NCBI RefSeq assembly: GCF_028389875.1
Contig: NC_084670.1
Location: forward strand, 37,909,333 to 37,973,332
DNA: 64,000 nt
Direction: 5' to 3'
Source: Rhea pennata
Taxonomy: Eukaryota; Chordata; Aves; Rheiformes; Rheidae
Positions 1 through 64,000 of this stretch are shown here, one piece after another. Numbering within the stretch: position 1 is the stretch's first letter; each line of letters starts with the position of its first letter. A model generated the notes under the pieces. It was not told the origin of the DNA. It ran no database searches and saw only the letters and a program-made list of their open reading frames with translations. The position numbers were made by a program, and so were the translations under genes.

Positions 1-3000
1 TATTCTATTGCGTCACATGCTATGGCGTCACATTCTATCGCGTCACAAACATTCTATCACGTCGCATTCTAACACTTCAAAAACATTCTATCGCGTCACA
101 TTCTCTGGCGTCACATTCTATCGCATCACAAGCATTCTATTGCGTCACATTCTATCGCGTCACAAACATTCTATCGCGTCATGTTCTATGCCGTCACAAA
201 CATTCTATGTCGTCACATTCTATGGCGTCACAAACATTCTATCGCGTCACATTCTATCGCGTTACATTCTATCGCGTCACATTCTATCGCGTCACAAACA
301 TTCTATTACGTCAGATTCTATGCATCACAAACATTCTATCGCATCACACTCTTATCCGAGACAAAAATTCTATCGTGTCACATTCTATCGCGTCACATTC
401 TATTGTGTCACATTCTATCGCATCACAAACATTCTATCGCATCACAAACATTCTATCACGTCAATAAATATTCTTTCGCGTCACATTCTATGGCGTCACA
501 TTCTATCGCGTCACATTCTATAGCATCACAAACATTCTATTACGTCACATTATATCTCGTCACATTCTATCGCGTCAGAAACATTCTATCTCCTCACATT
601 CTATCGTGTCACATTCTATCGCGTCACAAACATTCTATGGCATCACATTCTATGGCGTAACAAACATTCTATCGCGTCACATTCTATAGCTTCACATTCT
701 ATCGCGTCACAAACATTCTATTACATCACATTCTATGCATCACAAACATTCTATCGCATCACACTCTATGCCATAACAAACATTCTATCTCGTCACATTC
801 TACTGCATTACATTCTATAGCGTCACATTCTATGCCATCACAAACATTCTATCGCGTCACATTCTATCGCATCACAAACATTCTATCGCGTCACATTCTA
901 TGGCGTCACAAACATTCTATCGCCTCACATTCTATCGCGTCACATTCTATCGCATAACAAACATTCTATCCCGTCACATTCTATTGCATCACAAACATTC
1001 TATCACGTCACAATCTATGCATCACAAACATTCTATCGCGTCACAAACATTCCATCACGTCAATAAATATTCCATCGCGTCACATTCTATCGCGTCACAA
1101 ACATTCTATCACATCACATTCTAACACGTCAAAAACATTCTACTGCATCACATTCTCTGGCGTCACATTCTATCGCATCACAAGCATTGTATTGCGTCAC
1201 ATTCTATCGCGTCACAAACATTCTATCGCGTCACAATCTATGCATCACAAACATTCTATCGCGTCACATTCTATGCCGTCACAAACACTCTATCGCGTCA
1301 CATTCTATCACGTCACATTCTATCGCATCGCAAACATTCTATTGCGTCACAATCTATGCATCACAAACATTCTATCGCGTCACATTCTATGCATCACAAA
1401 CATTCTATCGCGTCACATTCTATCGCGTCACAAACATTCTATCGCGTCACATTCTATGGCGTCACAAACATTCTATCGCTTAACATTCTATCACGTCACA
1501 TTCTATCGCATCACATTCTATGACGTCACATTCTATCGCATCACATTCTGTCGCGTCACAAACATTCTATCGTGTCACAATACATGCCAACACAAACATT
1601 CTATCGTGTCACATTCTATGCCGTCACAAACATTCTATCGCGTCACATTCTATTGTGTCACATTCTATCGCGTCACAAACATTCTATCGCGTCACAATAT
1701 ATGCCATCACAAACATTGTATCGCGTCACATTCTATGCCGTCACAAACATTCTAACGTGTCACATTCTATTGCATTACATTCTATCGTGTCACATTCTAT
1801 CGCGTCACAAACATTCTGTCACGTCACAATCTATTGCCTCACAAACATTTTATTGCGTCACATTCTATCACATCGCGAACATTCTAACCCGTCACATTCT
1901 ATCGCATCACAAACATTCTATCGCGTCACAAACATTCTATCAAGTCAATAAATATTATATCGCGTCACATTCTATCGCGTCACATTCTCTCACGTCACAA
2001 ACATTCTATCACGTCACATTCTATGCCGTCATAAACATTCTATCGTGTCACATTCTCTGGCGTCACATTCTATCGCATCACAAGCATTCTATTGTGTCAC
2101 ATTCTATCGCGTCACAAACATTCTATCGCGTCACGTTCTATGCCGTCACAAACACTCTATCGCGTCACATTCTATCGCGTCACATTCTATCGCGTTACAT
2201 TCTATCGTGTCACATTCTATCGCGTCACAAACATTCCATCACGTCAATAAATATTCTATCGCATGACATTCTGTGGAGTCACATTCTAACACGTCACAAA
2301 CATTCTATCGCGTCACATTCTATCGCTTCACATTCAATCACCAACATTCTATCACGTCAAAAACTATGCATCACAAACACTCTATCGAGTCACATTCTAT
2401 GCCGTCACTAACATTCTATCACGTCACATTCTATCGCGTCGCAAACATTCTGTCGCATCACAATCTATTGCCTCACAAACATTTTATCGCGTCACATTCT
2501 ATCGCGTCATGAACATTCTACCCCGTCACATTCAATCGCATCACAAACATTCTATCACGTCGCATTCTAACACGTCAAAAACATTCTATCGGGTCACATT
2601 CTCTGGCGTCACATTCTATCGCATCACAAGCATTCTATTGCGTCACATTCTATCGCGTCACAAACATTCTATCGCGTCACGTTCTATGCCGTCACAAACA
2701 TTCTATCGCGTCACATTCTATCACGGCACATTCTATGCCGTCACAAACACTCTATCGCTTCACATTCTATCGCATTACAAACATCCTATCACGTCACATT
2801 CTATCGCGTCACATTCTTACGCATCACATACATTCTATTACTTCACATTCTATTGTGTCACATTCTATCGCATCACAAACATTCTATCACGTCAAAATCT
2901 TTGTATCACAAACCTTCAATCGCGTCACATTCTATGCCGTCACGAACATTCTATCGTGTCACATTCTATTGCGTTCCATTCCAACGTGTCACATTCTATC

Positions 3001-4780
3001 GCATCACAAATATTCTGTCGCGTCACAATCTATTGCCTCACAGACATTTTATTCCGTCACTTTCTATCGCGTCATGAACATTCTATCCCGTCACATTCTA
3101 TCGCGTCAAAAACATTCTATCACCTCACATTCTAACACGTCAAAAACATTCTATCGCGTCACATTCTCTGGCGTCACATTCTATCGCGTCACAAACATTC
3201 CATCGCGTCACAATCTATGCCGTCACAAACATTGTATCGCGTCACATTCTATGCCGTCACAAACATTCTATCGCGTCACATTCTATCGCGTCACAAACAT
3301 TCTATGGCGTCACATTCTATGGCGTCACAAACATTCTATCGCGTCACATTCTATCGCGTCACAAACATTCTATTACGTCACATTCTATGCATCACAAACA
3401 TTCTATCGCGTCACACTCTATGCCGTAAGAAACATTGTATCGCGTCACATTCTATGGCATTACATTCTATCGTGTCACATTCTATCGCGTCACAACCATT
3501 CTGTCGCGTCACAATCTATTACCTCACAAACATTTTATCGCGTCACATTCTATCGCGTCACGAACATTCTATCCCGTCACATTTTATCGCATCACAAACA
3601 TTCTATCGTGTCACAAACATTCTATAACATCAATAAATATTCTATTGCATCACATTCTATGGCGTCACATTCTATCACATCACAAACATTCTATCGCGTC
3701 ACATTCTATCGCGTCACAAACATTCCATCGCGTCACAATCTATGCCGTCACAAACATTCTATCGCGTCACATTCTATGCAATCAAAAACATTCTATCACG
3801 TCACATTCTATTGCGTCACAAACATTCTATCGCGTCACATTCTATGGCGTCACAAACATTCTATCGCGTCACATTCTATCGCGTCACATTCTATCGCATC
3901 ACAAACATTGTATTACGTCACATTCTATGCATCACAAACATTCTATCGCGTCACACTCTATGCTGTGACAAAAATTCTATCGCGTCACATACTATCGCGT
4001 CACATTCTATTGTGTCACATTCTATCACGACACAAACATTCTATCACGTCACATTCTAACACATCAAAAACATTCTATCGCATCACATTCTCTGGCGTCA
4101 CATTCTATTGCATGACAAGCATTCTATTGCGTCACATTCTATTGCGTCACAGACATTCCATCGCGTCACAATCTATGCATCAGAAACATTGTATCGCGTC
4201 ACATTCTGTGCCGTCACAAACATTCTATCGCGTCACATTCTATCGCGTCACACTCTATGCCATCACAAACATTCTATCGCGTCACATTCTATCGCGTCAC
4301 AAACATTCTATCGCGTCACATTCAATCGCGTCACATTCTATTTCCTTACTTTCTATCGTGTCAGAATCTATCGCGCCACAAACATTCTCTCGCGTCACAA
4401 ACATTCTATCCCGTCAATAAATATTCTTTCGCGGCACATTCTATGGCGTCACATTCTATCGCATCACAAACATTCTATCGCGTCACGTTCTATGCCGTTA
4501 CAAACACTCTGTCGCGTCACATTCTGTGCCGTCACAAACATTCTATGGCGTCACATTCTATGGCGTCACAAACATTCTATCCCGTCACAATCTATGCCGT
4601 CACAAACATTCTATTGCGTCATATTCTATTGCATTACATTCTATCGTGTCACATTCTATCGCGTCAGAAACATTCTATCGCGTCACATTCAATCGCGTAA
4701 CATTCTATTTCCTTACTTTCTATCGTGTCACATTCTATCGCGCCACAAACATTCTCTCGCGTCACAAACATTCTATCACG

Positions 4781-4918
4781 TCAATAAATATTCTTTCGCG
4801 TCACATTCTATGGCGTCACATTCTATCACGTCACAAACATTCTATCATGTCAATAAATATTCTTTCGCGTCACATTCTATGGCGTCATATTCTATCGCGT
4901 CACAAACATTCTATCATG
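4781..4918 (+). repeat. 69-bp four-monomer tandem duplication inside the satellite
   Basis: Two consecutive copies (4,781-4,849 and 4,850-4,918) of a 20+15+15+19-bp monomer block, each starting with the TCAATAAATATTCTTTCGCG monomer. The shared rare TTTCGCG variant shows they are sister copies. It is the smallest clear multi-monomer duplication I see. Confidence 0.75.
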
Positions 4919-7900
4919 TCACATTCTAACACGTCACAAACATTCTATCCCGTCACATTCTATGCCGTCACAAACATTCTATCGCTTCACATTCTATCGC
5001 GTCACAAACATTCTATCGCGTCACATTCTCTAGCGTCACATTCTATCGCATCACAAGCATTCTATTGCGTCACATTCTATCGCATCACATTCTATCGCGT
5101 CACGTTCTATGCCGTCACAAACACTCTATCGCGTCACATTCTATGCCATCAAAAACATTGTATCGCGTCACATTCTATGGCGTCACAAACATTCTATCGC
5201 GTCATATTCTATCGCGTCACATTTTATGCCATCACAAACATTCTGTCGAGTCACGTTCTATCGCGTCACAAACATTCTATCGCGTCACATTCTATCGCAT
5301 CACATTCTGTTGCCTTATATTTTATCGTGTCACATTCTATCGTTCCACAAACATTCTATCGCGTCACAATCTATGCATCACAAACATTCTGTCGCATCAC
5401 AATCTATTGCCTCAGAAACATTTTATCGCGTCATATTTTATCGTGTCACGAACATTCTATTGCGTCACATTCTATCTCCTCACAAACATTCTATCGTGTC
5501 ACAACCATTCTATCACGTCAATAAATATTCTATCGCGTCACATTCTATGGCGTCACATTCTATCGCGTCACAAACATTCTATCACGTCACATTCTAACAC
5601 GTCAAAAACATTCTATCGCGTCACATTCTCTGGCGTCACATTCTATCGCATCACAAGCATTCTATTGCGTCACATTCTATCGCGTCACAAACATTCTATC
5701 GCGTCACAATCTATGCCGTCACAAACATTCTACCGTGTCACATTCTATCACGTCACATTCTATGCCGTCACAAACACTCTATCGCATCACATTCTATCGC
5801 ATCACAAACATTCTATCGCGTCACATTCTATCGCATCACATTCTTTTGCATCACAACCATTCTATTACATCACATTCTATCGTGTCACATTCTATCGTGT
5901 CACATTCTATCACCAACATTCTGTCACAAAACAATCTATTGCCTCACAAACATTTTATCGCGTCACATTCTATGCCGTCACAAACATTCTATCGAGTCAC
6001 ATTCTATTGCATTCCAGTCTAACGTGTCACATTCTGTCGCGTCATGAACATTCTATCCCGTCACATTCTATCGCATCACAAACGTTCTATCGTGTCACAA
6101 ACATTCTATAACATCAATAAATATTCTATCGCGTCACATTCTATGGCGTCACATTCTATCGCGTCACAAACACTCTATCACGTCGCATTCTAACACGTCA
6201 CAAATATTCTATCGCGTCACATTCTCTGGCGTCACATTCTATCGCATCACAAGCATTCTATTGCGTCACATTCTATCACGTCACAAACACTCTATCGCGT
6301 CACAATCTATGCCGTCACAAACATTGTATCGCGTCACATTCTATGCCAACACAAGCATTCTATCACGTCACATTCTATCGCGTCGCAAACATTCTATGGC
6401 ATCACATTCTATGGTGTAACAAACATTCTATCGCGTCACATTCTATCGCGTCACATTCTATCGCGTCACAAACATTCTATCGCGTCACATTCTATGCCAT
6501 TACAAACATTCTATCGCGTCACACTCTATGCCATAACAAACATTCTATCTCGTCACATTGTATTGCATTACATTCTATCGTGTCACATTCTATCGCGTCG
6601 CAAACATTCTGTCACAAAACAATCTATTGCCTCACAAACATTTTATCGCGTCACATTCTATCGCGTCATGAACGTTCTACCCCGTCACATTCTATCGCAT
6701 CACAAACATTCTATCACGTCAATATATATTTTATCGCATCACATTCTCTGGCGTCACATTCTATCGCGTCACAAGCATTCTATTGCGTCACATTCTATCG
6801 CGTCACAAACATTCTATCGCGTCATGTTCTATGCCGTCACAAACATTCTATGTCGTCACATTCTATGGCGTCACAAACATTCTATCGCGTCACATTCTAT
6901 CGCGTTACATTCTATCGCGTCACATTCTATCGCGTCACAAACATTCTATTACGTCACATTCTATGCATCACAAACATTCTATCGCGTCACACTCTATGCC
7001 ATAACAAACATTCTATCTCGTCACATTCTATTGCATTACATTCTATCGTGTCACATTCTATCGCGTCCAAACATTCTGTCGCAAAACAATCTATTGCCTC
7101 ACAAACATTCTATCGCGTCACATTCTATCGCATCACATTCTTTTGCATTACAACCATTCTATTACATCACATTCTATCGTGTCACATTCTATCGTGTCAC
7201 ATTCTATCACCAACATTCTATCACGTCAAAATCTATGCATCACAAACACTCTATCGCGTCACATTCTATGCCGTCTTAAACATTCTATCGAGTGACATTC
7301 TATTGCATTCCATTCTAATGTGTCACATTCTGTCGCGTCATGAACATTCTATCCCGTCACATTCTATCGCATCACAAACATTCTATCGTGTCACAAACAT
7401 TCTATAACATCAATAAATATTCTATCGCGTCACATTCTATGACGTCACATTCTATCGCGTCACAAACATTCTATCACGTCGCATTCTAACACGTCAAAAA
7501 CATTCTATCGCGTCACATTCTCTGGCGTCACATTCTATCGCATCACAAGCATTCTATTGCGTCACATTCTATCACGTCACAAACACTCTATCGCGTCACA
7601 ATCTATGCCGTCACAAACATTGTATCGCGTCACATTCTATGCCAACACAAGCATTCTATCACGTCACATTCTATCGCGTCACAAATATTCTATGGCGTCA
7701 CATTCTATGGCGTAACAAACATTCTATCGCGTCACATTCTATCGCTTCACATTCTATCGCGTCACAAACATTCTATTACGTCACATTCTATGCATCACAA
7801 ACATTCTATCGCGTCACACTCTATGCCATAACAAACATTCTATCTCGTCACATTCTACTGCATTACATTCTATCGTGTCACATTCTATCGCGTCACAAAC

Positions 7901-9905
7901 ATTCTATCACATCACAAACATTCTATCACGTCAAAAACATTCTATCGCGTCACATTCTATAGCGTCACATTCTATTGCATCACAACCATTCTATTACATC
8001 ACATTCTATCGCGTCACATTCTATCCCGTCACATTCTATTGCGTTACATTATATCGTTTCACATTCTATGCCATCACAAACATTCTATCGCCTCACAATA
8101 TATGAATCACAAACATTCTGTCGCGTCACAATCTATTGCCTCACAAATATTTCATCGCGTCACATTCTATCGCGTCACGAACATTCTATCCTGTCACATT
8201 CTATCTCGTAACAAACATTCTATGGCGTCACAAACATTCCATCACGTCAATAAATATTCCATCGCGTCACATTGTATGGCGTCACATTCTATGGTGTCAC
8301 AAACATTCTATCACGTCACATTCTAACACGTCAAAAACATTCTATTGCGTCACATTCTCTGGCGTCACATTCTGTCGCATCACAAGCCTTGTATTGCGTC
8401 ACATTCTATCGCATCACAAACATTCTATCGCGTCACAATCTATGCCTCACAGATATTCTATCGCGTCACATTCTATACCGTCACACTCTATCGCGTCACA
8501 TTCTATCGCGTCACAAACATTCTATCGCTTCACATTATATCACGTCACATTTTATCACATCACAAACATTCTATTACGTCACATTCTATGGCATCACATT
8601 CTGTCGCGTCACAAACATTCTATCGCGTCACATTCTATCGCGTCACATTCTATTGCCTTACATTCTATTGTGTCACATTCTATCGCGTCACAAACATTCT
8701 ATCGCGTCACATTCTATGCCGTCACAAACATTCTATCCCGTGACAATCTATGCATCGCAAACATTCTATGGCGTCACATTCTATGCCGTCACAAACATTC
8801 TATGGTGTCACATTCTTTTGCATTACATTTTATCGTGTCACATTCTATCGCGTCACAACCATTCTGTCGCATCACAATCTATTGGCTCACAAACATTTTA
8901 TCGCGTCACATTCTCTCGCGTCACGAACACTCTACCCCATCACATTCTATCACATCACAAACATTCTATCACATCACAAACATTCTATGGCGTCACAAAC
9001 ATTCTATCGCGTCACATTCTATCGTGTCACATTGTATCGCATCACAAACATTCTATTACATCACATTCTATCACATCACATTCTATCGCGTCACATTTTA
9101 TTGCGTTACATTCTATCGCGTCACATTCTATTGCGTTACATTCTATTGTGTCACATTTTATGGCGTCACAAACATTCTATCGCGTCACGTTCTATTGCGT
9201 TACATTCCATCGTGTCAAATTCTATCGCGCCACAAACATTCTATTGCGTCACAATCTCTGCATCACAAACATTCTGTCGCGTCACAATCTATTACCTCAC
9301 AAACATTTTATCGCGTCTCATTCTATCACATCACAAACATTCTATCACGTCACAATCTATGCATCACAAACATTCTATCGCGTCACAAACATTCCATCAC
9401 GTCAATAAATATTCGATTGCGTCACATTCTATCGCGTCACATTCTATCGCGTCACAAACATTCTATCACGTCACATTCTAACACGTCAAAAACATTCTAT
9501 CGCATCACAATCTCTGGCTTCACATTCTATCGCATCACAATATTGTATTGTGTCACATTCTATCGCGTCACAAACATTCTATCGCATCACAATCTATGCA
9601 TCACAAACAGTCTATCGCGTCACATTCTAACACGTCAAAAATATTCTATCGCGTCACATTCTATGCCATCACAAACATTCTATCGCTTCACATTCTATCA
9701 CGTCACATTCTATTGCATCACAAACATTCTATAGCGTCACATTCTATGCGTCACAAACATTCTATCGCTTTACATTCTATCAAGTCACATTCTATAACAT
9801 CACATTCTGTCGCGTAACAAACATTCTATCGCGTCATGTTCTATGCCGTCACAAACACTCTATCGCGTCACATTCTATCACGTCACATTCTATTGCATCA
9901 CAAAC

Positions 9906-10520
9906 ATTCTATCGTGTAACATTCTATCGCGTCACAAACATTCTATCGCGTCACATTCTATCGCATCACATTCTATTGCGTTACATTCTATCGTGTCACA
10001 AACATTCTGTCGCGTCTCAAACATTCTATCGCGTCACAATCTATGCATCACAAACACTCTATCGCATCACATTGTATGCCATCACAAACATTCTATTGCA
10101 TCACATTCTATCGCGTCATGAATATTCTATCGCGTCACATTCTATGGCGACACAAACATTCTATGGCGTCACATTCTATGGCGTAACAAACATTCTATTG
10201 CGTCACATTCTATCGCTTCACATTCTATGCCGTCACAAACATTCTATGGTGTCACATTCTTTTGCATTACATTCTATCGTGTCACATTCTATCGCGTCAC
10301 AAACATTCTATCGCGTCACATTCTATCGCATCACATTCTATTGCGTTACATTCTATCGTGTCACAAACATTCTGTCGCGTCTCAAACATTCTATCGCGTC
10401 ACAATCTATGCATCACAAACACTCTATCGCATAACATTGTATGCCATCACAAACATTCTATTGCATCACATTCTATCGCGTCACGAATATTCTATCGCGT
10501 CACATTCTATGGCGTCACAA
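9906..10520 (+). repeat. Local duplication at 365-bp offset inside the satellite
   Basis: The sequence from about 9,906 to 10,150 repeats at 10,271 to 10,520. The diagnostic string CTGTCGCGTCTCAAAC occurs at 10,007 and again at 10,372, and the neighbouring monomers match with only scattered differences. This shows duplication at the scale of roughly twenty monomers. Confidence 0.75.
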
Positions 10521-13500
10521 ACATCCTATCGCCTCACATTCTATCGCGTCACATTCTATCGCATCACAAACATTCTATCATGTCACATTCTATCGCATCA
10601 CATTCTGTCACGTCACAAATATTCTATCGCGTCACATTCTATCGCATCATGTTCTATTGCGTGACATTCTATTGTGTCACATTCTATCGCATCACAAACA
10701 TTCTATTGCGTCACAATCTATACCATCACAAACATTCTATCGCGTCACATTCTATCGCGTCACAAACATTCTATCGCGTCACGTTCTATTGCATTACATT
10801 CTATCGTGTCAAATTCTATCGCGCCACAAACATTCTATCACGTCACAATCTCTGCATCACAAACATTCTGTCGCGTAACAATCTATTGCCTCACAAACAT
10901 TTTATCGCGTCACATTCTATCGCGTCACATTCTATCGCATCACAAACATTCTATCACGTCACAATCTATGCATCACAAACATTCTATTGCGTCACAATCA
11001 TTCCATCACGTCAATAAATATTCTATCGCGTCACGTTCTATCCCGTCACATTCTATCTCATCACAAACATTCTATCGTGTAACAAACATTCTATCACGTC
11101 AATAAATATTCTGTCGTGTCACATTCTATGGCGTCACATTCTATTGCGTCATAAACATTCTATCCCGTCACATTCTAACACGTCAAAAACATTCTATCAC
11201 TTCACATACTCTGGCGTCACATTCCATCGCATCACAAGCATTGTATTGAGTCACATTCTATTGCGTAAAAACCATTCTATCCCGTCATAATCTATGCATC
11301 ACAAACATTCTATCTCGTCACATTCTATGCCGTCACAAGCACTGTATCGCATCACATTCTATGCCATCATAAGCATTCTATCTCGTCACATTCTATCGCG
11401 TCACAAACATTCTATGGCGTCACATTCTATAGCGTCACAAACATTCTATCGCCTCACATTCTATCGCGTCACATTCTATTGCGTTACATTCTATCGTGTC
11501 AAATTCTATCGTGCCACAAACATTCTATCGCGTCACATTCTGTGGCGTCACAAACATTCTATCGCGTCACAATCTATGCATCACAAACATTCTATCGTGT
11601 TACATTCTATGCCGTCACAAACACTCTATCGCATCACATTCTGTCGCGTCACAAACACTCTATCGCGTCACATTCTATCGCATTACGTTCTATTGCGTTA
11701 CATTCTATTGTGTCACATTCTATCGCATCACAAACATTCTATTGCGTCACAATCTCTGCATCACAAACATTCTGTCGCGTCACAATCTATTGCCTCACAA
11801 ACATTTTATCGCGTCACATTCTATCGCATCACAAACATTCTATCGCGTCACAAACATTCTATCACGTCAATAAATATTCTATCGCTTCACATCCTATGGC
11901 GTCACATTCTATTGCGTAACAAACATTCTATCACGTCGCATTCTAACACGTCGAAACCATTCTATCGCGTCACATTCTCTGGAGTCACATTCTATCGCAT
12001 CAGAAGCATTGTATTGAGTCACATTCTATCGCGTAAAAACCATTCTATCGCGTCACAATCTATGCATCACAAACATTCTATCGCGTCACATTCTATGCCA
12101 TCACAAACATTCTATCGCTTCACATTCTATCATGTCACATTCTATCGCATCACAAACATTCTATCCCGTCACATTCTATCGCATCACATTCTGTCGCGTC
12201 ACACACATTCCATCGAGTCACATTCTATCGCGTCACATTCTATTGCGTTACATTCTATTGTGTCACATTCTGTCGCGTCACAAACATTCTATCGCGTCAC
12301 ATTCTATGCCGTCACAAACATTCTATCGTGTCACATTCTATTGCATTACATTCTATCGTATCACATTCTATCGCGTCACAAACATTCTGCCATGTCACAA
12401 TATATTTGCTCACAAAGATTTTATCACGTCACATTCTATCGTGTCACATTCTATCGCGTCACAACCATTCTGTCACGTCACAATCTATTGCCCAACAAAC
12501 ATTTCATTGCGTAACATTCTACCGCATCACGAATATTCTATCGCGTCACAAACATTCTATCGCATCACAAACATTCTATCATGTCAATAAATATTCTATC
12601 GCGTCACATTCTATGGCGTCACATTCTATCGCGCCATAAACATTCTATCGCGTCACATTCTATGCCATCACAAATATTCTATTACGTCACATTCTATCGC
12701 GTCACATTCTATCGCCTCACAAACATTCTATCGCGTCACATTCTATCGCGTCACAACCATTCTGTCACGTCACAATCTATTGCCTAAGAAACTTTTTATT
12801 CCGTAAGATTCTATCGCATCATGAACATTTTATCGCATCACAAACATTCTATCACATCAATAAATATTCTATCGCGTCACATTCTATGCCGTCACAAATA
12901 TTCTATCACGTCACATTCTATCGCGTCACATTCTATCGCCTCACAAACATTCTATCGCGTCACATTCTATCGCGTCACAAACATTCTATCGCGTCAAGTT
13001 CTATGCCGTCACAAACACACTTTCGCGTCACATTCTATCACGTCACATTCTATCGCATCACAAACATTCTATCACGTCACATTCTGTCGCGTCACAAACA
13101 TTCTATCGTGTCACATTCTATCGCGTAACAAACATTCTATTGTGTCACAATCTATGCCATCACAAACATTCAATCGTGTCACATTCTATGGCGTCACAAA
13201 CATTCTATCGCCTCACATTCTATCGCCTCACATTCTATCGCATCACAAACATTCTATTACGTCACATTCTATCGCATCATAAACATTCTATCGCGTCACA
13301 AACATTCCATCACGTCAATAAATATTCTATCACGACACATTCTATCGCGTTACATTCTATCGCGTCACAAACATTCTGTCGCGTCACATTCTATTGCGTT
13401 ACATTCTATCGTGTCAAATTCTATCGCGCCACAAACATTCTATCGCGTCACATTCTATCGCATCACAAACATTCTGTTGCGTCACAAACATTCTATCACG

Positions 13501-15104
13501 TCGCATTCTAACACGTCGAAACCATTCTATCGCGTCACATTCTCTGGCGTCACATTCTATCGCATCAGAAGCATTGTATTGAGTCACATTCTATCGCGTA
13601 AAAACCATTCTATCGCATCACAATCTATGCATCACAAACATTCTATCGCGTCACATTCTATGCCATCACAAACATTCTATAGCTTCACATTCTATCATGT
13701 CACATTCTATCGCATCACAAACATTCTATCGCGTCACATTCTATGGCGTCACAAACATTCTATCGCGTCACATTCTATCGCATCACAAAAAATCTATTAC
13801 GTCACATTCTATCGCATCACATTCTGTCGCGTCACACACATTCCATCGCGTCACATTCTATCGCGTCACATTCTATTGCATTACATTCTATTGTGTCACA
13901 TTCTATCGCGTCAAAAACATTCTATCGCGTCACATTCTATGCCGTCACAAACATTCTATCGTGTCACATTCTATTGCATTACATTCTATCGTATCACATT
14001 CTATCGCATCACAAACATTCTGCCATGTCACAATCTATTTGCTCACAAAGATTTTATCACGTCACATTCTATCGTGTCACATTCTATCGCGTCACAACCA
14101 TTCTGTCACGTCACAATCTATTGCCCAACAAACATTTCATTGCGTCACATTCTATCGCATCACAAACATTCTATCGTGTCACATTCTATCGCATCACAAA
14201 CATTCTATCGCGTCACAAACATTCTATCATGTCAATAAATATTCTATCGCGTCACATTCTATGGCGTCACATTCTATCGCGCCATAAACATTCTATCGCG
14301 TCACATTCTATGCCATCACAAATACTCTATTACGTCACATTCTATCGCGTCACATTCTATTGCCTCACAAACATTCTATCGCGTCACATTCTATCGCGTC
14401 ACAAACATTCTATCGCGTCACATTGTATTGTATTACATTCTATCGTGTCACATTCTATCGCGTCACAACCATTCTGTCACGTCACAATCTATTGCCTAAG
14501 AAAATTGTTATTGCGTAAGATACTATCGCATCACGAACATTCTATCGCATCACAAACATTCTATCACATCAATAAATATTCTATCGCGTCACATTCTATG
14601 CCGTCACAAATATTCTATCACGTCACATTCTATCGCGTCACATTCTATCGCCTCACAAACATTCTATCGCGTCACATTCTATCGCGTCACAAACATTCTA
14701 TCGCGTCAAGATCTATGCCGTCACAAACACTCTTTCGCGTCACATTCTATCACGTCACATTCTATCGCATCACAAACATTCTATTGCGTCACACTCTATG
14801 CCATCACAAACATTCTATCACGTCACATTCTATCGCGTCACATTCTATCGCGTCACAAACATTCTATCGCGTCACATTCTATTGCGTTATATTCTATCGT
14901 GTCAAATTCTATCGCACCACAAACATTCTATCGCGTCACAATCTCTGCATCACAAACATTCTATCGCGTCACAATCTATAGCATCACAAGCATTTTATCG
15001 CGTCACATTCTATCGCATCACAAACATTCTATCGTGTCACAAACATTCTATCACGTCAATAAATATTCTATCGCGTCACATGCTATGGCTTCACATTCTA
15101 TTGC

Positions 15105-15304
15105 NNNNNNNNNNNNNNNNNNNNNNNNNNNNNNNNNNNNNNNNNNNNNNNNNNNNNNNNNNNNNNNNNNNNNNNNNNNNNNNNNNNNNNNNNNNNNNNN
15201 NNNNNNNNNNNNNNNNNNNNNNNNNNNNNNNNNNNNNNNNNNNNNNNNNNNNNNNNNNNNNNNNNNNNNNNNNNNNNNNNNNNNNNNNNNNNNNNNNNNN
15301 NNNN
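15105..15304. other. Assembly gap, 200 N
   Basis: Exactly 200 N interrupt the array. The bases before it end ATTCTATTGC and those after it begin GTCACAAACATTC. In sister copies (for example near 18,260) these two strings are directly joined. Landmarks flanking the gap are 811 bp apart here and 611 bp apart in four sister units. The gap is therefore a fixed-size placeholder, and nothing is missing relative to the other units unless whole repeat units were collapsed. Confidence 0.95.
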
Positions 15305-15608
15305 GTCACAAACATTCTATCACGTCACATTCTATCGCGTCACAAACATTCTATGGCGTCACATTCTATGGCGTCACAAACATTCTATCGCCTCACATTC
15401 TATCGCGTCATATTCTATTGCGTGACATTCTACCTGGTCACATTCTATGGCGTCATATTCTATCGCGTTACAAACATTCTATAGCGTCACATTCTTTCGT
15501 GTCACAAAAATTCTATCGCGTCACATTCTCTCGCATCTCATTCTATCTCGTCACGACCATTCTGTCACGTCACATTCTATCACGTCACAAACATTCTATC
15601 GCACCTAA

Positions 15609-18565
15609 ATGTTCTATCACGTCACATTCAATCGCGTTACAAACATTCTATCGCGTCACATTCTATCGCATCACGTTCTATCGTGTCAAATTCTATCGCG
15701 CCACAAACATTCTATCGCGTCACAATCTCTGCAGCACAAACATTCTGTCGCGTCACAATCTATTGCCTCACAAACATTTTATCGCATCACATTCTATCGC
15801 GTCACGAACATTCTACCCCGTCACATTCTATCGCATCACAAACATTCTATCGCGTCACAAACATTCTATCACGTCAATAAATATTCTATTGCGTCACATC
15901 CTATGGCGTCACATTCTATTGCGTCACAAACATTTTATCACGTCACATTCTAACACGTCAAAACCATTCTATCGCGTCACATTCTCTGGCGTCACATTCT
16001 ATCGCATCACAAGCATTGTATTGAGTCGCATTCTATCGCGTAAAAACCATTCTATCGCGTCACAATCTATGCATCACAAACATTCTATCGCGTCACATTC
16101 TATGCATTCACAAACACTATCGCGTCACATTCTATCGCGCCACATACATTCTATCGCTTCACATTCTATCCCGTCACATTCTATCGCATCACAAACATTC
16201 TATTACGTCAGATTCTATCGCATCATAAACATTCTATCGCGTCACAAACATTCCATCACGTCAATAAATATTCTATCACGACACATTCTATCGCGTTACA
16301 TTCTATCGCGTCACAAACATTCTGTCGCGTCACATTCTATTGCGTTACATTCTATCGTGTCAAATTCTATCGCGCCACAAACATTCTATCGCGTCACAAT
16401 CTCTGCATCACAAACATTCTGTCGCGTCACAATCTATTGCCTCACAAACATTTTATCGCGTCACATTCTATCGCATCACAAACATTCTATCGCGTCACAA
16501 ACATTCTATCACGTCAATAAATATTCTATCGCTTCACATCCTATGGCGTCACATTCTATTGCGTCACAAACATTCTATCACGTCGCATTCTAACACGTCG
16601 AAACCATTCTATCGCGTCACATTCTCTGTCGTCACATTCTATCGCATCAGAAGCATTGTATTGAGTCACATTCTATCGCGTAAAAACCATTCTATCGCAT
16701 CACAATCTATGCATCACAAACATTCTATCGCGTCACATTCTATGCCATCACAAACATTCTATAGCTTCACATTCTATCATGTCACATTCTATCGCATCAC
16801 AAACATTCTATCGCGTCACATTCTATGGCGTCACAAACATTCTATCGCGTCACATTCTATCGCATCACAATCTATTACGTCACATTCTATCGCATCACAT
16901 TCTGTCGCGTCACACACATTCCATCGCGTCACATTCTATCGCGTCACATTCTATTGCATTACATTCTATTGTGTCACATTCTATCGCGTCAAAAACATTC
17001 TATCGCGTCACATTCTATGCCGTCACAAACATTCTATCGTGTCACATTCTATTGCATTACATTCTATCGTATCACATTCTATCGCATCACAAACATTCTG
17101 CCATGTCACAATCTATTTGCTCACAAAGATTTTATCACGTCACATTCTATCGTGTCACATTCTATCGCGTCACAACCATTCTGTCACGTCACAATCTATT
17201 GCCCAACAAACATTTCATTGCGTCACATTCTATCGCATCACAAACATTCTATCGTGTCACATTCTATCGCATCACAAACATTCTATCGCGTCACAAACAT
17301 TCTATCATGTCAATAAATATTCTATCGCGTCACATTCTATGGCGTCACATTCTATCGCGCCATAAACATTCTATCGCGTCACATTCTATGCCATCACAAA
17401 TACTCTATTACGTCACATTCTATCGCGTCACATTCTATTGCCTCACAAACATTCTATCGCGTCACATTCTATCGCGTCACAAACATTCTATCGCGTCAAG
17501 TTCTATGCCGTCACACTCTTTCACGTCACATTCTAGCACGTCACATTCTATCGCATCACAAACATTCTATCGCGTCACATTCTATCGCGTCTCAAACATT
17601 CTATCGCGTCACATTGTATTGCATTACATTCTATCGTGTCACATTCTATCGCGTCACAACCATTCTGTCACGTCACAATCTATTGCCTAAGAAACTTGTT
17701 ATTGCGTAAGATACTATCGCATCACGAACATTCTATCGCATCACAAACATTCTATCACATCAATAAATATTCTATCGCATCACATTCTATCGCGTCACAT
17801 TCTATCGCCTCACAAACATTCTATCGCGTCACATTCTATCGCGTCACAAACATTCTATCGCGTCAAGATCTATGCCGTCACAAACACTCTTTCGCGTCAC
17901 ATTCTATCACGTCACATTCTATCGCATCACAAACATTCTATTGCGTCACACTCTATGCCATCACAAACATTCTATCACGTCACATTCTATCGCGTCACAT
18001 TCTATCGCGTCACAAACATTCTATCGCGTCACATTCTATTGCGTTATATTCTATCGTGTCAAATTCTATCGCACCACAAACATTCTATCGCGTCACAATC
18101 TCTGCATCACAAACATTCTATCGCGTCACAATCTATAGCATCACAAGCATTTTATCGCGTCACATTCTATCGCATCACAAACATTCTATCGTGTCACAAA
18201 CATTCTATCACGTCAATAAATATTCTATCGCGTCACATGCTATGGCTTCACATTCTATTGCGTCACAAACATTCTATCACGTCACATTCTATCGCGTCAC
18301 AAACATTCTATGGCGTCACATTCTATGGCGTCACAAACATTCTATCGCCTCACATTCTATCGCGTCATATTCTATTGCGTGACATTCTACCTGGTCACAT
18401 TCTATGGCGTCATATTCTATCGCGTTACAAACATTCTATAGCGTCACATTCTTTCGTGTCACAAAAATTCTATCGCGTCACATTCTCTCGCATCTCATTC
18501 TATCTCGTCACGACCATTCTGTCACGTCACATTCTATCACGTCACAAACATTCTATCGCACCTAA
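15609..18565 (+). repeat. Higher-order unit, 2,957-bp class
   Basis: Runs from the CTAAATGTTC landmark to its next occurrence. It contains the 16,340-type segment but lacks the segment found at 19,256 in the next unit, so it differs from the longer units by an internal block. Confidence 0.7.
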
Positions 18566-21500
18566 ATGTTCTATCACGTCACATTCAATCGCGTTACAAA
18601 CATTCTATCGCGTCACATTCTATCGCATCACGTTCTATCGTGTCAAATTCTATCGCGCCACAAACATTCTATCGCGTCACAATCTCTGCAGCACAAACAT
18701 TCTGTCGCGTCACAATCTATTGCCTCACAAACATTTTATCGCATCACATTCTATCGCGTCACGAACATTCTACCCCGTCACATTCTATCGCATCACAAAC
18801 ATTCTATCGCGTCACAAACATTCTATCACGTCAATAAATATTCTATTGCGTCACATCCTATGGCGTCACATTCTATTGCGTCACAAACATTTTATCACGT
18901 CACATTCTAACACGTCAAAACCATTCTATCGCGTCACATTCTCTGGCGTCACATTCTATCGCATCACAAGCATTGTATTGAGTCGCATTCTATCGCGTAA
19001 AAACCATTCTATCGCGTCACAATCTATGCATCACAAACATTCTATCGCGTCACATTCTATGCATTCACAAACACTATCGCGTCACATTCTATCGCGCCAC
19101 ATACATTCTATCGCTTCACATTCTATCCCGTCACATTCTATCGCATCACAAACATTCTATTACATCACATTCTATCGCATCACATTCTGTCGCGTTACAA
19201 ACATTCCATCGCGTCACATTCTATCACGTCAGATTCTATTGCGTTACATTCTATTGTGTCACATTCTATCGCGTCACAAACATTCTATCGCGTCACATTC
19301 TATGCCATCACATACATTCTATCGCTTCACATTCTATCATGTCACATTCTATCGCATCACAAACATTCTATCCCGTCACATTCTATCGCATCACATTCTG
19401 TCGCGTCACACACATTCCATCGAGTCACATTCTATCGCGTCACATTCTATTGCGTTACATTCTATTCTGTCACATTCTGTCGCGTCACAAACATTCTATC
19501 GCGTCACATTCTATGCCGTCACAAACATTCTATCGTGTCACATTCTATTGCATTACATTCTATCGTATCACATTCTATCGCGTCACAAACATTCTGCCAT
19601 GTCACAATATATTTGCTCACAAAGATTTTATCACGTCACATTCTATCGTGTCACATTCTATCGCGTCACAACCATTCTGTCACGTCACAATCTATTGCCC
19701 AACAAACATTTCATTGCGTAACATTCTACCGCATCACGAATATTCTATCGCGTCACAAACATTCTATCGCATCACAAACATTCTATCATGTCAATAAATA
19801 TTCTATCGCGTCACATTCTATGGCGTCACATTCTATCGCGCCAAAAACATTCTATCGCGTCACATTCTATGCCATCACAAATATTCTATTACGTCACATT
19901 CTATCGCGTCACATTCTATCGCCTCACAAACATTCTATCGCGTCACATTCTATCGCGTCACAACCATTCTGTCACGTCACAATCTATTGCCTAAGAAACT
20001 TTTTATTCCGTAAGATTCTATCGCATCATGAACATTTTATAGCATCACAAACATTCTATCACATCAATAAATATTCTATCGCGTCACATTCTATGCCGTC
20101 ACAAATATTCTATCACGTCACATTCTATCGCGTCACATTCTATCGCCTCACAAACATTCTATCGCGTCACATTCTATCGCGTCACAAACATTCTATCGCG
20201 TCAAGTTCTATGCCGTCACAAACACACTTTCGCGTCACATTCTATCACGTCACATTCTATCGCATCACAAACATTCTATCACGTCACATTCTGTCGCGTC
20301 ACAAACATTCTATCGTGTCACATTCTATCGCGTAACAAACATTCTATTGTGTCACAATCTATGCCATCACAAACATTCTATCGTGTCACATTCTATGGCG
20401 TCACAAACATTCTATCGCCTCACATTCTATCGCATCACATTCTATCGCATCACAAACATTCTATTACGTCACATTCTATCGCATCATAAACATTCTATCG
20501 CGTCACAAACATTCCATCACGTCAATAAATATTCTATCACGACACATTCTATCGCGTTACATTCTATCGCGTCACAAACATTCTGTCGCGTCACATTCTA
20601 TTGCGTTACATTCTATCGTGTCAAATTCTATCGCGCCACAAACATTCTATCGCGTCACAATCTCTGCATCACAAACATTCTGTCGCGTCACAATCTATTG
20701 CCTCACAAACATTTTATCGCGTCACATTCTATCGCATCACAAACATTCTATCGCGTCACAAACATTCTATCACGTCAATAAATATTCTATCGCTTCACAT
20801 CCTATGGCGTCACATTCTATTGCGTCACAAACATTCTATCACGTCGCATTCTAACACGTCGAAACCATTCTATCGCGTCACATTCTCTGTCGTCACATTC
20901 TATCGCATCAGAAGCATTGTATTGAGTCACATTCTATCGCGTAAAAACCATTCTATCGCATCACAATCTATGCATCACAAACATTCTATCGCGTCACATT
21001 CTATGCCATCACAAACATTCTATAGCTTCACATTCTATCATGTCACATTCTATCGCATCACAAACATTCTATCGCGTCACATTCTATGGCGTCACAAACA
21101 TTCTATCGCGTCACATTCTATCGCATCACAATCTATTACGTCACATTCTATCGCATCACATTCTGTCGCGTCACACACATTCCATCGCGTCACATTCTAT
21201 CGCGTCACATTCTATTGCATTACATTCTATTGTGTCACATTCTATCGCGTCAAAAACATTCTATCGCGTCACATTCTATGCCGTCACAAACATTCTATCG
21301 TGTCACATTCTATTGCATTACATTCTATCGTATCACATTCTATCGCATCACAAACATTCTGCCATGTCACAATCTATTTGCTCACAAAGATTTTATCACG
21401 TCACATTCTATCGTGTCATATTCTATCGCGTCACAACCATTCTGTCACGTCACAATCTATTGCCCAACAAACATTTCATTGCGTCACATTCTATCGCATC

Positions 21501-22861
21501 ACAAACATTCTATCGTGTCACATTCTATCGCATCACAAACATTCTATCGCGTCACAAACATTCTATCATGTCAATAAATATTCTATCGCGTCACATTCTA
21601 TGGCGTCACATTCTATCGCGCCATAAACATTCTATTGCGTCACATTCTATGCCATCACAAATACTCTATTACGTCACATTCTATCGCGTCACATTCTATT
21701 GCCTCAAAAAACATTCTATCGCGTCACATTCTATCGCGTCACAAACATTCTATCGCGTCAAGTTCTATGCCGTCACACTCTTTCACGTCACATTCTAGCA
21801 CGTCACATTCTATCGCATCACAAACATTCTATCGCGTCACATTCTATCGCGTCTCAAACATTCTATCGCGTCACATTCTATTGCATTACATTCTATCGTG
21901 TCACATTCTATCGCGTCACAACCATTCTGTCACGTCACAATCTATTGCCTAAGAAACTTGTTATTGCGTAAGATACTATCGCATCACGAACATTCTATCG
22001 CATCACAAACATTCTATCACATCAATAAATATTCTATCGCGTCACATTCTATGCCGTCACAAATATTCTATCACGTCACATTCTATCGCGTCACATTCTA
22101 TCGCCTCACAAACATTCTATCGCGTCACATTCTATCGCGTCACAAACATTCTATCGCGTCAAGATCTATGCCGTCACAAACACTCTTTCGCGTCACATTC
22201 TATCACGTCACATTCTATCGCATCACAAACATTCTATTGCGTCACACTCTATGCCATCACAAACATTCTATCACGTCACATTCTATCGCGTCACATTCTA
22301 TCGCGTCACAAACATTCTATCGCGTCACATTCTATTGCGTTATATTCTATCGTGTCAAATTCTATCGCACCACAAACATTCTATCGCGTCACAATCTCTG
22401 CATCACAAACATTCTATCGCGTCACAATCTATAGCATCACAAGCATTTTATCGCGTCACATTCTATCGCATCACAAACATTCTATCGTGTCACAAACATT
22501 CTATCACGTCAATAAATATTCTATCGCGTCACATCCTATGGCTTCACATTCTATTGCGTCACAAACATTCTATCACGTCACATTCTATCGCGTCACAAAC
22601 ATTCTATGGCGTCACATTCTATGGCGTCACCAACATTCTATCGCCTCACATTCTATCGCGTCATATTCTATTGCGTGACATTCTACCTGGTCACATTCTA
22701 TGGCGTCATATTCTATCGCGTTACAAACATTCTATAGCGTCACATTCTTTCGTGTCACAAAAATTCTATCGCGTCACATTCTCTCGCATCTCATTCTATC
22801 TCGTCACGACCATTCTGTCACGTCACATTCTATCACGTCACAAACATTCTATCGCACCTAA
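18566..22861 (+). repeat. Higher-order unit, 4,296-bp class (copy 1)
   Basis: Contains both the 19,256-type and the 20,601-type segments. Nearly the same as the unit at 25,662-29,960, with 7,096-7,100 bp between corresponding points. Confidence 0.75.
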
Positions 22862-25661
22862 ATGTTCTATCACGTCACATTCAATCGCGTTACAAACATT
22901 CTATCGCGTCACATTCTATCGCATCACGTTCTATCGTGTCAAATTCTATCGCGCCACAAACATTCTATCGCGTCACAATCTCTGCAGCACAAACATTCTG
23001 TCGCGTCACAATCTATTGCCTCACAAACATTTTATCGCATCACATTCTATCGCGTCACGAACATTCTACCCCGTCACATTCTATCGCATCACAAACATTC
23101 TATCGCGTCACAAACATTCTATCACGTCAATAAATATTCTATTGCGTCACATCCTATGGCGTCACATTCTATTGCGTCACAAACATTTTATCACGTCACA
23201 TTCTAACACGTCAAAACCATTCTATCGCGTCACATTCTCTGGCGTCACATTCTATCGCATCACAAGCATTGTATTGAGTCGCATTCTATCGCGTAAAAAC
23301 CATTCTATCGCGTCACAATCTATGCATCACAAACATTCTATCGCGTCACATTCTATGCATTCACAAACACTATCGCGTCACATTCTATCGCGCCACATAC
23401 ATTCTATCGCTTCACATTCTATCCCGTCACATTCTATCGCATCACAAACATTCTATTACATCACATTCTATCGCATCACATTCTGTCGCGTTACAAACAT
23501 TCCATCGCGTCACATTCTATCACGTCAGATTCTATTGCGTTACATTCTATTGTGTCACATTCTATCGCGTCACAAACATTCTATCGCGTCACATTCTATG
23601 CCATCACATACATTCTATCGCTTCACATTCTATCGCGTCACATTCTATCGCATCACAAACATTCTATCCCGTCACATTCTATCGCATCACATTCTGTCGC
23701 GTCACACACATTCCATCGAGTCACATTCTATCGCGTCACATTCTATTGCGTTACATTCTATTGTGTCACATTCTGTCGCGTCACAAACATTCTATCGCGT
23801 CACATTCTATGCCGTCACAAACATTCTATCGTGTCACATTCTATTGCATTACATTCTATCGTATCACATTCTATCGCGTCACAAACATTCTGCCATGTCA
23901 CAATATATTTGCTCACAAAGATTTTATCACGTCACATTCTATCGTGTCACATTCTATCGCGTCACAACCATTCTGTCACGTCACAATCTATTGCCCAACA
24001 AACATTTCATTGCGTAACATTCTACCGCATCACAAATATTCTATCGCGTCACAAACATTCTATCGCATCACAAACATTCTATCATGTCAATAAATATTCT
24101 ATCGCGTCACATTCTATGGCGTCACATTCTATCGCGCCATAAACATTCTATCGCGTCACATTCTATGCCATCACAAATATTCTATTACGTCACATTCTAT
24201 CGCGTCACATTCTATCGCCTCACAAACATTCTATCGCGTCACATTCTATCGCGTCACAACCATTCTGTCACGTCACAATCTATTGCCTAAGAAACTTTTT
24301 ATTCCGTAAGATTCTATCGCATCATGAACATTTTATAGCATCACAAACATTCTATCACATCAAAAAATATTCTATCGCGTCACATTCTATGCCGTCACAA
24401 ATATTCTATCACGTCACATTCTATCGCGTCACATTCTATCGCCTCACAAACATTCTATCGCGTCACATTCTATCGCGTCACAAACATTCTATCGCGTCAA
24501 GTTCTATGCCGTCACAAACACACTTTCGCGTCACATTCTATCACGTCACATTCTATCGCATCACAAACATTCTATCACGTCACATTCTGTCGCGTCACAA
24601 ACATTCTATCGTGTCACATTCTATCGCGTAACAAACATTCTATTGTGTCACAATCTATGCCATCACAAACATTCTATCGTGTCACATTCTATGGCGTCAC
24701 AAACATTCTATCTATCGCCTCACATTCTATCGCATCACATTCTATCGCATCACAAACATTCTATTACGTCAGATTCTATCGCATCATAAACATTCTATCG
24801 CGTCACAAACATTCTATCACATCAATAAATATTCTATCGCGTCACATTCTATGCCGTCACAAATATTCTATCACGTCACATTCTATCGCGTCACATTCTA
24901 TCGCCTCACAAACATTCTATCGCGTCACATTCTATCGCGTCACAAACATTCTATCGCGTCAAGATCTATGCCGTCACAAACACTCTTTCGCGTCACATTC
25001 TGTCACGTCACATTCTATCGCATCACAAACATTCTATTGCGTCACACTCTATGCCATCACAAACATTCTATCACGTCACATTCTATCGCGTCACATTCTA
25101 TCGCGTCACAAACATTCTATCGCGTCACATTCTATTGCGTTATATTCTATCGTGTCAAATTCTATCGCACCACAAACATTCTATCGCGTCACAATCTCTG
25201 CATCACAAACATTCTATCGCGTCACAATCTATAGCATCACAAGCATTTTATCGCGTCACATTCTATCGCATCACAAACATTCTATCGTGTCACAAACATT
25301 CTATCACGTCAATAAATATTCTATCGCGTCACATCCTATGGCTTCACATTCTATTGCGTCACAAACATTCTATCACGTCACATTCTATCGCGTCACAAAC
25401 ATTCTATGGCGTCACATTCTATGGCGTCACCAACATTCTATCGCCTCACATTCTATCGCGTCATATTCTATTGCGTGACATTCTACCTGGTCACATTCTA
25501 TGGCGTCATATTCTATCGCGTTACAAACATTCTATAGCGTCACATTCTTTCGTGTCACAAAAATTCTATCGCGTCACATTCTCTCGCATCTCATTCTATC
25601 TCGTCACGACCATTCTGTCACGTCACATTCTATCACGTCACAAACATTCTATCGCACCTAA
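22862..25661 (+). repeat. Higher-order unit, 2,800-bp class
   Basis: Like the long unit but without the 20,601-type segment. It carries a small duplication, TATCTATCGCC, near 24,712 that is also seen near 27,512 in the next unit, so the two share recent ancestry over that stretch. Confidence 0.7.
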
Positions 25662-28600
25662 ATGTTCTATCACGTCACATTCAATCGCGTTACAAACATT
25701 CTATCGCGTCACATTCTATCGCATCACGTTCTATCGTGTCAAATTCTATCGCGCCACAAACATTCTATCGCGTCACAATCTCTGCAGCACAAACATTCTG
25801 TCGCGTCACAATCTATTGCCTCACAAACATTTTATCGCATCACATTCTATCGCGTCACGAACATTCTACCCCGTCACATTCTATCGCATCACAAACATTC
25901 TATCGCGTCACAAACATTCTATCACGTCAATAAATATTCTATTGCGTCACATCCTATGGCGTCACATTCTATTGCGTCACAAACATTTTATCACGTCACA
26001 TTCTAACACGTCAAAACCATTCTATCGCGTCACATTCTCTGGCGTCACATTCTATCGCATCACAAGCATTGTATTGAGTCGCATTCTATCGCGTAAAAAC
26101 CATTCTATCGCGTCACAATCTATGCATCACAAACATTCTATCGCGTCACATTCTATGCATTCACAAACACTATCGCGTCACATTCTATCGCGCCACATAC
26201 ATTCTATCGCTTCACATTCTATCCCGTCACATTCTATCGCATCACAAACATTCTATTACATCACATTCTATCGCATCACATTCTGTCGCGTTACAAACAT
26301 TCCATCGCGTCACATTCTATCACGTCAGATTCTATTGCGTTACATTCTATTGTGTCACATTCTATCGCGTCACAAACATTCTATCGCGTCACATTCTATG
26401 CCATCACATACATTCTATCGCTTCACATTCTATCATGTCACATTCTATCGCATCACAAACATTCTATCCCGTCACATTCTATCGCATCACATTCTGTCGC
26501 GTCACACACATTCCATCGAGTCACATTCTATCGCGTCACATTCTATTGCGTTACATTCTATTGTGTCACATTCTGTCGCGTCACAAACATTCTATCGCGT
26601 CACATTCTATGCCGTCACAAACATTCTATCGTGTCACATTCTATTGCATTACATTCTATCGTATCACATTCTATCGCGTCACAAACATTCTGCCATGTCA
26701 CAATATATTTGCTCACAAAGATTTTATCACGTCACATTCTATCGTGTCACATTCTATCGCGTCACAACCATTCTGTCACGTCACAATCTATTGCCCAACA
26801 AACATTTCATTGCGTAACATTCTACCGCATCACGAATATTCTATCGCGTCACAAACATTCTATCGCATCACAAACATTCTATCATGTCAATAAATATTCT
26901 ATCGCGTCACATTCTATGGCGTCACATTCTATCGCGCCATAAACATTCTATCGCGTCACATTCTATGCCATCACAAATATTCTATTACGTCACATTCTAT
27001 CGCGTCACATTCTATCGCCTCACAAACATTCTATCGCGTCACATTCTATCGCGTCACAACCATTCTGTCACGTCACAATCTATTGCCTAAGAAACTTTTT
27101 ATTCCGTAAGATTCTATCGCATCATGAACATTTTATAGCATCACAAACATTCTATCACATCAATAAATATTCTATCGCGTCACATTCTATGCCGTCACAA
27201 ATATTCTATCACGTCACATTCTATCGCGTCACATTCTATCGCCTCACAAACATTCTATCGCGTCACATTCTATCGCGTCACAAACATTCTATCGCGTCAA
27301 GTTCTATGCCGTCACAAACACACTTTCGCGTCACATTCTATCACGTCACATTCTATCGCATCACAAACATTCTATCACGTCACATTCTGTCGCGTCACAA
27401 ACATTCTATCGTGTCACATTCTATCGCGTAACAAACATTCTATTGTGTCACAATCTATGCCATCACAAACATTCTATCGTGTCACATTCTATGGCGTCAC
27501 AAACATTCTATCTATCGCCTCACATTCTATCGCATCACATTCTATCGCATCACAAACATTCTATTACGTCAGATTCTATCGCATCATAAACATTCTATCG
27601 CGTCACAAACATTCCATCACGTCAATAAATATTCTATCACGACACATTCTATCGCGTTACATTCTATCGCGTCACAAACATTCTGTCGCGTCACATTCTA
27701 TTGCGTTACATTCTATCGTGTCAAATTCTATCGCGCCACAAACATTCTATCGCGTCACAATCTCTGCATCACAAACATTCTGTCGCGTCACAATCTATTG
27801 CCTCACAAACATTTTATCGCGTCACATTCTATCGCATCACAAACATTCTATCGCGTCACAAACATTCTATCACGTCAATAAATATTCTATCGCTTCACAT
27901 CCTATGGCGTCACATTCTATTGCGTCACAAACATTCTATCACGTCGCATTCTAACACGTCGAAACCATTCTATCGCGTCACATTCTCTGTCGTCACATTC
28001 TATCGCATCAGAAGCATTGTATTGAGTCACATTCTATCGCATAAAAACCATTCTATCGCATCACAATCTATGCATCACAAACATTCTATCGCGTCACATT
28101 CTATGCCATCACAAACATTCTATAGCTTCACATTCTATCATGTCACATTCTATCGCATCACAAACATTCTATCGCGTCACATTCTGTGGCGTCACAAACA
28201 TTCTATCGCGTCACATTCTATCGCATCACAATCTATTACGTCACATTCTATCGCATCACATTCTGTCGCGTCACACACATTCCATCGCGTCACATTCTAT
28301 CGCGTCACATTCTATTGCATTACATTCTATTGTGTCACATTCTATCGCGTCAAAAACATTCTATCGCGTCACATTCTATGCCGTCACAAACATTCTATCG
28401 TGTCACATTCTATTGCATTACATTCTATCGTATCACATTCTATCGCATCACAAACATTCTGCCATGTCACAATCTATTTGCTCACAAAGATTTTATCACG
28501 TCACATTCTATCGTGTCACATTCTATCGCGTCACAACCATTCTGTCACGTCACAATCTATTGCCCAACAAACATTTCATTGCGTCACATTCTATCGCATC

Positions 28601-29960
28601 ACAAACATTCTATCGTGTCACATTCTATCGCATCACAAACATTCTATCGCGTCACAAACATTCTATCATGTCAATAAATATTCTATCGCGTCACATTCTA
28701 TGGCGTCACATTCTATCGCGCCATAAACATTCTATCGCGTCACATTCTATGCCATCACAAATACTCTATTACGTCACATTCTATCGCGTCACATTCTATT
28801 GCCTCACAAACATTCTATCGCGTCACATTCTATCGCGTCACAAACATTCTATCGCGTCAAGTTCTATGCCGTCACACTCTTTCACGTCACATTCTAGCAC
28901 GTCACATTCTATCGCATCACAAACATTCTATCGCGTCACATTCTATCGCGTCTCAAACATTCTATCGCGTCACATTCTATTGCATTACATTCTATCGTGT
29001 CACATTCTATCGCGTCACAACCATTCTGTCACGTCACAATCTATTGCCTAAGAAACTTGTTATTGCGTAAGATACTATCGCATCACGAACATTCTATCGC
29101 ATCACAAACATTCTATCACATCAATAAATATTCTATCGCGTCACATTCTATGCCGTCACAAATATTCTATCACGTCACATTCTATCGCGTCACATTCTAT
29201 CGCCTCACAAACATTCTATCGCGTCACATTCTATCGCGTCACAAACATTCTATCGCGTCAAGATCTATGCCGTCACAAACACTCTTTCGCGTCACATTCT
29301 ATCACGTCACATTCTATCGCATCACAAACATTCTATTGCGTCACACTCTATGCCATCACAAACATTCTATCACGTCACATTCTATCGCGTCACATTCTAT
29401 CGCGTCACAAACATTCTATTGCGTCACATTCTATTGCGTTATATTCTATCGTGTCAAATTCTATCGCACCACAAACATTCTATCGCGTCACAATCTCTGC
29501 ATCACAAACATTCTATCGCGTCACAATCTATAGCATCACAAGCATTTTATCGCGTCACATTCTATCGCATCACAAACATTCTATCGTGTCACAAACATTC
29601 TATCACGTCAATAAATATTCTATCGCGTCACATGCTATGGCTTCACATTCTATTGCGTCACAAACATTCTATCACGTCACATTCTATCGCGTCACAAACA
29701 TTCTATGGCGTCACATTCTATGGCGTCACAAACATTCTATCGCCTCACATTCTATCGCGTCATATTCTATTGTGTGACATTCTACCTGGTCACATTCTAT
29801 GGCGTCATATTCTATCGCGTTACAAACATTCTATAGCGTCACATTCTTTCGTGTCACAAAAATTCTATCGCGTCACATTCTCTCGCATCTCATTCTATCT
29901 CGTCACGACCATTCTGTCACGTCACATTCTATCACGTCACAAACATTCTATCGCACCTAA
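25662..29960 (+). repeat. Higher-order unit, 4,299-bp class (copy 2)
   Basis: Matches 18,566-22,861 in monomer order and in most single-base variants. A partial further unit begins at 29,961 and matches for about 690 bp before diverging near 30,650. Confidence 0.75.
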
Positions 29961-31962
29961 ATGTTCTATCACGTCACATTCAATCGCGTTACAAACATTC
30001 TATCGCGTCACATTCTATCGCATCACGTTCTATCGTGTCAAATTCTATCGCGCCACAAACATTCTATCGCGTCACAATCTCTGCAGCACAAACATTCTGT
30101 CGCGTCACAATCTATTGCCTCACAAACATTTTATCGCATCACATTCTATCGCGTCACGAACATTCTACCCCGTCACATTCTATCGCATCACAAACATTCT
30201 ATCGCGTCACAAACATTCTATCACGTCAATAAATATTCTATTGCGTCACATCCTATGGCGTCACATTCTATTGCGTCACAAACATTTTATCACGTCACAT
30301 TCTAACACGTCAAAACCATTCTATCGCGTCACATTCTCTGGCGTCACATTCTATCGCATCACAAGCATTGTATTGAGTCGCATTCTATCGCGTAAAAACC
30401 ATTCTATCGCGTCACAATCTATGCATCACAAACATTCTATCGCGTCACATTCTATGCATTCACAAACACTATCGCGTCACATTCTATCGCGCCACATACA
30501 TTCTATCGCTTCACATTCTATCCCGTCACATTCTATCGCATCACAAACATTCTATTACATCACATTCTATCGCATCACATTCTGTCGCGTTACAAACATT
30601 CCATCGCGTCACATTCTATCACGTCAGATTCTATTGCGTTACATTCTATTTTGTCACATTCTATCGCGTCACAAACATTCTATCGCGTCACATTCTATGC
30701 CGTCACAAACATTCTATCGTGTCACATTCTATTGCATTACATTCTATCGTGTCACATTCTATCGCCTCACAAACATTCTGTCACGTCACAATCTATTTGC
30801 TCACAAACATTTTATCACGTCACATTCTATTGTGTCACATTCTGTCGCGTCACAACCATTCTGTCACGTCACAATCTATTGCCCAACAAACATTTTATTG
30901 CGTAACATTCTATCGCATCACGAACATTCTATCCCGTCACATTCTATCCCATCACAAACATTCTATCGCGTCACAAACATTCTATCACGTCAATAAATAT
31001 TCTATCGCGTCACATTCTATGGCATCACATTCTATCGCGTCATAAACATTCTATCTCGTCACATTCTATGCCGTCACAAATATTCTATCGCGTCACATTC
31101 TATCGCCTCACAAACATTGTATCGCGTCAAGTTCTATGCCATCACAAACACACTTTCGCGTCACATTCTATCACGTCTCATTCTATCGCATCACAAACAT
31201 TCTATCGCGTCACAAACATTCTATCACGTCACATTCTATCGCGTCACATTCTATTGCGTTACATTCTATTGTGTCAAATTCTATCGAATCACAAACATTC
31301 TGTTGCGTCACAATCTATGCCATCACAAACATTCTATCGCGTCACATTCTATGGTGTCATAAACATTCTATCACATCACATTCTATCGCGTCACAAACAT
31401 TCTATCGCGTCACATTCTATGGCGTCACATTCTATCGCGTCACAAACATTCTATCGCCTCACATTCTATCGCGTCACATTCTATCGCATCACAAACATTC
31501 TATTCGGTCACATTCTATCGCATCACGTTCTATTGCATTACATTCTATTGTGTCACATTCTATCGCATCACAAACATCTATTGCGTCACAATCTATGCCA
31601 TCACAAAGATTATATCGCGTCACATTCTATGGTGTCACAAACATTCTATTACGTCACATTCTATCGCATCACATTCTATCGCATCACAAACATTCTATCG
31701 CATCACATTCTATCGTGTCACATTCTATTGCGTTACATTGTATCGTGTCACATTCTATCATATCACAAACATTCTATCACGACGCAATCTATGCATCACA
31801 AACATTCTATCGCGTCACATTCAATGGCGTCACATTCTATCACGTCACAAACATTCTATCACGTCACATTCTAAAACGTCAAAAACATTCTATCGCGTCA
31901 CATTATCTGGCGTCACATTCTATCACATCACAAGCATTGTATTGCGCCACATTCTATCGCGT

Positions 31963-32040
31963 CACGTGCCTACACTTGAATGTGACGTGATATTCACGTG
32001 CCTATCGTGACGCACATTCTCGTCACATTCCACTGCGTGA
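31963..32040. repeat. Satellite domain junction with one reversed monomer
   Basis: The regular monomer rhythm breaks here. GAATGTGACGTGATA at 31,978-31,992 is the reverse complement of a normal satellite monomer. It is flanked by two direct copies of CACGTGCCTA (31,963-31,972 and 31,995-32,004). The homogenised zone lies upstream. Downstream monomers belong to a different, less ordered population. Confidence 0.7.
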
Positions 32041-34184
32041 CATTCTATCTCGACACATTCTATAGCGTCACATTCTATCACATCATAATCTGTCGCATCA
32101 CAGATATTCTATCCTGTCACATTCTATCCGTCACATTCTGTGACGTCACAAACGTTCTATCGCACCACATTCTATGCCGTCACAAACATTCTATCGCGTC
32201 ACAAAAAATTCTATCGCGTCACATTCTCTCGCATCGCATTCTATCGCGTCACAAACATTCTGTCACGTGACATTCTATCACGTCACAAACATTCTATCGT
32301 GTCACAGGCGTTCTATCTTGTCAGAAATATTCTGTCGCATCACAAACATTCTATAACGCCACATTCTATCGCATTACATTCAGTTGCGTCACAAACATTC
32401 AATCGCGTAACATTCTATGTCACATTCTATCGCGTCACAAAAATTCAGTCACATCACAAACATTCTATCGCATCAATAAATATTCTATCGCGTCACATTC
32501 TATGCCGTCACAAACATTCTATTACGTCACATTCTATCTCGACACATTCTATCGCGTCACAAACATTCTATCACGTGAAAAACATTCTATCGCGTCACAT
32601 TCTGTCGCCTCACTTTCTGTCACATCACAGGCATTCTATCGCCTCACAAACATTCTATCGCGTGACAATCTATGCATCACAAATATTCTGTCACGTCAAA
32701 TTCTATGGCCTCACATTCCATCGCGTCACAAACATTCTATCGCGTCACATTCTATCGCGTCACATTCTATTACGTGACATTCTACCTGGTCACATTCTAT
32801 GGCGTCATATTCTATCGCGTCACAAACATTCTATAGCGTCACATTCTATCTCATTAGAAACATTCTATCGCGTCACAAACATTCTATCACGTCACATTCT
32901 CACACGTCAAAAACATTCTATCGCGTCACATTCTCTGGCGTCATATTCTATCGCATCACAAGCATTGTGTTGAGTCACATTCTATCGCGTAAAAACCATT
33001 CTATCGTGTCACAATATATGCATCACAAACATTCTATCGCGTCACATTCTATCGTGTCACAAACATTCTATCGCGTCACAAACATTCTATCACGTCAATA
33101 AATATTCTATTGCGTCACATTCTATGGCGTCAAATTCTATCGCGTCATAAACATTCTATCGCATCACATTCTATGCCGTCACAAATATTCTATCACGTCA
33201 CATTCTATCGCGTCACATTCTATGCCGTCACAAACATTCTATCGCGTCACATTCTATCGCATCACAAACATTCTATCGCGTCACAATCTATGCCATCACA
33301 AACACTCTTTCGCGTCACATTCTATCTCGTAACATTCTATCGCATCACAAACATTCTATCGCGTCACATTCTGTTGCGTCACAAACATTCTATCGCGTCA
33401 CATTCTATCGCGTCACATTCTATCGCGTCACATTCTATCACGTCACATTCTAACATGTCAAAAACATTCTATCGCGTCACATTCTCTGGCGTCACATTCT
33501 ATCGCATCACAAGCATTGTATTGAGTCACATTCTATCGCGTAAAAACCATCGCGTCACAATCTCTGCATCACAAACATTCTATCGCGTCACATTCTATGC
33601 TGTCACAAACACTCTATCGCATCACATTGTATGCCATCACAAGCATTCTATCGCGTCACATTCTATCGCGTCACAAACATTCTATGGCGTCACATTCTAT
33701 GCCGTCACAAATATTCTATCGCATCACATTCTATCGCATCACATTCTATCGCATCACAAACACTGTATTACGTCACATTCTATCGCATGACATTCTGTTG
33801 CGACACTAACATTCTATCGCGTTACATTCTATCGCGTCACGTTCTATCGCGTCACGTTCTATCGTGTCACGTTCTATTGCGTTACATTCTATCGCGTCAC
33901 AAACATTCTATTGCGTCACAATCTATGCCATCACAAACATTCTATCGTGTCACATTCTATTGCATTACATTCTATCGTGTCACATTCTATCGCGTCACAA
34001 ACATTCTATCACGTCACAATCTATTTGCTCACAAAAAATTTATCACGTCACATTCTATCGTGTCACATTCTATCGCGTCACAACCATTCTGTCACGTCAC
34101 AATCTATTGCCTAACAAACATTTTATTGCGTAACATTCTATCGCATCACGAACATTCTATCCCGTCATATTCTATCCCATCACA
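32041..34184 (+). repeat. Disordered satellite segment
   Basis: Satellite monomers continue but with many unusual variants (for example 32,060-32,420) and no clear long-period match to the zone on either side until about 33,450, where monomer strings resembling both neighbours reappear. Confidence 0.6.
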
Positions 34185-37162
34185 AACATTCTATCGCGTC
34201 ACAAACATTCTATCACGTCAATAAATATTCTATCGCGTCACATTCTATGGCGTCACATTCTATCGCGTCATAAACATTCTATCGCGTCACATTCTATGCC
34301 GTCACAAATATTCTATCACGTAACATTCTATCGCGTCACATTCTATTGCGTTACATTCTATCGTGTCACATTCTATCGCATCACAAACATTCTATTGCGT
34401 CACAATCTATGCCATCACAAACATTCTATCGCGTCACATTCTATGCATCACAAACATTCTATCACGTCACATTCTATCGCGTCACAAACATTCTATCGCG
34501 TCACATTCTATCGCGTCACAAACATTCTATCGCCTCACATTCTGTCGCGTCACATTCTATTGCGTTACAATCTATCGTGTCAAATTCTATCGCGCCACAA
34601 ACATTCTATCGTGTCACAATCTCTGCATCACAAACATTCTGTCGCGTCACAATCTATTGCCTAACAAACATTTTATCGCGTCACATTCTATCGCGTCACG
34701 AACATTCTATCCCGTCACATTCTATCTCATCACAAACATTCTATCGCGTCACAAACATTCTATCACGTCTATAAATATTCTATCGCATCACATTCTATGG
34801 CGTCAGAAACATTCCATCGGGTCACAATCCATACATCACAAACATTCTATTGTGTCACATTCTTTCGCGTCACATTCTATCTCGTCACAAAAATTCTATC
34901 GCGTCACAAAGATTTTATTTTCTCAAATTCTATTGCACACATTCTATCGCGTCACATTCTATGCCGTCAGAAAAATTTTAGCGCATCACACTCTATCGCG
35001 TTGAATTTTATAGCGTCAGAAACATTCTATCGCATCACATTCTATTGCATCACAAACATTCTTTCGCGTCACATTTTATTGCGTCAAATTCTTTCGTGTC
35101 ACATTCTTTTGCGTCACATTCTATCGCGTCACATTCTATAGCGTCACGAATATTCTGTCACGTCACATTCTATCGCGTCACAAACATTCTATCGCATCAC
35201 ATTCTATCGCTTACATTCTATCGCGTCACAAACATTCTACCGTGTCTTATTCTATGCCATCACAAATGTTCTATCGCGTCACATTCTATTGCGTCACATT
35301 CTATCCTGGCACAAACATTCTATCGCATCACATTCTATCCTGTCACATTCTGTCGCATCAGAAACATTCTATTGTGTCACATCCTGTCACGTCACAAAGA
35401 TTCCATTGCGTCACAATCTATGCATCACAAAAATTCTATGGCGTCACATTCTATCGCGTTACATTCTATCATATCACAAACATTGTATCGCTTCACATTC
35501 TGTGGCATCACATTCTGTTGCGTCACAAACATTCTATTACGTCACATTCTATCGCGTCACATTCTATCGCGTCACGAACATTCTATCGCGTCACATTCTG
35601 TCGCGTCACAAAAATGCTATCGCGTCTCATTATATGTCGTCACAAACATGCTATCATTTCGCATTCTATCACGTTAAAAACATTCTATCGCGTCACATTC
35701 TGTGGCGTCACTTTCTATCACATCACAAGTATTCTATTGCGTGACATTCTATTTTGTCACAAACATTCTATCACGTAACAATCTATGCATCACAAACATT
35801 CTATCGCATCACATTCTATCGCGTCACATTCTATGCCGTCACATATTATTGTATCCGATACATTCTATTGCTTCACATTCCATCGCGTCACATTCTACCG
35901 CGTGACATTCTATCCTGTCACAAATATTCTATAGCGTCACATTCTATTGCATCACAAACATTCTATAACGTCACATTCTATCACATCAAAAACATTCTAT
36001 CGCGTCACATTCTGTGGCGTCACTTTATATCACATCAGGAGGATTCTATTGCGTGACATTCTAAAGCGTCACAAATATTTTATCGCTTCACATTATATGG
36101 AATCACATTCTGTCGCGTCACAAACATTATATTACGTCACATTCTATCGCATCACATTCTACCACATCACAGATATTCTATCCCATCACATTCTATCGTG
36201 TCACAAACATTCTATCGCTTCACATTTTATGGCATCACATTACGTCGCGTCACATTCTATCACGTCAAAAACACTCTGTCGCGTCACATTCTGTGGCGTC
36301 ACAAACATTATAACGCGTCACATTCTATCACATCAAAAGCTCTCTATCACGTGACATTCTGTGGCGTCACTTTCTATCACATCAGAAGCATTCTATTGCG
36401 TCACATTTTATCGCGTCACAAACATTCTATCGTATCACAATCTATGCATCACAAACATTCTATCGCGTCACATTCTTTCGCGTCACATTCTATCGCATCA
36501 CAAGCATTCTACTGCCTCACATTCTGTTGCATCACAAACATCCTATCGGGTCACATTCTATGTCGTCACAAACATTCTATCGCGTCACATTATTGCGTCA
36601 CATTCTATCGCGTCACAAACATTCTATTGCGTCACATTCTATCACGTCAAAAACATTCTATCGCCTCACATTCTGTGGCGTCATTTTCTGTCATATCACA
36701 AGCATTCTATTGCGTAACATTCTATCGCGTCAGAAATATTCTATAGCGTCACAATCTATGCATCACAAACATTCTACCGCATCACATTCTTTCGAGTCAC
36801 ATTCTATCGCATCACAAACATTATATCGCGTCACAATATATCACGTCACATTCTATTGTGTCACAAATATTGTATCGCATCACATTCTATCGCGTCACAT
36901 TCTATCGCGTCACAAACATTCTATCGCGTCACAATCTATGCCATCACAAACATTCTATCGCGTCACATTCTATGCCATCACAAACATTCTATCGCGTCAC
37001 ATTGTATCGCGTCACATTCTATCGCGTAACAAACATTCTGTCGCATCACATTCTATGCCATCACAAACATTTTTTCGAGTCACAATCTATGCATCACAAA
37101 CGTTCTACTGCGTCACAATCTATCGCGTTACATTCTATCGCATCACAAGCATTCCATTGCGT
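34185..37162 (+). repeat. 2,978-bp tandem duplication, copy 1
   Basis: Every landmark I compared repeats 2,978 bp downstream: 34,211 and 37,189, 34,797 and 37,775, 36,527 and 39,505. The stretches compared by eye are identical, including rare variants such as GGGTCACAATCCATACATC. The upstream boundary is where TCACAAACATTC gives way to the shared ACATTCTATCGCGTCAC. Confidence 0.9.
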
Positions 37163-40149
37163 GACATTCTATCGCGTCACAAACATTCTATCACGTCAAT
37201 AAATATTCTATCGCGTCACATTCTATGGCGTCACATTCTATCGCGTCATAAACATTCTATCGCGTCACATTCTATGCCGTCACAAATATTCTATCACGTA
37301 ACATTCTATCGCGTCACATTCTATTGCGTTACATTCTATCGTGTCACATTCTATCGCATCACAAACATTCTATTGCGTCACAATCTATGCCATCACAAAC
37401 ATTCTATCGCGTCACATTCTATGCATCACAAACATTCTATCACGTCACATTCTATCGCGTCACAAACATTCTATCGCGTCACATTCTATCGCGTCACAAA
37501 CATTCTATCGCCTCACATTCTGTCGCGTCACATTCTATTGCGTTACAATCTATCGTGTCAAATTCTATCGCGCCACAAACATTCTATCGTGTCACAATCT
37601 CTGCATCACAAACATTCTGTCGCGTCACAATCTATTGCCTAACAAACATTTTATCGCGTCACATTCTATCGCGTCACGAACATTCTATCCCGTCACATTC
37701 TATCTCATCACAAACATTCTATCGCGTCACAAACATTCTATCACGTCTATAAATATTCTATCGCATCACATTCTATGGCGTCAGAAACATTCCATCGGGT
37801 CACAATCCATACATCACAAACATTCTATTGTGTCACATTCTTTCGCGTCACATTCTATCTCGTCACAAAAATTCTATCGCGTCACAAAGATTTTATTTTC
37901 TCAAATTCTATTGCACACATTCTATCGCGTCACATTCTATGCCGTCAGAAAAATTTTAGCGCATCACACTCTATCGCGTTGAATTTTATAGCGTCAGAAA
38001 CATTCTATCGCATCACATTCTATTGCATCACAAACATTCTTTCGCGTCACATTTTATTGCGTCAAATTCTTTCGTGTCACATTCTTTTGCGTCACATTCT
38101 ATCGCGTCACATTCTATAGCGTCACGAATATTCTGTCACGTCACATTCTATCGCGTCACAAACATTCTATCGCATCACATTCTATCGCTTACATTCTATC
38201 GCGTCACAAACATTCTACCGTGTCTTATTCTATGCCATCACAAATGTTCTATCGCGTCACATTCTATTGCGTCACATTCTATCCTGGCACAAACATTCTA
38301 TCGCATCACATTCTATCCTGTCACATTCTGTCGCATCAGAAACATTCTATTGTGTCACATCCTGTCACGTCACAAAGATTCCATTGCGTCACAATCTATG
38401 CATCACAAAAATTCTATGGCGTCACATTCTATCGCGTTACATTCTATCATATCACAAACATTGTATCGCTTCACATTCTGTGGCATCACATTCTGTTGCG
38501 TCACAAACATTCTATTACGTCACATTCTATCGCGTCACATTCTATCGCGTCACGAACATTCTATCGCGTCACATTCTGTCGCGTCACAAAAATGCTATCG
38601 CGTCTCATTATATGTCGTCACAAACATGCTATCATTTCGCATTCTATCACGTTAAAAACATTCTATCGCGTCACATTCTGTGGCGTCACTTTCTATCACA
38701 TCACAAGTATTCTATTGCGTGACATTCTATTTTGTCACAAACATTCTATCACGTAACAATCTATGCATCACAAACATTCTATCGCATCACATTCTATCGC
38801 GTCACATTCTATGCCGTCACATATTATTGTATCCGATACATTCTATTGCTTCACATTCCATCGCGTCACATTCTACCGCGTGACATTCTATCCTGTCACA
38901 AATATTCTATAGCGTCACATTCTATTGCATCACAAACATTCTATAACGTCACATTCTATCACATCAAAAACATTCTATCGCGTCACATTCTGTGGCGTCA
39001 CTTTATATCACATCAGGAGGATTCTATTGCGTGACATTCTAAAGCGTCACAAATATTTTATCGCTTCACATTATATGGAATCACATTCTGTCGCGTCACA
39101 AACATTATATTACGTCACATTCTATCGCATCACATTCTACCACATCACAGATATTCTATCCCATCACATTCTATCGTGTCACAAACATTCTATCGCTTCA
39201 CATTTTATGGCATCACATTACGTCGCGTCACATTCTATCACGTCAAAAACACTCTGTCGCGTCACATTCTGTGGCGTCACAAACATTATAACGCGTCACA
39301 TTCTATCACATCAAAAGCTCTCTATCACGTGACATTCTGTGGCGTCACTTTCTATCACATCAGAAGCATTCTATTGCGTCACATTTTATCGCGTCACAAA
39401 CATTCTATCGTATCACAATCTATGCATCACAAACATTCTATCGCGTCACATTCTTTCGCGTCACATTCTATCGCATCACAAGCATTCTACTGCCTCACAT
39501 TCTGTTGCATCACAAACATCCTATCGGGTCACATTCTATGTCGTCACAAACATTCTATCGCGTCACATTATTGCGTCACATTCTATCGCGTCACAAACAT
39601 TCTATTGCGTCACATTCTATCACGTCAAAAACATTCTATCGCCTCACATTCTGTGGCGTCATTTTCTGTCATATCACAAGCATTCTATTGCGTAACATTC
39701 TATCGCGTCAGAAATATTCTATAGCGTCACAATCTATGCATCACAAACATTCTACCGCATCACATTCTTTCGAGTCACATTCTATCGCATCACAAACATT
39801 ATATCGCGTCACAATATATCACGTCACATTCTATTGTGTCACAAATATTGTATCGCATCACATTCTATCGCGTCACATTCTATCGCGTCACAAACATTCT
39901 ATCGCGTCACAATCTATGCCATCACAAACATTCTATCGCGTCACATTCTATGCCATCACAAACATTCTATCGCGTCACATTGTATCGCGTCACATTCTAT
40001 CGCGTAACAAACATTCTGTCGCATCACATTCTATGCCATCACAAACATTTTTTCGAGTCACAATCTATGCATCACAAACGTTCTACTGCGTCACAATCTA
40101 TCGCGTTACATTCTATCGCATCACAAGCATTCCATTGCGTGACATTCTA
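37163..40149 (+). repeat. 2,978-bp tandem duplication, copy 2
   Basis: Second copy of the preceding block. Matching ends near 40,149, where GACATTCTA is followed by CTGCG instead of TCGCG. The apparent identity implies either a recent tandem duplication or an assembly duplication. Confidence 0.9.
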
Positions 40150-42392
40150 CTGCGTCACAAACATTCTATCGCGGCACATTCTGTGACGTCATTTTCTATC
40201 AAAACACAAGCATTCTATTGCGTGACATTCTATCACGTAACAAACATTCTATCGAGTCACAATCTATGCATCACAAACATTCTCTCGCATCACATTCTTT
40301 CGCGTTACATTCTATCGCGTCACGAATATTCTGTCATGTCACATTCTATGCCGTCACAAACATTCTATCGCGTCACATTCTATCGAGTCACAATCTATGC
40401 ATCACAAACATTCTATCGCATCATATTCTATCGCGTCACACTCTATCGCATCACAGACATTCTATCACGTCATAATCTATAGCGTCACATTGTATTGCAA
40501 CACAAAGTTTGTATCGTATCACATTCTATCGCGTCACATTCTATCGCATCACGAACGTTCTATTGCGTCACATTCTATGCCATCATAAACATTCTATTGC
40601 GTCACATTCTATCGCATCACATTCTATCACGTCAAAACATTATGTCGCGTCACATTCTCTGCTGTCACAAACATTCTATCGCGTCACACTCTATCGCGTT
40701 GCGTTCTACGGCCTCACAAACATTCTACCGCGTCACATTCTATCGTGTCATATTCTATCGCCTCACAAACATTCTATCGCGTCACATTCTATGCCGTCAC
40801 AAACATTCTATCGCTTCACATTCTATGCTGTAACAAACATTCTATCGCGTCATATTCTATCGTATCACATTCTATCGCATCACAAACATTCTATGGCGTC
40901 ACATTCTATCTCGTCACAAACATTATTTCACTTTACAAACACTCTATCGCGTCACATTTTATCGCGTCACATTTTATGCCGTCACAAACTTTCTATCGCA
41001 TCACAATATATTGCGTCACATTCTATCGCATCACAAACATTCTATCACTTCACATTCTGTTGCGTCACAAGCATTCTATCGCGTCACAATCTATCGCGTC
41101 ACAAACATTCTATCGTGTCATATACTATCACGTCACATTCTAGCACATCACAAACATTCTAGTGCGACACATTCTATAGCGTCGCATTCCATCGCGTCAC
41201 AAACATTCTAACGCATCACGTTCTATCGCGTCACATTCTATCACGTCAAACATTCTATCACATCAGAAAGATTCTATTGCGTCACGTTCTATCGTGTCAC
41301 ATTCTATCGCGTCAGAAACATTCTATAGCGTCACCTTCTATCGCTTCACAAACATTGTAGCGTCTCACATTCTATCGCGTCGCATTCTATCGCGTCACAA
41401 ACATTCTATCGCTTCACAAACATTCCATTGCGTCACTTTCTATCGCGTCACATCCTATCACATCACAAACATTAATATCACTTCACATTCTATCGTGTCA
41501 CATTGTATCGCATTACATTCTATTGCATCACAAACATTCTATCGCGTCGCATTCTACTGCGTAATATTCTATCACGTAACCAACATCCTATCGCGTCACA
41601 TCCTATCGCGTCACAAACATTCTATCACTTCATATTCTATTGCATCACATCCTATCGCATCACAAACATTCTATCACTTCATATTCTATTGCATCACATT
41701 CTATCGCGTCACAAACATTCTATCACTTCATATTGTATTGTACCGCATTCTATCGCGTCAGATTCTATCGTATCACATTCTATCATGTCATATTCTATCA
41801 CTTCAAAAACATTTTATAGCGTCAAATTCTGTCATGTGATAAACATTCTATCGCGTCACATTCTATCGCGTCACACAAATTCTATCGTGTCACAGTGTAC
41901 CGCATCACATTCTATTATGTCACAAATGTTGTATCGCATCACATTCTATCGCGTCACAAACATTCTGTTGTGTAACATTCTATTGCATCACAAACATTCT
42001 ATCGTGTCACAAACATTCTACGCGTCACATTCTATCGCATCACAAACATTCTATTGCGTCACATTCTATCGTGTAACATTCTATATCATCACAAACATTC
42101 TATCGCGTCACATTCTATCACCTCAAATTCAACATGCTATTGTGTCACATTCTATCGCATTACAAACATTCTATCACATCACATTCTATTGCGTCACATT
42201 CTATCGTGTCACAAACATTCTATCGCTTCACATTGTATCTCGTCACATTCAATCACATCACAAACATTCTATAGTGTCACATTCTATCTCATTACAAACA
42301 TTCTATCAAGTCACATTCTATCGCGTCACATTCTATTGTGTCACAAATATTCTATTGCTTCACATTCTATCGCATCCATTCTGTCACGTCAG
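40150..42392 (+). repeat. Diverged satellite tail
   Basis: The last 2.2 kb still consists of monomers, but with more indels and odd variants (for example GTAGCGTCTCAC near 41,350 and AACATTAATATCAC near 41,470). I see no long-period copy elsewhere. Decay toward an array edge is typical where unequal exchange no longer homogenises copies. The last recognisable monomer ends near 42,392. Confidence 0.75.
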
Positions 42393-42883
42393 ATATCGCA
42401 TTTAACCAAGCTAAGCCTCCAAGCAGAAAGGGCTCATTTTTCCATTGAATTCCAGAGAAGTGGAACATTCCCTGCCTGCTCACATGTTAGCTTATAATCT
42501 AGAGATATGCAATGCTGAGGGAGATGTCTTCCAGCTCTGGGTCCAAAAGCAGAATGGATCCCCCCGAGGCATTCGCTTGGAAGGAATTTGTATGTCATCC
42601 CAAATTTATTCCTTCCAGATTCTCCGAGAAAGAAAACTTCTCAACAGTTCATTCGTGTAGGACAACCATGCTCTTTATTATCAAAAGAAAGTTAACACAT
42701 GATCTTTTTACCTTTCTTTTTCTAAAATAAGAGCATTTCTTTCCACAGAGCTTTCCCTTTCCTCCCATTAGCACTTCACAGGCAGTCTCAAGGCCACACA
42801 CTTCTAAAGAGGTCCTGCAGTAGGCAGCGCTTTGCTTTGTACAAGTTGGAAGTTGTCTGTGACCATTTCAACTGGCATGACCT

Positions 42884-43852
42884 CTAGGTACCACCCAAAT
42901 CTTTCCTGAGTGCTTTCCTCAGGGCCTTCCTGAGCTCCTTGCTCTGCAGACTGTAGGTGAGGAGATTGACCAGGGGCGTGAGGACAGGGTAGGAAGAAGG
43001 AGAACACCTTGTTGAGCTGTCTGAGTCTGGGGGTTCTGGGCAGCATGTGGACAATGATGAGGGAGCCATAGAAAACAGTGACGACAGTGAGGTTCGAGGA
43101 GCAGGTGGAGAAGGCCTTCTGCCTGCCCATGCTGGAGGGGATCCTCAGGATGGCAATTATGATGGACACGTAGGAGGCCAGCGTGATCAGGAAGGGGAAG
43201 ACTGAATCCAGGAGAGTCAGGATGAAAGTTACTATTTTAACTACACTGGTGTCAGTGCACGCGAGCTCCAGCAAAGGAGTAAAATCAGAGAAGAAGTTGT
43301 CAGTTGCAGCAGGGCCACAGAACTTTAACCTTGATGAGAAGACAGTGGCTATAATAGAAAACACCAAATTCCTGGCCCAGACCCAGCTGCCATCAGGAGA
43401 CAAACCTTCCAGGTCCTGAGGCTTGCATAGAGCAGGGGCTGGCGTATGGCCAAGTACCGATCATAGGACATGGATGCCAGCAGGAAACACTCACTAGCTG
43501 CAAAATGAATGAGAAAATAGAGCTGAGTCATATAGCCCTGAGCAGAGATAGTCCTGTCTCCAGTCAGGAAGCTGGCCAACAGCTGGGGCAGGATGGTGGA
43601 GCTGCAGCAGGTTGATTGCCTGATTGCCAAAGGACAGCTTGCCCAAGAAGAATTACATGGATGCTGGTCCATTACATGCAGATGCCGGTCTGCCACCACC
43701 AGCACAACAATGAGGCTGTTCCCAACCACGGTCACCGAGTAGATCAGGAGCAAGAGGAGGAAGAGTGGTGTATGGAGTGAGGGGATGTTCCCCATTCCCA
43801 GCAGGAGGAACTCACTTGATGATGTGCAGTTATTCCCTTTCTCTTTCTCCAT
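42884..43852 (-). pseudogene. Olfactory receptor pseudogene, OR11A1-like (copy 1)
   Basis: A dead class II olfactory receptor, a seven-helix odorant GPCR of sensory neurons. It starts MEKEKGNNCTSSSEFLLLG at 43,852 and shows TM1, the helix-3 end as MSYDRYLAIRQPL (the usual Cys after AI is Arg), the loop LKFCGPAATDNFFSDF and the helix-6 motif KAFSTCSSNLTVVT. The LRFCGP-like loop and DRYLAI resemble the OR11A1 group. Helix 7 reads NLLTYSLQSKEL and has lost the Pro of NPxxY. Lesions are scrambled sequence with compensating indels after HLHVM in the TM2 region, a frameshift after CLLMAAGS near 43,390, and a one-base insertion in helix 7 near 43,010. The second lesion is shared with the copy at 51,715. 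It sits in the left inverted arm, 2.5 kb or less from the satellite edge. Confidence 0.9.
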
Positions 43853-44352
43853 ACGATGTATGTGTACAACATCGACAAGGGTGACTATGAACTGCTTGAC
43901 ACCTTCTGTGCTCTTCAGCCATGTTTCCTAGGGCCACACCTCAGTCTACCATGTCTCTATTCTTTCCCTCACATAATAGAGCAGAACTGTGAGGAAAGAA
44001 CTGAGTCTAAGGAAATGCCAGGCCAAAAATCTGGGCATCTGAGGGAAAGAGTAAGTATGTGCGTGAGAGCTCACAGCACAGGTCTGGAAAAGCCAAGTGG
44101 CGGTGACCCTGCTGAGGTGCCAAAGATCCCAAGCCCTGAGCTGCAGGGCTGGATTCGGCCTCCTTTACTTGTGGTGTGGACTCCTGACATATTGCACAGA
44201 GTAAAATGAATTTCTGTGGGAGAAGTGGAGAAAGAAAGTAGAAATTAATCAAAAGGGGAGATTCGGGTCAGGAGTCTCAGCACTAAACATCTCTAACTAT
44301 AGGTACATTTACCACTTCTCTGGAAAGGCCATTTCTTCCATGACCAGCAGCA

Positions 44353-44618
44353 CCTGAGGGCATGCTCCTGATGGACTCCCATAAGCACTCAGGGTGTTCC
44401 GTGCAGCCAGCTGGAGGGGCACAGATGGGACCCAGCCCTTCCTGTTCCTCCCAAGCATGTTGTTTAAGGAAGTGCTGGAAGAGCAGGCCTGACGGGACCT
44501 CATGGCACTGCACTGCCTGGGGCTGTGAGAACAGCCCTGCACACACTTCCTGGACTAGGCACTTGGAGACAAGCAGCTGGCAGTGCTTATGGGAGTCCAT
44601 CAGGAGCATGCCCTCAGG
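44353..44618. repeat. Perfect 37-bp inverted repeat with 192-bp loop
   Basis: 44,353-44,389 and 44,582-44,618 are exact reverse complements (the core reads CATGCTCCTGATGGACTCCC on one side). In the right arm the corresponding pair survives near 50,961-50,980 and 51,176-51,212, but the first member there has lost about 13 bases. The foldback therefore predates the large inverted duplication. It could be a terminal inverted repeat of an unknown non-autonomous element or a fossil foldback; I saw no target-site duplication. Confidence 0.85.
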
Positions 44619-44700
44619 ATGGGCAAAGAGACGTCAGGCTCAGGAGCCTCAGGAGCTCGCCACTCCAAGGACAGAGGAGAGCGGACAGAGGTTCCAGGCT

Positions 44701-45497
44701 ATGGCCTGCAACTACCGCCTCCACACCCCTATGTACTCCTTCCTCCTCAACCTCTCCCTCCTTGACCTTGTCACTGTCTCCACCACTATCCCCAAATCCA
44801 TCGCCAGTTCCCTGTGGGACATCAAGGCCATTTCTTACTGGGGATCTGCTGCACAAGTCTTTCTGCTTGTCTTCTTGTTAGGAGGAGAGTATTGTCTTCT
44901 TACAGTCATGGCCTATGATCGCTATGTTGCCATCTGCAGACCCCTGTGCTTTGGGACCCTCATGAGCAGCAGAGCTTGTGTCAAAATGGCAGCAGCTGCC
45001 TGGGTCACTGCTCTTCTCTATTCTGTGCTGCAAACTGCCAACACATTTTCAATACCACTGTGCCAAGGCAACAGATGGACCAGTTCTTCTGTGAGATTCC
45101 CCACATCCTCAAGCTCTCCTGCTCACACTCCTACCTCAGGGAAGCTGGGCTTATTGTGGTTAGTGCCTGTTTGTTTCTTGGGTTTTTTATTTTCATCGTG
45201 CTGTCCTACGTGCAGATCTTCACTGCTGTGCTGAGGATCCCCTCTGAGCAGGGCCAGCACAAAGCCTTTTCCATGTGCCTCCCGCACCTGGCTGTGATCT
45301 CCCTATTTGTCAGCACGGCATTTTTTGCTTACTTGAAGCCCCCCTCCCTCTCCTCCCCAGCTCTGGATCTGGTGGTGGCTGTTCTGAACTCAGTGATGCC
45401 TCCAGCAGTGAACTCCCTCATCTACAGCATGAGGAACAAGGAGCTCAAGGATGCACTGAGGAAACTGGTTCAATGGCTCCAATGGCAGCACCAATAA
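44701..45497 (+). pseudogene. Olfactory receptor pseudogene, OR14-like (avian gamma-c type), 5'-truncated
   Basis: Homology to avian OR14 receptors begins at MACNYRLHTPMY (first intracellular loop) and runs to a stop at 45,497. Visible marks are LLNLSLLDLVT (TM2), MAYDRYVAICRPL at 44,908-44,946, ANTFSIPLCQGN, QFFCEIPHILKLSC, PSEQGQHKAFSMCLPHLAV (TM6) and NSLIYSMRNKELKDAL (TM7, Ser instead of Pro in NPxxY). About the first 55 residues, including TM1, are absent. Upstream is the left inverted arm instead of receptor sequence, so the duplication breakpoint removed the start. A one-base deletion near 45,077, in GGCAACAGATGGACC, shifts the second half to another frame. It would not make a receptor. 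The call of OR14 is by recall of family sequence, not by database search. Confidence 0.9.
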
Positions 45498-47254
45498 CCA
45501 TTCCATATGCATCCTCTCATCAGTCCGATGTCATCTGGCATCAAGGACCTGTGTGATTCAATTTTTTCCTTACTTCTCACTGATACTTTCTTGTGAAAAG
45601 AAAGAAAAAAGTTTTTATTTGTGCCATTTCTCTCATTTGAATATAACTCGCAGACTATGTTGAAGCAGAGAGCTGGGCTTCCCCCTTCACTATCAGAGAT
45701 GGGAGAACCTCAGAGCCTGCTAGTCTGAACTCCCTTGGATGTCTGCAGTGCAATGAGGAGATTCTCCTTTTCCAGGGTCTCTTTTGGCGCTGACCCCAAG
45801 GGAGCTCAGGGGCACAGAGTCAGGTGCAGGCGAGTACAGACAGGGTGAGACCATGGGTCCCATGTCCATTAGGAGAGCTCAGCTCCCCTGGCCACAGTCA
45901 GGGTGTGATCTTACAGCCCACTTCTGCAAGGGTGCAAGCAGCTGTCACCATCAGCTGGTCCCTTGCCTCTCCAGCTCTCCAACACTACAAGTGGAGGGGG
46001 ACTAGGTTGGATGGGAGTCAGGCAGCAGCTTGTGAGAACAGATCCTGAGCTTGACTGTATCATCACACCACTGCCACAGCAGGACTGTCCTTGCTGCAGC
46101 TTTGAGTGGGGGCTACAGCTTTACTGGAGACATATCCCTTCCTATCAGCAGGAATTTCCCTTTTTGGAGTTGTTCTCCTCATTCCCATGCTGGACTTCTC
46201 TGCTCCATTCTGTTACTATGGCACAGAAGTTCTCATAATGTGGTGGGGTTGGGTTGTGTTTCTAAGTTCATGTGTTCTGGAAGTACAGCAGGATGAGGCA
46301 ATGGGCACCCTTATGCCAGACCTGACCTCCATAATAATAATAATTTCCGTAATAAAAGAGGATATCCCATATGACGTGCCTGAAGTCTGGCCTTCCTTCA
46401 CAAGCTGCAGTCAAAAATACCCCCATGGGATTGCAGAACCAAGGATTTGGTGTTCTGCTTGTGAACTCCATGGGATCTGGAAGAGAAAACTAAGTGTCTC
46501 TGGGTGATCTGTTGGGGACTGAGGGCTGCACTCAGAGCTCATTACTTGGTGACCAGTGCCAGTGGAGGTGGGGAATGGGCTCTGAATTGCCTGCCCAGGT
46601 CTACCGCACAGATGCCAGTGCTGATGAAAGATAGATACTCACCCTTCTGGAGGGGAATCTGAGTCCCAGGAGAGCTCAGAGGATCTCCAGGGACAACATG
46701 TGCCTGGGGGTGGGCACTGAGCGGAGCCTCACAAAGTGAGGGACAGTCCATGGTGGAGAACCGGAAGGTTAAGCATTAACTCTCAGTACATACGGCCAAA
46801 GGAGGACTCTGCAATCCCCGGAGAGGCAGTAGAGACTCAGGAGACTCCGGGAAGGGTCTCTGAGGGTGATTCCTGCACCTTCAGTGAAACAACACAGGCT
46901 GGAGCTGGTGCCCACCCGAACACATCTCCTGCCATTGCAGACACCTTGGGGCCATTCTGAGCACTGTGCAAGAGCACACGCAGTGGCCAATAATATCAGA
47001 GGTGGTGATCCCTGTCCAGCTAGGTCTGCTTCCTGCCCCGACCAGCATGGCCCATGGCCCCACAGTAGGGCTGCTCCATGAGGGAAGCAGAGAGGGGAGC
47101 CAAGGGTTCTGGTAAGGTAGACATGACAGTGACCCAATGATGGGAGGGGGCCATCCTGAAGTGCCCAGACAAGAGGAGCAGAGCAAGTAATGAGGGTCAA
47201 GCACAATCTGGCGACGGCCAGACAAGACTGGAGGCCTCCAACCAGCCCTACATT
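45498..47254. other. Intergenic, nothing recognised
   Basis: Begins with the likely 3' flank of the OR14-like pseudogene (A-rich near 45,595-45,615). There is a short ATA run near 46,332. Open frames are short, have no family resemblance and overlap on both strands. Confidence 0.6.
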
Positions 47255-47257
47255 GCC

Positions 47258-47331
47258 CAGGATCTTAGACTGGAGACCTCCAGAGGTCTCTTCCCACCAG
47301 AACTACTCTGCAATTCCATGAATTCTTGCTC
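47258..47331 (+). mobile_element. CR1 LINE 3'-end fragment
   Basis: The string TTAGACTGGAGACCTCCAGA, then GGTCTCTTCCCACC, then AACTACTCTGCAATTCCATG is the terminal 3' UTR of an avian CR1 retrotransposon. It ends in degenerate copies of the family's 8-bp ATTCTATG tail. Only the last 70 bases or so are recognisable. It is 5'-truncated, as is usual for CR1. Confidence 0.75.
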
Positions 47332-49923
47332 CTCACCCTCTGCTCCAGCACAGCTGCCAGGGAAAGGTAAGTCCTACTGGGAGAGCCTCAGGGGAAAGAG
47401 CCAAAGATCCCTGGCTCACCCTTAGGTGTTGGAAAACTCCCTCTTGCATCTCGAGAAGTTCCATCTGCCTCTTCCACCCTGCCCCATGCTCCCCTTCTGC
47501 TGGCCAAAGCAGAGCTCAGCATCTCCTGGGGACTCTCTTCCCCATAGGGAGGAGAAAGAGGACCTTCACCAGCCCCACACTGCCTTTTCCACCCTCAGCC
47601 TTTGCAGCTGTGCATGCCTGGGTCTGCCCACTTCCCTTCACCATGATCAGGGCTGCACTGAAGCCCATGAAAATTCTGATGCTCCTAACCTCAAGCAAAG
47701 ATCCACCCCACACCTGGAGCCTGGCCAGCCACAAAGTCGTCAGCCATCCAATGTCCCAGCTGTGCAACCAAGGGCAGGAGTCTTCACCTCAACTGCCTTG
47801 TTCATCCTCTGCTCTGGGCACCACTGCTGCTGTGCTAGATTGCCCAAGGCAGCTCCAACTCCCTCGAGGGCTGTGCTGGAGACATTCGGGAGCAGGCTTA
47901 GGTGCGGCTGGCACTGTGAGAGTGGGTTGGGAGAAGGCAGGTCCCCTCTATCATGATGGGACTGTGGGGCTGGGCAGAACGTTTCCCTGGGGAGCTCCTC
48001 AAGGAACCACTGTGGGAGATCCTCCACTTCCATCCTGGCAGCAGCACCAGAGCTACGGCTGCTTGGGTGGAAGTGCACACAGAGTAGAAGGGGCATGGGC
48101 TACCTGGGGGAACATCGCAACCTTGTCCATGCAAGCAAGGAAGGGGTGAGGAATGCCAGAGTTCAGCTGGAGCTGGCACCAGGGCCCTCGGATGAGGAAA
48201 GGGCTGGAGTATTATTAAATGACTCTTAAACGATCCCTCAGACTCTAGGGGTGGAGGCGGTCTGAGCACTCAGCCCTTGCACATTCTGGGCTGTGCCCCA
48301 TGTGGTGGTGAGCAAACGGCTGTACTCCAGGATTTGCTGGGATCTGGTGCAAAAGAGAGGTCATGCAAGACTGGGATTTTCCCCTCTGCCGGGATACACA
48401 GACCTGTGTGGGGTCTGGGATGGGATGATGGCCCCTCATGCAGCTTCCCCAGTGTGTCCATGCAACACAGCGAACACCCTAGGCTCTTCTCTCCTGCACC
48501 CTCCACGTTCTGGTGCCTTTCCCTTGAGACCTTCATTTGCCCCACAAGCACACAGCTCTGTGCTCCCATACTGCGCGTTCACATACAGCAACTGAATGGC
48601 AGCATTTTCCCTCTCCCAGGGCCATGTGTTCTTGTGCCAGGCTCAGGTATTTGGTGTGTGTCTCCCAGGGAAAGGTACTAGGCAGGGGAGGCTGCTACAG
48701 ATGGTGAGGATCCAAAACAACAGATTCTGGAGCTGGAGGGATTATCTGCACCTGAGGAGTGCCTCAGTGAGGCCAAGAGTTATAAATACCATCCAAGGCC
48801 ACCTCCTCCGCCAGCTTAGAGGTGCTGCTGGGTGAAAATGGAGCCACTCTAGGTTTCTAGGCAAGATTTATCTTCTGCAAAGACTGTGATGTTTCCAACA
48901 GGAAAAGCATTACTGCCCCGAACTGTAGTCCCCGCGAATGTTTCCCAGGAGGACTCAGAAGAGAATTTCACCTTCCAAGCATGTTGAAAATATGAAAATG
49001 CCCTCCAGCATCGAAGAGCTACTGGTACTTCCTATGTCAAGACTTCCCCTTTCCAACCATTGGTGCTACTCAGAGCTACTTTCACAGGGGCTGACGTGTC
49101 CAAGCAGCAGAGACTTTGGTTTCTTCAGATTTCCTTCTGTACCAGAGGCTAGATGAGGCAATCATCTCCTTCAATTTCAAGTCAGTTTTTTTCTTTTCTT
49201 TTCCAAATACAGCTTCCAGGTTGGGAAGCCCCAAACGACAAGCCTGACTTGAAAGGTGAGAGAAGTCAGAAAACTGAGCCTGTAATAGCCTGATCATCCC
49301 CTCCTATGGTCACCAGCACCTGTGACATCAGAGACCCCAATGAGCCTCCCAGCTTGGAATCAGGCACAGAGCATGAAGGGGAGGCAACTGCCTGGCCAGT
49401 GGCAGAGCAGCTGCTCACCTGACCAAATACAGCCAATTTGCAAGGGGCCACCACTACTCATGATTGTAAAGCATCAGAGCTGCAGGATGTGCAGGGGTTC
49501 TGCAGGCAGCAGCCCCATGGAGGGCTGTTAGAGTGGTTTTTAAGACTGTGGAATGATGGGGCAGAGGCTGCTTATTCTGCTAGAGAGGAGCTCAGTAGGA
49601 TGGGGTCTCCACCCCAGGGTCCCACCCTCTGCAACATCCTCCACATCCTGCAACTGCAAAACTGAGGTAGTGTCCTCCTTTCAGGGTCCAAAAAGTCCCA
49701 GAGAAGCCAGCCAAATCCCTGCTTGCAGGAACTCAGGGATAAGCCCATCCAGTGGACTCCAGGCACCCTGTTGGATCCAAGGCAGCAGAAGCCCGGCACA
49801 AGCCCCCTGCCCAGTGTAGCCTGGGGGCAGCTCAGGCCTCTCTGGAGAGCCCCAGCCCTGCAGGGAACAGCCCTTCTGGCCTGTTGTCTTCAGAGCCAGA
49901 AGCATCCTCCCAAGCCATTTCAC
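47332..49923. other. Intergenic, nothing recognised
   Basis: Moderately GC-rich unique sequence. Several open frames up to about 180 codons occur on both strands, but they overlap one another and show no domain, signal or membrane pattern I recognise. TATAAATA occurs at about 48,780 without a convincing gene after it. Confidence 0.5.
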
Positions 49924-50705
49924 AGCCCTGTTGCTGCTGCTCAGCTGCTCAGGCTGAAGTGACCTCACAGCTGCTCTGCTGATGCTGTTCCTGCTGCTGG
50001 CCTATCCGGTACTCGGGCAGCAGTGACCTCACGGTCTGCACTGAGGCCATGAACCTGCTTCTGGCCTGTCAGCAGCAGAGGCAGAGGGGACTTTACATGA
50101 ACCAAAAGCATCGGAGAGCCTGCTGATGACATGTAATCTATAGAGATGGAAGTGACCTCACAATCAGCATCAGAGCCCTGTCCCTGCCTTTGACCTGTCA
50201 AGTACTCAAGCAGCAATGACCTCACAAAGAACATACAAGCCATGTCCTGTTTCTGGCCTATCACCACCAGAGATTGAGGTGACATCACTAGAAGATACAA
50301 GAGCTTCCTGCTGGCCTATCAGGTACTGAGGCAGCAGTAACCTCACAATCAGAATGGAAGCCATGTGCCCACTGCTGGCCTATCAGCACTCAGGCAGAAG
50401 TGACCTCACAAGCACAAACTTCTGTCTTCTCTCTGCTTCTGGTGTATCAAGTGCTGATGGAAAAATGATCTCAAAAACAGTATCAAAGCCATAAGCCTGT
50501 TCCTGGCCTCTGAGTAGCAGATACAGAGGAAACAGAAAGAATTTTAATGAACCAAGAGTCTGCTGTAGCCCACCAGCTTCAGAGAGAAGTGACCTCACAA
50601 TATGGATCTGAGCCATGTGCCTGCTGCTGGCCTATCAGGTGCTTGGGTGGTGGTGACCTCACAAGCACAAACCCCAGCCATGTCCCTGGTGCTGGCCTGT
50701 CATGG
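49924..50705 (+). repeat. Minisatellite of about 64 bp, block 1
   Basis: A diverged tandem repeat whose unit carries TGCTGGCCTATCAGGTACT, then AGGCAGAAGTGACCTCACAA, then a GCCATGTGCCTG tail. About ten units can be traced. A second-level pattern (TGAACCAA followed by AGCCTGCTG) recurs at about 50,097 and 50,548. Each unit carries a TGACCTCA element. The same unit family appears at 55,684-56,376. Confidence 0.8.
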
Positions 50706-50865
50706 TCTCACACACAGGTCACCATGTCATTCACTCCCACGAACCCGGGGAATGGTGTTCTCCAGGATTTGCTTGTCCTGCAGTGGCTTTCCAGGATCTG
50801 GGAAAGGGCGTAGGAAGTAGCAGGGACCTGGCAAAATGCACATATCAGCACCATCACCTCATGAG
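50706..50865. other. Short unique stretch before the right arm
   Basis: No gene or repeat recognised. Confidence 0.5.
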
Positions 50866-53137
50866 CTATGGGACCTGTTCCTCTTCCCCTCAGTCCTTGG
50901 AGCTGCCAGCTCCTCTACAGCAGGGTGACAAGAACCTGAGCTCTCCTTGCCCATCAGGAAGGCATGCTCCCATAAGCACTGTTGGTTGCTTGTCTCCAAG
51001 TGCCTAGTCCAGGAAGTGTGTGCAGGGCTGTTCTCACAGCCCCAGGCAGTGCAGTGCTATGAAGATCCCGTCAGGCCTGCTCTTCCAGCACTTCCTTAAA
51101 CAACATGCTTGGGAGGAACAGGAAGGGCTGGGTCCCATCTGTGCCCCTCCAGCTGGCTGCACGGAACACCCTGAGTGCTTATGGGAGTCCATCAGGAGCA
51201 TGCCCTCAGGTGCTGCTGGTCATGGAAGAAATGGCCTTTCCAGAGAAGTGGTAAATGTACCTATAGTTAGAGATGTTTAGTGCTGAGACTCCTGACCCAA
51301 ATCTCCCTCTTTTGATTCATTTCTACTTTCTTCCTCCACTTCTCCCACAGAAATTCATTTTACTCTGTGCAATATGTCAGGAGTCCACACCACAAGTAAA
51401 GGAGGCCGAATCCAGCCCTGCGGCTCAGGGCTTGGGATCTTTGGCACCTCAGCAGGGTCACCGCCACTTGGCTTTTCCAGACCTGTGCTGTGAGCTCTCA
51501 CGCACATACTTACTCTTTCCCTCAGATGCCCAGATTTTTGGCCTGGCATTTCCTTAGACTCAGTTCTTTCCTCACAGTTCTGCTCTATTATGCGAGGGAA
51601 AGAATAGAGACATGGTAGACTGAGGTGTGGCCCTAGGAAACGTGGCTGAAGAGCACAGAAGGTGTCAAGCAGTTCATAGTCACCCTTGTCGATGTTGTAC
51701 ACATACAACATCGTATGGAGAAAGAGAAAGGGAATAACTGCACATCATCAAGTGAGTTCCTCCTGCTGGGAATGGGGAACATCCCCCTCACTCCATACAC
51801 CACTCTTCCTCCTCTTGCTCCTGATCTACTTGGTGACCGTGGTTGCGAACAGCTTCGTCTGTGCTGGTGGTGGCAGACTGGCATCTGCACAGCTTCATGT
51901 ACTTCTTCTTGGGCAATCTGTCCTCTGTGAAGACCTGCTGCAGCTCCACCATCCTGCCCCAGCTGTTGGCCAGCTTCCTGACTGGAGACAGGACTATCTC
52001 TGCTCAGGGTTGTATGACTCAGCTCTATTTCTTCATTGGTTTTGCAGTTACAGAATGTTTCCTGCTGGCAGCCATGTCCTATGATCGGTACTTGGCCATA
52101 CGCCAGCCCCTGCTCTATGCAAGCCTCAGGACCTGGAAGGTTTGTCTCCTGATGGCAGCTGGGTCTTGGCTGGGGGTTTGGTCTTTTCTGTAGTAGCCAC
52201 TGTCTTCTCATCAAGGTTAAAGTTCTGTGGCCCTGCTGCAACTGACAACTTCTTCTCTGATTTTACTCCTTTGCTGGAGCTCGCGTGCACTGACACCAGT
52301 GTAGTTAAAATAGTAACTTTCATCCTGACTCTCCTGGATTCAGTCTTCCCCTTCCTGATCACGCTGGCCTCCTACGTGTCCATCATAATTGCCATCCTGA
52401 GGATCCCCTCCAGCATGGGCAGGCAGAAGGCCTTCTCCACCTGCTCCTCGAACCTCACTGTCGTCACTGTTTTCTATGGCTCCCTCATCATTGTCCACAT
52501 GCTGCCCAGAACCCCCAGACTCAGACAGCTCAACAAGGTGTTCTCCTTCTTCTACACCATCCTCACCACCCTGGTCAATCTCCTCACCTATAGTCTGCAG
52601 AGCAAGGAGCTCAGGAAGGCCCTGAGGAAAGCACTCAGGAAAGATTTGGGTGGTACCCAGGGCTCATGCCAGTTGACATGGGCACAAACAACTTCTAACT
52701 TCTACAAAGCCAAGTACTGTGTACTGCAAGATCTCTTTAGAAGTGTGCGGCCTTGAGATTGCCTGTGGAGTGCTAATGGGAGGAAAGGGAAAGCTCTGTG
52801 GAAAGAAATGCTCTTATTTTAGAAAAAGAAAGTTAAAAAGGTCATGTATTAACTTTTTCTTTGATTATAAGGAGTGTGGTGTTCCTACATGTATCAACTG
52901 TTTTCTTTCTCGGAGAATCTGGAAGGAATAAATTTGGGATGGCAGATGAATTCCTTCCACGGGCACGCCTGGGGGGATCCATCTTGCTTTTGGTTCCTGA
53001 GATGGGAGACATCTCCCTCAGCATTGCACATTTCTAGGGTAGAAGCTGGCATGTCAGCCAGCAGTAAATATTACATCTCTCTGGACTTCTAAGGAAAAAT
53101 GTGCCGTTTCTGTTTGGGGGCTCAGGTGGGTTAAACC
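50866..53137 (+). repeat. Right arm of the large inverted duplication
   Basis: Mirror of 42,400-44,700. It runs from the partly deleted foldback (50,961) through the receptor upstream DNA to the second receptor pseudogene and its 3' flank. The outer end is at GGTTAAACCC near 53,137, inside a small palindrome. Beyond it the sequence is ordinary unique DNA and not satellite, so the left arm is probably the transposed copy. Confidence 0.88.
51715..52756 (+). pseudogene. Olfactory receptor pseudogene, OR11A1-like (copy 2)
   Basis: Inverted sister of the 42,884-43,852 pseudogene. It opens with the same MEKEKGNNCTSSSEFLLLG, then crosses four reading-frame segments. An extra C in a C-run near 51,785 shifts the frame before TM1. 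Two bases are missing near 51,862. A third shift after CLLMAAGSW near 52,165 is shared with copy 1. After that the frame stays open through LKFCGPAATDNFFSDF, KAFSTCSSNLTVVT and NLLTYSLQSKELRKAL to a stop at 52,756. TM2 is better preserved than in copy 1 (FMYFFLGNLS). MSYDRYLAIRQPL and the Pro-less helix 7 are the same in both copies. The receptor function (odorant GPCR) is family knowledge; this copy is dead. Confidence 0.9.
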
Positions 53138-53142
53138 CACCT
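53124..53142. repeat. 19-bp palindrome at the right-arm boundary
   Basis: AGGTGGGTTAAACCCACCT has 9-bp perfect arms around one central base. It lies at the outer end of homology between the two inverted arms, so it could mark the breakpoint. Confidence 0.7.
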
Positions 53143-53664
53143 CAACTATATTCCCTCCTTTGGCTTGGCACAACCTCAAGGACCAGCTAGGGTTACAACA
53201 AGTGGTTGGATGGGGTGAGCACTCATGCCTTCTCCAGCAGCAAGAGGAAATGGAAAAGCCTGAGTGAGGTAGGCAGTTCCTGTTGCTGAGGGTTAGCAAA
53301 AGCGATTCAAGCAACACTTGGGCCTCCCTCTTCCACACTGTCCCTGTCCACCGAGGGAACAGCAAAACCCACTCCAGCTGTTCTTCTCTGACTCCAGCTG
53401 CAGCTCTGCTCCTCACCCATCACCTTCTTGTAGGGAGATGGCACTATCATCCTTCCTCCCAACTCCTTTGCTCTTGGAGCATCAGGCTTCTCTCCCCAGC
53501 CCTCATTCCTATTGCAAAGCTTTTACCAGTCCTCCAGAGCCTAGGACAGGGGTGGGCCTGGGGACCACATTCCCCTCGCATCTCAACTCCTTTATCTTCC
53601 TGTGCTATAGGACCTTGGGAGTCTCATCCTACTTGATGGTATTTGCCACCAAGAAACACTCCTG
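53143..53664. other. Intergenic, nothing recognised
   Basis: Unique, pyrimidine-rich sequence. Two overlapping open frames of about 116 codons show no recognisable family. Confidence 0.5.
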
Positions 53665-53895
53665 AATCCTCTTCAGCTTTCTCACCAAGAGTCACAAGTC
53701 CTCTTCTGAAAAGCTGATCTCTCATCAGTCAGGCGTGTGCTCACCTTTTGCACAGGGCTACTGGGGTTATCCCACCCCAGGTTCAAGACTCTCTCCTTTC
53801 CTTGCCTGAATTTCAGGAGGCTCCTGCCAGCCCAAATCTGCAGTGCGTTGAGGTTCCTATGAATAGCAACCAGCCCTCTAGAGTACTGAGCAGCA
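53665..53895 (-). mobile_element. CR1 LINE internal fragment
   Basis: Read on the plus strand it follows the familiar antisense CR1 text: CACCAAGAGTCACAAGTCCT, GGGGTTATCCCACCCCAGGT, CTCCTGCCAGCCC and GAGGTTCCTATGAATAG. The element therefore lies on the minus strand. It is old and diverged, derives from the reverse-transcriptase ORF region and lacks the 3' end. Confidence 0.7.
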
Positions 53896-54654
53896 GATGA
53901 CAGAGACCAGAGCTCTCAGGTCACTGATGGATGGGCACTGAGTAAACCTTCCCACTATGGACCTGCAGAGGATCAAGCCCCGATCCATTAACTGATCACA
54001 AGGGCACAAAATTATCTGGGGTCTCCTGGGAAAGGGGAGACTCTTCCGGGGATATTGGAGAGAGGCTGTCACACTGCGTAGAATTTGGTCTGGCATGTTT
54101 TACGAGGATTAGGGGAGTGTAGAAAGCTTATGCTGGAATGTCCAGGAAGAAGGCCAAAAGTGGGGAAAAGAGGAGATCCAGGGGAATCAGGAAGAGGAAG
54201 AATGGTGAAATGGAAGGGAGGGGCAAAGAAAGGGAGCAGTTCCATGTCAACAAGCTGCTGGTCAGTACGCTTGTCTGGCTGACGTAAGGGTATGCATAAT
54301 GTGAGAGTATCTGCTTCATGAAGACTATCTGGTCTCAGACCTTTCCAGTGCAAAAGGGATAATAAGTAAAGAGAAAGCATTTAGGAAAACGACATAGACA
54401 CAAACACGATAGACAAGGAGTAACAGAGATGATGCTGAGACCAACATTCCCCAGTCATTAACTGATGGGCCATGAAGAAAGTACAAGCATAGCTTTGGAG
54501 AGGGCCAACCTAGACTTCATAATAGATAAGAAGTGGGAAAGAAGACATGAAGGCTTTGGATATTTGAGAAGTGCTTGAAGGAATGTGCAAAACTGACTAA
54601 GGAATGTCTAGGGAAGGGAATCAGGGTAGAACAAGGATCTGAGGTAACATCTTT
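53896..54654. other. Intergenic, nothing recognised
   Basis: Purine-rich between 54,110 and 54,240 on the plus strand. No gene or repeat family identified. Confidence 0.5.
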
Positions 54655-55450
54655 TCAAAACTGACTTGCTGACCACTGGCAGAAAAAGGAGCCAGACTGA
54701 TTCACTGGGCTTATTTCTGTGTCTCCCTCAGAAGAAGACAGATCATCTTCCAGATTCTTCCGCTGTCTCTCTAATGATGACAAAGTGAGCCTAGACCACA
54801 ATCTGAGATACTCAATTTGGCATGACGTGACACTCACATCCTGCTCTGGAGGATCACTGTACTGTGATGGTAGCACACTGGAGAGCATCCAAAACGCCTT
54901 CCAGATACCTGGATGCACCCAAAGAGTCCCTAGGCATCCTTCAGATGGTGTTCAATAAAATCCTCCAGCGTGTCTTTAATCTCAGTGCACAATTGCTGCT
55001 CAATATGTTTGTTGTCGTTTAAACTTTTAAATAGTGCTATTGTCTGCCTGGCTTGCACTTCCATCACTTTAATTTGTTTTAGATCTTGGCTCTTGAATGT
55101 CTGACACATCCTTTTGCAGAGGGGAGCGGAGGCACACAGAGGTTGAAAAGGTCTTAGTAAGTTAGATCTATGGATGCTATGGCCCCTATCAGTTATGATC
55201 AGTGCAAGGAAATGCACTATGGAGTTGATGTCCTCAGGACATTTATCGTGGTCAGGTGGGATTAGACACATAACCCACATAGCATTTTAATCTGACCTAA
55301 CTCCTCATACTTCCCTAAGAAAGAAAGAGGAAGAATCAGCATTTCTAGGACATGAATCACCCTGTTTTCAGAGAAATAATTACAAATTACTGAGGAGAAA
55401 CATTCGTTCAGAGCAGATCCAACATACCCGTGTGTAAGACTCACATACAC
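54655..55450 (-). pseudogene. Degraded minus-strand ORFs of unknown family
   Basis: Three open frames in different registers follow one another on the minus strand: 55,450-55,262 (62 codons), 55,280-54,930 (116 codons) and 54,918-54,655 (87 codons). The middle one has an ordinary protein-like composition, with a charged, probably helical C-terminal half (QARQTIALFKSLNDNKH, then DTLEDFIEHHLKD). That looks more like the remains of a real helical protein than chance. A HEAT-repeat-type origin is one guess without proof. No splice structure could be assigned. It may also be noise. Confidence 0.3.
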
Positions 55451-55683
55451 CCAATGGGAGAGCCTCCCAGGATGGCCTTGCAGACTGAGGATGGGAGTTA
55501 CTGCCTATGGGTATATGAGAGTCATTTTGGAATGCTGGGATGGTGCAAGACTTACTATGGAGTGTTTAGGGAAGGATCAAAGGTAGGAAAAGGGCAGTAA
55601 CCAAGACAACCCAGCAGTAATCTCCATGACGCTGCTCTACCAGGTATGGATTGAAAAGGGGCCTCACATTAAGCCCTAAAACT

Positions 55684-56376
55684 GTGTCCCTGCAGTTGTC
55701 CTATCAGCTACTGACTCACCATCGACCTCTCAAGTGGCAGCAGCAGCAATGTGCATACCAAGGCTACATTGACTTTACACTCAGCCTCCAAGCCATGTGC
55801 CTACTGCTGGCCTATCACAGACTGAGGCAGAAGCACCTCACAATCTGCACAAGCAGCAGGTGGGTGCCTCTCCCTGGCCTATGAGGTGCTGAGGCAGAAG
55901 TCACCTCACAGTCAGCACTCAAGCCAGGTGCCTGCAGCTTGCCTATCAGGTACTGAGGATAAAGGGACCTCACAAGCACCCATCCTCCCCATGAGCCTGC
56001 TGCTGGCCTATCAGGTACTCAGGCAGAAAGGACCTCAAAGTCCACACTGAAGGTATTAATCAGTTTCTTGTTTATTTGCAGAATACACAGAGGTGACAGC
56101 ACAGGAACCTGCACCAACCAAGAGCCTGCTGATGGTCAATCAACCCCAGAGAACAAAGTGACTTCACAAGCAGCATCCAAGGAACGTGCCTTCTACTGAC
56201 CTGTCATTAATATAGTCCCGAGTGACTTTACAGGCACACATATCATACATGTGCCTTTAACTGACCTATCAGGCACACCAGGGGAAAAAAAGTCACTCTG
56301 AGCATCCAACCAATGTTCGGCCTGGCTGTTTTCGCGGCCTGCCACCTTCTGCTGGCATATGAAGTACTCAGGGAAA
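55684..56376 (+). repeat. Minisatellite of about 64 bp, block 2
   Basis: Same unit family as 49,924-50,705: CTGCTGGCCTATCAGGTACT, then AGGCAGAAAGGACCTCA and related versions, about nine units. The second-level element (ACCAACCAAGAGCCTGCTG) also returns near 56,115. TTTATTTGCAG near 56,071 looks like a splice acceptor but lies inside the repeat. Confidence 0.78.
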
Positions 56377-58212
56377 TCAGACACGCTGGAATGGCCAAAT
56401 GTGACTGCATGTATTAAACTCTTTATTTGTACTTCAGAGATAACAGTGGGACATCTGTGCTCCCAGGTCTCCTGGGAACAACTGCTTACAATCATGTGTC
56501 TTGGGTGGCATGTCTCTCACCACTTCTCCCCAGTGCGGAAGGTGAGCAGCCCACTGGTTGCTCCCATGGGAGACAAGTGAGGCTTTCTCCCACCTGCAGC
56601 CATATGGCTGTTGCTTCCTCTCCCTCTCTTCAGAGAGAGCAGGAGAGGGGGGACAGAGAAGCTTCCATAAAATGCTAGCAACAAACTCTCTCCAGACACA
56701 AGAGCCATGGGACAGGTCTATGCAGCAGCAGGGGACTAGCAGTTTCCCAGGGTGTGTCCTCAAGGCAGGAAAAATCAACAGGAACATAGAGACAACTGGT
56801 CATCCGTTAGAAACAGCCATGAGTCTGCCTGTCTGCACAGCTCTCTGGATCACCACACCAAAGCCACAGGCAGGACAAATCCCCAGAGTCTTTCCCTTCA
56901 GGATGCAGGACACTCGCCACTTGCACACTCCCCAGGCACTGCTCTGCTCACTGCCTTCCCTTGGCTGCTCAGCCCAGACACACACGAAAGCTCTTGTGGT
57001 GACACCAGAAGGTGGCCAAGGCACTCTGGGCTCACAAGGCATGTGGAAAAACCTGAGCACAAGACCGGGGCCACAGCTGGCTCCTTGGGCAATGCTGCTG
57101 CTTTCAGAGGGAAGGATGCTGCTCCCTGTGGGCACAGCAGACTGCTGCCTCGTCCCTGGACCCCACCATGCCATGAACCTCCACCTGGGGACAATGGTTA
57201 GGGGATTTGTTTTGTAATGCTGAAGTTACAGACACAATTCAGAAACGCTTGGAGGTCCTGCAGGTCTCCTGAGCACAAAGCAACCTCTGTCCCTTTCCTT
57301 TCATCAGTTGGGCAGGGAGGCTCTGTGAAGGGAGAGAGGGTGCAGAGGCTTTGAAACGAAGCCCCAGCAAGGAGACCACCCCAGACTGGAGGTCTGCTGA
57401 AATGCCAGCTGCCCTGGGGGCACAGCCTCTGGAGCAGGAGACCTGGCTCTGTACCTGTACTCGTACTCGTGGGGCACTGGCTGATGTCTTAGTGCCACCT
57501 GCTGCCTGGCACTGGGCACATCTTCATCCCTTGCAGGGTGAGAAGCCCAAGCACTGCGAGACTTCCTCAGCTCAAACACAGGAGGCTTTCAGGCACTTAG
57601 ACATAGGCCTTCAAGACATGCTGCACTTTAAGAAGAGAGTCTTTAATTCATCTTACTGGCCATTTTATAGGCCCCATAGGAAAGGAGGGGCACAATAGCA
57701 TTTGCTGAGCAGGCCAGTAGTAATAGCATTTGTGACGTGAGGAAGCAGAAAGAGAGCAGAGGTACCAGGAGGTGAACTCACACCCTGTCACCCATGGCAG
57801 CCAGGTGCATTGAGGGGAGCCTTCACATCCATATGTAGCCTCACCTCACTCACTTGCAGCTGCTTTCAGAGGGTCATGATCTTGGCAAAGATGTTGACAG
57901 CTACAGCGATGCACCCTGGCATCCTCCCACCAGCCATGTGGGCACTAGAACTGCACTGGGAGCCTACATGAGTGGAGGAACCTAGAAAGAAAATTGGAGG
58001 GTTATTATCAGTTCTGCTGGCCTTACATAGTCACAGCAGCCCGGGGCAAATGTCTCCCCTCTGTATTGAACCGAACAATCATCAGAGCACAGACAGTCGG
58101 GCCCTTGGAGACACTGGACTCCTGGTTTGGGCAAAACTAAGATCTTTTTTTGGATGATTAGTCTTGTCTGAGCTTCCTAGTTCCTGAAAGGCACTGACAC
58201 ACAGGAGGAAGT
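56377..58212. other. Intergenic, nothing recognised
   Basis: Unique sequence. Open frames up to 219 codons (56,558-57,217, plus) overlap other frames on both strands and carry no recognisable domain. No retroviral primer-binding site or LTR pair was seen. Confidence 0.45.
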
Positions 58213-58452
58213 CCAGCACAAGGACACCAAAACGGTCAGGGGCTGAAGCATGGGGCAGATAAGGAGAGGCTGGAAGAGCTGGGTATGTTCAGCCCAGGCA
58301 AGAGAAGGCCCAGAGAGATTGTGAATCTCCACCCTTGGAGATATTCAGAACTTGACAGGACAAGGACTGGAGCATCCTCACCCTCTGGGCCATGCCTTGA
58401 TCAGGCTGCTGGACCCCCACCTCCACAGGTCCTCCACCATTGCAGGCTCAAT
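58213..58452 (+). mobile_element. CR1 LINE 3' fragment with internal deletion
   Basis: TAAGGAGAGGCTGGAAGAGC then GTTCAGCCCAGGCAAGAGAA matches the sense strand of the CR1 ORF2 tail. At about 58,309 it jumps directly to CAGAGAGATTGTGAATCTCC and TTGGAGATATTCAGAACTTG, text that lies about 200 bases further on in full elements. A degenerate 3' UTR follows (CTCCACAGGTCCTCCACC). Old and non-functional. Confidence 0.78.
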
Positions 58453-58789
58453 ACATTTGCTATTTTAGGACTGCATTCCCAAGGGACCAGTGGCTTTGGA
58501 GCTGCCACTATGAGTGCTGACCAAAGACAGGCTCCTCAAAGACACCCATCACCCCAAGGGGTCTGACTTCCTGTGAGTTCGCATCCCCACTATCTGTAAG
58601 GGTCTGGGCAGGCCCAAAGAGGAGAAATGGCTCTGACTCATTTGAGTAACTCCCCATCTCTCTGAAGGACTCGAATGGCTTAGGGCCTGCGATGGGAAGA
58701 TGCAATGAGTGTCCAGATTCAACAGAAAGCCATTAAGGCATCAGCAAACAGTGAGCATCTCTGGGTCATACAAGGATGCTCCAAGGAGG

Positions 58790-59045
58790 GAACACGGTCA
58801 CCAACAATCCCCACATCACATCCCCAAGAAGGACACCGTGATGGCACACTGGGCCCTGGGAGTGCAGTCAGGTCCTCACCTTGCAGTGCTCCCTTCTCCC
58901 AGCCTGGCAGGGCTCCCATAGCACTGCTCCCTCCAGACACCTCCTCCTGCACACAGCACCAACACACTGGGGCCCCATCCCCACCACAGGGCACCCACTG
59001 TGCTGTGACACACTGCCTCCCGATATGCCTCACAGAAGGTGTGGG
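58790..59045 (+). repeat. Diverged direct repeat, copy 1
   Basis: Shares CTCCAGACACCTCCTCCTG, CACACTGGGG and the CCTCACAGAAGGTG neighbourhood with 60,035-60,305, at a constant offset of about 1,257 bp. Homology fades upstream. It is an old segmental duplication of unknown content. Confidence 0.6.
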
Positions 59046-59760
59046 AGAGCCAAGTTTGTTTTTACCCATTTTTGGTGCAAGACACTGTCCTCTAAACCGG
59101 CATGAGGGGGCAGGCTGGAGGAAGGACCATTTCTCTTTCCTCTCTTACAAAGTATTTGACCCTCAGGGCTCCCCTCATGGGCACCCTGACTTCTCAGCAC
59201 TGCAGGGAGACTATCCCCTCAGGCCTTAGCAGGGACGAGATCGAAAACAAGAGTGGTTACACTGCAAAAGCTCTGGGACTCTCCCCTCAGAAAAGGAGGG
59301 GCAACTCTAAAAGTGCTCAGGCAGAAAACACCAAGGGTCAAGGGCTTCAAGCACACAAGGTCCTCAGTGCCTGACCAAAAGACAGCAACTTCCTTGGACG
59401 ACGGCTGTGCTCACCACCACTCCCTTGGCTCCAGCTACTTGCAGCAATGCATCTAGAGCTAAGTGGGGCTCCTCACATCCATTCAAGGCTCCGGAGAAAA
59501 AACAGCGCCTTGCCCATGTCAGCAGTGGCAGCACCTAACGACACCACACCTAGCACACTCCTGCCTTCACGTGGGCTGCTGTGTGCCGTCCTGCACAGAC
59601 AGCAGGATGATGGGAGAATTCAGAGACTGCAGCTGGGAGGAGGAGAGGTGCAGCCCTCGCAGGGCACTCTTGCTTGACTCGCCTACTCAAAGGGACTCCT
59701 TGTCTAGGGAGATCTGGCACAGCAAGGGAGCAGCACCTTCCAATTCATCTCCTAGGAACA
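59046..59760. other. Intergenic, nothing recognised
   Basis: Short overlapping open frames on both strands only. Confidence 0.45.
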
Positions 59761-59770
59761 TACTTAACCG

Positions 59771-59779
59771 TATATAAAG
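59771..59779 (+). promoter_or_regulatory. Candidate TATA box
   Basis: TATATAAAG is a strong TATA-type match in otherwise GC-balanced DNA. A small open frame starts 65 bp beyond its end. No gene family could be matched, so promoter function is a guess. Confidence 0.3.
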
Positions 59780-59843
59780 ACCCTCTCTCTGCAAAGCTTT
59801 CACTCCTCCAAGGAGCTTCCAGCACACTAACGCCCAGCCAGCA

Positions 59844-59987
59844 ATGAGCAACACACATGGCCCTCTCCTCCCTCAGCAAACACTGCTGCAAGGGAAAGCT
59901 CTCGTGAAGAAAAGCAAGCGAGCAGAAAGGGAAAAAGCAGTCTTGGTTCACACTTCAGAGCAAGCAGAAACACTCCCTGCCCTCTAG
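59844..59987 (+). CDS. Short hypothetical ORF (47 codons) downstream of the TATA box
   Basis: Begins MSNTHGPLLPQQ and ends at a TAG after ETLPAL. It is hydrophilic, with a Lys/Arg-rich centre (VKKSKRAEREK). It has no signal peptide and no known domain. It is listed only because of its position downstream of TATATAAAG at a distance that suits a 5' UTR. It may be chance, or the first exon of a spliced gene I cannot follow. Confidence 0.15.
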   Translation: MSNTHGPLLPQQTLLQGKALVKKSKRAEREKAVLVHTSEQAETLPAL

Positions 59988-60034
59988 GCAGCATCCTGCC
60001 TGCACATCCTGGCAAGAGCTGAGGAAACACAAGG

Positions 60035-60305
60035 CCTGAACCTCATCACACACAAGGCAGCAGGCTGCCAGCATCCCTGCCTCACACCATCAAGGCAGCC
60101 TGGGCCCTGCAAGCCAAGCCACCTCCTCACCACACAGTGATCCTCATCCCCTCAGCCTAAGGCACTCCTCACAAAGAGCACTGCTCTCTCCAGACACCTC
60201 CTCCTGTGATGAGCACCAAGACACTGGGGTATCGTCTGTTTCCACAACAAGGTACCCCACCACTCTGATACACCACACACCCGTTCCTCACCTCACAGAG
60301 GGCTG
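60035..60305 (+). repeat. Diverged direct repeat, copy 2
   Basis: Partner of 58,790-59,045, with the same CCAGACACCTCCTCCTG core at 60,189 and a shared CCTCACAGAGGG-type end. The candidate TATA element lies between the two copies. Confidence 0.6.
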
Positions 60306-60639
60306 CAACCCAACATGCAGCTATACATTAGGGACACAGGGCACACAACCAGTCATGGCAGCAGCTAGGGGACCCTCAGGACACATCAACCCTCAGAGAT
60401 ATCATCCACATCTTGGAGAAAAATCTCAGAAGCCCCCTGGTGTTTTGATGGGGCAGAGTTTTCTGCAGCACACAGACACTGGAAATCAGACATTACCATT
60501 CTCACTGCTCGCACCTGCTCTTAATTCATTTAGAAGTATAAAAATTCTGGCTGGACTCCCTCAGAGACTGGTGCAGGGGTGCAAGCCTGTCCTGAGGAAG
60601 AAACCCAAGTCAGACTCCAGGTCTGCGCTTACAGCCGTG

Positions 60640-60715
60640 AGGCTGACTCTGGCCCATCAGGGACTCAGGAAGAGATCACAGTCACCACCATAGCCACGTG
60701 CCTGTCACAGGAGCT
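60640..60715 (+). repeat. Single degenerate unit of the 64-bp minisatellite
   Basis: CTGGCCCATCAGGGACTCAG, then GAGATCACAGTCACCACC, then CCACGTGCCTG follows the order of the minisatellite unit. A lone unit just upstream of the CpG-rich region suggests dispersal rather than only local tandem growth. Confidence 0.45.
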
Positions 60716-60885
60716 GGGGAAAGGCCTGCAAGTGATTCTGGGGAGTATTTCCTGACAGGAGCATCACACGGGAGCAGCAACCATGGGGCCGAAGGCAGCA
60801 GGGCCTCACAGCCCAGGCAGAGGAAGAAGCAGCCCCACAGCGCAGGCGTCTGGCTCCTTCTGCAGGGCTGAGCCACAGGCTGCAC

Positions 60886-61460
60886 TCTGATTGGCTGTCA
60901 GAGCCGTCAGTCAGACCCAGCCCCGCCCCCTGCCCTTGCAGCCCCCGGGCGCTGCCATGGCAACGCTGTGGTCCTGTGTGACGCTCTCCTCCCCTCCCCC
61001 CCGCGGGACGGTGCCATCTTGTGGGCGGCAGCGTTGGGCGCGATGGGGCCTTGGGGCAGCCTGGCGCTGGGTGCCCGTGCAGATCAGGGCCCTGGGGCCC
61101 GGCCGCTGCCCCGCAGGGCCGGGCTCTGCCGCAGGGGCCCTGCGGGGCTCCTTGCTGCCCTGTGCCCTGTGTCCATGCCGGGCATGGGAGGAAGCCCTGG
61201 GGCCTGTGCTGGTGCCAGCCCTGGTGTTGGCATGGGGGCCCTGGGCATGGCCGGGATGCTGGAGCCCACGGGCAGTGTGCTGCTGCCCCAAGGGCAGGGC
61301 AGGGCCGTGTCCTCTCGCCCCTTCTGCCCCTGCCCCCTCCCCATGGCAGCCCTGGGGCTTGGCAGCCCTTGTGCTGTGCCAGGTCATGGCCAGGCAGGGT
61401 CTGCTATGTGTGGGGCTGGGCTGGGCTCTGGGGAGGTGTGTCACTCCACAGGGCTGAGGA
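60886..61460 (+). promoter_or_regulatory. CpG-island-like promoter region with CCAAT, GC, RFX and YY1 motifs
   Basis: A GC-rich block with several promoter motifs in tight order: inverted CCAAT box GATTGGCT (60,889), GC box CCCCGCCCCC (60,921-60,930), RFX X-box-like GCTGCCATGGCAAC (60,951-60,964, one mismatch to the palindromic consensus), YY1-like GCCATCTTG (61,013-61,021) and GGGCGG (61,023-61,028). The nearest ATG after these is at 61,043 and opens a Gly/Ala/Pro-rich frame to 61,543 (166 residues) that I do not recognise. It could be a first exon or a chance GC-rich frame. X-box plus CCAAT promoters are typical of ciliary genes in vertebrates. Motifs are seen; function is inferred. Confidence 0.45.
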
Positions 61461-61543
61461 GCCCCAGGAGCACAGGAGCCTTGGGGCTCAGGGCAGCCCC
61501 ATTCCCAGGACCCAGCAGTCCAGGCTGCCACATTCTCCCATGA

Positions 61544-62420
61544 ACCAGGCAGCACCCTCAGGCAGGGCTCTTGTGGCAGCCCCCACACTGTCCAGTCACC
61601 CCACAGATCAGGGCCCACAGCCATTTTTGCAGTTAACTGTCTCTGTGGGACATGTCAGGAAGGAGCCCCTGCAGCCCTTACCCTTGGTGCAGAGCATAGG
61701 AGACGGGAATAAACAGCTGGAGACCAAGCTGATAGTGTCAGTGCAGGAGCCTCCGTCTGGCTTGCTCCCTTGCCCTCAGCTCACCTCTCTATGCAGGGAG
61801 GAAGGATGCTCTTCCTGTCTGGTCCCCCAAAACTCCTCTCCAACACGTCCCTGCTCCTCTGCCTGTTAGCGAGCAGTCCCAACATGTTCCCGCTGCCTCC
61901 TGTCCCTGCTGCTTGCCAGGAAGCAGCTCTGAAGGGCAGCAGTGGGGAGCATGAGAGCAGTGCCCAGCTGCACTTGGGCCTTGCAGGAAAGTGAGGACCT
62001 CACCGTGTCACCAGGGAGACCTTCCTGTGATATGTCACATCCCACTGTGACCTCAGCTCGCGTCACTTGGGGGCTCAGTAGGTCATTCCCATGGAGATGG
62101 CACAGCGAGGGAGAGAGCAGAGAGATTTCCCCTCACATCCTGTAAAGTAGTCACCTCCCCTCACCCCAGTTAAGTTCCAAATCTTTCTAATAAACCCTTC
62201 AGGAACATCTCCAGATGGTGCCGAAGGATGTGAAATATTTAAAATGAAGCACTAGAGGGATCATTTTAGGATCCTGCACGAACAGGTCTCTGCACTGGGC
62301 AGACCTCTACAGGAAGCTGGGGCTTGGGGGTTGGATTGGAGGTTGACACCTTTCAAAGACAGGATCACAGTCATATGGCATCCACATGACAGCACAAAGT
62401 CTGACCACACACTGACATGC
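61544..62420. other. Intergenic or 3' flank; one poly(A) signal
   Basis: No gene recognised. AATAAA at 62,189-62,194 could serve as a polyadenylation signal for a plus-strand transcript starting near 61,000, but no exon chain can be traced. Confidence 0.35.
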
Positions 62421-62498
62421 TTTTAGTGAGCTTCAAAACTGGTTTATTCTGTGGTTCGCTTTTGGTGAGCTTCAAAACTGATAACTACTGTGGGTCAC
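62421..62498 (+). repeat. Two copies of a 39-bp tandem repeat
   Basis: TTTTAGTGAGCTTCAAAACT (62,421) and TTTTGGTGAGCTTCAAAACT (62,460) head two diverged 39-bp units. Confidence 0.75.
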
Positions 62499-63257
62499 TC
62501 TCTTTGTAGAAGTAGGCTGTAGAACAGCATAGGACAGGATGTGGTCTTCCTCCCTGAAGCACCACACCAGATTCTTTGTTTTTAAAAGTGCTCAGCAAAG
62601 CTTTTCGTCTGCAGTGCTTGAGGTGGAGATGAGATACCACAAAAGAGCAAACATCATCCAGAGAGCTTTACCAGGGACGCTGGTCCTTCTCAGGCTCCAA
62701 AGCCATAGGGGAGATCAGGTGGAAAATCTGGGGAAGTGTTCCCCTTTCCCATGAATTTTGTCCAGTTTTTCTCCTAGTTGAGCTTAGGGAAAGCAGTTCT
62801 CATATTTGGACCTCTGTTGGCCCCAGGCTTTTCAGCATCACCTCAGGGCAGTGCTTCTCCCCTGGGTACAACCCCTGACACCTTGCGTCCCCCTGGTGCC
62901 CTGCCTCTCCTGGGAAACTGTACTGCCTGGATCTTCCACCGCACCTGCCTCTCCTGGGAGACTGTACAGCCCTGGCTCCCTGAATCCTCCACATTTTTGA
63001 GTCTGGGCTTCTGAGGACATGCCCACAGACTGCAGTGTTGCTGTCCAGGCTCCGGTGAAGAGCTTGTAAGACAGTGCTGCACCTCAGGACCTGCATTTTG
63101 GCTCATTTAGGTGTTTGCAATGGCAGCAGCTCCCATCTCTGCAGCTGCTGGAGTTTGAGAATGTCCCTACAACAAGCCTTCCTGCTCTTCCTTGTCTTTG
63201 CACTGTCCTGGGGTGACTCTTACAGGAAGGCTCCATCCCCCTTGAATACTGTGAGAG
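62499..63257. other. Intergenic, nothing recognised
   Basis: Contains a threefold loose repeat of a CTCTCCTGGGAAACTGTAC-like string between 62,903 and 62,970. No gene identified. Confidence 0.5.
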
Positions 63258-63898
63258 ATCACAGAATCACAGAATGGTTGACACTGGAGAGGACCTTTGG
63301 AGATCCTCTGGTCCCATCCTCCTGCTCAAGCACAGTCAACTAGAGCATGTTGGACAGGATTTTCTCCAGGTGCCTTTTGAATATCTCCAGAGACAGAGAC
63401 TCCACAGCCTCTCTGGGCAACCTATTCTAGTGTTCCGTCACTCTCACCATAAAGAAGTTCTTCCTTATATTCAGGAGGAACTTCCTGTGTTTCAGTTTTT
63501 GCCCATTGCCTCTTGCCCTGTCACTTGGCACCACGGAGAAGATTCCAGCCCCATCCACTTAACACCCTTCCTTAAGGTCTTTATAGACATTGATAAGATC
63601 CCCTCTGAGGCTTCTCTTCTCCAGGTTAAACAGGCCCAACTGTCACAGCTTTCCTTCATAAGAGAGATGCTCCAGTCCTTTAATCATTTTTGTAGCCCTA
63701 TGCTGTACTCTTTCCAGAAGTTCCCATGTTTCTCTTGTACTGGGAATCCCAGAACTGGACACAGTACTCGAGATGAGGCCTCACCAGGGCTGAGTAGAGG
63801 GGCAGGATCACCTCCCTCAACCTGCTGGCAACAGTCTTCCTAATGCACCCCAGGATACCATTGGCCTTCCTGGCCACAAGGGCACATTCCTGGCTCAG
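63258..63898 (-). mobile_element. CR1 LINE 3' end, about 640 bp
   Basis: On the plus strand it begins ATCACAGAATCACAGAATGG, the reverse complement of the CR1 8-bp 3' tail, so the element lies on the minus strand with its 3' end at 63,258. Diagnostic antisense strings follow in order: CCTCTCTGGGCAACC, AAGAAGTTCTTCCTTATATT, TGATAAGATCCCCTCTGAGG, CTTCTCTTCTCCAGG and CCAGAACTGGACACAGTACT. It covers the 3' UTR and the C-terminal tail of ORF2. Matching fades near 63,898, so it is truncated or recombined there. It is the best-preserved CR1 in the window, with multiple stops and no coding capacity. Confidence 0.93.
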
Positions 63899-64000
63899 AG
63901 AGGTGGGCCTTTCCAGGTCACTGTAAAAGGAAGGACTCCTTTACTTCTTTGGGTGCCTTATTCAGCCCTTGGCACCGCCTAGATGATGCTGTGATCCTCA
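63899..64000. other. Window end, nothing recognised
   Basis: The last 100 bases no longer follow the CR1 text. Confidence 0.5.

Follow-up and report, generated by a model that had tools for sequence, protein, structure and literature searches.

The locus raises the question of what a satellite written in several monomer lengths is, how the order of its monomers arose and whether it stands alone. The window, that is the whole stretch of 64,000 nucleotides analysed here, corresponds to C8:37,909,333-37,973,332 on a contig of 38,578,059 bp (C8), and its positions 1-42391 form a single head-to-tail satellite according to both TRF (which covers 2-42391) and string decomposition. Our best reading is that this satellite is a fast-turnover spacer in a tandemly amplified olfactory-receptor (OR) region. 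The composite picture, in which a non-coding satellite spacer sits in a tandem series of units made of an OR block of about 130.3 kb and an array, has in our estimate a probability of roughly two in three, the causal step excluded.

Dynamic-programming string decomposition of positions 1-42392 gave 2546 segments, 20 of which were excluded, 14 because they lay within or touched the N gap and 6 because they fitted poorly. Among the 2526 monomers scored, 2505 are 14, 15, 19 or 20 bp long (86, 1375, 977 and 67 monomers, respectively) and 21 have other lengths. The monomers have in common a 14-bp core, ATTCTATCGCGTCA, that carries the head C in the 15-mer, CAAAC in the 19-mer and ATAAAT in the 20-mer (1273, 651 and 56 heads, plus variants). 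The preliminary description had proposed one core with interchangeable heads, a CAAA insertion that distinguishes 19-mers from 15-mers and frequent 34-bp dimers, and all three points, as well as the set of 14/15/19/20-bp monomers itself, were borne out by the tandem-repeat finder and the decomposition by monomer class: TRF reports periods of 15, 19, 34, 49, 83 and 208 over the array, and autocorrelation peaks at lags 34 (the highest), 15, 49 and 83. Neighbours are not drawn at random, as adjacent 19-mer/19-mer pairs number 80 versus 389 expected and the 67 20-mers come after a 19-mer in 63 cases and before a 15-mer in every case. The GC content of the satellite is about 40%. A coding function was considered and rejected: the 300-aa ORF at 41503-42405 is compositional, and the 34-bp consensus is stop-free in all three + frames. 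No Rfam match at gathering score, as a sign of structured RNA, was found within the window.

The satellite announced at 1..42392 exists, but its extent of 42 kb did not hold, since position 1 is merely the window's edge and the last satellite base lies at about 42391. The full array (array 2) measures 62,051 bp with the N gap counted in, starts 19,660 bp to the left of window position 1 and decomposes into 3694 monomers; a search at up to 3 mismatches found the reverse-strand core nowhere in it. Near its left edge (array positions 1279-1982) lies a non-satellite insert of about 700 bp that recurs in another array of the series described below, array 4, at 99.3% identity over the 301 bp compared. 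The preliminary description had also missed a scaffold gap of 200 N within the array. On the basis that the flanks of this gap abut, with zero bases between them, in three paralogous block copies, the gap probably represents a scaffolding break rather than lost sequence.

We then consider the order of the heads, which had been said to act like a code that is copied at larger scales. The longest exact repeated run comprises 179 monomers, while 200 within-class shuffles reached no more than 5; for the string of classes the longest repeat is 181, and 200 third-order Markov strings never went beyond 41 (2532 monomers, with gap segments left out and the sides of the gap treated as neighbours). A local "code" generated by a third-order Markov model of head classes was thus rejected, as it does not produce repeats of that length. 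Among the matches listed, self-comparison revealed copies at offsets of 2978 (3007 bp, 99.93%), 7118 (6328 bp, 98.0%), 4296 (3102 bp, 97.1%) and 2780 (3966 bp, 93.4%). The copying of monomer order is therefore confirmed, and a separate meaning of a code is unneeded: what looks like a code was left behind by in-phase duplications of blocks of about 2.8-7.1 kb. Monomers run in tandem over many kb and multi-monomer blocks are more alike than the monomers are, as in a satellite with higher-order repeats, and once the first 2 kb of the full array are set aside, 3532 of 3578 monomers keep a length of 14, 15, 19 or 20 bp. Internal similarity follows position along array 2. Cut into 1-kb bins, the array has best internal matches of 77-84% over its first 11 kb (no match for the bin over the insert) and of 78% in the last two bins; between 32 and 50 kb, one of 18 bins has a best match of 89% and the other 17 reach 95% or more.

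The more interesting fact lies outside the window: variable satellite spacers alternate with OR blocks of constant length. The satellite does not stand alone: it is one of six arrays, all on the + strand, that sampling revealed between OR blocks on C8 (see the table). The assembly contains 395 copies of an exact 34-mer of the satellite on + and 185 on - (reversed control, 0), and among the matches listed (the first 100) all places are on C8 +. The right junction was found at five C8 places, three of them exact, one with one mismatch and one (array 4) with three. Slices cut at the offsets between similar block stretches contained right junctions (arrays 0, 1 and 3) as well as left ones (arrays 1 and 4). 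The flanks of array 2 are 99.5-99.7% identical to those of arrays 1, 3 and 4 on the left (324-420 bp compared) and 99.6-100% identical to those of arrays 0, 1 and 3 on the right (455-580 bp compared). By the junctions sampled, the lengths of four consecutive blocks are 130,312 bp for A, 130,316 bp for B, 130,322 bp for C and 130,336 bp for D, and hence constant to 24 bp, whereas arrays 1-4 differ ninefold in length; sampled block stretches of 1.6-8.4 kb share a mutual identity of 99.5-99.9%. The unit of OR block plus array thus spans about 137-192 kb, and the series lies 0.1-1 Mb from one end of the 38.6-Mb contig. The other arrays and blocks are represented by samples, junctions and stretches, and copy number is that of one assembly, gapped in array 2.

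Table. Features of the window (window positions) and satellite arrays sampled on contig C8 (contig positions).
Feature	Position	Strand	Evidence or remark
Satellite array 2, right 42.4 kb	1..42391	+	TRF, decomposition; extends leftwards beyond the window
200-N scaffold gap within array 2	15105..15304		absent from the preliminary description
6.3-kb block, copy 1	17332..23650	+	98.0% to 24450-30749, offset 7118
6.3-kb block, copy 2	24450..30749	+	self-comparison
Small irregular stretch, short inverted monomer piece	31965..32012		read by eye
2978-bp tandem duplication, copy 1	34186..37192	+	99.93%; array 3 slices fit a single copy there
2978-bp tandem duplication, copy 2	37164..40170	+	self-comparison
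Right junction of array 2	42377..42411	+	5 assembly places at up to 3 mismatches, all C8 +
First 21.6 kb of OR block C	42392..64000		block C is 130,322 bp between junctions
OR sequence in two overlapping frames	42804..43852	-	PF13853 on both ORFs
OR sequence in two frames	44362..45497	+	PF13853 on both ORFs
Partial OR ORF, 204 aa	52142..52756	+	PF13853
Array 0	left edge near 37.531 Mb, right end 37,570,231	+	C8 samples
Array 1	37,700,544-37,759,356 (58,813 bp)	+	C8 junctions
Array 2 (window's)	37,889,673-37,951,723 (62,051 bp)	+	C8 junctions
Array 3	38,082,046-38,124,937 (42,892 bp)	+	C8 junctions
Array 4	38,255,274-38,261,958 (6,685 bp)	+	C8 junctions
Array 5	about 38.399-38.46 Mb	+	C8 samples

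The OR content of the blocks is evident both within the window and beyond it. Five of the ten ORFs tested in the window flank match PF13853, each covering part of the profile, and the neighbouring slices L005, L007, L012 and L016 hold open frames of 318-328 aa that were recognised by receptor motifs. The window flank also holds sequence that we take to be CR1-like. Internal paralogues abound within blocks (94-97% between slices L011 and L013), and inverted copies link the window flank to slices L004, L014 and L019 at 90-94%. In the sampled sequence at least four blocks of a first type, bearing OR frames, follow one another head-to-tail in one orientation, which is the arrangement of a gene-bearing macrosatellite.

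A second unit type is present to the left of array 0 and in the right part of block E. Slices of this type are 96-98% identical to each other; some have no match in the first type, and the identity of the rest to it is 82-98%. Over its first 32 kb block E belongs to the first type, as seen in five of six slices (96.8-100%; L060 has no in-place match). It switches to the second type somewhere between about 38.294 and 38.323 Mb, in sequence that is not satellite, which places at least one change point outside the satellite. Array 0 begins with a second-type edge on the left and ends with a first-type edge on the right, so that the two unit types must also meet inside it. The switch in block E is an argument for exchange outside the satellite as well.

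How the arrays themselves change can be read from 54 slices that were placed on array 2, 32 from array 1 (ten of them cut from L006) and 22 from array 3. First, at the left edge, to about 11 kb, the slices are in place at 99.3-100% (one at 94.3%), with array 1 shifted by 265 bp. Second, within 3-4 kb of the right edge the slices fall no more than about 80 bp off place, at 98.7-100% (one at 95.2%). Third, the interior of array 3 mostly follows the order of array 2 at 97.7-100% but lies about 4-6 kb out of place; the amplified zone at 34-50 kb of array 2 is missing from it, and the 2978-bp block fits a single copy there. Finally, the order of the array 1 interior is scrambled relative to array 2, with best matches from 87 to 100%. 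Array edges are thus near-colinear between units, and interiors are displaced or differently amplified. Colinear edges, displaced interiors and a monomer phase that is kept are what misaligned homologous exchange predicts if the edges escape homogenisation, and such exchange is very probably the mode of turnover of the satellite itself. Unequal crossing-over or unequal sister-chromatid exchange within arrays would change array length, and would copy or lose multi-kb blocks while monomers stay in phase. Sister arrays that agree at their edges and are displaced inside thereby provide a readable record of satellite turnover.

The alternation of arrays with near-identical blocks suggests that both were multiplied jointly by misaligned crossing-over. 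An occasional exchange between neighbouring arrays would duplicate or delete a whole OR block, and the satellite is a plausible cause of block amplification; we infer only tentatively, at a little less than even odds, that exchange located in the satellite was its source. The satellite could instead be a passive hitch-hiker inside a segment that is amplified via homologous OR genes or other block sequence, turning over neutrally and playing no role. This account, which we also consider possible though somewhat short of an even chance, draws on the change of type in block E outside the satellite and on the internal block paralogues (L011/L013 and the inverted copies), which could pair equally well. 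It fits less easily with the meeting of the two unit types inside array 0 and with a block length that is constant to 24 bp when only array lengths differ strongly.

A further concern is that allelic block copies were laid in tandem by the assembly and that the series is wholly or partly false. The block identity of 99.5-99.9% is compatible with two haplotypes, and the 200-N gap in array 2 points in the same direction. Yet two haplotypes would not yield four or more first-type blocks that share one orientation and are separated by arrays of different lengths, and the window's array alone contains many internal copies at all levels of divergence. Moreover, related arrays lie by OR-like sequence on other contigs. 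A rarer exact 39-mer occurs 57 times on + and 49 times on - in the assembly; among the matches listed (100 of 106) it is found on 6 of 180 contigs (C8 35, C138 6, C139 1, C146 5, C147 11 and C149 42), on one strand per contig. Of 18 slices taken from C138, C139, C146, C147 and C149, seven are satellite; among the 11 that are not, seven match C8 OR-block sequence at 88-97.5% and four have no match to the part-block compared. Because seven of these 11 slices match, the satellite appears to tend to adjoin C8-like OR sequence on other contigs too. We therefore regard an assembly artefact as improbable.

Could the CpG-dense array act as a regulatory, CpG-island-like element that binds factors (through CGTCA half-sites or CXXC proteins) and governs OR choice? 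Array 2 contains 4263 CpGs in 62 kb, its CpG observed/expected ratio being 2.2 compared to 0.16 in the window's right flank, 0.10 in slice L005 and 0.18 in the mid-chromosome slice L018; it also holds 1838 CGTCA words and is located by OR genes. CpG islands are defined by an observed/expected ratio of at least 0.6 and a GC content of at least 50%; the ratio of array 2 exceeds the former, and its GC of about 40% stays below the latter. The mutation spectrum speaks against such an element. In 3509 cores, CpG transitions amount to 16.4% per site versus 4.4% at other Cs. The two largest block copies, themselves overlapping, show CpG transitions at 0.037 and 0.040 per CpG base versus 0.0026 and 0.0034 elsewhere, that is 12-14 times other transitions, and a third block copy shows 4 CpG changes versus 0 other. 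Two smaller comparisons between arrays gave CpG excesses of only 6x and 3x, and three non-satellite comparisons about 28-48x, in each case on few changes. This excess of CpG transitions suggests that the arrays are methylated in the germline, and is at most an indirect hint of heterochromatic packaging. CpG retention is 0.49-0.59 intact across all five zones of array 2, about equal in old edges and young centre, so that these zones give no sign of CpG renewal by turnover. Beyond methylation, otherwise near-identical units have arrays of anything between 6.7 and 62 kb and CGTCA is simply part of the monomer, which leaves a regulatory role very unlikely. A centromeric or pericentromeric satellite, for which one might cite the length of the AT-rich tandem array, its higher-order block structure and its distance of less than 1 Mb from a contig end, is the most improbable identity, given that blocks of about 130 kb, in which OR frames are open, break up the satellite, and given the presence of the rare exact 39-mer on 6 of 180 contigs among the matches listed (100 of 106).

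With the satellite read as a spacer in an amplified OR region, the locus bears on a practical difficulty, as it is hard to establish how many near-identical OR copies there are and how they were gained and lost. A constant block with a variable array between its copies offers a concrete physical unit of OR gain and loss, and whether a satellite promotes the amplification of a neighbouring gene family becomes testable here. At its most ambitious, the proposal would make the satellite an engine of change in the OR repertoire, with arrays as preferred exchange points for gain or loss of 130-kb blocks and array length setting the rate. We consider this doubtful; if true, array length would govern how often a lineage changes its OR number.

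Six exact 12-15-base words of the satellite occur, in open-access texts, in four papers, all on unrelated subjects as judged by titles and the starts of abstracts, and a search by monomer length in open-access texts likewise returned unrelated papers only. The satellite is thus best read as a family not found in the open-access texts searched. Nor did titles and abstract starts in the open-access literature yield a description of a satellite spacer alternating with OR blocks. Among known systems, Eichler reportedly tied satellite structure to cluster expansion in 1998, to go by the title, for beta-satellite and a zinc-finger gene cluster in human 19p12. That case resembles ours in linking a satellite to the expansion of a gene cluster, and differs in species, satellite and gene family.

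Precedents in birds cover parts of the arrangement. PO41 consists of G+C-rich 41-nt repeats, and in chicken it separates MHC-Y from MHC-B, with chiasmata reported in PO41 (PMC4988538). The preliminary description had placed the present satellite outside the 41-bp PO41/CNM family, and we likewise reject that identity: TRF gives no 41-bp period and GC is about 40%. Both are bird tandem repeats between blocks of a multigene family (PMC4988538, PMC9974502), but the G+C-rich 41-nt monomer there contrasts with mixed monomers of 14/15/19/20 bp here, which recur between near-identical OR blocks. The OR29G amplicon, in pericentromeric heterochromatin of chicken chr29 with 386 intact copies reported, is similarly a bird OR gene that is highly amplified in satellite-rich heterochromatin (PMC9974502). 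In its section 9, that account names no satellite alternating with constant 130-kb blocks, whereas here a many-gene block is joined to an array. Macrosatellites are large tandem units (PMC3018141), and chicken HINT1W forms a 5.6-kb gene-bearing tandem unit (PMC9974502); the C8 series shares with them the large gene-holding tandem unit, which here spans about 137-192 kb and varies in length through its embedded satellite.

The 200-N gap within the satellite array is probably a scaffolding break rather than missing sequence, since both of its flanks join exactly in three paralogous blocks (multi-kb copies of satellite sequence inside the same array). Separately, the array is irregular at window 31965-32012, where a short inverted piece of monomer is flanked by two CACGTGCCTA copies. 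On the basis of its sequence matches, the non-satellite insert at the left edge of the array is a dispersed repeat, because it is also present in array 4 of the satellite series (99.3% identity over 301 bp) and, in reverse orientation, in L008, a stretch sampled elsewhere on the contig (C8), at 85%.

Features of the array and its surroundings
Feature	Size	Position	Location
N gap	200 N	window 15105-15304	
Non-satellite insert	~700 bp	L002 1620-2322 (C8 about 37,890,952-37,891,654)	left edge of array
ORF	300 aa	window 41503-42405	spans array end
ORF	189 aa	window 63274-63843	

Beyond the satellite series, L008 (positions 1-6749, C8 37.41 Mb) and L009 (29-6707, C8 37.01 Mb) form an inverted pair of ~6.7 kb each, with 94-96.5% identity between copies that lie 0.4 Mb apart. 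A telomere was not seen at either end of C8 in this assembly: neither end looks telomere-like, as the first 7,500 positions (L017, C8 1-7500) are all N and the last 3 kb (L020) hold just three CCCTAA words, scattered.

We rejected the 300-aa ORF as coding and regard it as compositional, because the satellite consensus has no stop in any of the three plus-strand frames. The 189-aa ORF, which had no Pfam match at E 0.01, may resemble a repeat family found scattered through the genomes of birds. Across window 1-42391 the satellite, for which descent from CR1 is conceivable, has a monomer starting with ATTCTAT, reminiscent of the 3' terminus that CR1 elements have in birds (ATTCTATG).
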